The notes under the pieces are model-generated. The model was not told where the DNA came from. It saw only the letters and a program-made list of their open reading frames with translations, and searched no databases. Positions 1 to 64,000 of a stretch of 64,000 nt of DNA are shown here, piece after piece. Source of the stretch: Heterotrichella gracilis (Eukaryota > Sar > Xanthophyceae > Tribonematales > Xanthonemataceae). Position 1 is the first letter of the stretch. Each line of letters opens with the position of its first letter. A program made the translations under genes and the position numbers. The DNA is taken from assembly GCA_032358255.1 (NCBI GenBank), contig JAULBX010001226.1, positions 2,943 to 66,942 of the forward strand, given 5' to 3'.

Positions 1-295
1 TCTAGGGTGCTGCATTATATAAGGAGCTTTTTTAAAGCTGTATTGGAGGTACCAAGCCGCCGCTGCCCTGGGGCGTGAGGGTGATTGTGCTGGCGTTCAG
101 GTGAGGGTTTGGATGTGAAAGGGCTGTGGCTGGGGAATCATGAGTGGGCAATGGGCGACATTTAAGCCTATTGTTTTCTAGGGTGCTGCATTATATAAGG
201 AGCTTTTTTAAAGCTGTATTGGAGGTACCAAGCCGCCGCTGCCCTGGGGCGTGGGGGTGATTGTGCTGGCGTTCAGGTGAGGATTTGGATGTGAA
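1..295 (+). repeat. Two tandem copies of a lipase exon 3' edge plus donor
   Basis: Two copies of a unit of about 170 bp begin near 1 and 175 (tctagggtgctgcattatat...). Each ends in a stretch coding LPWGV-VIVLAFR followed by a donor (caggtgagg). The same 3' edge ends the real oxyanion-strand exon of lipase copy B at 15621-15751 and the extra copy at 15845-15946. Both copies here carry an in-frame TAA upstream of the edge, so they are not usable whole exons. The true equivalent exon of copy A must lie before the window. Confidence 0.75.
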
Positions 296-550
296 AGGGT
301 TGTGGCTGGGGCTGCTACACGAGGGAGCAATTGGCTCCATATCAGCCTCTTTTTCTCAGATGCTGCAGTGCCTAAGTAACACCAAAAACGCAATCCTTGC
401 ATGTGCTATTTCCCCAGGACCATGCAGCCGCATACATTTGCACACAGGGACCAAAACACAAAACCGCACACTAGTTTCCCAATCCCCACACGTGGTCCTT
501 CCATCCCAACAAAAGAACAGAACCCCCATAACCCCTTTTTCCATCCCCAG

Positions 551-3494
551 GGGCACCGACAGCCGCAAGAACGCTCAGGCCGACCTACAGGTGTGCCGCA
601 TCAGCCACCCCCCTACCAGGGGCGCGCTGATGGCGGGTACGCGTCCGCTGGTGCACCGGGGGTTCTACTTCACGTACAAGGGGGCGGGGCTGGATGTGAA
701 GCTGCTTGCCAGGGTGCAGGAGCTGCTGGAGGAGGTGGGAGGTGCTGCGGCAGAGACACGGGTGAGGCTGAGTAGGGTTTTGGCTTAGGGTTTAGGTTTA
801 GGGTTTGGGTGCAGGAGCTGCTGGAGGAGGTGGGAGGTGCTGCGGCAGAGACACGGGTGAGGCTGAGTAGGGTTTTGGCTCAGGGTTTAGGGTTTGGGGT
901 TTGGGTGCAGGAGCTGCTGGAGGAGGTGGGAGGGGCTGCGGCAGAGACACGGGTGAGGCTGGTGGCTGGCTTAATTGCTTGTCCAGATATACTTTGCTAC
1001 ACCTTGCTTATGTGCTTGTTACAACTAGCTAATTAGGTCGATGCTGATTTGGGTAGGCCCATGGATTTGGCGATAACCTGCTTGTGCAGTTGCCAAGGTC
1101 TCTGCGTAGGGTTCCTGCGTAGGGTTCCTTGCAGACCTCGACTGGCATTGTACCCCACCCAAGCTTCCCCTCCGTGCCATCTGCCCTGCTCCCCTTCATG
1201 GTGTATGAAAATATGTCCTCCCCACAGATTCTCGTGACTGGTCACTCCCTTGGTGGTGCGGTTGCCACCCTGGCTGCCATCGACATCCAGACCCAGGTGG
1301 TGAAACCCCACTACCCTAAGGCTAGGGTTTCATGCTACACCTATGGGGCGCCACGCACTGGCAACCACAGGTTTGCCACAGAGTTTGAGGAGCGTGTGAG
1401 GGACACCTGGCACCTCATCAACGATCAGGTGCGATGAGGTCAGATCAGATCAGATTAAATTATCTTCGGTGAGGTGAGGAGTTTGCATCCGAGTGTGAAG
1501 AGCGTGTGCAGGACACCTGGCACCTATCAATGATCACTTGCGATGAGAACATATCAGATTAGATCATCCCAGCGTGCCTTCAAATTAAACCAGTGGACTA
1601 ATCAAGGACTTGGTACACGTGTTGCCACAAGATGTTCATCATGTACGATTGTACCTTCCATTAACAGATACAATTGTATAGTTGCGAATTACACCAATCA
1701 TACTCCTGATCAACAGATTCTGTGACCACAGTTACAAAGAATCTTTGTTTTCTGCCCTCTATGTGTTTAATATCCAGTTATATGGTCCCTTTCAGCATGC
1801 AGCATCTGTTGCCGTGGGTTGGCCAAGCTGTTGATGGTGTACACAGTACAGAACATGCATCCAAATCCTACAACTACAGTCTTATCATGTGCAGGACCTG
1901 GTGCCGCGCGTGGGCAAGCTGCTCATTATGTACAAAGTTACTTTCAATCTCATCACGATTCATCATTACAATTACATCAGAAATCCTACAAATACCTCTT
2001 TTCCATGTGCAGGACCTGGTGCCTCGTGTGGGCAAGCTGTTCATTATGTACAATACAGTTGCAATTATGAGTTGCAATTAGTAATCGTAACCACAATTAC
2101 CAATCAGTATCACAATGGCTAGTACCCAACAAACATGCAATTTTATGTGCAGGACCTTGTGCCGCGTGTGGGCAAGCTGTTCATTATGTACAAGCGAGGG
2201 GGTCAGCGCGTTATCATCAATCGCAGGGGGGACATGATAGTCAGGCCATCAGCGGTGGAGCTCAACGTGCACCAGGCGCCACGTGCGTCGGAAAACCCTA
2301 AACCCTGCATTTCAAAACCCCAGACCCAAAACCCTACACAGCGGTGGAGCTCAATGTGCACCAGGCGCCATGTGCATGGGAAAACCCTAAACCCTGCACC
2401 CCAAAGCCCTAAACGCTAAATATCGGCGGAGGTCAATATGTTCCAGGCGCCACGTGCGTGCCACAGTTGCCCTTTAGCAGCAAAATCACGCCAGCTCAGG
2501 GCTGCATGGCATGCATGTCATTGTTTGGCTAAATACATGCATTCCAGCACAGCAGCCAGGATATCACCCAGCCTTGCATATAATGGACAGCAAACTCATG
2601 CCAGGTCAGGGCTGTATGGCGTGTATGCAGGGATGTATTTGTGTACATCACTGACTGCAGCCCATTGGTCCGTGTGCAAACGGTCGCAAGCAGTCCATTC
2701 CTGGCACTGTTTGCCCCCACTTGCTTACACTACCATGGTGTGCGTGCAGTTGGCAGCGTGAACGACCACTTCCTGTGGGCCTACATGCGTGCGCTGGGGT
2801 GCGTGATGGAGGCCCAGTTCACCGACAAGTGCATGGATGGGGGTGCAGAAGGTGTGAAGCAGCTCCTCAGGAATCCACTGCTGAGGAAACAGGTGAGGGA
2901 CTGCAGGGAAACGTAATGGCACCCGCGCTATCCATTGGTTTGTAGTGGCAGGGACCCTAGAAACCCTCGACAAGGTTTTGTTGAAGCAGCTGATGCACTG
3001 CACCCTGCCGAGGAGACAGCCAGGTACGCTCGAATTTTTATTACAAACATGCATCTTTATAAGAAAATAAAGACCAGTAATTATGATTAATCATTAGACG
3101 TTAATTATACATTTCTTCAAGGCAAGTGCACATGCGCAATTGTATCCTGCCACTGTTGACACCATTTTGTGGTCCCAAACGCCACTGAAACCCTACCCCA
3201 GACCCTCACACACCCTTGCCCCATCCGCAGATGATTGAGAAGCACATCCTGCACACCAAGGTGGTTGTCAAGGGGGGGAACGTGGATCTCCACGTCTCAG
3301 AATCAGTGAAGAAGGGGAAGAAAGCGCCGGGGGCCGCCGCCGCAGCCGCTGGGGTTGACGGGGATGGTGGCGGGGATGGGGTTGGGGATATAGTGGATGA
3401 CTGGGCGGCAGATGCTCGCAAGCCTGAGCTGCTGGCTGCGGCAACGCTGCGGACCAGGGCGGTGGATGTGTCGGGGGTGGAGTCAGGGGTTTAG
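551..3494 (+). CDS. Class 3 lipase domain, 3' part of gene (copy A)
   Basis: The gene is cut by the left window edge. Exons are 551-761, 1228-1428, 2153-2282, 2750-2892 and 3231-3494, with phases that close from junction to junction, giving the last 315 residues. The first exon opens with GTDSRKNAQADL, the segment after the oxyanion strand. The second has the nucleophile elbow VTGHSLGGAVATLA and the YGAPRTGN motif. The third begins with DLVPR, whose Asp is the likely catalytic acid, and the fourth has SVNDHFLWAYM with the likely catalytic His. Family knowledge: such alpha/beta hydrolases cleave acylglycerols or phospholipid-derived diacylglycerol. The last exon is low in complexity (Ala/Gly/Asp) and its stop TAG falls inside a TTTAGGG repeat. 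It is nearly identical exon by exon to copy B; whether it had the same membrane N-terminus cannot be seen. Confidence 0.85.
806..962 (+). repeat. Two extra copies of lipase A exon 3' edge
   Basis: The segment gtgcaggagctgctggagga..., coding QELLEEVGGAAAETR and ending in the donor gtgagg, occurs in the real exon (about 714-761) and again near 811 and 906. The copies are joined by tttagggttt-type spacers. Their orientation matches the gene and they lie downstream of the donor they copy. Confidence 0.85.
1475..2075 (+). repeat. Degenerate exon-edge copies in the lipase A intron before the catalytic-Asp exon
   Basis: Near 1480-1545 lies a copy of the 3' edge of exon 1228-1428 (gaggacacctggcacct-like, ending near a degraded donor). 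Near 1797, 1889 and 2010 lie three copies of the 5' edge of the next exon. Two keep the acceptor (catgtgcag) and code DLVPR-VGKL-IMY. The real exon starts at 2153. The copies break off after about 45 exon bases into AT-rich sequence. Confidence 0.8.
2335..2465 (+). repeat. Copies of the 3' edge of the lipase A catalytic-Asp exon
   Basis: Two copies of the edge ggtggagctcaacgtgcac...ccac|gtgcgt lie near 2342 and 2421, just after the true donor at 2283. CCCTAAA-type spacers surround them. A further shorter copy sits at about 4405-4430, well downstream of the gene. Confidence 0.75.
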
Positions 3495-3794
3495 GGTTTA
3501 GGACCAGGGCCATGGATGTGACGGGGTTGGAGGGGGTGGGGGTGGAGTGAGGTGGCGCGTGGTGGGTGTTGGAAGTGGGGATGGTGGAAGTGGGGATGGT
3601 GGTGGGGAGGAGAACAAAATGGCAGGACCGTCACAGCGATTGCGTGTTCCTTTGTTGTTTCTTTTTGTCTTGCTGTCTGTGCGTCTTGCAACCGTTTGCG
3701 CTGTTGTTTTTTTTGCCGCGTCATGCATTCGGGGGTTTTCAGCACCCAGTGGGGCAGTATTGCTTATGAACCGTGTCCCCAACGTCACACGGTC

Positions 3795-4160
3795 ATAGTG
3801 TAATATAATATGTCAATGACCCTGTGACATATGTGTGCCAAGATGACTGCTGACTAATTTATTTAAACCCACCTGCAGCTGCTTTGAAACACCGTGCTTC
3901 TGGCCAGGCTTGGCGGTTAGCTGGAGGGTTGACTGCCGGGGATGTAACTGGTTTGCCCTCACAGAATCTGATTGAGAACAACACTGCAGATGTAAATTGG
4001 CCTGGGACAGCCCTACAATTTGAACTCCCAGCATTTTCTGGGCAAGTCCCTGGAAGCTTCAGCCTTTGAGCGTTTTAGCGAGCGTCAGCAGACACTTTCG
4101 ACAACGAGGCTAACGTCTTTCTCCTGTTCGCACGCGCAAGGCGTGCACTTTTCTTTGACT
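3795..4160. other. 3' flank of lipase A, no gene seen
   Basis: AT-richer sequence after the stop codon. Part of it (about 4015-4060, gaactcccagcattttctgg) matches 20145-20170 downstream of copy B, so the duplication extends past the lipase gene. No coding signal was found. Confidence 0.5.
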
Positions 4161-4165
4161 GTCAT

Positions 4166-6141
4166 TTGACGACTCCACTGGCAGTAACGCAGAGCCCCCA
4201 CGCCCGGGCTCCTGCCAAGTTTGTGGGTAACGCAGTGTCGTGCCGCCATGGTACAAAGAGGCTGTACACAGCGAGAAACGGGGGAACTACGCCAGGCAAT
4301 CGTGGAAGACTGACCAGGGCCTCGCCACCAGAAATTAAGGAGGCTGGGAGTCGATCAGTAAGGACCTTTCCAGGAAACTCCAGACCCCAAACCCTAAACC
4401 CTGAACAGCGGTGGAGCTCAATGTGCACCAGCCAAGGCAAGTTTATAGGGTTTTGGGGTGTAGGGTTAATGGGGCCATTAACCCTGCACACCCCAAAACC
4501 CTATAGATATACAGTCCTCATGTGGTCAGGGTTACTCTGTTCACGTTCCAGGAAATGGCTGTGTAATACTGGCTGCGGAGGTGGTGGCTGTCCGCATGTC
4601 ACGTCACCTTGCTTGGCTACCCCGCAGCTCCTTTTGGCGCCACTGCCCTGCAAGTGTGCATTGAGCAGTTGTGTGTATGCATGCAGCGGGGAACCGCCTT
4701 CCTCACAGACGATTGTTCTACGCAACAGTGTTCAGTAGCCGCTGCAGTGACTTATTTTCATTAAAATATTATCACTTTTGTCATTATTACAATTATAATA
4801 ATAATTATTATTATTATTACTGCCTGCGGTGCCTGGACGTTGCTACATGGTTTGCCGGTTACATGCATACAAAGGGGCCTGTCTGATTAAGTCTATAGGT
4901 GGAGTGCAATATATGAAGGGGGAAAAAAGTTTTTTTTTGTGCAACAATATTAAAATAGTATGTACCGCACCTAGATCCTCAGCAGTTGTCAATCGTCCAC
5001 ATAGGCTGCAATGGTAGGGTCACGTGAAGGAACAAACCAGCCTCCAAGGCTAGCTGGCTCTCTCCCACTCGTGCACTTCCTCAATTAATGCTACTAGATA
5101 TTCATGAACCACTTGTGATTATATCTTACTTCACAGATCGAGAGGGAGCAGCTGGAGCAGGCACGGGCGAGGGCGAGTGAGCTTCTTGAACAGTTGGAGC
5201 AGGCGCAAAGCCAGGCCATGGCGGGTCTACAGGAGCTGAACCAGGCTGTGCTCCAGGTAGGCAGAACATTGTTTCCAAGCTGTCCTTTCCCGGGAAGTAG
5301 TGGATAGGAGGTACCGGCATGGTAGTAGTACTACCTTTGGGTATTAATGGACAGGAGGGCAAGGCATTTTCCTTTGGCATTGCCTCCTCATTGACGAGCA
5401 CACATTGTGTGCATGGACAGGCTACATAGATGTTGTATAAACAACTTTTTATTACACCTTAAAAATACTTTCTGTATTTGATGTTATAACCGTGAATTAT
5501 CTGTTTGTTTTTGAGACCAGGCCACGGCGCACAAGCAGGCGCTTGAAAAGGAACTGGGCCATGCCATGCCGGCCCTTCAGCAGCTGGAGCGACCGCACAT
5601 GGATGCAGAGAGTGCTGCGGCCAAGGAGAGGGACTAGCACCTTGCAGCGGAACAGCTGGTGAGCCGCCAAAATGATCGAGTTTCATTGCCACGGCGATAA
5701 ACTTGCTTAACATTGCTGTGAAGAGTAAAAGATGCGTTGCCACGACATTGCAGCGGCCTCCCTCTACCTGGGTGCGGTAAGGTTATCACCTTGACACAGT
5801 GGCACCGACCACCACCTACCAGCTTTTTGACTACATATCAACCCAGGGTTGAACCGGTGAGCAGCGAGGCGCCTTCCTGCCGTCTCCCAGGCAACATTGT
5901 GGTCTGATCAGAGTTGTTGCCTCAGCTTGGTACATTACCATGTGCAGGTGGGGGTCTCAGCTGAGCAGGAGGACGTCGATGCTGGATATTCTGATCCACG
6001 CTTGCCCCTTTGGCTTGAGAACTTCCCCTTCCTGGTTTTTGGCATGCGCCTTTTGCAAGAGGACTTCCTCGTTATCATTCGTATAATTGTTGTAGTGCCG
6101 CCAGCTTCGCGCTGACTATGTACATCTTGCTTGGCAAATAG
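4166..6141 (+). pseudogene. Coiled-coil, tail-anchored protein gene, decayed copy A
   Basis: Pieces line up with copy B at 20345-22017. The first exon, 4166-4357, codes a basic stretch with RAPAKFVGNAVSC and RGRLTRAS and ends in a good donor (gtaagg), but the ATG seen in copy B is TTG here. Exon 5137-5256 is a coiled coil (IEREQLEQARARASELLEQ). Exon 5521-5658 continues it (HKQALEKELGHAMPALQQL) but has an in-frame TAG at 5635 before its donor. A final segment ending at 6141 codes a degraded membrane tail (MYILLGK then stop). The missing ATG, the mid-exon stop and frame loss in the tail suggest a pseudogene. Function unknown; a coiled coil plus C-terminal anchor is seen in many membrane-tethering proteins. 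Confidence 0.4.
4444..4505. repeat. Long inverted repeat made of telomere-like sequence
   Basis: The left arm tatagggttttggggtgt plus agggttaatgg pairs with the right arm ccattaaccct plus acaccccaaaaccctata, leaving a 2-base bulge and a very short loop. The arms contain the TAGGGTT motif, so opposite orientations of the telomere-like repeat meet here. Confidence 0.8.
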
Positions 6142-8543
6142 GAAGGTAAACAGGGTGGACATGTGGGTATAGTATGGGACTAGTCTGTACTGGACCTTCC
6201 AGCATGTTTTGTTTTGGCTTTGTTTTGGGTGTGTCATTGGGCTCATCTTTTGTCTAGGGGCTCCCTGAGCGGTAGGACTCACGAGCGCAAGTTTCAAACT
6301 ATTCCAACCCTGGGCGCTGTTCTTGGTGTTCAAAGCACAATTTACTCTTGTACAGGTAATTAAATGTTTCACAGAACTGAGATCATCAACGCTGCAAGCC
6401 ACTTTCCGTGACGGTCAGGTGGGAGGCACACCATATAGCCTGCTGCCTCATCCAATCCGCCAAGTTCCTTTTTCCTTGGGAAAGTCCCTAACGTTCAATC
6501 ATTGTGCTGCCTCACGCAGTTTTGATGCTATGCCCAAGGACGCAAACAATGGTGTGGCCAGCATGAGCACCATCTAGACCAAGACGTGGTGGAGTGGTTG
6601 CCCTTGACCCTTGTGGAGGGTCTCCTGGGTTGACGCCAGCTTGCACTGCCTTGGGCGAGTGTTGGGAGAGGTGATTCTGCTTCCGCTGGGGGTTCGTTGT
6701 GCATGTTATGCATGTGGTGAGCTCTGGTGCAGCCTAGGTGTGTGTAGAGTTCGAACGGCTCCTTTTGATGCGAGCAGTCAAAACCTTAAAAGGGTATGGG
6801 CTGAGAACAGCTATTCAGGTTTGATCTGGATCTTTTGCCCATCTTTGCAAGACCGCCTGTGGGTCATACCCGTCTGTAACATCACAACCTAGGTTACTCA
6901 CCAGTGGGAATCATGCGCTTGTTTCCTCGTCACCTCCAGAAGGGGTGGGTGGGGGGAGTGCCGCAGATGGCATGCAGCTAGTTGGCGCTAATAATAATAG
7001 AGGCCCACCACTCCCTTTAGGTTTGCATATCCATATGCAGGTTTGATTCCAAGTGGCAATGTGCTTGGCCCATGGGATATTCCTCATCGATGGTTGCCCT
7101 TATTAATGAAGCACACAGATACATGTATTGACGCCAAGCGCTTACAGTCGCTCAAGCTCAGTGTGTTGTTTTGTGTCATGGCACAAAGACAGGGGACAAA
7201 ATGGCCCATCAGACGTATGCGCGCAGCACTATCACTGACACAGTGACAAATACAGTGCAGTCCAATTGCCCACCATGGCTCAATGGGCTTCGTTTGGACT
7301 GCAACCCTACCAGTAAGAAGCCTTAAAAAACCTATATCACTTTCCCTACAGTGTGCGTATGCACTGTACTGAACTGATGTGTGGCACGGTAGTCCCGACC
7401 ATGCGACGGTAGTTGCTAGCACTGGCACTTCCCATCAATCCGACCGGTGGCAAACGATGCTCTACTCGACCGGTTGACATTGCGTTGCAACAAAACAACA
7501 CCAAGGCCTCGACAGAAGTGCGAACTCCCTGCTTGGTTTGCAGGTAAGTTACTTGCTACGTATGGTTCTTGGAGTTGGGCACGAGTGATGACATATGCAT
7601 GCATGCATCGGTATGCATGCACTGTTTCCGAAATAGGGGTATCCAAACCCCGCCTGTGAACAAACAGACTGTTCAGTCGTGAAACCGTAGTATTGCACCC
7701 TTTTCACGGTGGCGCTTGGTACCGCAACGCTGCGGCACTTCACGTCCGCTACATCGAAGCATGCGGTAATCCGTGACGAGAACATAGCAACCGGAATGGG
7801 CCAATGCAAGCCCAATCCTGTCTCGGCATCTTTCCAGTGGCGAGTACTGTTAGTAGTCAATTTTCCCATAAAACGTCGCTTGCAACGGGATGTCACATTC
7901 CAAGACATGTTGCACATCCCAACCGAGTTGTGTTGGCGTGCTTATGGTTGCTAGGGCTGGCTTCGGCACCGTGGCTGGCAGTCACGTTGTATACGAGACC
8001 TGTGCGCAGTCTCTTCGTTGCAAGCCCCTGGCTTAGGTCCAACCCTAGGGTTGTCACAGTGCAACCGGCAGCCCAGCCTGTCACAGGCGTGCTGCTGCCA
8101 GCCCACAGAAACATTTTATCGGTAGCTGTACACTCGTGCCAATACACACGCTTCTTAGCGCAGGTGGGGCACTGGCAGTGGTCATTCATACGACACCAAA
8201 CCCGAGACGAACTAAGGGAGCTTTAGGGTTTGGGCCTAGGTTTAGGGTCACCTCTATGCAGCCTGCACCCCTAGAATTTTTGTTGCTCCTGTTAACGCAG
8301 CAACAGGGCACATCCCCACCACGCAATATTTAACAAGCTGGAACAAAACCCAAACCCTAGTGTGCACACGTTGCAGAAGCCCTACCGCTGGGAGCGTCCA
8401 TGACTCCCAACCCTAAACCCTAGACAGCTGGAGCATCGCGAGTGCCCATGCCAACAATGAGCCCACTGGCAAGCCACTGACAACCCCCCTAGGGTCTTAA
8501 GCCAAGCAAGAGACCCTTCCTGGGGTTCTCTCGCCAGGGTTCC
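6142..8543. other. 2.4 kb with no recognised gene
   Basis: Up to about 6360 the sequence resembles 22000-22190 after copy B, including a shared cttgtacaggtaat at the end. Beyond that I see no conserved reading frame with splice sites. There are short ATGCATGC-type runs (about 7595-7620) and a few TTTAGGG/CCCTAAA units near 8220-8430, just before the start of the next gene. The promoter of lipase copy B must lie here but I see no clear element. Confidence 0.5.
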
Positions 8544-11500
8544 ATGGCGAGTCAAGGGGGCCCTGTCGGCAGGGAGGTGGAGAATGGGGAGGGAACTGCA
8601 CCACACCCTCCTCCTGCAGGGGGGGATGTTGAGTCAGGGGCGGTGAGGGGAGGGGAGGAAATCGCTTCTGTGAGGAGCATTGAGTCAGAAGCGGTGAGGG
8701 GAGGAATGGAGCAAGGGGGGGACACTCAGCTTGACCACCAACCCGCTGCAAATGGAAGCTCCACGGGGGGTAACCCCGACCTTGCCAAGGCTCCCTCTTC
8801 TGACCCTGGGAGCGATGACCTAACCACAGGGGTGGGTGAGGAGGAGCATCTGACCCCCTACCACGTGACCAACCCTGAGACCGATGTGACCATCAAGATG
8901 GAGTACCTGTCACACAAGCAGAGCAAGGTGGGTGGGGGAGGGCCGGGTGGGGCAAACTCAAATATATCTTAGCCTTATGGGGACATCTTCTAGTCCCCAT
9001 GCAAGGGCAGAGGAACAACACCCAAGACCAATCCATATGAAAATTTTCCATATGTTTTGCAACAAGCCTGGAACCTGATCCCCTGCGTACCTGCCGGTGG
9101 ATACCCAACTCATAATATCTGTGTAATTTTTGCCGTCCTGGCCCTGGGATTGTTTGCAATTGCCTGGTTACTTGTCTGTTTGGTGAACTTGAAAATACTG
9201 CCTTTCCCCTGCCTGCAGCAACTCATCATCTCTGTGTGGCTCTTTGCCTTTGTGTCCCTGGGACTGATGATCTTCGAGCTGGTGGCAAGGCATAACGTGG
9301 TGCGTGAGGGTAGAGTTTAGGTTTTAGGGTTTTCCAGCTGGTGGCCAGGAACAAGGTGGTGGGTGAGTGTAGGGTTTTCGAGCTGGTGGCACGGCATAAC
9401 GTGATGTAGTGCTTGTACGGTCTAGGGTTTAGGGTTTAGGGTTGAATGGTGCCCAGCAAGGTGCGCCAGCTTCGGCAAGGTCACGGTGCATCATGTGGGA
9501 TGGCATGTGGTGCGAGGTGCACATGTGCAGCAAAATGTGATGCGATGTGTGCCATATATTGAATATTACTGAGCGTCACTGATCACATCACTGTGTAATG
9601 ATCCATTGGTGCCCATCCATCGCATTGCATCACATTGCAAACTCCACAGCACCGCACCAGCTGTGATCAGGTGTGATGTGATGCACTTGATCAAATGTGT
9701 TCATTACAACTGATCACTCGTGTGCACTCCCCGCCCGCTGCAGGATGCTGTCGAGATGCTGACCAATCGTAGGCTGACCATCACAGGGGTGGTGATAGGA
9801 TCAGCCTCACTAGGAGGTATGCTTTTCGTGACGGGGATGACGCTGTTTCGCCTGTGGAAGGTGCACCAAGCAAAGCTGACATGGTGCGTGGCTACCCAAT
9901 ACCCTACCACTGTGCACCAAAACCCTACCAATATGGCCAAAACCCTATAACAACGCACCGGAACCCTACCACTGCGCATTATAAACCCCTATCAAGACAC
10001 ATTACGCACCAAGTAAAGCTTACCTGTCTTGACCTCTGGTGCCAACCCGAGATACCCTACCAAACTCTGACCAACCCTGCCAAAGCCCTACTAGCCCTCT
10101 GTCCTTGCATAGCATTGATTTTACCCTACTGCACATTACCCTACCCTGCTAAGAACCACCGTGCGCAGCAGGAAGAAGCTCCAGAAGCTGGTGCTCTGAA
10201 ATGGGGTGTTTCTCCTTGTAAAGATGTTAAATGCCATTACGTATTTGGTGCCAAATATTGGCAGCTTACCCTACCAAACCCTGAGAAAGCCTACCATAAC
10301 CCTCTGCCGTCACATGCCAGATTTATCCTACTGCCTGTTTACCCTATCAACCCCTGGAAACCCCTGCACAGGAGGAACAAGCGACAGAAGGTGGTCCTCT
10401 GGAACGGGGTGTTTCTTCTCGTGCAGATGTTGAACGCCACCGCTTTTTTGGTGTCCAATGTGGCCCTAGTTGTTGACCCCAGGTGCTTTTTTGAGGAGCA
10501 CACGCAGGTCCTGCTGTGGTCCTCCTTTGTGCAATACACATGCTGGAACACGGTGCGGGACCCTCACCCTAAACCCTAAACTCTAAACCCTGTAGGGACA
10601 CGGGGCGGAAACCCTATAACCTAAACCCTGTTGGAACACGTGGCGGACACCCTAATTCCTATACCCTAAACCCTGCTGGAATGCGGTGCGGAAACCCTGT
10701 CAGGACCCCAACACTCGTTCTGAAACGCCAACGTGCATGGACATGGGGCAAAACCCCTGTCGAGAACCCAACACCGTTGCTGGAGCCAGCGTGTGATGAC
10801 CATGCCAGGGCACAACCGTTTTTAAAAATGCAGCCATTGCTGCTCATAGCTAGGTTCGAAACCCTAGGGTTGATCCTAGAGCTCAAGTAAGTCAGATGGA
10901 CCTAACGCATGCCTGCCTTACGTGACAGTCTGTATAGGGTTTAGGGTTTGCCACATCTTGCGCAGTACATGTTATCGATTGTTGGTACCCATTATTGATT
11001 TGGATCATCAATGATGTGGTTGATTTCATGAGCCAGAAATGACTTGGATCATTGATCACTGTCCTCCCTGCCTCGCAGTCTTTCCTCCTGTACCTGATGG
11101 GCGGCCATAACGTTTCCCCCTTGAAGCGTGGCTGGGTGTGGATGAAGGGCAGCGTGAGAAAAACCCTAGCCAAAACCCCAAACGCGCTGGTCATGGACAT
11201 GTCCCCACTGTACCATGCGCCAAAGCTGATCATTTGGTGCGACGGAAACCCTAACCAAACCCTAAACCCTAGCCAAAACCCCAAAGCCTCTGGTCAAGGA
11301 CAAGTCCCGATTGTACCATGTGCCTAAGCTGGCGATCTGGTGCGATGGAAATTCTAGTCAAACCTAGCCAAAACCCTACTCAAACCCTCGTAGAGTCTTT
11401 GTGGAGATCTGGGGGTTTCGTGGATATGACATCATAATATGCGCTGTGAGAACCTCACAAATCCTAATACTTTGGAGAGGGCTATTGGATATGCGCTTGG

Positions 11501-14500
11501 TACCCTTGGTTGCATAGGTCTGCATCCCTAGGGTAGAGATTGCGCTGGGAACCTAAATTAGGGTTTGCGCTGGGATCCTAGTTGAGTGTTTTGTTCTGTG
11601 CGTTCCCTTTCTTTCTTTCCTTCTTTCTTCTGGACCCTAGTGCAGGGATTTCTGACTCGTGCCAGGGTTTTTGCAGGGGCTTGGTTGAGGGTCTGCTCAT
11701 CGCGGTGACGGTGCAGGATATACATGCGGATGACACTGTGCCTGGAGCATGTGCGCGCCCTAAACCCTAACCTTCAACCCTGAACATCCAAAACCCCAAA
11801 CCCTAAGCCAGGACGTTAGCCCTGTCAACACAGTACCACAAGTATGTACGCACCCTACAAGCTGAAACCCTAAATCCTGAATCCTGTAGAGTGCAGGACA
11901 AGCAGCAGGACAAGGCTGGATCCATGTGCAATGAACCACTTTGCTTACTAAACAGTGAACCCTACCAAACCGTGAGCCACAACCCTAAGTCTTTACATCC
12001 ATCCCTTGGGCTGTTGATGCCACCTCCTGCCCGGCAAACGTGGGTATCAAACCCTAATCGTACTAAACCCTACACCGCAACCCTAAAGCGTCAATTCCCT
12101 CCTTTGTGCAGCGAATGTCTTCATCCTCAACCCTAAACCGCAACCCTAAAGCTGCATCACCCCCCTTTTGTGCAGTGAACACCTTCATCCTCAACGTGTG
12201 TGGCTATTTGACAAACCAGCTGCCAACCCTGGAGCCAGCCCCACTGTGCACCACCGGGATCCTGTCAACCTGCGAAATCCCGGAAAGCGACCTACAACCC
12301 CTGCAGCCCTGGTACCAAGAGGCACTCACCATGCTCACCCCAGAGCAGCTGGTAAGGGTGTAGGCTTTAGGACTTAGGGTTCTCTCCTCAGAGCACCTGG
12401 TAAGGGTTTGAAACTTAGGGCTTAGGGTTCTCTCCTCAGAACAGCTGGTAAGGTTGTAGGGTGTAGGGTTTTCAACGCCACTGATACCATGAGGCACCCA
12501 CCATGTGCCACAGGGTGTCACCACCACTCACCTGGGCCAGCAAGCTGCACTCTCTGTGGCAGCAACCCTAAGATCCCTAAAACCCTAAATTAAGAACCCT
12601 AGACCCTAAACCCTTGTCCCGCAGAGTGCTACCACCGCCTATGTGGAGCAGCAGGCAGCCCTGTTGGAGGCAGCAACCCTAAGATCCCTAAACCGTAAAT
12701 CAGGAATCCGTAACCCGAAACCCTTGTGCTGCAGAGCGTCACCACCGCCTATGTGGATCAGCAGGCAGCCCTGTTCGCGGCAGCAACCTTGACATCCCGA
12801 CACCCTAAATCCAGAACCCTAAACCCTGAACCCTTGTGCCGCAGAATGCCACCACCGCCTACGTGAATGAGCAGGCAGCCCTGTTTGAAAGCACCACGGG
12901 GGAGAGTGCCCAGTCTGTGCTGGATGCAGAGGATACGGGGATGGCGGTGGCCACGAGCCTCAAGAGCGCCTTGCGAGCGGTGCGTGGATACTCTGTAGGG
13001 TTGAGGATTTAGGGTTTAGAAGGCCAGGGGGTATTGGGATGGCGCTGGTCACTGGCAGGAAGAGCGCCCTGCGTGCATGTAAGGGTACCCTATAGGGTTT
13101 AGGGGTTTGCAGGCTATTAGTAAGGGTATTGGGGTGGCGCTGGCCACTAGCATGAAGAGCGCCCTGCAAGCGGTGCATGTGAACCCTATAAGGTGTAGTA
13201 GGGTTTGTGGTGCCCTGTGAGCGGTGGGTGTGTGGTAAAATCCACCTTCTACCCCTTTTTGCAGGCTTACCTCGGCTGCCTCATCCTGTACTTTGTGGGA
13301 TACTGCTACTACGTCTACCTGGCAATAAAACAGCTCAGGAGGCTGCCGTACCAGGTATGTATGTGTGGGCGACACCATTGGGGTTTAGGGTTNNNNNNNN
13401 NNNNNNNNNNNNNNNNNNNNNNNNNNNNNNNNNNNNNNNNNNNNNNNNNNNNNNNNNNNNNNNNNNNNNNNNNNNNNNNNNNNNNNNNNNNNTTGGCTAC
13501 TGCTACTACGTGTACCTGGCAATAAAACAGCTCAGGAGGCTGCCGTACCAGGTATGTATGTGTGGGCGACACCATTGGGGTTTAGGGTTTAGGGTTTTGG
13601 CTACTGCTACTACGTGTACCTGGCAATAAAACAGCTCAGGAGGCTGCCGTACCAGGTATGTATGTGTGGGCGATACCACATGGGTTTAGGGTTTAGGGTT
13701 TTGGCTACTGCTACTACGTGTACCTGGCAATAAAACAGCTCAGGAGGCTGCCATACCAGGTATGCATGTGTGCCTGTTGGGCGCCACCATTAGGGTTTAG
13801 GGTTTAGGGTTTTGGCTACTGCTACTGCTCAGGCAACTGTTGGTGGATGCATCCCTTCAAAGCCACGCATGGTACTGTGACTGATAGGGTTTTAGTGCAG
13901 GGGTGAAGCCCGATACACAAGCTGCCACTTACGCTGCCGTCGCACTGGCAGATCCACTGCATGGCAAACCCTAAACCCTAAACCCTCAACCTCTTCCACT
14001 CATAGGTCCACCGCATGGTCAACCCTAACCTGAACCCTAAACCCTATGCTATTCCACCCGCAGGTCCACCGCATGGCCAACCCTAAACCCTGACCTATTC
14101 CGCTCGCAGGTCCACCGCATGGCCAACGTGTATGTGCGCTGGCAGATGCGCACAGTGCTCATCGCGTTTGTGCTCATCATAGTGGCACTGACCCTAAACC
14201 CTTAACCCTAAATCCTAAATATCAACTTTCACCAGGCATGAGTTCAGCCCTAGACGTGTGCACATGGCAGACACACAAGCGGCCCTACTGCTGCCCAACT
14301 CACGCTGCCCTCCAACTTGCAGGTCCACCGCATGGCCAACGTGTATGTGCGCTGGCAGATGCGCACAGTGCTCATCGCGTTTGTGCTCATTATAGTGGCG
14401 CTCACCATGCTCACGTTTGTGGACTACGGCAGCCAGCAAGGGACAATCATACTGCTAGTGGGGCTCTTCCCAATGCAGGTGGGTGGGTGGGTGGGGGGGG

Positions 14501-17500
14501 GGTACGGTCTAGGGTATTGGGTTGAGTTTAGGGTTCTAAAGTTGAAAACAGTAGCTTCCATTGAAGATCAGGTGAGAAAATACGTGATAGAAAACAACAG
14601 ATTTGGCTGCACTATATATATTACAGCATACCGGCGCAAAAGCCAGATCAGCAATCAGCCAAGCACAAGCTTGCGCCACCCATTCCGCAATTGTCTGCTC
14701 TGGGATTGATAACCCCATCTTTCCACGGCTGAGTGCCGCCATCCTGGTGATAATCAACTCATTCAGGGTCTGCCCATGCACAAAACCCTACATGGCATTG
14801 CCTGTAGGGTTTAGGATCTCGCTGGCAACAACCATCATTTCACACAGGATGAACCTACTAAATGTATTATAAGTTACGTAGCATAACATAAAGCGGGTAA
14901 CCCCCTCCCCGCAGCTTATGGCTGCAATTATGGTGATCATCAACTCAATCATGGTCATGCCCATGCTGCCTGGGGGATGGGGCCTGGAGGGGCAGCAACC
15001 ACTGCACGAGGCACTGGAAGACTTTGCATGGACGGAGCGCAGCATGGAGGGGGCACTGGAGGCGCGCCCCGTGGGTAAAGAGCACCCCATGTTCTGCTTC
15101 GAAACCGCGCTCAAGATGCTCTACTGGAGCAAGCTGTCCTATGTGCACGGGAAGGTGCGGTTGAGTGGTGATGGTGTGTGTGTGGTGGGGGTTGGAGGTG
15201 TGCGAGGAAGGGCGCCATTGGGGTTCATAGCACTGGGTGCTACGGGTTCAGGGTTAAGGTGGTCGTATGGCAAGGTATCCTATTGGTTGCACAACCCCAT
15301 GTTCTGCTTTGAAACCGCGCTCAAGATATTCGAGCACCCTGTCCTACGTGCACGGGAAGGTGCAGGTGTGGGGTTTGATGCTGGGAAGCTAATTCGTGTG
15401 GCAATGTCAATGCCGTAACCCATGTAGAGTCGTCACTACTCAGGATTGGATAGTTCACGCCCCATATGCACAGGAAAGGTGCCCTGTACAGTAATGCACT
15501 GACCAATCCCACCTACCCGCCCCACCCCTTTTCACCACACAACGCCACGATGGGTCCCCAAGTCCGCACCCGCCCCCCCACACCACCCACCCATGCCCTC
15601 CTCTCCCCCCACTTTTGCAGGACCCTGGGTGGGACATTCATGTGGCCATGTCCCTATGTGGCTGCGACCAGTTTGAGATGCTGTACGAGCCCTCGTCAGA
15701 CACAAAGGCGTTCCTGGCCTGGGGCGTGGGGGTGATCGTACTGACGTTCAGGTGGGGATATGGATGTGAATGGGTGGTGGCTGGGGGTTTAGGAGTGTTT
15801 AACAAGTGGGCCAATGGGCGACATGTAAGCCTATTGTTTTCTAGGGTGCTGCATTATAAGGTATATAAGGAGCTTTTTAAAAGCTGTATTGGAGGTACCA
15901 AGCCGCCGCTGCCCTGGGGCGTGGGGTTGATTGTACTGACTTTCAGGTAGGGGAATGAGAACGGGTAGCGGCAGGGAGGTACGGTTGTGGCAAAAGAAGT
16001 GGACGAGTGGTTGCAATTCATCCCATGGGATCAGGGACACAAACTTGAGCAAGTAAAACACTGCGCATTAAAAATATTATATTATATTATATATAAAAAA
16101 ACACGAATCCCCACAAACTCTGCTTCCCATCCCCAGGGGCACCGACAGCCGCAAGAACGCACAGGCTGATCTGGCGGTATGCCGTGTGGACCACCCCCCC
16201 AGGCGCGGGGCGCTGATGGCAGGCACCCGTCCCCTGGTGCACCGGGGGTTTTACTTCACCTACAAGGGGGCGGGGCTGGACCTGAAAATCCTTGCCAGGA
16301 TTTGTGAGCTGCTGGAGGAGGTGGGGGGGGCTGCGGCGGAGACACGGGTGAGTCTTAGTAGGGTTTTGTCTCAGGTTTAGGGTTTTAGGTTTTAGGATTT
16401 AGGTTTTGGGGTTTGGGATTGGGGAGCTGCTTGAGGAGGTGGAAGGGGCTGCGGCGGAGACACAGGTGAGGCTGAGTAGTGTTTGGCCTTAGATTTTAGG
16501 GTGTAGGGTTTATGATTGCGGGCTGCGACCAAGACACAAGTGAGGCCATTCGGGTGGTTAGGCGGTTAGTTGCTACCTGGGGGGGCGATTGCTCATTTGT
16601 GTAAGAGTTTACCATAGGCAAGAAATTGCTTCCTCAGGGACCCTAGAGGGTGTGCATTCGTGCAGCTGCATATTCACCTACCTGTATTTGGGGCATAATT
16701 ATGATAGTTCATGTTTAATTGGAACTGTAATTGCATGTCCCCTCTTCGCCCCCCTCCAATGCCCGTGCTCTCTCTTACCCCCCCCTTGATATTTCCTCCC
16801 CGCAGATTTTCGTGACTGGTCACTCCCTTGGTGGTGCGGTGGCCACCCTGGCTGCCATCGACATCCAGACCCAGGTGGTGAAACCCCACTACCCTAAGGC
16901 TAGGGTTTCCTGCTACACCTACGGGGCGCCACGCACTGGCAACCATAGGTTTGCGTTTGAATTTGAGGACACTGTGAGGGACACCTGGCACCTCATCAAT
17001 GATCAGGTGCGATGGGGTTTTGGATCAGAGAATACGAGGTCAGATAAGATCAGATTAGGTCAAATGGCAAGTTTGCGTTTGAGTTTAAGGACACTGTCAA
17101 GGACACCTGGCACCTCGTCAAGGATCAGGTGGGATGAGAATTTGGATCATATTAGATCAGGTGAGATCGATCACGTGCTTTGCTTTTGAATATGTTGCCC
17201 AAGTGGCGCAGCAGCAGGTGCGCTGAGGTCAGATAAGATTTAATGAGGTGAGATCAGATTAGATCAAATCAAATCAGATTAGAATTGGCAGCCACCTGCC
17301 AACACCAAGCTGCCGTTTTTGCGGTGAATTCAAATTGGATGAGGTCAGATCAGAACCGTGCACTGGAAAGCAAATACTTACTTACTTAGATCAGAACCAT
17401 GCGCTGAGGGCACAGCTTTGCAGACCTGCTCCTCACCATTCCAATTTCAGTTGCAATTACAATCACAGTGACAATTACAGTTGCACTGGATTATAACAAC

Positions 17501-19213
17501 AATAGAAAACAACTAAAATCTGCCATTTCATTTGCAGGACCTGGTGCCCAGGGTTGGCAAGCTATTGATCCTGTACAAGCGCGGGGGTCAGCGCGTGATC
17601 ATCAACCGCAGGGGGGACATGATAGTCAGGCCATCCGCGGTGGAGCTCAACGTGCACCAGGCGCCACGTGCGTGGGAAAACCCTACACCCTACACCCCAA
17701 CACCCTCAACCCTACGCCCTAAACCTTAAAGCGGCGGAGCTCACTGTGCACGAGGCGCAACGTGCGCGACAAAACCCTAAACCCCACACCACAAATCATA
17801 AACTCTACATCCCAAGCAGCAGTGGAGCTCAATGACAGCGGTCGTTCATGCTGTTTGGACTGCAGCTGGCAGCATGAACGACCGCTTTTTGCGGACACCT
17901 TTGCATTCCTTTGGGTGTCTCTGGGTTTAGGTTTTCTGGCACTGTAAACCCTCATCCTGGTGTGCCCAAACCCTGGGCCTTTACCAAAGGATCACACTGG
18001 TTTGTCAAGCCTTGGATGCCCTAGGGTTTGACCATGGCCGCCGTGTAAGTACCACCCTTGTCTCCTGCAGTTGGCAGCGTGAACGACCACTTCCTGTGGG
18101 CCTACATGCGTGCGCTGGGGTGCGTGATGGAGGCCCAGTTCACCGACAAGTGCATGGAGGGGGGTGCTGAGGGGGTGAAGCAGCTGCTCAGGAATCCACT
18201 GCTGAGGAAACAGGTGGGGAAGTGTTGGGAAGCCTCCCGAGTGTGTTGGGAGGTGCCAATTTCTTTGCTTATAAGGAGACGACTCATGCACGTTCTGGCA
18301 TAGTTTAGTGCATGGGGGGCGGAGGATGTGAGGCAGCTGCTGCAAAAGTGCTGATGGGACAGGTGGGGGGACTCACAATGCTTCAAAAATGCCCTGAAGT
18401 AATACCGAGCATCCAATTATCATAAAGAAACCCTAGTTAGCTAATTGCATGCATTCCGGCAATACAGGCGGATCAGCAAGCAGCGTTGCACAAGCAAAGA
18501 AACCCTCCCAGCACCCTAAAACGCCCTGTATCATCCGCAGACCACATTGAAGCAAGCCTTGGACACCCGGGTGTGGTTGCCAACTCCAAAACCCTGCCTA
18601 CAATGCCATCTTCACCCAATGCACGCCCTGGATGCATGCATGCACCTTCCACACGTTCTGTGTGAGGCCCTTCCACACCCTTACACGCCCTGTCCCATCT
18701 GCAGATGTTTGAACAGCACGTCCTACACACCCGTGGGTCCATGTAGTTGCCAAGCTTGGAACCTCGGCCCTTGAATTACCCTTCCCACACCCTCACACAA
18801 TCTCCTCCCCACCGCAGATGAATGTGAAACACGTGCTGCACACCAATGTGGTAAATCATTGTAGTTTTCCACCCCAGAAACCCTCGACCCTAACCATTAC
18901 CCTACCGGCACCCTAACACCCCCTGCCCCACCCGCAGATGATTGAGAAGCACGTGCTGCACACCAAGGTGATCGCCAAGGGGGGAAACATCAAGCTCACT
19001 GTGTCGGAAACAGTGATGAAGAGGAAGAAGGCGCCGGGACCCTCCGGGGCAGATACGGGGATTGATGAGGACAGCGAGGTTGAGGTTGGGGATAATGTGG
19101 ATGACTGGGCGGCGGATGCTCGCAAGCCTGAGTTGCTGGCTGCGGCAACGCTGAGGACCAGGGCTGTGGATGTGTCGGGGGTGGAGGGGGTGGGGGTGGA
19201 GCGAGGGGGTTAG
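8544..19213 (+). CDS. Multi-pass membrane protein fused to a class 3 lipase domain (copy B)
   Basis: Seventeen exons: 8544-8927, 9219-9299, 9744-9883, 10372-10552, 11079-11236, 11677-11750, 12176-12351, 12845-12979, 13265-13354, 14323-14478, 14915-15154, 15621-15751, 16137-16347, 16806-17006, 17538-17667, 18071-18213 and 18938-19213. All phases close, giving 968 residues. Residues 1-128 are polar and disordered. About seven or eight hydrophobic segments follow in exons 2-11 (for example LIISVWLFAFVSLGLMIFEL, VLIAFVLIIVALTMLTFV). The lipase domain has FRGTDS, the nucleophile GHSLGG, GAPRTGN, DLVPR and NDHFLWAY. Membrane spans before a class 3 lipase resemble diacylglycerol lipases, which release 2-acylglycerols from membrane diacylglycerol, but the span number and the GHSLGG elbow differ. 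Substrate is inferred. The boundary of exon 5 is the least certain: it may end earlier, at 11153. The stop TAG lies in a TTTAGGG run. Confidence 0.85.
9330..9445 (+). repeat. Two copies of exon 2's 3' edge with telomere-like spacer
   Basis: Copies of the edge gagctggtggcaaggcataacgtg|gtg occur near 9336 and 9378, followed by tctagggtttagggtttagg. Both lie downstream of the true donor at 9300. Confidence 0.8.
10165..10700 (+). repeat. Exon-edge copies flanking lipase B exon 4
   Basis: At about 10168-10260 lies a degraded copy of the 5' half of exon 4 with acceptor (gcgcag), coding KLVL-stop-NGVFLLVKMLNA; a TGA replaces the Trp codon. After the true donor at 10553, three copies of its 3' edge (ctggaacacggtgcgg-like) lie near 10594, 10631 and 10676, separated by CCCTAAA-type spacers. 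Confidence 0.8.
11237..11350 (+). repeat. Copy of lipase B exon 5 3' edge
   Basis: The segment around 11180-11240 (ctggtcatggacatgtcccc to tttggtgcgacgg) is repeated at about 11290-11350 with changes (ctggtcaaggacaagtcccg to tctggtgcgatgg). CCCTAA/CCAAAA spacers separate them. The donor gtgcga/gtgcgat is part of the copied unit. Confidence 0.75.
11751..12475 (+). repeat. Edge copies on both sides of lipase B exon 7
   Basis: A 5' edge copy with acceptor (tttgtgcagcgaatgtcttc) lies at about 12100-12130, before the true acceptor at 12175. After the true donor at 12352, two 3' edge copies (ctcctcagagcacctggtaa and ctcctcagaacagctggtaa) lie near 12385 and 12431, with TTAGGG-type spacers. Many CCCTAAA-like units fill 11760-12165. 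Confidence 0.8.
12505..13235 (+). repeat. Nested edge arrays around lipase B exon 8
   Basis: Upstream of exon 8 (12845-12979) lie three copies of its 5' edge near 12515, 12625 and 12736, spaced about 110 bp. The last two keep gcag acceptors and code TTAYV-QQAALF. Downstream lie copies of its 3' edge near 13030, 13122 and 13205, coding versions of GMAVATSLKSALRA. Only the middle unit holds both edges. The spacers are CCCTAAA-like upstream and TTTAGGG-like downstream. Confidence 0.9.
13393..13492. other. Assembly gap of exactly 100 N
   Basis: A run of 100 N interrupts the tandem array after exon 9. The round number suggests a gap of unknown true size, so more array copies may be missing. Confidence 0.95.
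13493..13835 (+). repeat. Tandem array of lipase B exon 9 3' edge
   Basis: Units of about 103-110 bp begin at 13493, 13598, 13701 and 13811 with ttggctactgctactacgtg. Each of the first three runs through LAIKQLRRLPYQ to the donor gtatgtatg or gtatgcatg and ends in gggtttagggtttagggtt. The last unit is truncated. The array follows the real exon 13265-13354 and the N gap. Confidence 0.95.
13940..14215 (+). repeat. Array of lipase B exon 10 5' edge
   Basis: Copies of caggtccaccgcatggcc, the acceptor and start of exon 10 (VHRMAN), occur near 13945, 14004, 14060 and 14108 before the true exon at 14323. The copied length grows toward the gene: the fourth covers about 85 exon bases. CCCTAAA-like sequence follows each. 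Confidence 0.9.
14720..14800 (+). repeat. 5' edge copy of lipase B exon 11
   Basis: A segment near 14725-14790 codes AAILVIINSF, a variant of exon 11's AAIMVIINSI, and then runs into aaaaccctac. It lies upstream of the real exon at 14915. Confidence 0.75.
15285..15370 (+). repeat. 3' edge copy of lipase B exon 11
   Basis: ccccatgttctgctttgaaa to gtgcacgggaaggtgca-like sequence repeats the end of exon 11 (MFCFETALK...VHGK plus donor) downstream of its donor at 15155, with a frame-breaking deletion inside. Confidence 0.8.
15845..15946 (+). repeat. Complete frame-neutral extra exon in lipase B intron 12
   Basis: This copy has both an acceptor (ttttctag) and a donor (ttcag|gtaggg). It is 102 bases long, open throughout in the frame set by exon 12 (phase 2 in, phase 2 out), and ends in the same oxyanion strand (LPWGVGLIVLTFR). 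It could be spliced in without breaking the protein. Equivalent copies in gene A have an in-frame stop. Confidence 0.55.
16420..17140 (+). repeat. 3' edge copies of lipase B exons 13 and 14
   Basis: One copy of the exon 13 edge (gagctgcttgaggaggtgga to acacaggtgagg) lies at about 16421-16475. One copy of the exon 14 edge (aaggacacctggcacctcgt plus gatcaggtggg) lies at about 17068-17134, between lipase-elbow exon 16806-17006 and exon 17538-17667. Confidence 0.8.
17725..17900. repeat. Edge copies and hairpin before lipase B exon 16
   Basis: Copies of the exon 15 3' edge lie near 17733 and 17817. At 17837-17853 and 17870-17886 a perfect 17-base inverted repeat (agcggtcgttcatgctg) flanks ctgcagctgg. 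The right arm is a copy of the start of exon 16 (gcagcgtgaacgaccac-like), so the left arm is the same edge copied in inverted orientation. Confidence 0.8.
18305..18860 (+). repeat. Edge copies between lipase B exons 16 and 17
   Basis: A 3' edge copy of exon 16 (gaggatgtgaggcagctgct to acaggtgggg) lies at about 18312-18366. Three 5' edge copies of exon 17 with gcag acceptors lie near 18537, 18703 and 18817 (the last is gcagatgaatgtgaaacacg). The real exon 17 starts at 18938. Confidence 0.85.
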
Positions 19214-20344
19214 GGTTTAGGGTTGGAGGGGGTGGGGGTGGAGTGATGTGGCTCGTGGTGCGTGCAGGTGGTGGGGATGGTGGTGGGGCATTAATAAAAT
19301 AAATAAATGAATAAATAGATAAATAAATGGTGGCGGGGCATGGTGATGTAGACCCTCACAAGATGGCTGGCTGGTCCAGGGGAGGTCATGGCCACCTGGT
19401 TGCATTTTGAGCATGTAGTATGTACCCCTGGGAGGTGCCACCGCCACTGATTGTGGACCACGGTAGAGTATAGACCAAGTCCATTTTGAGCATGTAGTAC
19501 CCCTGGGAGGTGCCACCGCCACTGATCATGCACCATATTGGAGTGTATTCCAAGTCCGTATTGTGTTAGCAGGTTGTGTGTCTCTGTGGTTGGGTACGTG
19601 AGAGCGTGAGCGGAGTGTGTGTGGCTGTGGTGGGGCTTGTGAGGGCGTGAGCTTTAGTCCAAGTCCATTTTTGTTTGTGTGCAAGTACCTGTTAATAAAT
19701 ACATACTTGCAAGCTCTTGCATGTGCACTGTTGAGTTTCACGTCTGGTGCCCAAGCCTAGTGCCTGCATGTCTTCAATCTTATTATTATTCAACCGGGTT
19801 GAACCAGAAATAAGCTCAAACGTTGGTGCCTCGCGCGTGCGCCTTTAAACCCAGTATTTGCCACTATATGTATTCTTGCGTGAGACTGTTCAAGAGAATG
19901 CTTTGTGACGCGCGTTGCGATTGTTGCTGACTGTATGTGTATAATCATTATGGAAAAAGTAATATTTGGAAAGAAAATTGGAATAGAATTCAATATTGCT
20001 CTGATTGACGCGCAAACCGATACTTCTGCAGTGGTCATTGGCAACGCCATTTGTAGATGCATTGAACTGGCGCTATCGTATGGTGATAGAGCAAATGACT
20101 CATCCTCAGAGGACAGTAGCTGAGTGAGACCAGTCCCCAGTTTTGAACTCCCAGCATTTTTTCTGGGCGAGCCCCTCAACCTGAGACCTGGGCTACAAAA
20201 TATATACAGTACCGTGTACTATAAGCAACAGAGAGCGCCAGCAGACACACACTGACAACTAGCCTAAGGCCTTCTTTTGTCGGAGGGTGCACTTCTCTTG
20301 CCCCCCAGATGTTGCAACCGAGTTGCAAATTACCACCTGGCAGT
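19214..20344. other. 3' flank of lipase B with an unidentified short frame
   Basis: After the stop come telomere-like units and repeated ggaggtgccaccgccactga blocks (about 19430 and 19505). A frame open from about 19893 to 20123 codes VAIVADCM, FGKKIGIEFNIALIDAQ and a serine/acid tail. A related broken piece (AAIVADCILLERM) lies at about 23451-23490, so this belongs to the triplicated 3' flank. I do not recognise the sequence; a mobile-element remnant is possible. Confidence 0.4.
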
Positions 20345-22017
20345 ATGACGACTGCACCGGCAGTCACGCAGAGCACACAGACCCGAGCTCCTGTCAAGCT
20401 TGTGGGTAACGCAGTATCCTGCAGCCAGAGGTTGGTTGGCATGGCCACAACGTTGATGAGAAACACCCCAAACACTGCAGCTCAGGGGAGTACGCCAGCC
20501 ATTCGTGGAAGACTGACCAGGGCCTCGTCACCAGGGTTTGAAAAGGTTGAGAGTCGATCACTTAGCACCCAGCCCCTTTTTCCCAAGCGTTGTCTGTGAG
20601 TCTAGCCTCACCACTGCCTTGCACCTGGGTTCTGCTTACCACCACCTTATCCCACTGCGAAGGAGGCACAGGCTGTCGCCGCTGGTCTGGATGCCCTGAG
20701 GCGCCAGGTGGCAGCCCTACAGGCGGCTGCTGCAAGTGGGGGCGACAGGGAGGCATGACAGGAGGTGCAGCGCGCACTCACCCAGCTGGAAGTGGCTGTC
20801 AGCCGGGTGTGTCTAGGGTTTCGGCTTTAGGGTTTTAGCTTCAGGGTGTTTAGGGTTAGGTCTAGGGTTTAGCCACCTGAGGTCTGCTGTCAGCCAGGCG
20901 CGAACTATCGGTAGGACAAGTGCTGCACACCCTAGTAGGGCACTGCACAGACACCTATCTGCCATAAGCTTGCAAATCAAGGTGCTACCAGGGTGTAGGG
21001 TGTACGTTGATTTGCAACGTACCTAATGTTGCGTTGGTACGTTATTTTTTGGTTGGTACGTTATTTTTTCATGTTACATTATATGCCATCTTACACCAGT
21101 GTACTGACCACATATGGGTTGGTGCGCGCTGTGGTATTGCGCAACGGCCTTGACAAGAAAAAATTCAGCAAAGATTATTGATTACATACATGCATTTGTG
21201 GTGGCGCTAACTACAGGTGAAGGGTGTATGCCATCGCACACCGCCAGTGCACCTACAGGTTGGTGTGCGCCACTGAGGCATCGTAGCACTGTGCAACTGC
21301 CGTGAAAATAAAGAACAATATTGACTGATAGCCGCGTTGTGTTGACTTTTGCAGATAGTGCGGAAAAATGGAGATCTGCCACAGGAGCTGAAAAAGAGCC
21401 AAGAGGTGGGAAACCCTATATAAATCCTTCTCCTTAATCCCTAAACGTCGCCATTGTCTTTCTGGAGGTGGGGGACAGTTGCTTCATGATGCAGGCAAGC
21501 TCTGCCTGTGACCTGATTGGAGTTGTCTGAGCTTGGTACACTGCATTGTGCAGGGTGTGGTCTTAGCTCAGCAGGAGGACTTCCATGCCAGAAGTGCTGC
21601 GCTGCTTGTACCCCAAATGGGTCGAGGACTTCTCCGCCTGGCTACTTGGCCTGCCCCTGTGGCTCAAGTACTTCCTCAGCTACCTTGCAACATTTCTTGT
21701 TTGGGCCGCAAGCTATGCGCTCTCTTTGTACATCCTCTTTGGCTACTAGGAAGGTAATCAGCGCTCCTTTTGGCCTTGTGGCATGCCCCCTTGGCTTGCA
21801 GACTACCTCACCTGCATGCCTCCTTCTAGCTGTTGTTGGTGTTGCCAGCAGCACGCTGAACTTGCACATCTTGTTTGGCTGGTAGGAAGGTAAACAGCGC
21901 TTTTTCTGGCCTTGTGGCAGGCCCCGTTGGCTTGCAGACTACCTCACCTGCCTTCTTCTAGATGTTAGTGCTGCTGCCAATTGCGCGCTAGCTTTGTATA
22001 TACTCTTTGGTCTCTAG
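20345..22017 (+). pseudogene. Coiled-coil, tail-anchored protein gene, copy B
   Basis: ATG 20345 opens a frame with TRAPVKLVGNAVSC and RGRLTRAS, matching copy A. Its donor site is lost (tcacttagc in place of tcagtaagg). Exon 20663-20806 is a coiled coil (LDALRRQVAALQAAA) with an in-frame TGA at 20756, then QEVQRALTQLE. A short exon 21355-21405 codes NGDLPQELKKSQE. The segment ending at 21749 codes a hydrophobic tail, YFLSYLATFLVWAAS then LYILFGY and stop, in a frame that does not join the exon start. Two more tail copies follow, ending at 21885 (LHILFGW) and 22017 (LYILFGL). Copies A and B have decayed at different sites, so the family was probably once functional. Readthrough or unusual splicing cannot be excluded. 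Confidence 0.4.
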
Positions 22018-22025
22018 GAATCTTG
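21740..22025 (+). repeat. Tandem copies of the membrane-tail exon end
   Basis: Units of about 135 bp (taggaaggtaa...cttgcagactacctcacctg...ctctttgg-tag) repeat after the first tail at 21749. Each ends in a short hydrophobic tail, an FG-like dipeptide and a stop codon. Confidence 0.75.
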
Positions 22026-22299
22026 GGGATGCATAGTGGCTCAAGTAAAGAACAGAGCCTCCCAGCCTAATATTGTGTTCTTGTCTTGAGCGCTCCCCGA
22101 GCATGGCGGGCAGGGCTCAAGAGCAAAAGTTTCCAACCACTGCTGCTATTCCTGATCTACAGACCATATTTAAATCTTGTACAGGTAATATTTCATAGAT
22201 GATGTATGCATGCACTCTGTAGTCCTTCACCATAAGTCCCTTCCTGATCCCTAGCCATTACCTACCCGCACCCTCACATGACCTCCTCCCTACCCGCAG

Positions 22300-23560
22300 A
22301 CGATTGAGAGGCACATGCTGAACACCAACTGACCAGCAAGGGAGGCAATATCAAGCTCAATGTGTCTGAAACAGTGATGAAGAGGAAGAAAGTGCCGTGC
22401 CCCCCGGGCAGACGCAGGGATTGCTAGGGAAGGTGGGGCTGGGGATTTTCCACTCTGAATGACTGGGCAGCGCATGCTCGCAAGCCTGAGCTGCTGGCTG
22501 CGGCAACGCTGAGGACCAGGGCTGCGGATGTGACGGGGGTGGATGGGGCCCCAAACACAGTAGGGCCGAGGGTGGGGGTTGAGTGAGGTGGCGCGTGGTG
22601 TGTGTGTGTGATGCACCACGTGGGGATAAGGGTTGGGGACCACCGTGATGGGGACCACACGAGGTGGGTTACTAGCCCAGGGCAACTAGTGCACTACAGC
22701 ATGTGGTACCCTTTGGTTGCTAAGTAGCACTGTGGTACTGCCACTGATCGTGCACCACAGTAGGGTACAGTTCACGTCCATTGTTGTTTGTGCTCAAGTT
22801 GCAATCTTGGTCTTGCATGGCGCATTGTGCAGTTACACAGTTGTCGAGCAGACATGTCACATGCACGTCTGATTCTCAACCTTAAACCCTGAAAGGGTTT
22901 GACCAGAAGTGCCCCCTTGTCTGAAAACCCAAGGGGCACCTTTTTCTACACGTACAGCGGCATTTGCATTAGTTGTAAGGCTTCCTGTTGCCAGTTCCTC
23001 CCTTTTTACAGCTAGCTGTCTCTGTACGTGCAGGACCCACCAGTCTACCCCTCCTGGCCGGAAGAAGTACCCAGCAGCAGTCCGCGTAGTGGATTAGGAG
23101 ATGGTAAATGATGTTGCATAAAGAGCTGTACCACCAGCTGGGACGCAGCAACAAGGAGCTTGTGGACCCCTCGAACCACCCTCGAGGATGCATCAACACC
23201 ACAGGCTGTTGCGCAGCTGCTTAGCAGCAGATCCAACACAGAAGAGCAATGGTGGCAATGGCATGAATGGCCATAGTCGGACCAGCATGTTCAGTCGGCA
23301 TGTTGAGTTAGCAGCTTCAAGCACGCGCGAGTTGGCAGTAGTGTAGCAGCACTGTAGTGACGCTTTTTACCCATTGGAAAGGGTTTCAGAAATTGCCACT
23401 CAAGGTACTTGGATGTTTTGTGGAACTGTGTAACAAAGGATGGTTGTGATGCCGCGATTGTTGCTGACTGCATATTATTAGAGAGAATGCGCACTTTGGC
23501 CCAACTTGACGTTGGTCTAGTAATATAGGGTGGCAACCCAATGCAATTGCATGCACATTG
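22300..23560 (+). pseudogene. Third, broken copy of the lipase last exon and its 3' flank
   Basis: After a normal-looking acceptor (acccgcag) the sequence matches the last exon of copies A and B (acgattgagaggcacatgct and following). A deletion near 22330 shifts the frame, and GC-rich tail codons are altered. The flank continues the likeness: gcatgtggtaccctttgg at about 22700 resembles 19410-19440, and the block at 23451 resembles 19918. No other lipase exons precede it. Confidence 0.7.
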
Positions 23561-23719
23561 CAGGCCTTGCGCCAGGCAAATGTCATTGATCCTGGTATTA
23601 AAAAGAAACGCAGCTGACTGCCACCAAAGGTTCCACCGACTGGATCAAGGGATCACAATCTGACTTGGGTTGTGCCAGATAAAATCCTGATTGCACCACC
23701 GGTCAAGCCCCTCAGGAAT

Positions 23720-23810
23720 CAGGTGAATGCGGCCATCACGCTGTGGCTGAACGCACTTTATGATTATCACAAAGTGCGTTCAGCCACAGCGTGATGACCC
23801 ATTCACCTGT
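23720..23810. repeat. Long inverted repeat at the 3' end of the carrier gene
   Basis: A perfect 26-base stem pairs 23734-23759 with 23771-23796 around an 11-base loop. The pairing continues outward with a few mismatches (aggtgaatg arms). The arms are copies of the carrier gene's last-exon edge (ITLWL...), one in each orientation. Confidence 0.9.
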
Positions 23811-24204
23811 TCCAGTCAATCGTGGGATGGGCACGATGGCCAGCGCGCACATGCGCAGCATCAGCCTTGCCACACAGAACGCCAGGGGCTTGCGCGGCTG
23901 CTGCACAAGGTTCAGGGCAGGTGCGCATCCATTAATCCTCATCATCGCAGCGCCGCCCGCAACTTGCCCTCCTCACGCCCCGATGGTGATCATTATAAAC
24001 CATAATCCAGCCACATGTGATCGACACGATGGCCAGCGCGTCACTGTGCAGCACCAGCCTTGCCACACAGAGCGCCGGGGAACCTTGTGCAGCTGCCAGC
24101 AAGAGGTTCTGGGCAGGCCAATGTACGAGTACCCTGCTCATCAGGATGCCGACCGCACTACCGATCACGCCCCGATGGTTATCATCATGAAGTAGGTCAG
24201 CCAC
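23720..24204 (-). repeat. Degenerate copies of the carrier gene's last exon
   Basis: Downstream of the stop (minus sense) two broken copies of the last exon appear: one with NLLLAAAQG...ARLVLHSDALAIVSIT (about 24150-24000) and one with NLVQQPRKPLAFCVARLMLR then CALAIVPI (about 23925-23800). Confidence 0.8.
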
Positions 24205-27200
24205 AGGGTGATGGGCACGATGGCCAGAGCATAGATGTGCAGCATGAGCCGGGCCATGCGGGGCGCCAGTGGCTGCAGCGGCTCGTGGAGCTGCATGAGC
24301 AACACCAGGTTCTGTGCGGGGGGCATGGCTGCCTCCAGCAGGATCACAAAGAGGAGCACGGGGTCTACCCCAGCCACCTGCGAAAAAAATAAAAAATACT
24401 GATAATTAAAAATAAAAATAAAGTTGGATATTGAAATACAACAATAAATTAGTTGGATTTTAAAATGCAACAATACAGCAACAATACCAGACTTTTGAGG
24501 CATGAATAATGAGGATTTCAGGACAAGATAATACTTCAGGAGTAGCAGAGGTCTACTCCCACCACCTACATTGAACAGTAAAAGTCACTATCTGTTACAG
24601 GCCTGACCCCAGAGGGTTGCATACACCAACTGTTACCACATGCCATACGTTCTCCATCCATCTCCATTGTGCAGTAACACCTTACCACCATAAGTATTAA
24701 TTGGTTATATGGTCGCGTACCAATGAACCAAGTATCAGGAACATACACATAGAACAACAATCAGCAACATTTATGCGCACCAGTCCGGCAGCTTGGGCGC
24801 AGCGCAGGGCCAGGAGCGTGAGCGCGGGTAGGCATATGCAGCGCACCACCCCCACCGCTGCCAGCATGGCCACCTCCAGTCGGTCTCTGGGAAGCAGGTC
24901 CCGCAAAAAGCCTGGCTGGATGGCGCGCGCACCGATCACGTCTGCAGCCAAGTGATTGAGGTAACTGTCAGTGACGGTTTGTGCCAGATTCCACCACAAT
25001 CACAACCAGAGTTTGAAATAACCCCAAGTCCTAAGTACAGTTTCATTAGGCAATCAATAAAACATACAACTCCGTTGGTCCCGGGGAGTAGTTTTCGGAG
25101 GGAGCCTGGCTTGATGGCGCGCATCGATCACAACTGCGGCAGCATCCCAAATGGTTGCAATTACCATTACAAACAACCTACCTGATGATGGATACACTTT
25201 CCAAATAGATTTTGCACTGTCAAACAAATGTGCCTCTACATTATAGCTGTCAACGCATTGGCGATGACAGCCCAATATAACAACCTCTCGCTTGCTATCC
25301 AGTCCCTCGTGCAGCTCATTTCCATTGCGCACCTGTTTCATCTGAGAGCGCCTGTTTTGGGAAGATCGATGTGCCCAGCACGATGGCCCCCACTGACCAG
25401 GTGGCATCTGCCAGCATGGACGCAACCTAGGGGGGCACACGAAAAGCTTAAACCCTAGACCCTAAACAGGTGGCATCTGCCAGCATGGACGCAACCTAGC
25501 AAGGGCACAACAAAAGCTTAAACCCTAATCCCTAAACAGGTGGCATCTGCCAGCATCGACGCAACCTAGCAAGGGCACATGCAACGCTTAAAAAGGCTGC
25601 ACCCCCGTCAACTCACGGAGGGAGAGAGGAATTAATATACCGCATGTGCACCCGTCACCAGGGTAATAGCTGATAAAATGGTTGTACCCTTCACCCAGAG
25701 ACAGTTGCTGATTAAATTGGACTTGTGTACCACCTACAGACCAGGTGGCATCTGCCAGCATGGAAGCAAGCTGCGGTGCGCAACATGCAAACCCTAGTGC
25801 ACAACATGCAAACCCTAGTGCAAATATATTCCCTACGGGTTCACCGTCGTTTCGTGCACAATGCCAATCACAATGGGCAGCTTCATCGCAGCATCCATGC
25901 AAATTGTTGGTGATATTTTGCACCACACCCACCACGTGGTGCACCACACCCACCACCACAATCAGTATGGCCCCGCTATCACCCACAAATGCACTACCAT
26001 GACCCCACCCTCTGATCACCCACAGCTGCACCACCCACCTGGTATGCGCAGATGAGCGCCCCGCAGGCGATGCCAAGCTCAAAAGGCAGCTTCATACTCG
26101 CCACCATGGAGGGGTTGGTGAAGATCTTGCCAAGCTGCGTCAGGCCCACCACCACCCCCAGCAGCACGCCCAGGATGGGGGGGTTGACCACCCCCTTCAC
26201 CCTGCCCCACAGCTCGTGGGCGTGGAAGGTGAGCTGCTGTTTCAACCCCTCCAGGCCCGGCCGGGGCGCGGGGCGCAGGTGCACGTCAATCTCGAGATCG
26301 CCTAGGAGCCAATGAAGGGGGATTTAGGGCATGCTGGGTGAGAAAGGGGTGTGTTTGTAAAGCTGGCAAGGGTGGGGAATCCTGGGTCATGAGGATGTCC
26401 TGACCTCCTTCACCCCGCCCCATAGCTTGTGGGCATGAAAGGGGAGCTGCTGCACCAACTCTTCCAATCCGGGCCAGCGCTCGGGCTGCAGGTGAACCTC
26501 GATTTCGAACTCGCGTGAGGGCAGAGGGTGATGCGAAAGGAAGGGTGGGAGGAGGCCCTGCCCACCACTTCCACCTTTGATCCTCTTTTTTCCCCTTTTG
26601 TATTTCCCCCCATCAGCCGGACGCAGCTTGGTAGGGTTTGTAGGGTTTGCAGCCACAGCCCTATAATGACCGCAGCACCCACAGCAGGTTGCTCCATGCC
26701 ACCATCTTATTATTACTCCCTACATATTATCTAAATATTTCCCGTTTTATAACTAATGGATGCCACGCGCACCTTCCAGAGATTGCAGCGCCACCCCACG
26801 CGAGATCATGGCATACCCCAGCGCCCACTGCAGGGAGCTCCACGCAACCATGTACAGCGCCATGTAGCCGACCAACTCATCTGTTTAATATTCCTTATTA
26901 AATATATTTTTTCCTCCCGTTTTCTACTGGATAGCTACTGGAACTATTGGATGGCTAATGGGGCTACTGGATGCCACGCGCACCTTCCAGAGACTGCAGC
27001 GCCACCCCAGGCGAGATCATGGCGTACCCCAGCGCCCACTGCAGCGGGCTCCACGCAACCATGTACAGCGCCATGTAGCCTACGGCCTTGTTGGCCACCG
27101 CGGGGGGTAGCAGCGAGGTTGCGAAAATGAGGGGCAGGGTAAGGCTGTTGCCAAACGTGCAGGCGGTCATCACCATCTGGCGGGTGCCTGCAGGGGGTGG

Positions 27201-29954
27201 AAGCAGTGGCGTCAATATTAGGGGGAATGACACGGGGCGAGGGAAAGAGGAGACGTGAGAGGCAGAGTCACCCCCCAAGGAGGACAAATGCGCACGCGCT
27301 GCCAGCTGGCAGGTGCCTGCAGTGAAGGGGTTGAACGGTACATGGAGGGGACGCGTGGTGATTGGGAGGGACAGATGATGCATATGGGAGGGGCTGAATG
27401 GGAAGTGAATAGGCTGGAGCGGCATTTGTTGCAAGGGGGTATGAGGACAGGGTGAGGCTGTTGCCGGACGCGCAGGCCGTCATCACCATCTGGCAGGTGC
27501 CTGCAGGGGGTGGAGCAATGGAGATAATGTACAGCCGCATCGGGTGCCTATTGCGCAACCCTGTACCCTTCTGGGATTGGCAACAAGGGTTACTTGCAAT
27601 ATTTATTGTTTGTAATCTAGCTACCCTTGCAAAAACGGATGAGAGGCCTGGTTTAATCAGCAAACAATCCCATTTCATTTGTCACGTTTCATTGAAACAG
27701 ATCAATATTCGATTGGACCCAAAACTGGCCCAAAGGAACATCAAACCCCAAATCCTTAACCCAACCTCAAAAGACAAAAAGCCTCAATCACCTTCTGGCG
27801 GCGGCTTCCCTTTCAGAAGCAGCGCAGGCGCTGCTTGGGCCATGCCGATGGCGATGCCTATGCCAGCGGCAATAACCGTTGCTGACGGGAAACAGTCTGA
27901 TGCCCCACATTTCTTTCCCCAGAGCGAGATTTGAAACCCAGGGAATTGGCCTGAAGACCACCATTTTTCAGGGTTGAAGGTTAGGGTTTTGGGTCTCACC
28001 TTCTGGGGGCGGCTTGACTTTCGGTAGCAGCGCTGGTGCTGCATGGGGTATGCCAGTGGCGATGCCGATGCTTGCGGCAATGGCGGTGGCTGATGGGGCG
28101 GGGTTGAGTGGGTGCCAGCCAAATATGGTGAAGTTTTTGGAAAAGCTGCCCTCCACGATCCGCCCCGCCAGCCACCCAAGCGCGCTACCCACAGCAATCT
28201 GCGCGGGAATACAATTCAAAATTAAAAAAACAGGAAGGCACATATAAAGGAGGGATACATAAGTACTTACTCCCCACAGCGGTCTTTGCGGCATAGGGAA
28301 ACACGGCAAATGGGGCAGCCATTGAACACAAGCCAAAATCCACAGGACAACCTGTAGATGTCTATCCCTTGACATAATTCCTTTCCCCTCCCCTCCCACC
28401 AGGCTTGTCAAGTACAGGGGTGCATGGCTACTGTCGGTGGATGCACCCCACCTTCTGCACACATACTATTTTGACTGATTAACGCCAAAACATGCCCTCC
28501 TATTCATGCCACTGCACAAGTGCCCACTGCCACCAGGCGTAGTACCACATGGCTTGAGGATGAACACATTCCACGCCTAATTCTCTACTTCATCGTTTTT
28601 AATTATTGTACGCATCCCATGCATAGCATGTTCGCATTCCAAGCACAGGTTGTCTATCCGCCCACCTGCGCCAATGCCACGAGTGGTAGCACCAGCATTG
28701 TTGCGTTGCCCTGTCCGGCAATGACCCTCACCACCCGTGTGAACAGCATGCAGGGGGCAAGCAGGTTAAAGGCAACCTGCACCATGGGGGTAGAAGTTAA
28801 ATTAAACTGAAATTAGTAAAGGCCGCGCTCAACAGGAGGGATGCGGATGTATATTACCACACAAACAACAGCCGACCGAGTGGAAAATGACTAATCAAAT
28901 CACAACGCAGCCTGTCCTGAGGGTTTAGTGCTTTACCTTGCTAAACACCGGTGCGGTTTTTGGAAGCAGCCAGCTGAGCAGGCATCCCACCAGCAATTAT
29001 GGTTCATGATTAGGGGTTTAGGGTTTAGGGTTTCACCTTGCTGAATACGGGAGCGGTGTTTGAAGGCAGGTAGCCTGCCCTGAGCAGGTAGCCCACCAGG
29101 GAGCATATCAGGAAAAGCTTGAAAGAGGCCTGGGTACTGGCGGCAAGCACCCCTGTTTGGAAGGCTTGGTGCAGGAAGTCAAAAACTGCACGAAACGGGG
29201 CACAAAATCAGCGACATTTTTGTAAGTAGAGTTGTGGTATAGCCGGTGGGAGGATGGTCTTGAGTACGGAAATCTGCCACTGGGTGGGATGAGGCCATGG
29301 CACTGTTTAAGGTTTAAACTTTAGGGTTTAGGGTCTTGACTATGGGAACCAACCACTGCGTTGGGATGGGACAAAGCCAGCGGGGGCCGGTGACAGCAGT
29401 AAGTGGGTAGTGGGTGGCCCCAAGGCACACTAGCCACCCCGGAAGGGGCAGCTAATATGACCAAGGGTGGTTTGCGCCAGAAACTAAGTACCCAGTGTTG
29501 GCGCATCACCCAGTGGCCACTGAAGCAATGTGGTTGAAGGTTTTCTTTGTGGTTTACAAGCAGAGGGTTGATAATTCCAGTATGCAAGGGAGTGCATAAT
29601 AACTGAGTAGCGTGTACCCTATTCAATCGACTACTGGTGTGGTCCTACCTAGCACTCACCTTCGTACTGCACCTCGTCAAGGTGGTCGACCACGAGCCCC
29701 ACGAGGCCACCTATGTTGACTGCTTGGCAGCTAGTGAGTGGTTGCCTCCTACAGCGCTGTGGGCAGTGCAGGCTTCTGACGCATGGCCTGGCACTACATA
29801 GGTCATGCTGCTTGTTGGTGGGCAAGAAAGGCCTGCCAGGGGCTCGAGTCCGACAGTGGTGTAGGGCGTAGGAGGAGCGGCTTGTGGCCGCAGCTAGTAC
29901 TGCAGTGTGAGAAGGGTTGGCCCTGTGTGTTGAAGGTGGGTGTAGTGTCGCCAT
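24165..29954 (-). CDS. PIN-LIKES type auxin efflux carrier family membrane transporter
   Basis: Nine exons on the minus strand: 29954-29660, 29185-29037, 28776-28666, 28198-28000, 27187-26984, 26301-26039, 25426-25333, 24941-24781 and 24377-24165. Every phase closes, giving 562 residues. N-terminal half: FKLFLICSLVGYLLRAGYLP, then KVAFNLLAPCMLFTRVVRVI and LPLVALAQIAVGSALGWLAG. The middle has TACTFGNSLTLPLIFATSLL. C-terminal half: DPVLLFVILLEAAMPPAQNL and LMLHIYALAIVPITLWLTYF, typical of this family. Family knowledge: these proteins have about ten spans in two bundles around a hydrophilic loop; PIN-LIKES act at the endoplasmic reticulum and affect cellular auxin. Substrate in an alga is unknown. 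The first exon, 98 residues with little hydrophobicity, is the least certain part and the start may differ. Confidence 0.88.
25090..27500 (-). repeat. Exon-edge copies in carrier gene introns
   Basis: Near 25093-25130: 5' edge of exon 24941-24781. Near 25471, 25541 and 25744: 5' edge of exon 25426-25333 (ggtggcatctgccagcatgg on the plus strand). At 26405-26520: 5' half of exon 26301-26039. At 26759-26873: 3' edge of exon 27187-26984. Near 27300 and 27455-27510: its 5' edge. All are in gene orientation, with 5' edges upstream and 3' edges downstream in the minus sense. Confidence 0.85.
27789..29035 (-). repeat. Further exon-edge copies in 5' introns of the carrier gene
   Basis: At 27789-27885 lies a copy of the 3' edge of exon 28198-28000. 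At about 28935-29000 lies a copy of the 3' edge of exon 29185-29037. A pure run of gggtttagggtttagggttt at 29014-29033 sits directly against the donor of that exon at 29036. Confidence 0.8.
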
Positions 29955-30830
29955 GCTTTTTGTCGTAGCTCAGCCTCGGGGTTATAGCTGGGATTGCCCC
30001 CTCCTGGAAATCACGGCGTTGATACGGCTTGGTCGCATGCTAGCTCAGTTTTAGCATATAGGAAAGCAGCGAGAGGTTATGCAAAGCAATTTGACTCCAT
30101 TTTGACCAGCGAGGGGTACTTCCAATTAAGTTCACAATTTGTCTGTGGGTTGCGGGCAAAACTTGGCGGTACGGGGGATTCTTGTAGGAATAAGTTTCCA
30201 GCGCGGTGTGGAGGTGTACAATCGGAAGTAAAGCCGGGCTACATATATGGACACTTTACTACCTGATGCATGCATGCATATGCAAACACCCAGTAGTCTG
30301 GCGTGTCACAGCAGTACTATTACAGTAAAAGACACATTTAATAAACCAACGCGACACCGTACTGTGCTTGAGCTGCGACCACGTTTGGCAAGGTGGCCGG
30401 CTCAGACCTGAATAAGTGGCATAATGCTGCCTGAATAGGGAATACAGCAGCCCTGGAGTTGCTTATAAGCAAGTTAGGCAGACAAGAAGCCCCTTTTCAA
30501 CCTGCAACTCCAAGTCTGATAACGCGTGGAGGATAGGAGGTATCTTTTGTCGCGTGTTTGCGTCGGGTCCAGTGACGCTGGCACTGTCACCTGTCTTGCA
30601 CATTGCTGTTGCACTTTGCACAGGCTCAATCTCCTCCACCTCCAGATTCGCTGTTCTGGGACTTGCAAGCAGCAGCCCACAGGCTTCAAGTAGCACTTCC
30701 GTGTGCTTTCAGCTCATATCTATCTCACTTTTAAGTCTTGGGCAATACAAAGGGCACTTATCAATCTTATTGTAGCAGGCTTATCCGCCACATGCAGATA
30801 ACCCGACAGGTGGCCTGAGTGGTGGTCACT
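29955..30830. other. Divergent intergenic region
   Basis: Lies between the start of the minus-strand carrier gene and a plus-strand unknown gene. A frame at about 30054-30266 (RGYAKQFDSILTSEGYFQL) and a minus frame at 30696-30463 (LEVEEIEPVQSATAM) are open, but lack support. ATGCATGCATGC runs lie near 30268. Confidence 0.4.
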
Positions 30831-32050
30831 ATGCACACCATAGAGCAGTGTCTCAGAGATATTGAGGGGATCACGGAAGCTGACCTGGTGGCCATCCTCA
30901 GAGAACTGGAGCGTGGGGGTTACTCAAGGTCCGAAGAAGCTACCGAACCCATTTTTGAGCTGGAGGTGTTCAGGATCAACCTCACCGGCAAGAGGAGATG
31001 GTTTGTGAGGCAAGCCATCAGGGTTGCCAAGAGCAAAGACGGAACTGAGCCATGGCATTTTGCAGCCAGGGCTGCGCAGGGCAAAGGTGAGCAAGGCGGT
31101 GGTGGTTGCAGTTGCACTGGGTCTGCGACAAGTCACCTGCTCTGCACCGTATACACATTTCCTTGCTTGCACAAGCCGCCAAGACCGTGGTCTGAACACT
31201 TCTTCTTGGTTCTGACCACATGCGCGGTGGAAGTAGGTGCTGCTGATGTCAACGCTCAGCCAATCTACCCAAGCTTGTGGGAGCTATTGTCGCAGACGTT
31301 GCAGCTCCCAAACTTTTGCCGGCGAGTCCGAGACTGTTTCAAAGGTAGCCTACCCTATATGATACGATTGTTACCCGTCTGCAGACCTCTTTGGCACAAG
31401 GGTTTCAAGGAAGTGCACAGGAGGCCATATGACTGCACTTCTATAGCGTTTGTGAAACCTTGAACTTGGCACTGAGCGCACTGCCCACAGGGAGCGAGGG
31501 GACATCTGAAGGCTATGTAGCTTTAGAAGCAAAGAAGCAGTTGTGACAGCCTTTGTACCATGGATGAGTCATTGCGACAAAGGACTGGCAGAGCACAACC
31601 TTTGAGCAGTTCATAATCGGTATGTCAATCTTTCAGCCTTAGCTAAGACTCTGGACATGTTGTAAGAACAAACGGACACCACTTGTCCCACTGCGTTGAA
31701 AGAAATGGCAGTGGCCACCTGATTGTTCATCAAAAACGGTGCCGTGACCCTTATTCGCTGTACGCAGGTTCCCCGATCACCTATTGGTGGGTGATCACGG
31801 CCCACAGCGCCTAGCCAAGCCCAGCACCGCCGCCTGTGTGACTGATCCCTCTGTAAAGAACATGTAGCCGCTGATGATAATTCCGGAGGACAACTTGTCC
31901 GCCTGGTATCACCATCAGCGGATACATATTTTTTTTTCAACAGGGAGATCAGCACAGAGGCGGCGGTGCTCAGCTTCTTCACCGCATCCTTCCTCCAGTT
32001 GGCTGTCATCGGTTACTTGGAGAATGGCAGGCCCTGCCTGACCGGGAGCA
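30831..32050 (+). CDS. Unidentified gene, first two exons proposed
   Basis: ATG 30831 opens a charged frame: QCLRDIEGITEADLVAILRE, then FRINLTGKRRWFVRQAIRVA and ending AAQGK. It stops at a good donor (aaag|gtgagc) at 31086 in phase 1. An acceptor after a T-run (ttcaacag) at 31943 restores that phase and gives EISTEAAVLSFFTASFLQLA and VIGYLENGRPCLTGSK. I do not recognise a family. A charged open segment at 32161-32382 (LGNVAAQPEAVANQNGDGDG) ends before gtctcg and may be another exon, but its phase does not join. Where the gene ends is unknown. Confidence 0.35.
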
Positions 32051-32389
32051 AGCTCTGCACAGGCAGGAGTAGATCCAGAGGAGCACTGGGCCAAGGCAAG
32101 AGTCGGGGTGTAGTGTACATTGTACATCCCGGCCTTTTGCTTTAGCCCACTGCTGCTCAGGATGTACTCTCGCCTGTGGTGGAGTCCACACGCCTGGGAT
32201 TGGAAGGAGCAATTCCTGCAGTGCAGCAAGATGTTGAGCTTGGAAATGTTGCTGCACAGCCAGAAGCAGTTGCGAACCAAAATGGGGATGGGGATGGGGA
32301 GCGGCTGCTGCTGCGCGACAACGTAACAATTGGCAGCCGCCGGTCGCGACTACAAGACCACGCAAGATCATTCAGGTCTCGGTAACCCA

Positions 32390-33551
32390 GTGCGCGAGCT
32401 CTCAGGCACTGCTACTTTGGGCTGGCTCCCCCTACTTTGAGAGCCTGTAGCTGGGTAGCTAGGGTGGCGGACTACATGCATTTCAGCAAAGATAGCCAGA
32501 GGAGCAGCCCGTCTTGCACATGCAGCGCAGTGACATTCATCTTCATACTGGTGTATGGTATGTCCACCAGTACCAGCCTGTGGTGGATGCAGTGGTGAAA
32601 TCAGTGGTGAATTAGGTGGCATGCGTGCCGCACCGTCAAAGGCTGCATCTTGCTCCACCACCACCTGCTCGACCTTGCACCTTGTTGCGCTTCTCTGGCA
32701 TGCCGGCCGCACCACCCACATGCACACCACTGAGCAGGCTGGTCTTGCTGTTGCGCAAGAAGAAGACACTGCAAGAACATGGGGTTTAGGGCTTAAGGCT
32801 TAGGGTTTAGTGTTATTAGAACAGCACCGTGCAGGACGACCAGCACCTGCAAGCACAGGGTTTAGGGTTTCCGGCTTGGGGTTTAGGGCCCTGAGAGATT
32901 TCGTTGCAGTGCACGCAGCACCCTGTTAGAACACTGCAACACCTGCAGAAACACATCAGGCGCTAGGAATTAGATTTTTTGCAGCAACGCACGCACCAGC
33001 CAGCCTTGGTGTGCAGCCCCTGCCGAGTAACATGCGTCAGTCTGAGAAATGCATTGTCATCATTGTCAGCAGGTCGCAAATTGCCCACGGATCGAGGCCA
33101 CACTGGCAATGGCCACACCATCCCCGCCACCAACTACACCTCCTCTTTGCGTTGCAGCAATGTGTGTTTCCGATGCCACTAACACATGACTGAGTTTGCA
33201 TCCCACGAAGTGCCACTAGGGCAAAATGCATCCCCAAAATAAAACCAAAAAAAGATCATGCACCCATGATCCTGGGGAAGTGCGCTGCACTGCGGTCACT
33301 GGGGCAAGATGCATCCTAGGAACTAAACGTTAATTTTTCAACCAAAATGCATCCATGATCCTAGGGAAGGGCGCTGCACTGCGGTGACTAGTTACTATCG
33401 GTAACACTGACGAAAGTCCAACAGCGCCAAAGGGGCATGGCCATGGCACCACACACCTGGCGCCACTCGCCCGCATCGCGCAATTGATCCAGATGGCGAC
33501 AGGGCTCAGCACCTCTACGCTATGTGAAGCTCTTAACACTAATAACAATTA
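32390..33551. other. No gene seen
   Basis: Scattered TTTAGGG-like units occur at 32780-32890. A short block is repeated (atgatcctggggaagtgcgc at about 33266 and atgatcctagggaagggcgc at about 33355). No convincing frame was found. Confidence 0.45.
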
Positions 33552-36500
33552 TTATTTGTGCTCTGTGAAGCTCGGGAACAGGCGGCAGGCATTGGCAAAA
33601 GCAGCTCCCGCCAGCAAACCCTGCGCATGCCCCGACAGCTCCAATGCCTGCTCCAAGATCACCCTACAGGGTTGAAGCCAAAGCACCTAAGAGCCAATGC
33701 GGCACAGCGCTGCAAAAACATATGCAATTGCACTTGCCACATGTAGTTGTGAGAATACTGAACCAGTCCCAACTTGCCACTCCTGCAGGGCTCTATTGTT
33801 TATCTCTATAAAGTGAATTGCCACTGCCTTTGAAGTTTAGGGTCTTTGCAGCAGCGCAGAGGTCAGCCATGCCCCTCATCACGCGCACATAGAGTAAAGG
33901 AACGCCAAAGGCGGTAATGCGGCGGCATGACGCATGTACAAGTGCGTGGATTGATGCGAGCCATCATTGCATACCTGATATTAGCGGGATGATTGATCAT
34001 GGTTTCACCCCCTTGTCCCCTGCTGCTGACTCCCGCTGATCCGCAGCACCCTGCGACACAACACCCATCCTTGCCATTAGAGCTGCTGAGATTACAGCAC
34101 AACCTAATCATGTGGGAGCTGCTAAGGATGCAGCAACAGCTGTGCAGATTCGCTCTCTTCTCCTGCTATCACCGCGGTCCATATGCAAAGGCAATCGGGA
34201 CAGTCAGGAATTGAACGGCGCGCAATTGCACACCAGCAACCTCCATGCCAGGAATGACCACAATGGTGCCACCTGCCTGGCAACATCTATGATGCAGCCG
34301 CTGCCGTACATTTAAAGGGACCCCTTACCCATAAACCTGAACCCTACATGCGTCACCAGCACAGAGCCAATGGATTTGACACTGACACGCACCACCACTC
34401 CAGTCAGGCCCACACCCTAACCCTAAACCCTAAACCCTAGACCCACATACAGTTGCATAGGGTACTTGCACTCCAGAGGCTACAGACGCTCAAACAAAAT
34501 GATGCATGTGGCCAGAGGATACTGCCAAAACTAATCCAAACTGCCGAATAGGGCATGCAGAATGTTCTACCTGCATTGTTCTCTTCAGTACTGTGAAGAC
34601 TTAGTTTTGGACATATGCGCATGCAAAATGCCCTACCTGCAATTTTGCCTTCCGTGCTGTACAGAGGCATCAGGCGCTGGCCAAGAGGTGTCTCACCCCC
34701 TACTGGCATGTGTGGCAGGCCATCGGGGCAGTCGGTCTCCAACAAAACCCTATCGAAGGGTATCTGCACCAGAACCACCACACAAAAGCAACATGAAACC
34801 ATTATACATATACAATTCCTCCAAGTAGAGCGCCGCTATTCTAGGTAGGCGCGCACGGTACATACCAATACCCTCCAACCCTGACCAAAACCCTACAGCA
34901 GACCTACCCAAAACCCCAACCAAAACCCCTACTACTTGCTTCAGCATGGCTTGCCCTTCACCTTGGCCCCTGACCCCCTCAGTGTCAAGCCAGCACAGTA
35001 AAAAGGGCACCCCAGAAACTCTAGCTAAGGGTACCACCCAAGCAGCCGAGGAACCCTTTTCCCTAATTCAGCATGACCGTCATCATATAGAGGTACCACT
35101 ATGCAGAGAAATCCCCACCCCATTTGTGCAATGTTGCCACCTAACTTATAATATCACTACTCGGCAGAAAAAAACCCTCACCTGCTTCAGCATGGCTGCC
35201 ACCTTGGCCCTTGAAGCCCTTAGGGTGAAGCCAGACAGGGAGAAGTGCACCCCAGAAACCCTAGCAAAGGGTACCACCATGTCTGCGGCGCCCTGCCAGG
35301 AGTGCAGGATGAGGCCCGCCGGGAATGGCTGGAATTGCAAAACACACTCCAGCAGGGGGCCATATGCGCGCACACAGTGCACCTGCAACATGGAGAATAA
35401 TGCTTAGTGCTAAATATACATCTTGGCATTAATAACGTTTTGCTTGTTAGTATCAATCTTCGAATTTATTGCATGCGCACCGACACTGGGCGATGCAGCT
35501 CCTTGGCCAGCGCCAGCTGCTGCTTGAACACATCCAATTGGTCGGGAAAGGTGCTGGCTGCCCGCGGGCTCTTGTCCAGCCCACACTGCAGATTTGGTGA
35601 GGTTCAGGTACAGGTGCTGAATGCAGGTACAGCTCAACTTGGAACAGGGGGTAACAGTAAAGCCTGAGAGGTTATCACTTGGGCTTGGCTGGTATTTGTG
35701 TTGTTGGTCCTACCTCACCAGGGCCTGCGCATGGGCTTGACAACAGCATATGTGCACACTGTAAGTCCAGCTGTAGTGGATAAACCCTAAACCCTACGCC
35801 CGTATCCCTACATCACCATGGCTCCCGGATGGGTTGACAGCAGCATACATGTGTGAGCACAGTGCAAGTTCAGCTTTGCTGCATAAACCCTGGAGCCTAA
35901 ACCCTAAACCCTTAAACCCGTATTCCTACCTCGCCAAGGCCTGCTGATGGATTTGACAGCAGCATGCTTCGCAAGTGCTGCAGCCACTCGGGAGACCTCT
36001 CAGTGACATACCTGTGGGGTTTGACACCGGCTGATTAGGGTTTATTCAGGGGTGACGAGGGTTTGATGTGAGGGGTATTGCCTCCACAAGAGGCCTAATG
36101 GGTACAAATCTGTGGCTTTGGCATGAGCTGATTAGGGTTTGTCAGGTTTGTTTGAAGTAGGAGAGGCAATGTGGCCATGCGTCCATCTCAGCTGCAGTGC
36201 GTGCATTCCAAAAGCATCCAGGTTGCAATGCAGTTTCAGTGGCTGCCTCGCATCAAGCATATAGTGGCTTTGGTGGCGGCTACGTGCAAGTTTTCTGATG
36301 GCCTTGTGAGGATTGACAGGCTCCATGGAAAGGGCATGCGTTCCATGGGTGCAGCCCCAAGTGTTTAGTGTTTGAGGTTCACATGTGACACAAAGGACAG
36401 GCGTACCATGGGTGTAGCCCAAAGTTCGGCACCACGTGCGGGACCCGCTGGCTCAGTGCCAGCACCTGCAACCAGGGACATTAATATTGCAAACTGACGT

Positions 36501-37267
36501 GGATTAGTGGCTACATGTGATGTATTAATAATGTACAATTTCTAATATCCAAGGCCTCTCCGCCAGCAGGAGCCATTTGCTACTGCCATTGTTATTGCGA
36601 AGCAGAAAGGACAACGCTTCGCACTTGATGTGTCGTCAGTTTGTTGCAACAACCGGGTCCTCGCAAGCTAACAGGCAAGCAGGTTACCCTCTTAAGGCCA
36701 CCGTAGTTGCATAGTCATGCAATGTTTTCTCTAAAAACATTTGTAAACTATAAGTGGTGGCCACACCTGTCCCCAGTCAGCTTCCCGCGTTCCGTTGCAC
36801 GCAAACCCAACCACGCCAGCCTCGTGCGCCTGCTGCAGTATGCTCTCCAGTGCTGGCGCAAACCTGGAGTCCTGGAAAGCGCCAGAACGGGAAACAGTTG
36901 CAGAGCTGGACAAAACCTGAGAATAAGTTCTTTGTACACACAGTGCGCCTCGAGCAATCCACGGCACCAAACCACTTGCGAGCGATGCCCCCTTGGGCCA
37001 CGGTAGGACACCTTCTAAATCTTGAAAACACAACCCAGTTGTTCAACAGGTTAACCATACTGCCAACAACCAGCAGGGTGCCGTCTGTGCACTGCAGTGC
37101 AATGGTTTCGTGGCATGGCATGGCATTGACTGCATGGCATTGTGCATATCATGGTGCACTGCATTCCGAGAGTTGCACTGCCTAGGATTGATTAATTCTG
37201 CTTTGGTGCTGTGCGTGGAACTTACTTGCAGGTGGCAGTGGGCATCAAACAGCTTGTGGGCCATCAT
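33552..37267 (-). CDS. TatD-family metal-dependent hydrolase
   Basis: Nine exons on the minus strand: 37267-37226, 36871-36767, 36465-36407, 36011-35930, 35585-35481, 35382-35182, 34763-34637, 34035-33975 and 33663-33552. All phases close, giving 297 residues, a normal length for the family. Motifs in order: FDAHCHLQ with the metal-binding HxH, VVPNFGLHPWY, ERSPEWLQHL, GECGLDK, VSVHCVRAYGPLLE, LILHSWQGAA, FSLSGF, PFDRVLLETDCPDG, NHPANIR and FANACRLF. Family knowledge: TatD enzymes are TIM-barrel metal-dependent nucleases or related hydrolases active in DNA repair and degradation. The acceptor of the eighth exon was chosen by phase among close AGs, so its first few residues are less certain. 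Divergently transcribed from the gene at 38347. Confidence 0.88.
34414..34440 (-). repeat. Telomere-like heptamer run in TatD intron
   Basis: A run of ccctaaccctaaaccctaaa and following ccctag. This is the longest clean interstitial run in this gene. Confidence 0.9.
34560..36365 (-). repeat. Exon-edge copies in TatD gene introns
   Basis: Near 34560-34605: 3' edge of exon 34763-34637. At 34935-35045: 3' edge of exon 35382-35182. Near 35715 and 35813: 3' edge of exon 36011-35930. At about 36330-36360: 3' edge of exon 36465-36407 (GLHPW plus donor, degraded). All lie downstream of the exon they copy, in the minus sense. Confidence 0.8.
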
Positions 37268-38346
37268 GACCTCTTGCAGTTACAAATGGTCTCTTGGACA
37301 GCACCGTGCCGACCACCAAACCTCCTATTGCACTGATTGGCCGAAATAGCGGCTGAAGTGCACTTCAAAGCAATCAGGTGGAAGCCCAGCAGCTGGGTTG
37401 CCTCTGTCGGGCACAACGTATATGGGCTGCCCAGCAGTTTCGGAAACTAATATGCATGCATTGCATGCATGTGCATCGCTTCGGTAAGGCGATGTTGTGA
37501 GTGTGCGTATGCGACAGAAGTGTACTGTCAGAGCAACGTTGTGTATGTACAGTGTTAGCCTGGTTCCCTTTGTGGGTGGGTTCACAGATTTGTGAACCAG
37601 GCTTTACCCGCATCCACCGCCAGTGCCATTTTACCCCTTGATGATCATTTTGGCGCGAAAGCGCGCCTTTTTTGACACAACCTCGACAGACAAACGTTTG
37701 CCAAAAGCGGTTGTTGTTTTCTTCCCTCTATGAGTTTTATCTATACTTCTCAACACGAGTCCACTTCTCAACGCCAGTGATATCTTTGCTATCTGCCTTG
37801 CATTGCGCCGAAACATCAACTGCTTGGGGAGAGATAGCTTTGGCCGCACAGTGCACCGGTTTGCGGAAGTTGGAACAACCGTAACTGTCGCCCATGAACA
37901 CACACCAATCCGTACAAGGCAGCTTGCAGGCAGTTGTTTTGAACCAAGGAATCATAAACTTCTCAAGGGCTTAGCAGGTCGCACACCCCGAACCCCTGCC
38001 ACACCAACGCCCAGCTGAATCAGGCAAGTGGGCTTATGGGACCGCTTCGCAGTTAGAGCTTCAGAGTAAAGCTGGCTGATCACCCCAGCAATAGCCACTA
38101 GTGCTTGAAGTTGTAGATGCCCAATCTGCTAGAGAGGGGCAGGGTGTGGACACGTTTAGGTGCAGATGTGTTGGAACCCCCTTTTCTGTGCATGGCTCAT
38201 TTTACTGCAGTACCGCTTGCCTTGTGCAGCAAGCCGAGTATACTTTCCCGCTGTATTTTGAACCCACCATTGCGTTGCCACTGCACAGTGTCCTGGAGAC
38301 TCCTCTGGCAAGCTTCTTAAAGGCTGTGAAGCTGGGCACCGGCAGC
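37268..38346. other. Divergent promoter region
   Basis: About 1.1 kb between the TatD gene start (minus) and the root-cap-like gene start (plus). It holds an atgcatgcattgcatgcatg run at 37452 and no conserved frame. Both promoters must lie here. I see no clear TATA element. Confidence 0.4.
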
Positions 38347-41300
38347 ATGGCCTTAGCTGGCAGCACAACCCTAAGGGTATTCCACCTCGTGGCGTTGCTG
38401 CTCAGTAGCTTGGTCAGTGGCCAGTTGGACTTCAGCACCAGCACCTTCAAACAAAATGCGCAACAGCTGGGAGGGGGGCTGACAGGTGCGCCTCGAAAAC
38501 CCAAGAGCTAAACCCTAACCCTAGTGTCAGCGACATTTCGGTCAGTAAGCAGTTGGACTTCAGCACCAGCACCTTCAAACAAAATGCGCAGGAGGTGCGG
38601 AGGGAGTGTGTGCCTTGAAAACTCTAAAACCCTACTCGTTCGTAGCATCGGGGTCCCTTCGAATTCGCAGACGCGCATTGGGGGGCTCTAGCAGGCACAG
38701 CGCATCAGCATACCACTGGTGGCATCCATTAGACACGCTACACACAATTGGCTACTGGAGTTACCTTACCGCTCAGTATTGTATGCAACAGCCTGGAAAG
38801 AATCAGCATTTCTGGCGCTGAACCCTAAATTGTTTCATTTCAAAGGGTGTACCGAACTGGGTGTAGTCATGTATCCTCCATCCTGTGCAATCACTTACAA
38901 TATCAAGCAGTAGCTCATGAATTTATGGCGTTCTTAACTACCATGTGCATGCACCGTTGGGGATGGCAATTCAGGGTGCTGATCCCCACATACATGTTTA
39001 TACATGCCATCCGTGCACTCTGTACCTATGTTGTACATCAAACCTCGATGCTGTCAAGCATTCCGCCCTGGTATATAACGTGCGATCTTCTAACCAGAGA
39101 TTACATCAGCACCCAAGAAGGTGGTCAACTAACTGACTGCGCGATTGGGCGCAGGGTTGGGGGTGAGCTTTTCGGGCGGCGACCCCCACATCCTTGGGTT
39201 TGATGGCGCGTGGTTTGACTTTTTTGGCAAGTCAGGCAACGTGTACAACATGATCACGCAGAACGGGTACCAGGTGAGCCGCCAGAATCAACTTGCACCA
39301 TGAAGTTGCTTGCGCCTGCCTGCACCATCGGGTCTGCTTGTTTAACCATCGGGTCTGCTTGTTTCAATTACTCACTCGGGACATTACGGGTGCAGCATAG
39401 GGACTGATAACAACTTGCCTTGCACAACATCGGGACTGCTGTAAAACCAGGGGTTCCACTGGTTTTGGATCACCCATGGAAGCTTTCTCTGCATTGACCC
39501 TTGTGCTTGCTCCCAGGTGAACGCAAAGTTCTCCAATCTGGGGAACGACGCGGTGCAGAATAATTACATGACCGAAATTGCCATCATGCACGGCGAGATC
39601 AAGTTCAAGATTGTGGCTGCCGGGGAGGGCAAGATCAGAGGTAGGGCGTGATGTTTATAACTATTTAGTTTGTGCAGTGAGCAAGGTCTGAACCAGGGTT
39701 AAGGTTCAGGTCGTGACTTTGAGGTGGGCAAGAGCAAAGGTTGGGATTGCAGCTTAGGTTTTAGGGTTTTTGCAGCTGTCAGTTTTTTAGACATAGGGCT
39801 CTTGAGACAGGGTGATCCCCATCAATGCGAAGCTGACTACCAAGGGGCTGGTACTATTTAAAAGTGTTGTGGGTACATGTGGCATTCATACGATCCTTTG
39901 TTCACCTGCAGTGTTCCTGGATGACACCGATTTCACCCCCTTCATGGCGCCCAACAAGGTCCTGCGCATGCCCGCTAACAAAAAGGTGCGCATTCACTCA
40001 ACTCTTTTGCTTGCCTGCAATACTTCCATTTCCATTACTTACATGCTTATGCATTCCAGCAGTTTTCGGCGGAATTTAGTACACGTGGTGAGGGTTTCAG
40101 TCCTTCTGGCAGCGCAGCCAGATTGTCATATATTGCTTCGATGTGATTTGATCTGAAGTAGTCTAATTCACTAGCTATTTATATAGCATAGGCGGGTGCA
40201 TGCTCGTTCACTCGCATCGCTTGCAGTAAAACAGGTGCTCATGTACTTGTATTCCTCATTCCCTCGTATCCCTTGCAATAAAAACAGGTGCTCATGGCGG
40301 TTGTTGAGCCGGGCATCAAGGGCGGCCAGACCTTTGTGGTTGACCTGCCTCACATCACCTTCAAGGTGTTTTCGTGGTCCAACACAGACTGGCTGGACAT
40401 CAGCACAGCCATTCATTCCAGAGAGATCCAGGTGGGCACAAAACCCTAAAATTCTAAACGTGCACCCTAAATCCAACGCAGACTGGCTGGACATCAGCAC
40501 AGCCATACACCCAAGAGAGCTCCAGGTGGGCACAAAAATTCTTGCATTAACTTCTAGTCGAGCGTGTTGGTGGCTATGGCGAGCGGCAAACCAATTACAT
40601 CATACGAGTGCCAAGGCTACTCAGTTAGCTAGTTGCATGCATTCCAGCAATGTACCATAATCAGCAGCCAATCTGCCAAGGCCAGGCTGAGCTACAGCTT
40701 CTGAATCATTGCACAGGGCATGCGCAACGTAGCGGTCAGGTGCTGCGTGCAAGCCAGGCCTCCCCTGTGCATTTTAAGGGGCAAACGTGCCCACCGCACT
40801 ATGGGGAGAAGGCAAATGTCACATCATATGCTCGCCCTTATCCTTCGCCCGTCCTCGCTACCTACACATGGCAAGCCTGCTCCATTCCCCCTTGACTTTT
40901 CGACCCACCCACCCACACCCTCCTTGCACAGGACATGCACGGCATCAGCGGGCAGACGTGGCGAGCCGGGAAGGCCGCCCCCCTGCCCCTCAAGGGGGGC
41001 GTACTCACCGCACAAGGGGAGGAAGACGATTACATCGTACATGATGGGCTTTGGGGCACCGACTTCAAATTCAACCTCTACGACCCCGCATCCGTGGAAG
41101 ATGAGACGGCAGTGAATGGGGCACGGCGCTCCACGCTAAGCCACGGGGGGTTGCTGGTGCCGGCCAGTGGGGCGGAGGTCGAGGGGATGGTGGGGAGGGA
41201 GAGTGTGGGGGTGTCTGGCACGCTGCGGTACCTCGAGGGGCGCACCTCGTTGCTGCGGCGACTCATGGCGGCAATGAACATGGTGAGTGGGGGAAAGAGG

Positions 41301-41930
41301 TGTAAGGCTTTAGGGGAAGGGAGAGTTATTAGGGTTTAGGGTCTAGAGAAGGGGTGCTGGGGATGGGTGCGCATGGTGGGCAGGGCTGGCGGGTATTTTG
41401 TTTTCTGGGGGTGAAAGGGGTGGCGTTGAGGGAGAGTGTGGGGGTGTCTGACACGCTGCGGTACCTACAGGGGTGCACCCCGTTGCTCAGGCGGCTCATG
41501 GCGGCTATGAACGTGGTGAGTGGAGGGGAAGGGGTATAAGGGTTTAGGGTTTAGAGAAGGGGTGCAAGGGAATGGGTCCACATGATTGGAACTGCCGGCA
41601 GGTATTTTGTTTTCTGGGGCTTGAAAGGGATAGTGTCGAGTGTTGCTCTAATCCGTTTACGACCTGTGCTATCCATCTTGGCATCATTAGAGGTTATAAA
41701 TGGCATTCCCACATTGTTTGCAACACACTGGTGTATGCCGTGCGCGATCCCGACCTGCGATTCCTGGATTATACATAAACTCCCCTAGGCGGTATATACC
41801 CTTCCCATGCCATCCGCTAGAAGTCGTGTAACCTGCGCGTTTTACTTACCCCCCTTTGCAGGAGGGTTCCCTGGGATCTGATGCGCAAATCTTTGAGGAT
41901 CGGCTGGCCAGCCAGCTGGCACCTGTGTAG
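38347..41930 (+). CDS. Secreted root-cap / vWD-like domain protein
   Basis: Seven exons: 38347-38485, 39155-39273, 39517-39640, 39912-39985, 40288-40431, 40932-41282 and 41862-41930. All phases close, giving 339 residues. The start codes a signal peptide, with hydrophobic core VFHLVALLLSSLVSG and a likely cleavage before QLDF. Next comes SGGDPHILGFDGAWFDFFGK, the GDPH...FDG pattern of vWD-type and plant root-cap domains, then VNAKFSNLGND. Later HGISGQTWRAGK resembles the GI-G-TWRP-like motif of root-cap proteins. Family knowledge: root-cap family proteins are secreted plant proteins of poorly defined function. The C-terminal part (GARRSTLSHGG onward) is variable. The name rests on motifs only, not on a search. 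Confidence 0.82.
38521..38612 (+). repeat. 3' edge copy of root-cap-like exon 1
   Basis: cagttggacttcagcaccag and following bases repeat the end of exon 1 (QLDFSTSTFKQNAQ) and then a donor (gtgcgg), downstream of the real donor at 38486. Confidence 0.85.
40205..41530 (+). repeat. Edge copies around exons 5 and 6 of the root-cap-like gene
   Basis: At about 40222-40250 lies a 5' edge copy (aaaacaggtgctcatg) just before the true exon 40288-40431. At 40472-40528 lies a 3' edge copy (gactggctggacatcagcac to ccaggtgggcac). At 41425-41520 lies a 3' edge copy of exon 40932-41282 (VGVSDTLRYLQG and on to the donor gtgagtgg). Confidence 0.85.
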
Positions 41931-44900
41931 GAGTAGGGTTTGGGGGTGAGGGTTTAGGGTTTGGGGAGCATGCGGCGCCCTATTGCAGGCGCCGCAGCTT
42001 GGAGAGGGGATGCGAGGGGATGTGAGCAAAGAGAGTGGGTGCTACCAAGGGAGTGGATTTCAGCAGAAAGGGTGGAGGGCAGAAGGATAAGTAGATGCCC
42101 GAGAACTTTTGTTTATGCGGGCAGCGGGAGTCAGATGGTGACAGACAGCACAATGAGGCCAAGTTTTGGCACTAACCAGCGAGGGTTGGAAAACACCAAT
42201 AAATACACAGCCCACCACCTGCAAAGCAAGGGGCGCACACGAATGAATGTATAGCCATCACTCAAGTCAGACTTGGTGTGTACAAACACTGTGCTTGGTG
42301 GCACTCGCAGCATCCTAGATTGGTGTCTTGGAGTAGCAAGCATTCCACTTTGTACATTTGACTCCTGATGCAATTTTCAAGTTGTCAAAAATTGTGTCAA
42401 TGACTGGCATCGCAGAAGGCCATCATTCCGCATCGGATTTCGTTGGGATGATCCATTTAACACTACCAGATGAGGTTAAACCTAAATTATGTGCACCATG
42501 CGTGCGTGGCCATTGTCGCTGAAAATTTTACGGGACACGCAATTTTACGGGACACGCAGCAATTTTACTGGGACACGACTTTTTGTATAATTATGTTTAA
42601 ACAAATAGCATAATTGCGCGAGGATTAATGCTATTCATTACATTTAATTGTTTGATACTTTGCAACTTGCAAAAGCCTTGGCGTGGCGTCATGACAGAAA
42701 GAACCACACTTTGTGCGTGCAAGAGGATTATCATAGCCCGGACGGCAACAAGCAGGCCGCTGAGCGAGGACGGCGCCTTGATGACCCCGCCAACACCCTA
42801 TAGGCTAGGATTTTAGAAACCCTAATCATAACCTGCCGATGAATATATCTGTCACGACACATTGCCAGTCTGCAATAATCGTTTACAAGTGTTTGTATGT
42901 AGACCGTTGTAATTCCTTGTCTAGCCAGTTTTTATCGGAGTTTCATTTCCAACTTGGGTCACCTAGCAGCGTTGGCAGGTATTGGTCAACTCGTCATGGG
43001 CACTGTGACAGGCTGAAGACGGACAGGAAAAAATGCGAGTACATAAAGGGGCACTGTGTACCCTGGAAGGCAGGTGGTGTGTGAAGATGCTGCACTTTGC
43101 AGAGTGCAAAAAGTAGCTGCATTGTCTGGCAGACGAGGGCAGACACCTTGTGCAAGGACACCACTAAACTACTGTAGTTCAAGTGTATAGCGCCACTGGC
43201 AACATACCAGTACAACAGCGCTCAATATCTGCTGTCATACTGCTAGCAAGCTGGGGCACGCTCCTGAACACCCTAAGCTAGGGCTAGGCCTTCTGAAACT
43301 TCAAACAAATAAACTAGCAGCGGTGCCCCACAGCACATCCCCGCTCTACAACGGTTCATATGGCACCACTGGTGAGAACACATGGACAACCCCTGTGAAT
43401 GGCACCGAGGGCAAGGAACAAAAGTGGCCCGTTCTGAGAAAACACAAACCTACACAGAGGGCGGGCAAGGCCTAGTGTTGCCGCCTGAAAACCTGTGGAA
43501 TTACAAGGGCACTCCAAACTCTGGCAATAGAAAGCAAAAGGACACAGCCTAGCAACACAAGCAGCTGGCTCTGACTCTGGCCAGCGCTTTTCATCGGCCT
43601 GCAGTGTCTTGAAAAAAAGGGAAGGACATAAAAAAACGACGCGCCTTCAAATAGCACAGTACAGGAATTCCCTCACGGCTCTTCACACTTGCACAAGGGA
43701 CATGACAACTCCTCGACAGGCAGATACCCGCGTCTCAACAAGTTTCTGAACAAGCTCCTAAGCGACATTACTCGAACGTGCTCTAGGTGCAGGTATGTGG
43801 ACGCTGCATCGACTCCTGGGCGGTGGCATTCAAACCCGATTTGGGAGCCGCAGCAGCAGTGCCCTTCAAACAGTTCCTCGTCTTCCAGCGGACCCACGCA
43901 GCACCGGAGTCGAATAGCTCGCCGTTTTGTTGCAAAGGTGTTATCCCCGCAGCGCTGGCTTGGTGGGTGGTGCCAAAGGTTGGCGCTGATTGTCTCCTGC
44001 ACACCAACATGGAAGGGCCAGGTCAGTCGGTGTGAGGACAGGTCAATCGGTGTGTCGGTTCGACGACTAGGGTTGAGAAGCGAGATTGCGGCAAGCCTTG
44101 GAAGGTGGGTGCAGACTACACACGAGGTGAACCTTCGTCATGGTGCAGACACGCTATGCAAGGCCACGCGTGTGGTGAAATGCGCCCTCTAGCGAAGACC
44201 CTCACTTTTGGAGTTCGGGGTTGTGTCCATGCGTTTCGGAGGTCGACAGCCGCTACGCCTTGCCAGTCAACACGCTGTCAACACGCTCAGCACTCGCATG
44301 GTATGCAGTGGTAGTGACTCCTACCTGGGCAATGGGTCGACAGCATCCACCTGCACGGAAGACCGTCCTTCCCTAGGTGGGCTGGGTGTCTTGTACCACA
44401 GCGGCCGGTTTGAGTTTGGCATCGTTATACTGTGTATCTTTATGCTGCTATGAACGGTTGGCGAGGCCTGAAGGCCTTATGCTATGCGCCGGGTACAAGT
44501 ATGCGCTTTGTCGATAGGACCATGTGCAGCCTAATCACCCAAATGCCTGTTGTTGTTGCTTGTGGCAAAAGCTACGAGACGTTTCCACTGAACTGCCACA
44601 GACGAAAGCTCATCCGTGCAACCAAAAATGGCTCTACTTTTTGCCTGGGGGCTATTTCGTGGCCCCAGCCTGGGGCCCAGGTCGCAATTTTGGGGCTGCA
44701 GCTAATGCACATGGGACCACATGAACCCACATGGCCAAAGAAATGTGTTCATATGATGTCATATGCCTTATCCCGTATCTTTAAATATCGATCCCTGCGG
44801 ACTGGGGACCCCCACGAGGGCAGAAAAAAGGAGAACTTTTTGCCGCAGTATGTCCACACCAAACCTCCTCTTCTACTTGTCACCCACGAAAGCTGCACCC

Positions 44901-46239
44901 AGTACTGCTTGCATTGTGACAAGGACAGCACCAACTGGTTGTTTCCAACGTAACCCCAATCCCAAGTACGACAACCGGTGTGCTTTCACCCTCTGCTGAA
45001 GTAATACTCCAAACGGTGTTGCCGTCCCAGTGGAGGTACCCCATGCCCAGCAAAACTGTCCACCGAAACGCTCCAGACAGCCAGGAGTGGCAAGGTGTTC
45101 GATGAACTGGCTCACGAGATTGGGCAAGGCCGTCACGTGGACCAGCCCAGCCTTGACGTGAGTGGAAGTCGTGGATGTTGATAGGGGCACTTGAGACGTG
45201 CACAGCAAAGTCTGCGCACGAGGGGCTTCCATTCTGTATGTCGCCATTCTTGCTACGCGACACGATTGTCGTGGGATATCTGTACTGCTTTTCCAGTGTG
45301 CCCATCCCCACCCCCACCACAGCCACTGCCACCCACACCCAACCACGCATCGACGTGCAGGCCCCAAAAGTTACCAGCTGCCAAAGACGCAGACCCTACT
45401 AAGGAGTTGACAATTACAAACCCTACTGAAGGGTCGACACCGACAAGTGGGTTGGCGGAGCCAGCAACGTCCAGTACTGGGACAAAGGAGGCCACAGGTA
45501 GGGTACAGAAACCTCAGAGCTGTGGGCTCAAAACCCTAATGATCGATCATCGATGAGGTACAATTTCAGAAACCCTACAGATGTGGTTCAACAAAACCCT
45601 GAGCTAAGTGTCTTCTAGAGGAATGGCATGAAATTCTCCACCTGCCGCTTGGAAGGCACACGCCCTTGTGCCCAAAAGTGATCACAGTACACCATCCCTG
45701 TTGAGGGCTTAGGGTTTAGGCACTGGGCTAGGGTTGTGGGCTACTTTAGTCTGGCAGCGCATTAGCGCGTTTACAGTTGTGTATCTGTGCGTATTCACAG
45801 AGAGAATCCTTTGGTGGGGATCAGTGGCACTGAGCACCTTTCTATCATGCACGGTGTGTGGCCAGCTCACAAGACTTTTGGAGCAACACATCCTCACAGT
45901 GTATTGAACACCCTACTTGTTGTTAAGCGTTTTTACAAATAGGTGAGAGGGGCCGTGTGCTCAGGATGGTGGGCGGGAGCGTCCCACTGCAGTAGCTGCA
46001 GCCATGGCCAACAATACAACTTACCCTAACGAGGGTTTTCTGCAGGCATCTCAGAATCATGCACCGCACCACCGACGCCGCCCTCCACCCGCCCTGCAAC
46101 CACCGACGCACCCACCGCCACCCCACCTTCGCCCCCGCCACACCCCACCGCCGCCCCACCCGCGCCCCGCCTACCTGCCGCCCTCACCACCCACAACTGG
46201 TCCCAAGACACCAGCTACAGTCTAGAAAAGTGCTCAGTC
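41931..46239. other. 4.3 kb without a firmly assigned gene
   Basis: The longest frame is on the plus strand at about 44447-44953 (LITQMPVVVACGKSYETFPL and later MSYALSRIFKYRSLRTG), with no splice or family support. Minus-strand frames at 45367-44873 (LPNLVSQFIEHLATPGCLER) and 44002-43673 (SLFRNLLRRGYLPVEELSCP) look protein-like in short pieces but are broken by stops. A proline/histidine-rich coding-like tract lies at 46060-46220, just upstream of the kinase. Decayed mobile DNA or an unfinished gene model are both possible. Confidence 0.35.
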
Positions 46240-48801
46240 ATGTCATTCTTGCTTGACGACCCCACCTCTGAGTTCTATCAACCCAGATTGAAGGTGGCGC
46301 CACCCGGGCCCACTTGCACCTTCACAACCACCACCACCACCCGTCTCAAACCACCACTGCCCCCACCGTCGCACCCACCCGCAGCCGCAAATCGCAACCA
46401 CCAACATATGCCGATGAACGACCCGCCGCCCCTTCCCAGCTTCCGCCAGCGAGCCCCCAACCTGCACTGGTGCAATCCTGCTACTGGGGAGACCAGCGCC
46501 CTGCAGGCGGCTGCCATTGCAGCTGGGAGCAAGTACAACCGCCTGCGGGAGTTGGGGTCTGGGGCATATGGCAGCGTGTACCTGGCAGAGTGCAGGGGGA
46601 CTGGGCACCTGGTAAGCAACCAGGGCATGTAAATTTATTTACCAGGTTGCTTAGAGCGCAGTAAGCGCCTCACCCACCACCCATCATTGCATGTGCCTCC
46701 ACTTATTGGTTACTCCACCCCACCCCCGCCCACTTCACCCCCCAGAGGAGGCGATCAAGGACTGGAGAGGCTCATGGCCCACCTGGTGCTGTTCAACCTG
46801 CGCGCCCACACATGTATTAAATGCCACCCTCCAGGTCCTCACCCTGGTCCCCAGGGGGCGACCCAATCTGTCCCCTTGATTGTGCCCCAACTACCCCGAC
46901 CCCCACTTGCAGGTAGCGATCAAGTTCGTGGAGGTGCACACGCCCCGTATGCTCCAGCTGGTGGTGCGGGAGGCGCTCAACCTGCGGGCCCTCACCGGCC
47001 ACCCCCACGTGGTGCCCTTCCAAGAACTCATCCTGACCCGGGATGGGGTGGGGATAGTGATGGATTACATGAACGGGGGGGCGCTGTCGACTGCGCTGGA
47101 GGAGTACGGCACTCTCAAGGAGCGAGGGGCAAGGAATTTGTTCCAGCAGCTTCTTGCTGCAGTGGACTTCATGGAGCAGAAGGGGATCACTAATAGGTGA
47201 GGGGGAAGGGGGAAAACCCAAGGTAGGGTTGGGGTGGCTTCATGAAGCAGAAGGGAAAATTATATAAGTGTTAGAACGTGTTAAACATTTTCACCAATTT
47301 GTTCCAGCAGCTGCTTGCTGCGGTGGACTTCATGAAGCAGAAGGGGATCACCAACCGGTGAGGGGACACTATAAAACGAATCATAACACACAAAAAAACT
47401 CCTTGGCTATTGTTGAAGCCATAGGTGCTGGGGGATGTCAGGCGGGGGGGCGTTTCCGGGGGAAATGAAGGACAACATGTGCACATGTAATGCAATGACA
47501 GATGGGAACTTCCTTTACGGGTACATGCACCTATACGCCCCTTCAGACTGCACGCAAACCCTACACTTTGACCAATATGCTAAAGAATGCAAGCCTCACC
47601 CCACATGGACAAGCTCGACAACCTGCTCCCGGACCGCCCCTTGGCCTGCAAACCCTGGCTTCACAAACCCTAAACCCTGGCTTGAGAAACCCTACACCCT
47701 ACTCCTGCAGGGACATCAAGCTCGACAACCTGCTCCTCGACTGCCCCCCCAACTGCGACCCGCAGCTCAAGGTGTGCGACTTTGGCCTCTCCAAGGACGT
47801 CTGCCGCAGCAGCGCCCCCCATACCCTGGTGGGCACCCCAATGTACATCGCGCCAGAGGTGCTGGTGAATGCAGGGAGCTACGACGGGCACAAGGCGGAC
47901 GTGTGGTCCTGTGGGGTGGTGCTCTACTACATGCTGCACGGGAGGTGGGTGTGGGAAAACCTTAGGGGGAAAAATCCTAGTGAAACCCTTAACAGCACCA
48001 TGGTATGCAGGTGGTGCTCTACTGCTTGGTGCATGGGACATAAATCACACCACAACCTCCCCTTTTGCAGTTGGGCAGTCAGCCACTGTTACTGCCACTG
48101 GCACACTGTGAACAGTGTCCTCCTCCCGTGTGCCCTCCCCTCCTGATCTGTCTGCTCTCCCGCTTGCAGGCACCCATTTGAGCAAAGCTGGCGCAGCGTG
48201 GATGGCAGCGCTGCGCCCAACCTGGCCCTGCAGTCCTACTTCAGAGCCCTCATGAAGCATGAATACGCTCTGGCAGATACGCTCAGCCCCAACTGCAGGT
48301 AGGCTACGCGATGGGTTGTGGTGTATACTGCAGTCAGTAAATCAGGTGCATCAGTAGTATGTGGAACAGAATTTCTAGGGCCTTGTAGATCACACTGCTC
48401 TCCTACCTTCTACTACGCCCCAGACCAGACCCCACCTGCTGCCCCTCCATCTCCGCACTCGTATCCCACCCCTGCCACAACCTCGCTGGAATGGAAATCT
48501 CGAGCTCATCATACGACAAAGCAATCGAGGATTGACCAAGATCGACCTGAACATGACACCCGTTTTCTGCATCCCCTCCCGCAGGTCTCTCCTGGTTTCC
48601 ATGCTGCATTTGGACCCCGCCTGCCGCCCCTCCATCGCCGCACTCATGTCACACCCCTGGTACCACGAGGGCGCTGCAGAAACCCTAGGGCCCAACATCA
48701 GGAAAATCAACCGGGGATTGGCAAAGCAGGAGGCGGCCCCTTGGTTACAGAGTGAGCCTGACATCAGGAGTATGTGCCAAGCCACATTTCCCAACATCTG
48801 A
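46240..48801 (+). CDS. Serine/threonine protein kinase, SnRK2/CDPK-like
   Basis: Five exons: 46240-46611, 46913-47196, 47711-47944, 48170-48298 and 48585-48801. All phases close, giving 411 residues. Residues 1-100 are low complexity (Thr/Pro-rich). The kinase domain has the ATP loop [18 protein letters not shown] with the catalytic Lys, NRDIKLDN in the catalytic loop (Asn in place of the usual His), CDFGLSKD with the metal-binding Asp, [12 protein letters not shown] and [14 protein letters not shown], then [17 protein letters not shown]. The loop and activation-segment residues suggest an active enzyme. Family knowledge: related plant kinases act in stress signalling; the role here is not known. 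An open in-frame stretch lies upstream of the chosen ATG, so an earlier start is possible. Convergent with the kinase at 51444-55730. Confidence 0.88.
47225..48505 (+). repeat. Exon-edge copies in kinase 1 introns
   Basis: Near 47233 and 47303-47358: 3' edge of exon 2 (cttgctgcggtggacttcat to ccggtgagg). Near 47600-47640: 5' edge of exon 3 (caagctcgacaacctgctcc). Near 48008-48035: 3' edge of exon 3 (ggtggtgctctactgc). At about 48423-48495: 5' part of exon 5 (acctgctgcccctccatctc). Confidence 0.8.
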
Positions 48802-51443
48802 GACCACCTTGATAAGGACGAGTCAGTGAGTGTACCACTGTGGGGGCTGCATAGTAGGAACGAATGGGATTTTGGAAATTTTGTGAGGGCTGCATAGGAG
48901 AAACAAAGGGGATTTTGAAATTTTTTGGGGGGGTGCTATCCATTTCCCACTTTATGACTCAGTGCCAAAGCAACCCTCAAGGGTGCCAGGGCAGGATTGC
49001 GCCAGGGCGATTTTTATTCATTTTTTTCTATGTTTTTTTCCAGCATCTACTTGCAAAATGTTGTTGGGATAGGACATGCCTGGGGCTGCATGCTTCATGG
49101 CCATGGAAGGTTCCTGTAGGGCTGCAATGGCCCCTGGGGCTGCGCATGGCTCCTTTTGTGCATTCAAATTGCACCCAATAAATGTGGCATTGACTCTTTC
49201 ATGAAGTCGTTAACTTTTTAGGGTGCCCACTCATACTCAGTACAGGGAAGGTATGCAATGCCCAGAGCCCGTCTAGTAGATGTTGTACCAGTAGCACCTG
49301 AGTGTCTGCCTGCTCAGCACGCAAGAGACAGCACGCAAGACGCGGCACCAGGGGTGTTAATATATAAACCAGGAATCCTGCTTTATATATTAACACCCCT
49401 GGCGGCACACCACTGTTGGCTGGTTCGATTGTTAGCAACTGTTTTGGCTGGCGGTGGTCCACGTGGTGCCCTGGTGTGCACAAACCAATGGCCACCTAAC
49501 TCTGCCTTTGCGCGTCCCTTACCTTTCTTTTTGCTTTCTTTCTTGCACTACGATGTGTATGTATGTGGATCCACTGTGTGTGTGGATCATATGGTATGCA
49601 TTTTAAAACGTTTGGAACGCATTGCCACCCATGGGCTTTAGGGTGTCGCGCTCTATGATGTGGGCTTGTCATTTTGATGAAGGGCATCGTGCATGATGTG
49701 TGTGCTCAGCTACGTTATTATTATTGCGTGCACACGCTGATTCAGAAATCAGTCGGTGGCGCGCAACCTACAAATTGCAGCACCATGGGTGCGGTATTTG
49801 ATATGTGATTTACAAGATGCTGCAATTGCCGCATTTAATTTAAATTCCAGATTAGAATCATTCTAATCATTATGAGAGAATGATCATCACAGGTATTACT
49901 GTAGAGCTACTATGTGACTAATAATTATGATGTGGTCCGACCCTGGTCCAGGAGGCTTCTGATAATATCATATTATGGGCAATAGACAGGCACAACAGCT
50001 ACGCCCCTGCCATCATGGTATCACAACCAAAGGCTTGCAGTCACAGCCTGTCATTGACTGCAGCCTGTCATTGAGATTCTGCCAGAATTTAAAATGCACT
50101 GAATCATGGAAACCACTTCGTAAGTTACATTCATAGCTCCCAAGCTCTGCCTGCATGCCCATCCACATATTTATTAAACCTAGCCGGCATTATGCTATGA
50201 CAGCGCCAAGGCAATAAGAACACGCACTTCGCGCGTGCCAGGAGAATATCACGGCACGTATATTATTAAAATAGCATATGCACCTGTGTCACACAGGGCC
50301 TGAGTCAGGCAGGCAGCTGGGACATGGGCATGATCACCTCGCCAACACTCTAGTAAATCCCCAAGCAAAACAAGGCAACCTATTAACAACCTATATCTGT
50401 CACGACAGCTATCACGCTCGATGACGGGCTTGCCAGATGAAGGGCACATTGTGTCATGTGGCAAATTTGTCATCTACCAAGACACACAAAGTTTGATTTA
50501 AATGACTAACCATGACTACCGTATTCTGGGTTTTAAAAGAGGCAGGACCTTGGACAAGGACATCACGTGGGGTAATACCGTGCCATTGAATTTCCATGCC
50601 TGTGCAAAATTGCGCATACAATGTAGGCAATCTGACCTCTGAACCAGCACAGGATTGACAGCATTGTCCCATGAACAAAGGGAGGGGTGTTTGCGGCAGT
50701 GCTATAAATCATTTAACAGGTTCAACAATTAACTTAAAGGCAGGCAATGGCATATGTAGTGTGTCACACGCCTCAAAAGAAAAAGGCTGCTGCAGCAATA
50801 CATGCTAGCGGGGTTTTGCTACATGTATATATACGACGACCCCGCTACGTATTCCAAGACGCATGAATACCAAGATAAGGACCAGCCTTTAGGAGTAAAA
50901 TGGCTGCTATATCTAAAACAAAAGGCAACACAATAGCTGTCACAGTGCGGTATGAAGGGCGGGCCCTACTAGTTGGCTGAAAGATGGCCATAAACCAGCC
51001 GACAGTTCCTATTTATAGTATTACTCAGTATTAAATACACCAAAGTTTATGTTTCCAAACCTCAGTACAGTTAACAACCAGCTTTGCTGAGAACGACTGG
51101 CAGTGGACACAGGAACCAGGGCTGGGCGGTAGGCGGGGCGTGGTAAGACAATAACGGCAACAGAAACGGGAAAATTGCATTCGGAAGCGTCACTGAGTGC
51201 TGGCTGTGCACATTGCCAATGCTTTTGCACACACACACAGCGCTGTATTCGGGCAGGCTGCTAGCCTGTTGCCTCTCCTATCAAAGGAATAAGGGGCCCA
51301 AAACCCAGGCCCCCCAATATATGGCTGCATTCCGCCCGCAAGAGTTCTCCCCATTCAATAAACAGACATCCAGTACATGCCCATGCCTGCTGCGTGGGAG
51401 CGCCTGGATGCTGGATCCAAAACCCTACACCCTAAACGTCATC
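48802..51443. other. Convergent intergenic region with one strong palindrome
   Basis: 2.6 kb between the two kinase stop codons. No gene is seen. It is AT-richer than the genes. It contains the inverted repeat at 49348-49402. A piece copying the last-exon edge of kinase 2 lies at about 51369-51400 (catgcccatgcctgctgcg). Confidence 0.5.
49348..49402. repeat. Near-perfect 55-bp palindrome
   Basis: A 21-base arm, ccaggggtgttaatatataaa (49348-49368), pairs perfectly with 49382-49402. The 13 bases between them (ccaggaatcctgc) hold a smaller inverted repeat cagg-aat-cctg. It lies between two convergent genes. It could be a foldback element or a transcript-end hairpin. Confidence 0.9.
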
Positions 51444-54400
51444 CTAGTAGATGTCCATGCCTGCTGCGGTGTTTCTGCATGCCGCGCACACCGCATCCAG
51501 CACCACCTCCACCTGGTGCTGGCTCTGTATGTGGGGAGGGATGGTCACATCCACAAGCATCTGGTTGATGGACTGCACACGGGGTAAAACAAAGCAATGT
51601 CAGCAAATAATTGGGTGGCGCAAGCTTGTGCAGGGCTGAATGCTGATCTGGCTTTGTTGTCAGAATGACGGGGATATGTAGGATGATGTCAGTAATAGTG
51701 ATGCGCTCCTTGCGGTCAAGCGTGAGCATGCGCTTGAGCAGGTGCTTGCCTATAGGGTTTTTCATGAAACCCTGGACCCTGCTACGAGGTAAATAACCAA
51801 GTAACCAGGGGCGGCACCCTCATGTGCAACGGCAGGTGACCAGGATCTTCAGGGTTTCCCCTGATCCCACACCCTAAACCCTGCTATACACCAAGCAAAA
51901 ACAGTGTGTGGGCCGCACCTTCATGTGCACGGGCAGATTGACCAGAAACTTCAGGGCTTTCTCCAAACCCCAACCCCAACCCTACACCCAAGACCCAATC
52001 CCTAGGCCCTCGCCGCACCTTCATGTGCATGGGCAGGTTGACCAGGAACCAGGGGTGCAGCACGATGTCAGCAATGGTGGTGCGATCCTCGGGGACAAGC
52101 GTGAGCATGCGCTTGAGCACGTGCTCACCCGTAGGGTTCCTCCTAAAAGCCACACCCTCCACCCACACCCTGAACCCTGCTGTACGGTGATACAAATACT
52201 GTTGCAAGGCGCACCTTCATGTGCATGGGCAGGTTGACCAGGAACCAGGGGTGCAGCATGATGTCAGCGATGGTGATGCGCTCCTCGGGGTCAAGGGTGA
52301 GCATGCGCTTGAGCAGGTCCTCGCACTCTGGCGTGAGCCCCGTGGGCATGTGGTACTCGCCCCGCATGATGCGCGGGTACACCATGCTCAGCCGCGAAAT
52401 GTGCTGCACTGACTCGTCGCCCTTGCGGTAAAAGGGGAACCTGGGGAGCAGGAAATTGTAAGTTTCTAAAATGCCAATGATTCAATATATGCATGTTACA
52501 CCATGCCCAGCTGCGAGATGTGCTGCACAGAAGCTTTGCCCTTGGGGTAAAAGGGGGACCTGGGAAGAAAAGAAAGCATTTTGAAACCTGGCATCATTTG
52601 ATATATCAAGAGTTGAAACAGCTGGTCATGCTGCGTGGGAACACCATGCCCAAATGTGCTGGACAGACTCGTGGCCCTTGCAAAGGGGAACTGGGGAATT
52701 TGAAAACTTTACATAGCAAAAGATGCAAATGTGTGGGTAAACTCAAAATAAGGTGGGCCTGCCTAAACCCTAAACTTTGCATCCCACTGGGGCAAACAAT
52801 CCCTAATCCCTAGCCCCTGAACTAAATGTCACAAATGCAGACTTACTGGCCACACACAAAGATGTACAGCAGTACGCCGCAGGCCCACACATCCACAGGC
52901 TTGCCATCATAGCTGTTGCAGGGGGTCAGCACTTCGGGTGCCACGTAGTCCGGTGTGCCACCATGGGACTTGGGCATCGAGTCAAAGTACTCTGCACGAT
53001 TTAAGACCATGTGAGTGAATATGTACCAATTATGACAAACTTTGTAGCCAAAATGTATTATGCTTCAGGATAAGGGTTGTTTGAGGGTTTAGGGTACTGG
53101 CGCGCTCACCATTTTTCGAGTAGCCAAAATCGCAGATCTTGAGCAGAGGCAGCGGCCTGGAGTTGTCCAGCAGGATATTATCCAGCTTGATGTCGCGGTT
53201 GGCCACCCCTTTCTTGTGGCAAAAGTCCAGGCCGATCACCAGCTGCTGGAAGAACCAGCGCGCATAGGACTCGTTCAACCCCTTGCCCACCAGCTTGTGC
53301 TGGGCGTGCAGGAAGTAGTCGCACATGTCGCCACCCTGCACATAATTGCAATTTATTACATATTTGATACACCTAACATCATGTGAATACAAGCACATGT
53401 TGCTGCCCTGCGCGCCGCCAAGTGCACAGACCTAGTCAAGCGTTGCAGCATGTCCACGCCACAGGTGTTGGCATGGGTCAGAGAAAGCAACAACCCACAC
53501 ATGGCTTACCTGCGAGCATTTGCAACAGAGGAAAAACGAGACTCTCAATGTCTCGCAATCAGTCAGCGAGGAAGTTTGGCATTCAGGATCTACTGACCTG
53601 CATGTACTCCAGCACAATCGCCAGCTCGTTCTGGTGCTGGAACACCTCGTAGAACTGCACAATGTGCGGGTGCACCACCAGCATGCGGTGGTTCAGGATC
53701 TCGCGCGCCAGCCGCTGCTTCGTGGCGGACTTGACCCGCACAAACTTGATGGCCACGTATTCCCTGGTGGTGATGTTGATGGCCAGCTTCACCATGGCGG
53801 TGGCGCCTGTGGACAAAGTGCAGGGTTTTAGGTTCAGGGTTGGACCATCAGTTGGGGTACTAAAAATTTAGGGTTTACAAGTGAAGGGTTTAAGCAAAAA
53901 CCCTCAACCCCTGGCACCCACCTCGCCCCAGGTCCGCCACAACGTGGTACCGCCCGTTGAGGACAGTGGCCTGCGATGCCAGCGAGCCGTTGCTCAGCGG
54001 CTCCCCAGAGCTCGACGCGCTCCCGTTTGACATAGTAGAAAACGTGGTGGCGCCCAGCTTGCGCAGCTTGATGAGTTCGTTGTAGGCGTCGGCTCGCCGC
54101 CGCCCGTCCAGGACCGCAAAGTGCGCCGCTGTCTGCACGCCCGCCAGCTCCCGCTCTACCTCAGAGCAGTAGCTGCAGCAGCACGCCCAACTGTCAGCGA
54201 CAACACTCACATAAGGGAACCCTGTCTAGGGTTTTAGCATGACCAGGGGCAGAATTGTCCAGGGTAAGCGCGCCTATCCAGGACCGCAAAGTGCGCCGCT
54301 GTCTGCACGCCGGCCAGCGCCCGCTCCACCTCAGCGCAGTAGCTGGGGGCAAGTCAAACCGCTGGTGACAACCCCCACCCCGCCCATGAAGGACCCTGCT

Positions 54401-55730
54401 TGGGCATCAGAGGGCGCTTGTACCGGGCGGTGCCACAGAGGTAGGGTTTAGGCATTCTGAGGTAAGGTTTAGGGAAACCGCCACATACGCCACTGTCTAC
54501 CTCCACATCAACTGCTTATGGGACAAGACCCAAACACTGCAGACTGGGCTACATCACAGCGGCACACTTTTCCTTGCCCCCAACCCACCAAGCCAACGCC
54601 CGTGGCAGGCGGTGTCCCAAAAAAAACCCTGTTCAGGGCACCAGCGACACCCTGTGCCTGTCTGCTGGAACCCACCTGGAGCACTCGCTGGCGCCCGCCC
54701 TGTCACCGCAAGGGCACTGCCCGCTGTTGCACTGCTCCGCATAGCCCCGCGTGTCAGACAGGACGCGGCACAGCAGCGATATCTGCTCCTCCCTGGCTTG
54801 GCGCGTCTCGTACGTATGGTTGGCCCTGCAGGAAAGTACAGCCGCGCCTAATTCCCCCCTGAACCAGCTGCATCTGACTCCATCCCAAGTGGAAAAACAA
54901 GGCAAGCTATACACTGTCTGGTACCCATGGGCCTGCGTCCTACTGCTCACAGAATACACACAAGCCAACCTTGCTGTATAACTGGGATGCGTGTCCCGAA
55001 CTAACAACTGGGTAGCAGCCCAGGTGCTCATCGCAACCTGAGCCAGCAGCCTTTACCACTTCCCCACCAATAATCACCTGCCCACCTCACGGGGATGGCC
55101 CAAGAACAGCCAGCCTGATGCCGGTGCAACTGCCCACAGAAGGGACACAGGGCAACCTATGGTGGTCAGCCATCCACCAAAAGTGGCCACAGGCCACCCA
55201 TTCCCGGCCTTCACCAGCAGGTGACACAGGAGACACCCACCAGGCAACCTGTCCTCCCACGTACCACTGCTGCAGCGGCTGCAACTCCTCCAGGGTTGCT
55301 TGCACGTTGGGCTCCTGAAGGAAGTCGTCTGTTTCCAGCACGATCTTGGCTGCCAGTGCTTTGCAACAGTAGGCGATTTCCTTCAACCAGCCCCACTGCT
55401 GCTGCTCCATGCAACCTCTGCCCAAATCCCTCAGCCTGGAGTTGGGTTGCAACACACAGGTTAGTGCGTTTCAGCCGTATCCAGGAGGAGCTGGGCAGTG
55501 CGATCACATTGGTTGGTGTCACAGCTATTAATCGACAATGCAGTGCCCCCCCCCCACCCACCCCCAATGTTCCCTGACAACTTTCCTTCCATCCTATCTT
55601 GTCACCAATCCACGACAGCTTTCCTTCCATCCCACCTTGTCACCAGTTCACGCTTGCCAGACGTGTCGCCGTTCAGCTGTGTCTTAATATCCGTCAAAGC
55701 GTCTGCTATGGTGGCGTGTGCTGCCATCAT
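51444..55730 (-). CDS. SnRK2-like protein kinase with long helical N-terminal domain
   Basis: Nine exons on the minus strand: 55730-55636, 55435-55265, 54825-54676, 54172-53922, 53806-53598, 53335-53110, 52991-52847, 52440-52215 and 51572-51444. All phases close, giving 533 residues. Residues 1 to about 195 look helical, with a cysteine cluster ([27 protein letters not shown]), then a Ser/Gly-rich linker. The kinase domain has [12 protein letters not shown] (the third loop glycine is missing), [53 protein letters not shown] and [16 protein letters not shown], a pattern close to SnRK2 kinases. The last exon ([13 protein letters not shown]...) is a short acidic/hydrophobic tail. Two adjacent Met codons open the frame; an earlier start cannot be excluded. 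Divergent from the ankyrin gene at 57173. Confidence 0.87.
51690..52690 (-). repeat. Array of edge copies around kinase 2 exon 8
   Basis: Three 3' edge copies follow the exon in the minus sense. Two, at about 52140-52016 and 51765-51690, carry LKRMLTL and RTTIADI- or RITITDI-type stretches. A shorter one, at about 51960-51920, keeps only the LPVHMK-like edge and donor. Two 5' edge copies precede the exon: near 52561-52493 (accagtg-like [12 protein letters not shown] remnants) and 52690-52640. Confidence 0.85.
54270..54345 (-). repeat. 5' edge copy of kinase 2 exon 4
   Basis: The plus-strand block aggaccgcaaagtgcgccgc and on to cagcgcagtagctggggg copies the acceptor and start of exon 54172-53922 ([20 protein letters not shown]), upstream in the minus sense. 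A similar 3' edge copy of exon 1 lies at about 55588-55622. Confidence 0.85.
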
Positions 55731-57172
55731 GCCTGGTGACTGGAGTGGAAGCCTTCCCTCAAACCTTCCTGCGTAAACGTTCCACGAGCTTCCAGGCCTT
55801 CCCTTGGCTTCCAGAGTGGAAGCTCCAGCCTAACCCAAAATTGAACAAAGGCTATCCACGGGCAACAACGGGTCCAGTGGTTTTTAGTAAGGACACACGA
55901 AGCTCCTCCAACAACAAGGCAAGCCGTGGAACGCTACCCAAGCAACGGACTCGGAGGTGCTGAGCAATGCGACGTGTCACCAAACACGACAACACGGCTG
56001 CACCTGGGTGTAACACCTTCTAGCACGGTAAGATTGGGCAAGCACGATAGTAATCTCAGGCCTACAACCCCTGCCTCAGAGTAGCGCAGCGGTCACCAGT
56101 CGGGTTCACACCCAAATTGGACGTTTGTCGCGTGAGTTGCACCAATTGGGTGCATATTCGTCAGCGAGTCGTCATCCTCCCCAGCAAAGCTCTGCACCCT
56201 GCAACTCGAGGAGGTGGCTTTCACACGCAGCCTGGGTCGCTCCTCCTGAACGCTCAAAATACGACGTTTGGCATACCAGTGGTGCCAAAGTGCTGGGAAA
56301 AGTGGCAGTCTGGCCAGAAGGTGGTCCTTCTGTGTGCCCTTTTTGGGCTTTTTGCTGAGTTTGCTGACGACTGGGTGACGCGTCATGACTCATGACGTTC
56401 ACCGACCCGTCGGAGCGAGTTTTATGGCACCACTTCATCGTGCATATGATGTCCCCCTTGATTAGGGTTTAAGGTCTCCCCAAAGTCTGGCGCATTATTG
56501 CAATAATAATTAATTGCATCAGGCAGTTGCGTGTAATGTTTCCTCGTGTGCCGCTGATTAACAGCGGCTGACACCCTTGCCCGGTCACTTGAGCACGCCT
56601 CTGGATTGTTAAGTCACGTTGGGTTGGATATCCGTGAGAAACTGTGTAGGTTTTGAGAGGTAACCACCAAGTGTTCCTAGAAGATCCTTTGCCGCATTCT
56701 GTTGCGCGCCCAACTAGGCTGCTAGGTTGAGGGCTGTACCTTGAGTTAACGCTGCACAGGTAACCAAGACCCTCGCCCGTGCCTTGGACTCTATAGCTAT
56801 GCAAGCCCATGCGGCCATATGTGTGCACCCACCAATTTGTGATGCCACGGCAGCATGTATTGGTATACTCAACCGTCAGACCTTCGGGCTGCGGCGGTGG
56901 CACCCAAATGTTATGTTTAAAGATAAACCTGGGGACTACGCTCGCGAAGTGTATGCAAGTGCATCGTGCAGGAGCGTGCATGCATGCATATTCCATATGG
57001 CCCAATGCTAGCTAGGGTTTAGTCTACGGCATGCTCACCCTCTGCTGGCAATGGACCCAAGCACTTCTTTTACTAACCTGAAAATGACCGAAGTTTTAAG
57101 CAGGAACCTTTGATTAATTCCGCTTTGGTTTGACCAAGAATTGCAGCAGCCATCGAGCACAGTTCTAGTCAG
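55731..57172. other. Divergent intergenic region
   Basis: 1.4 kb between kinase 2 and the ankyrin gene. A minus frame at 57005-56469 and a plus frame at 56117-56395 are open but carry no motif or splice support. No promoter element was recognised. Confidence 0.4.
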
Positions 57173-60100
57173 ATGCAGTCCGACGAAGAGAACCAGTTTT
57201 TACGAGCAGCAAGGGAGGGAATCCAGCTGCAACTAGGAGGAGATGCGACACACCCCTTCCAAGAAGCACCTAGAGCCACAGACGGCCTGGAAGAGAAGCC
57301 ACTCCCTCCACAACCAGGTGTGGACAATTTGGCCAGGGTTGAACCAAACCCTGCTAGGGTTTTTGTATGGCCTGACCAGCGCTCCCTCACTCCGCACCAC
57401 CCTGCCTTCAACAACGACCTCGTACTTGAGATGAGGGTACATGTTTATCTACTATCCTATCCTGTTATCTATATCTGTCCTGCCCTGTCAGCAGCAGCCA
57501 ACATCCACAGAGTGGGCAGTGGCCTACGCCTTCAAATACCAAAACCAACGTGCATAGAATATAACTGGAACAAGGTACAACAGGGACTAAACCCGGCGTC
57601 TGCAGTGGCCACTATTCAAGTACAACTTTAGTCCAGGGTGCCTTGCGTCAACTACCCTATTTGTGCAGGCAGCGGGAAAGGCGCCGGGCAGCCTCCGAAA
57701 TGGCAGTCAGGCAGCTGTGAGGAATTCATCCAAGCTTGTGAGGAGGGAGCCCTGGCCACCCTCCAGCGCTTCCTGAGTAACAACACCTCAGAAGCCATCA
57801 ACAGCCTGGACCCCCGTGAAGGTAACCCTACACCCTAACCAAGAAGCCATCCTTCGGAAGGGTTTGGACCCTTGAGAGGGTACCGGGCGCTGATAGGGGC
57901 CACGCTTGGCAGGAAGGGCTGGCCATCGATGATCAAAGGATATCCTGATCGATACCTCCGATCAATCAACGAACCCACAGTTGTTTTGCAGCGAATGCCG
58001 GCCACAATCGATAAGGACCATACTCAACCCCTCGGGTGGGGCAGTTTCCGATCCCAGGTGCAAAGGGTTACAATGGATCAAGTTACAGGGATCTGGAGCA
58101 GAACTCCTGATAATCAAAACATACCTTTAAAAGACCAAAAAGAAGAAGAAAATTATGTTTGTAACCTTAATTCGTTGGCATGGGTTGTCCTATCTGCTTA
58201 GCCAATCATTTACACCCACCCGCATTACTTGTGTATATGTCTTTCATTATTCTTCATATTCCAGTTTGATTATTCTTGAAAAATAAACATTTTTCAGGTC
58301 ACAGGGATCTGGAGCAGACTGCGGCTCACGTCGCCACCGCACATGGCCAGGCAGCTGTCTTGGAAGCCCTCGCCAGCTCCCCCTTCAGCGCCTGGGATGC
58401 CAAGGATGCGCAGGGGTTCACGGCCCTGCACCTGGCTGCCCAACACCGCCATGCGCCAGTGGTGGCAGCGCTTGGGGGGACGGGGTTCACCGCCTGGAAC
58501 GGAAAGGACCACCAAGGCTACACCGCGCTGCATGTGGCGCTGCTGGAGGACAATGGAGGTGAGAGATCATCTTAATCCAAACATGACAATATATGTATAG
58601 TTGTTTTGAAGAAATTACAGTCGCAATTACCAGTGCACCATCCCGATACCCTTGCAGGTAAGAGACCAGCTTCTGGCAATTACACATACTATCAGGATTG
58701 CGGCTACAGTTCCAGTTCCATCTACAACTAAGATTGCCATTCCAATGCACCCATGTATTGCAATTATAATGTAGTGATCCCACACTGCAGGGGACCTGAA
58801 GCGCCGCAGCAAAGCAGACCTGGTGGCAACTCTCACCCAGCTGCTCGCCTCCCCACTGGTGGCATCCCAGGCGCACATGAGTCGGTCCAACGTGCGGGGC
58901 GCCACACCCCTGGACCTGGCCGCGGAGGGTGATGGCCAGGCACTGGCGCTGATGCTGACAACAGGCAAGGGTTTTGCATTGAGTGATTAGGGTTATTTAA
59001 CCGGAGCCAGGGTTGAAGTAGGTGCGTGCCAGGCGCCACACCCCTGCACGTGTTTGGGAGGGCGATCGTCAGGTGCTGGCGCTGATGCTGACCCTAGGTA
59101 AGGGTTTTGCTGTGCACATCGCGTCGTTCTGCGTGGTGCGCTGCACGGCCAGCAGGGGTGTGTGGGTTTTAGGGTTTGATGTAGGGCTTAAGGTTTAGGG
59201 TTTATATGAGTAGGCGCGTGCAGGTGACACACCGCTGCACCTGGCAGCAAAGGGCGATGGCCAGGCGCTGGCGCTGAAGATGACCACAGGTAAGGGTTGG
59301 GGTAACACAGGTGCGTAACGCAGGTGAGGTGTTACTTGCAACATGGCACGAATTGTTATCAGCACCCCCCCTTCTCCACCCAACTCCTGGAGGCCTGTTC
59401 AAAAGAGAGGAAGCGGTTCAGGACGGGCAAGGCGAGACCCCTTTCCACTGGGCTGCCAGGCGCCTACACCTCCACATGGTCCAATTAATACTAAGCTGGC
59501 TCCCTTGTAGTCCTAATTTTGACACAAAATAACATGCCCCTTTCTGCAGGCCTGTTCAAAAGCGAAGAGGCGGTCCGAGACGGGCAGGGGGAGACCCCAT
59601 TCCACTGGGCCGCCAGGCGCCTGGACCTCCCCATGGTGCAGCTGCTGGTCAGACATGCGGCGTACATGTACCCGGGGACCCTCCACCTCACCAACAGGGA
59701 TGGGGAGACGTGCCTGCACGCAGCGCTCAGCCTGCCCCACGGCCTGCACAGGCAAGGCTGGAACCCTGAATCCCAAACCCTGAACCCCAAACCCTACCCC
59801 TTGAACACTAGGTTGCCTCCACGCAGCGCTCAGCCTGCCCCACTGCCACATGCAAGCTGAGGCTGCAACCCTAACATCTACCACCATTCCCTTGCAGGGT
59901 GGTGTTGTAACGCCCAGCTCTAGCTAAATAAGCTTAACAGCCCTCTCTTAGGCTTAAAAGCCTCTCCCCACATATTCCGCTTTAAAGCGCCCTCCATGCA
60001 GCGCTCATCAGACTGGCGCATGGCCTACGTAGGCAGGGCTGAAATCCCAAATCCTAATCCTACGGATGCCCACGGCCTCCACAGCAAGGCTGGACCCTAA

Positions 60101-62868
60101 CCCAAAACCCTAATAGGCTGTTGTCGTGTTGTTGAAACATCCTTCGGAGCAATCAACAAATTCTATAGGGACCCTTGTCGCTATTGGACAAGCAAGTTAC
60201 CTTAAGGTACTCAAGGTTGACTGCCAGGCGCACAGGTTACCCAACAGACGATGTCATTTCCACAGGCTGCAGGATGTGCGTGAGAGGGAGGCTTGCCAGG
60301 AGCGCTTTGTGTCCTCTTTTGTGGAGGAGCTTGGGTTGGAGTCGTTCATGGGGAGGGACGAGAGTGGCAACACCCCCCTGCACCTGGCGGCTGCTCGGCG
60401 CATGACGCGGGTGGTGGGGATACTGCTGGACAGCCCAGGTAGGGGATGAACCCTTTCCAAGGGTTTTGGTAGGTGCTGGTCGATGGGAAAATACCTACTC
60501 CGGGTGTTTGTGTCTAACCCTAGTGCGTGCTGGCCATAAACCCTAACAATACTGGCATCACCATACATATGGACCTCCACAAATGGTCTTGCCAGTATTG
60601 ATTGGGTTTGTGACAGCATGCGCTAGGGGTTTGACACAGACACCCTTAGTAGGGGTTTTCCTACTCAACCAGCGCATGCGTTATGATCTTATGCACATGA
60701 GCCTCCACAAATCAGATGGGCCTTGCTCATGGCCCTCATCCCCCATCCCCCACTCCAGTTTCAGCCCACAACCCACCACCACCTCACCTCCCCACCGCTC
60801 CAGGCGTGGACATTTACACCGCGAATGACAAAAACGCTGCTGGGCAGATGCCCGTGGATATCGCGGCGGCCAACGCCGATCAGCCCACCCTCTTACTACT
60901 GCTGCAGCAAGAGAAAATAGGACCCCTGCTGAGCACAGGTAGGGGCAAGTTGAAGCCTGAGGGCCACTGCAAAATCTTCCAATGTATTATTCACAGATCA
61001 ACATGGAAATTGCTCCTGAATGTGTGTGCCTGTGCTTATGATATAGTACACTTTTGAGAACCCCGCAATATGTCGTTTTCTACATACAATTCCCAGGTCA
61101 GCAGCGCACTTTTATCCAGACAAATCCTTGCGCTTTTGCCAATGGCTGGGTGACCATTGGTGGGTTAATAAAAAGTGTTACTAATATTTACAGGTCAGCA
61201 GCGAACTTTGCTCCAGACTGTGTGCGCTTTCCACCTGATAGCAGAGGCGGTGCGCAACTTCTTGTTCATCGCATCCCTCCTGGCGACCATCACCTTTGTT
61301 GGCTATGCTGCGGCGCCCACTGCGTTCACTGATGCCGGTGGGTGCTGTGGGGTGTGGGACGGGTGCGAGTGGTGGGTGCGCATAGTTGCGTGCACGTGGC
61401 CTTGTCACATTTGGATAGTGGGGGCAGCATTGCTGCTGGGTATGAATGTTGGATGGCATGCCTGTAGATTGATTGCTGACGCCGGTCAATTTTGTGTGAT
61501 TACTGCTGCTGATCATCTGTGCGTGATTGATGAAAGCCCACATACTGTCCACCGCTATTGACCATGGACAACAAGCAGTTGGCATGCCTTCCTCCTATCC
61601 ATGCGAAGACACCAAAATGCTCCCCCTTCCCAGGTAATTCGTGCACTCCCTCCACCCATGCTATGACACCACAACACCCCCCTTTCCCAGGTTTATATCC
61701 CGCCCCCTCCCCCTCCACTGCCCTCCAAGTCTTCTGGTACCTCAACAGCTTCTCATTCTACTCAGCTGTAGGTGTGTAACCCCTTAACACCCTACACTCT
61801 AAGTCTGTTTGGTACCTCGACAGTTTGTCGTTCAGGCACAGTTGCATGTGGCGTATTTGCTGGTGGTTATGTGCGTGTGAACACTGCCTGTTTTTTAGGC
61901 ATATGATAGCTGCTCCTACACCGTAAACCCAGTTGCCTAACTGATAATGCATACCCATCGCCATTTGATCTGCCTGATCGTGGTAATGCATTTTCCAGAG
62001 GCGATTGACACTGCTGATATGGGACCACCATCCTGGACCAATCAGGGGAGCCTCATTGCCAAACGCACCGAATCTGTCGTGCTGGCCATGCCCTTTTTGC
62101 CTGTACCTAAAGCCTAGAATGTTAGTGCATCCCCATTGGATTTATAATCATGCTCATGGTTTCCACAGGGACGATCATCATGGGTATCACCATGCTGGCC
62201 CAATCAGGCGCACCCATTGACTTTGCCAAGCGTGCAGAATCCGACATGCTAGCCATGTCTCTCTTGCTGCTCACGGCAGTGGCCCTGGGGGTGTGCGCGT
62301 TTGCTGCGGCGGGGTTCATCGTGCTAGACAACGAGCCCAGCAGCTACAAGGCCACGCACCTGACTGTGACGATCGCAATCGGAGGTAGATGCAAAATGTG
62401 GCTCAAAATTTGGGGAACAAATGTGTAGCATTGCCAGGGCCAAAACTGCTTGACGCCGCAATTGCAGGGGGAGTTGCTCTGGTTGGAATGCATGCATGAT
62501 CATCCATTTATAGAACACCCCTTCCACCCCACCTGGGATCCGACCGCGGAAGCGCCGCGGCCGCCGCCGCCGCCGCCTCATTTGCTGTGTCATCGGTGAA
62601 ATGTTTGCATCATTTATAGCCTACATCCATTTGACTGAAATTGCTTTGTGTTTCTACAGGTTTTGGGGCGCTATACTTGCTGCTGGTGAACTACTTTGGC
62701 AGGGTGGTTGTTCCCCAGCTGCCCGAGTGGGCTGCCCCCCTTGGCTGGCCTGTGCAACTGCTGTGCAAGGGGGACAGATGGATGAAGAAGAAGGTGGGAG
62801 AGGGTGCTGAGGCAACGTTTGGCTTCCTGTTGTGCGGCGCAAGGAGGGACCACAAAAAGGCACAGTGA
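57173..62868 (+). CDS. Ankyrin-repeat protein with PGG-like multi-span membrane tail
   Basis: Exons: 57173-57436, 57492-57549, 57669-57821, 58298-58558, 58791-58964, (59224-59289), 59550-59751, 60266-60438, 60804-60938, 61194-61337, 61691-61771, 62169-62384 and 62660-62868. Phases close with or without the bracketed exon, giving 711 or 689 residues. The N-terminus is charged. Ankyrin-type repeats follow: GFTALHLAAQHRHAPVVAAL, GYTALHVALLEDNG, GATPLDLAAEGDGQALAL, GETPFHWAARRLDLPMVQLL, GNTPLHLAAARRMTRVVGIL. The C-terminal half has hydrophobic segments (FLFIASLLATITFVGYAAAP, LLLLTAVALGVCAFAAAGFI) like the PGG domain of plant ankyrin-membrane proteins such as ACD6. It ends in a basic tail (DRWMKKKVGEGAEA). 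Family knowledge: those plant proteins act in defence signalling; no role can be inferred here. The donors after 58964 and 59751 are GC, not GT. Confidence 0.87.
58078..59500 (+). repeat. Edge copies around ankyrin exons 4-6
   Basis: At 58078-58106: 5' edge of exon 4 (gttacagggatctggagcag). At 59028-59095: degraded copy of the exon 5 end (gcgccacacccctgcacg to ccctag|gtaagg). At 59224-59289: an intact smaller copy with both splice sites. At 59393-59500: 5' half of exon 6 (LFKREEAVQDGQGETPFHWA) with a degraded end. Confidence 0.85.
59810..60110 (+). repeat. 3' edge copies of ankyrin exon 6
   Basis: Variants of ctgcacgcagcgctcagcct and acggcctgcacaggcaagg occur near 59815, 59993 and 60067, downstream of exon 59550-59751. 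CCCTAA-type spacers separate them. Confidence 0.8.
61090..62105 (+). repeat. Edge copies in introns of the ankyrin gene's membrane region
   Basis: At about 61094-61130: 5' edge of exon 61194-61337 (caggtcagcagcgcactttt). At about 61627-61660: 5' edge of exon 61691-61771. At about 61795-61830: its 3' edge. At about 62038-62095: 5' part of exon 62169-62384 (caatcaggggagcctcattg). Confidence 0.75.
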
Positions 62869-64000
62869 TTATCAAGTGCAGTGTTTGTTTAGCGGACGAA
62901 CCTAGGACAAACTGAGGGGACAAGCTGGCACAGAGTTATTGTATTGGTACAGCCAACACATATTTTCTCATTTACCATTGCTCAGGCACAGCTGCCATTT
63001 TTTTTTGCCTAAAATATTTTCCTCGTCAGGATGGACTGAGATGTTGATGCCAGCAGGTGCTTGATGTTAAGGTACTTGTATTTTTGCAGAATGCTGGCGC
63101 CGCTAGCAGCCCCCGGCTCAGAAATATTGGTTGGATTCACACAGTGGTTTTGATGGTAGCAATGCTGTTACCATTTGGGTCTTTGCAAGTGGGCGACTAG
63201 GGTTGACTAGGCTCTAGGGCTTGGTAGTGACTAACAACTACCTCTGGTGGGTAGGATGGCATTGGAGCTTTGCAGCATATTTTGTTGTTGCTGCATTTGA
63301 TACATTTTGTTGGCGGAACAGCATACATACGATATGATGCCAAACACAGGCTAGGTGCTACCTATTGTATAGCGTCTAGCTAAACGTCATGCACATCAAA
63401 AGTATCACATCAGATTTCAAAGGGAAAATGAACTGCATTTATAATTTGTACAAATACAGAAATCGAAAAACACGTCTATTTATTGAGCTCAACCAATGTG
63501 GAAACTGTTGCTCAATAAATACAGGCTTGATTACTTACAAACACGGGCAATGTCTCACAGTCAATGACTCCAACAGTAACTCCAACACCAGACTTGTGGG
63601 CGGGGCTGGCGTGTTGATATAGCAATGGACTAGATAGCATGCCCTTGGGGTCAATAGACATGATGGCTTCGAACACTCCCAGTTCGCACTCAGTGTTGCA
63701 CAGAGCTGCTGGCAGTGAAGCTGTCAGTTTTTAGACAGGACCCTGTGTCCTTGTTTAAAGACACGAGTGATCCTCTGAACGTGAACCTACATTTTCGTTT
63801 GAAAACAAGCTTGGGGAGCAACTGAGCAACACGCATCAGCCATGATGTGTATGTCTGGCAGTGTATCAGCTCAAGCTTGAAACCTGTGTGTTGAATGTGG
63901 AGCGGGCTGCAGGTATGTCTGCTCACCTGAGTTCGAGTGCACGCTTCAAGCAGTCATTCCGTTCCAGCCAGACAACAGGTGTTCGTTCGTCGTGTCTGTT
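62869..64000. other. 3' flank, no gene seen
   Basis: AT-rich sequence after the ankyrin gene stop codon. A frame at 63389-63622 is open but has no family likeness. Nothing else is supported. Confidence 0.45.

Follow-up and report, generated by a model that had tools for sequence, protein, structure and literature searches.

Several described systems share features with the exon-edge copies analysed here. Introner elements act as a genome-wide supply of intron DNA, and the present case resembles them in this respect; however, no common element sequence was present here, and the source of each copy was the adjoining exon edge. The AGGT model of intron birth also invokes a tandem duplication of exon sequence that is masked by splicing, but it makes a new intron from exon DNA, whereas here an existing intron is lengthened. 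Short tandem duplications from break repair offer a further likeness, with copies that are direct, local and short; rice and plant studies by Vaughn and Bennetzen in 2014 and by Schiml in 2016 are reportedly relevant to this tandem-duplication context. In excerpted text, one report linked tandem duplications at breaks with 3' overhangs to fill-in by CST-Pol alpha-primase (PMC8355091), and two others described staggered breaks at which telomeric DNA was inserted and the target duplicated (PMC7215372, PMC2246262). As described in the excerpts of these last two sources, interstitial telomeric sequences inserted by telomerase consist of the host's own telomere repeat placed internally, in some cases with the target duplicated, which is a likeness to the present case. 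Plain duplication was found, according to the same excerpts, at a minority of mammalian interstitial telomeric loci, namely 3/66 in horse (PMC7215372), 6/130 in rodents and 4/25 in primates (PMC2246262).

Compared with break-repair tandem duplications, the copies reported here showed a high, persistent density, were observed chiefly within genes and spanning exon-intron borders, carried telomere-like filler at over half of the gapped joints and also formed arrays. In contrast to the mammalian loci, duplication with telomeric filler was common, and the joints had no polarity. The pattern was not described in the titles and abstract beginnings surveyed in a literature search.

Counts were obtained from the window, which is the whole stretch of 64,000 nucleotides, and from 18 other 10-kb stretches of the 68.5-Mb algal genome. 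Gene models came from a purpose-written gene finder trained on the same genome, with one lipase (six exons joined by eye) and eight kinase pieces as seeds; the six seed lipase exons were recovered, the last with its end trimmed, which is not an independent check. After cleaning, the set comprised 40 predicted genes, 373 exons of at least 40 nt and 319 introns. The finder merged the two lipases of the window into one unit, and several of the copies were predicted as exons, among them 815-856, 911-952 and 16427-16465. When 10 long open frames were compared with Pfam, the kinase alone matched; no family was found for the N-terminal part of lipase B, and an Rfam search of the window gave no match.

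These analyses revealed that the copies are direct, local and graded in age, that they decay like non-coding DNA and have one splice site each, and that some are arrayed. The explanation that we favour, with a probability of roughly 60%, is that they are frequent, short local tandem duplications, often filler-bearing, that straddle exon-intron borders by chance. The duplicated sites in the window are the following:

712-961, + strand: 3' edge and donor of lipase-A exon 551-761, present three times head to tail in units of 95 bp with TTTAGGG-like filler.
1371-1564, + strand: 3' edge and donor of the lipase-A exon ending at 1428, with an intron copy at 1481-1564 (82%).
1863-2193, + strand: exon 2153-2282, preceded in the intron by two copies of its 5' edge and acceptor.
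2250-2460, + strand: exon 2153-2282 again, here its 3' edge and donor, which are copied downstream with CCCTAAA-like filler.
12501-12888, + strand: tandem 110-bp units of CCCTAAA-like filler, acceptor and 5' edge of exon 12845-12979, the copies lying upstream.
13296-13826, + strand: 3' edge and donor of exon 13265-13354, with 104-bp tandem copies downstream, TTTAGGG filler and a 100-N gap at 13393-13492.
13937-14193, + strand: upstream copies of the acceptor and 5' edge of exon 14323-14478, with CCCTAAA-like filler between them; 14110-14181 was also called an exon by the finder.
16298-16517, + strand: 3' edge and donor of lipase-B exon 16137-16347, with a downstream copy and filler resembling that of lipase A.
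16949-17167, + strand: 3' edge and donor of lipase-B exon 16806-17006, with a downstream copy.
18668-18970, + strand: upstream copies of the acceptor and 5' edge of the lipase-B exon starting at 18938.
25393-25774, - strand: 5' edge and acceptor of exon 25333-25426, with three copies upstream in gene sense.
26753-27083, - strand: 3' edge and donor of exon 26984-27187; further along the gene, a 94% copy occupies 26753-26872.
27127-27521, - strand: 5' edge and acceptor of exon 26984-27187, preceded along the gene by a copy at 27441-27521.
40378-40537, + strand: 3' edge and donor of exon 40288-40431, with a 91% downstream copy and CCCTAAA filler.
47135-47365, + strand: 3' edge and donor of kinase exon 46913-47196, with a 91% downstream copy whose homology ends 8 nt past the donor.
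52014-52322, - strand: 3' edge and donor of kinase exon 52215-52440; 52014-52126, further along the gene, is a 93% copy whose homology ends 5 nt past the donor and which the finder had put in an exon.
52378-52567, - strand: 5' edge and acceptor of exon 52215-52440, preceded along the gene by a copy at 52497-52567.
54101-54345, - strand: direct pair (92%) with acceptor and 5' exon edge; 53922-54172 and 54244-54342 were both called exons, and either could be the copy.
59387-59640, + strand: 5' edge and acceptor of ankyrin-gene exon 59550-59709, with an upstream copy at 59387-59483.

Exon edges of 50 nt were compared with their own intron at a Smith-Waterman score of at least 36, with scores of 28 and 40 used for looser and stricter copy counts. 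Across the 319 introns of the 40 genes, the 3' edge of the upstream exon matched its own intron in 33/302 cases and the 5' edge of the downstream exon in 33/307, compared with 2/234 and 0/240 for the far edges of the upstream and downstream exons. No antisense edge matched its own intron in the same set, and none of 10,340 comparisons of introns with edges from other genes gave a match at this score. Copies of the upstream edge lay close to the donor (median relative intron position 0.24) and kept GT, while copies of the downstream edge lay close to the acceptor (0.75) and kept AG; this order is the reverse of the expectation that we derived from the AGGT model. A copy's own splice dinucleotide was present at its border (14-nt window) in 36/38 upstream-edge and 27/29 downstream-edge copies, and the opposite dinucleotide, for which the backgrounds were 39% and 44%, occurred near the inner end (10-nt window) in 20/44 and 19/40, respectively. 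The looser score returned 139 copies, of which the window held 57, spread over 91 of the 319 introns, with 1 in the control, and copies at the stricter score were present in 23 of the 40 gene units, including all six units predicted in the window.

Local repeats were almost always direct. Direct and separate inverted pairs stood at 60:0 in the window and at 67 to 1 in 20 arbitrarily chosen 10-kb stretches, while 31 sequences with telomere hexamers masked held 114 direct clusters and 3 separate inverted ones. These inverted counts refer to separate pairs only, and 13 hairpin palindromes in the same 31 sequences were counted apart.

A first-pass annotation of the window had described ordered exon-edge copies in the introns of all its main genes, most with a single splice site, and had attributed them to a genome-level process. 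The results agree with this description, also when near edges are set against far edges and edges of other genes, and the process extends past the window. Its estimate of more than 70 copies by eye is of the same order as the 57 counted. The gene families are mostly unrelated, as it had stated, but two of the genes are lipase paralogues and two are protein kinases. Although the copies are present, its wording that introns are built from them was overstated: they account for about 3-5% of intron bases (3.4-4.7%), and for 15% in copy-bearing introns.

Divergence between copies was graded from 2 to 31% across many contigs. Differences between exon and copy were distributed over the three codon positions as 131/104/211, with 47% at third positions, and 51 of 57 indels were not multiples of three; the copies are therefore not coding. 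Their spacing was mostly 60-120 bp, with peaks at 80-120 and again at 190-220. In the telomere-masked profile, 12-16% of windows between -40 and +20 showed duplication, compared with 2-6% in the intron and 0-3% more than 80 nt inside the exon. Near-identical array units were present at 712-961, at 13493-13826 and in C461, where the unit is about 217 bp and the last copy shares little past the junction. Paralogues differed: for one exon, C461 carried two copied 3' edges, and the window gene had none at score 40. A genome-wide search with two stretches returned no near-identical second haplotype.

The unusual part of the pattern is the filler between copies, which is rich in TTTAGGG, the organism's telomere repeat, an array of which begins contigs C70 and C140. 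A 28-base pattern of four TTTAGGG units had 209 matches in the genome, overlaps and telomere ends counted, against 0 for the reversed pattern. A telomere-like hexamer was found in 55 of 95 fillers, compared with 1380/4750 control intron segments (29%), and was lacking in the remaining 40. The motif density per kb was 7-12 in fillers, 4.95 in copy-bearing introns, 1.87 in copy-free introns, 0.89 in intergenic DNA and 0.33 in exons. This telomere-rich filler suggests that break repair may have used telomere-end machinery. Motif orientation at the two joints showed no polarity (22:22 and 20:17); it was 20:21 in donor-side fillers and 20:5 (outward) in acceptor-side fillers, and by intron part 58:62 for the opening third and 24:84 for the closing one. 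Requirements of splicing might account for the acceptor-side bias. An outward telomerase polarity, in which donors would be followed by TTTAGGG and acceptors preceded by CCCTAAA, was suggested by eye and dropped as a general rule after these counts; joint polarity is a weak test of telomerase, since either end could be extended. One 116-bp filler without a telomere-like hexamer, searched genome-wide, matched nothing outside its own array, and a templated insert from elsewhere was set aside on this single filler.

Whenever a tandem duplication spans a border, the result must be either a downstream copy of the 3' edge with its donor or an upstream copy of the 5' edge with its acceptor, and hence the single splice site and the gene orientation of the copies need no targeting. 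A process targeted to splice junctions, in which co-transcriptional R-loops, for instance, or telomerase priming from G-rich strands (at donors and the acceptor complement) would direct breaks or insertions there, so that introns grow by exon-edge copying, is unlikely in our judgement. It draws on the sharp peak of the duplication profile at the border and on a raw excess of clusters holding an exon (94 observed of 114, against 58.4 expected), with 17 intron-only clusters against 37.6 expected and 3 intergenic against 18.0 (P=9e-6); another raw set had given 56 of 87 clusters, against 34.0 expected from random placement. Exon-containing copies are, however, easier to see than intron-only ones because the exon is conserved, and the evidence after age matching was mixed, with one test significant and two not. 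Age-matched exon-edge windows exceeded the first 60 intron bases (15/512 vs 12/1007, P=0.02) but did not differ significantly from the +40 to +100 intron windows (21/1019, P=0.29), and age-matched clusters numbered 22 exon-containing and 11 intron-only against an expected share of 0.61 (P=0.31, with three further cut-offs giving P=0.08 to 0.74); intergenic clusters were 2/35 (P=0.16).

Breakpoints bear on the same idea. Some donor-side homology ended 4-8 nt from the splice site though the copies were 91-94% identical, and the final copy of the C461 array again speaks for steering. In gapped flank tests, homology past +6 was absent from 8/15 donor-side single copies, a further point for steering, and from 2/11 acceptor-side ones (difference P=0.11); 9/11 acceptor-side duplications ran into the intron, which argues against steering. 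Breakpoints exactly at splice sites were rejected, because ungapped extension exaggerates them and gapped tests showed homology past +6 in 7/15 donor-side and 9/11 acceptor-side copies; a stop near the junction is a weak tendency at donors. The annotation's proposal of a new mode of intron growth at borders thus stands in part: copy-bearing introns were longer (median 436 nt, n=61, vs 276.5, n=258), but border specificity was not established. Counted against the tandem-duplication reading were the 8/15 donor-side stops, which exceed what random breakpoints easily give, and also the border window test at P=0.02, the scarce intergenic duplications, the lack of joint polarity, the 40/95 motif-free fillers and the 13 palindromes. 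A tentative and improbable extension is a border-directed, telomere-linked repair cycle, in which breaks would favour the splice junctions of transcribed genes, be handled as chromosome ends by telomerase and C-strand fill-in and then be rejoined, doubling the exon edge and splice site and leaving TTTAGGG behind.

Replication slippage or unequal exchange between telomere-like intron tracts, which as plain abundant intron sequence would seed the duplications with neither break repair nor telomerase, would fit the near-identical array units and the presence of the motif in copy-free introns too; we consider it rather doubtful, as an initial duplication of this sort requires tracts flanking it on either side and its inner breakpoint falls within the exon, where the motif is rare, and as 40/95 fillers lack the motif. 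It is very improbable that the copies are alternative or relic exons selected for regulated splicing: some have splice sites and short open frames, several were called exons, and the homology is at times limited to the exon edge and splice consensus, but most indels shift the frame, the share of third-position differences is far below the strong excess of two coding copies, and the opposite splice site stays at background level. Fillers between direct duplications do look like insertions with target-site duplications, yet a mobile introner-like family inserting at splice sites with long target-site duplications is highly improbable, given that the 9 cross-gene matches among 319 introns were 3 telomeric, 5 dispersed repeats and 1 C-rich, and that the 116-bp filler is confined to its array; the earlier separation from introner elements is thus upheld. 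Assembly error, to which the 100-N gap within one array might point, is scarcely credible in view of graded divergence on many contigs.

Chance tandem duplication across borders is retained as the main reading, and the cause of the copies is most likely ordinary in kind. A short tandem duplication, often with filler DNA, would happen to span a border; splicing would join the exon-body copy and discard the rest, so that duplications would be tolerated, and selection would leave just one order, with acceptor halves upstream and donor halves downstream. Less surely, staggered breaks may be repaired with fill-in of the overhangs, which would double the span between two nicks. Before joining, some ends may gain TTTAGGG from telomerase or from telomeric donor DNA. 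Repeats could later expand or homogenise via unequal exchange, and the net result would be longer introns.

For annotation, the copies are a warning, as they mimic exons and misled the gene finder in places. In excerpts of a Chlamydomonas comparison, the advantage of long introns was given as unknown and their driver as likely ancient for that group (PMC8226300), and the present source bears on the question of long introns in the compact genomes of some green algae. Border duplication provides a datable, countable supply of new intron DNA, in which the conserved exon serves as the age reference, and it ties intron growth to telomere-repeat insertion. If the border-directed cycle were true, intron length would be driven by telomere-type processing of splice-junction breaks.

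The window covers positions 2943-66942 of contig C15 in a genome of 68.5 Mb and 903 contigs. A simple gene finder, trained on the same genome from seeds consisting of one lipase and eight kinase pieces, was applied to the window and to 18 stretches of 10 kb out of 20 picked arbitrarily, and its cleaned output contained 40 genes with 319 introns. The two low-GC, bacterial-looking stretches excluded from this set, L009 (contig C1, 894 kb) and L020 (contig C100), had a GC content of 35-36% compared to 52-61% in the remaining 18, showed dense long open frames and few telomere motifs, and are probably a bacterial companion or an assembly contaminant. Pfam analysis of the predicted proteins revealed a class-3 lipase, a TatD DNase, a membrane transport protein, two protein kinases and an ankyrin protein, together with a VWD match that scored under its cut-off. 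The lipase assembled from six exons matched named proteins of Coccomyxa, Apatococcus and Botryococcus at 37-44% identity, while a kinase fragment matched green-algal proteins of several classes, the named ones (Bryopsis, Ostreobium, Myrmecia, Trebouxia, and Coccomyxa) at about 50% identity or less; no close relative was present among the protein matches of either, and the organism is therefore placed no more precisely than among the green algae. The following features of the window are referred to by position:

551-761: an exon of lipase A
15621-19213: lipase B, the lipase assembled from six exons
22249-22548: a third, partial lipase, 81% identical to 18888-19190 of lipase B
1415-1465 and 17025-17279: GATCAGATTAGATC-like degenerate simple repeats in introns of the paralogous lipases
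31817-31976, 32058-32178, 23715-23813 and 49348-49402: long hairpin palindromes, found also in stretches L011, L014 and L010; matches to 49348-49402 are scattered over many contigs and both strands
14613-14686 and 51592-51659: a repeat of about 73 bp, dispersed over the contigs with dozens of matches

Alignment of 50-nt exon edges to their own introns, with far edges, antisense edges and edges of other genes as controls, revealed that facing edges matched in 33/302 and 33/307 introns, compared to 2/234 and 0/240 when the far edge of each exon was used instead. No antisense matches were found in the 319-intron set and none in 10,340 comparisons with edges of other genes. When the cut-off was dropped to 22, facing-edge matches rose to 60/302 and 58/307 at a control rate of 1.7-1.8%; at a score of 28, 139 copies were detected across 91 introns, 57 of them in the window, against a single control match. 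The order and the single splice site described in the first-pass annotation were likewise recovered: upstream-edge copies had a median relative intron position of 0.24 and downstream-edge copies of 0.75, and the splice dinucleotide of the own border lay within 14 nt in 36/38 and 27/29 copies, with the opposite one near background (20/44 and 19/40, vs 39% and 44%). Copy-bearing introns were longer (436 vs 276.5 nt, P about 1e-7). The copies represent just 3.4-4.7% of intron bases, and thus the introns are salted with such copies rather than built from them, as had been proposed.

Local repeat pairs were almost exclusively direct, with direct:inverted ratios of 60:0 in the window, 67:1 in the 20 stretches and 114:3 for clusters in 31 sequences (295 kb, telomere hexamers masked), all counted on separate arms and hence apart from the 13 hairpin palindromes of the same 31 sequences. 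Copy spacing peaked at 80-120 bp and again at 190-220, the second peak being what loss of a middle copy through decay would produce. Differences between exon and copy were distributed as 131/104/211 over the codon positions and 51/57 indels break the frame, indicating that the copies accumulate changes like non-coding sequence while the adjoining exon stays under constraint. Related genes elsewhere in the genome differ from those of the window in their copy sets: in a related gene on contig C461 two additional copies lie after the exon 3' edge, and the window gene has none at score 40. Lipases A and B have a duplication in common with similar filler (the DNA between the two copies), but the copies of A are 97-98% identical to one another.

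If a segment straddling a donor were doubled in tandem, the copy on the exon body would be used and the second, with its donor, would be left downstream in the intron; tandem duplication across an acceptor would leave the spare copy upstream, and duplications within exons would be purged by selection. Tandem duplication and splicing would therefore yield the order, orientation and single splice site of the copies. The further claim of a process acting at exon-intron borders was favoured by the raw counts, with mixed results after matching for age. Duplicated windows (telomere-masked) amounted to 12-16% at -40 to +20 of the borders, 2-6% in introns and 0-3% more than 80 nt inside exons, and 94 exon-containing, 17 intron-only and three intergenic clusters were observed against 58.4, 37.6, and 18.0 under random placement. 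This raw exonic excess needs reading against decay rate, as pairs lying wholly in introns lose similarity at roughly double the rate; age-matched clusters numbered 22 exon-containing vs 11 intron-only (expected share 0.61, P = 0.31; P = 0.08-0.74 at three other cut-offs). In an age-matched window test, duplicated windows at edges (15/512) exceeded those in the first 60 intron bases (12/1007, P = 0.02), but not those at +40 to +100 (21/1019, P = 0.29). Unannotated exon edges probably account for several of the intron-only clusters, which would tilt the comparison towards the border. Homology past +6 was lacking in 8/15 donor-side and 2/11 acceptor-side single copies (P = 0.11 between sides), and in some copies of 91-94% identity it ends within 4-8 nt of the donor; this early stop on the donor side is the remaining hint of border targeting, which, with age-matched results mixed, we do not claim.

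The telomere repeat of the genome, TTTAGGG, with which contigs C70 and C140 start as an array, gave 209 matches to a four-unit pattern (overlaps and ends counted) vs 0 for the reversed pattern, and no heptamers are more frequent in the window than its frames. In introns, TAGGGTT occurred 124 and AACCCTA 192 times, where heptamers of equal base composition have a median count of 9. Motif density per kb was 7-12 in filler, 4.95 in copy-bearing and 1.87 in copy-free introns, 0.89 in intergenic DNA and 0.33 in exons, and 55/95 gapped pairs carried a telomere-like hexamer in their filler vs 29% of matched intron segments.

Repair of staggered breaks, in which fill-in of the overhangs would double the span between the nicks, fits the copies best: combined with telomeric insertion, such duplication would give edge, telomeric filler, edge, although the enzymes at work here are inferred. 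It leaves unexplained the 40 motif-free fillers and the absence of clear polarity. No motif polarity was found at either joint (22:22 and 20:17) or in donor-side fillers (20:21), but acceptor-side fillers were biased (20:5). In PMC2246262, telomeric insertion with plain target duplication concerns a minority of mammal loci (6/130 in rodents, 4/25 in primates). Under the intron-gain model of PMC4974935, in which an exon segment carrying AGGT is duplicated in tandem, the copies would lie in an order opposite to that observed here, and no introner family was seen among the sampled introns.

A separate observation concerns a kinase paralogue at C25:130832-130481 (in stretches L038/L044), with an intron where the window gene (near 47050) has none; it was probably gained, since at least six other genomic matches run across the site unbroken. 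The intron has telomere-like repeats inside it, as well as an internal direct repeat. The C25 intron near 130760-130600 holds an element ending in CTTACTTACTTA, SINE-like by eye and flanked there by an apparent target-site duplication (ACATGCACACTGG); pieces of the element occur in L010, L021, and window 17007-17537.

The pattern of exon-edge copies was not found in the literature searched, as judged from titles and abstract openings. The underlying processes, duplication and telomeric insertion, are already known; what we rate as unusual is the density at which they act in this green alga, where they add to intron length.
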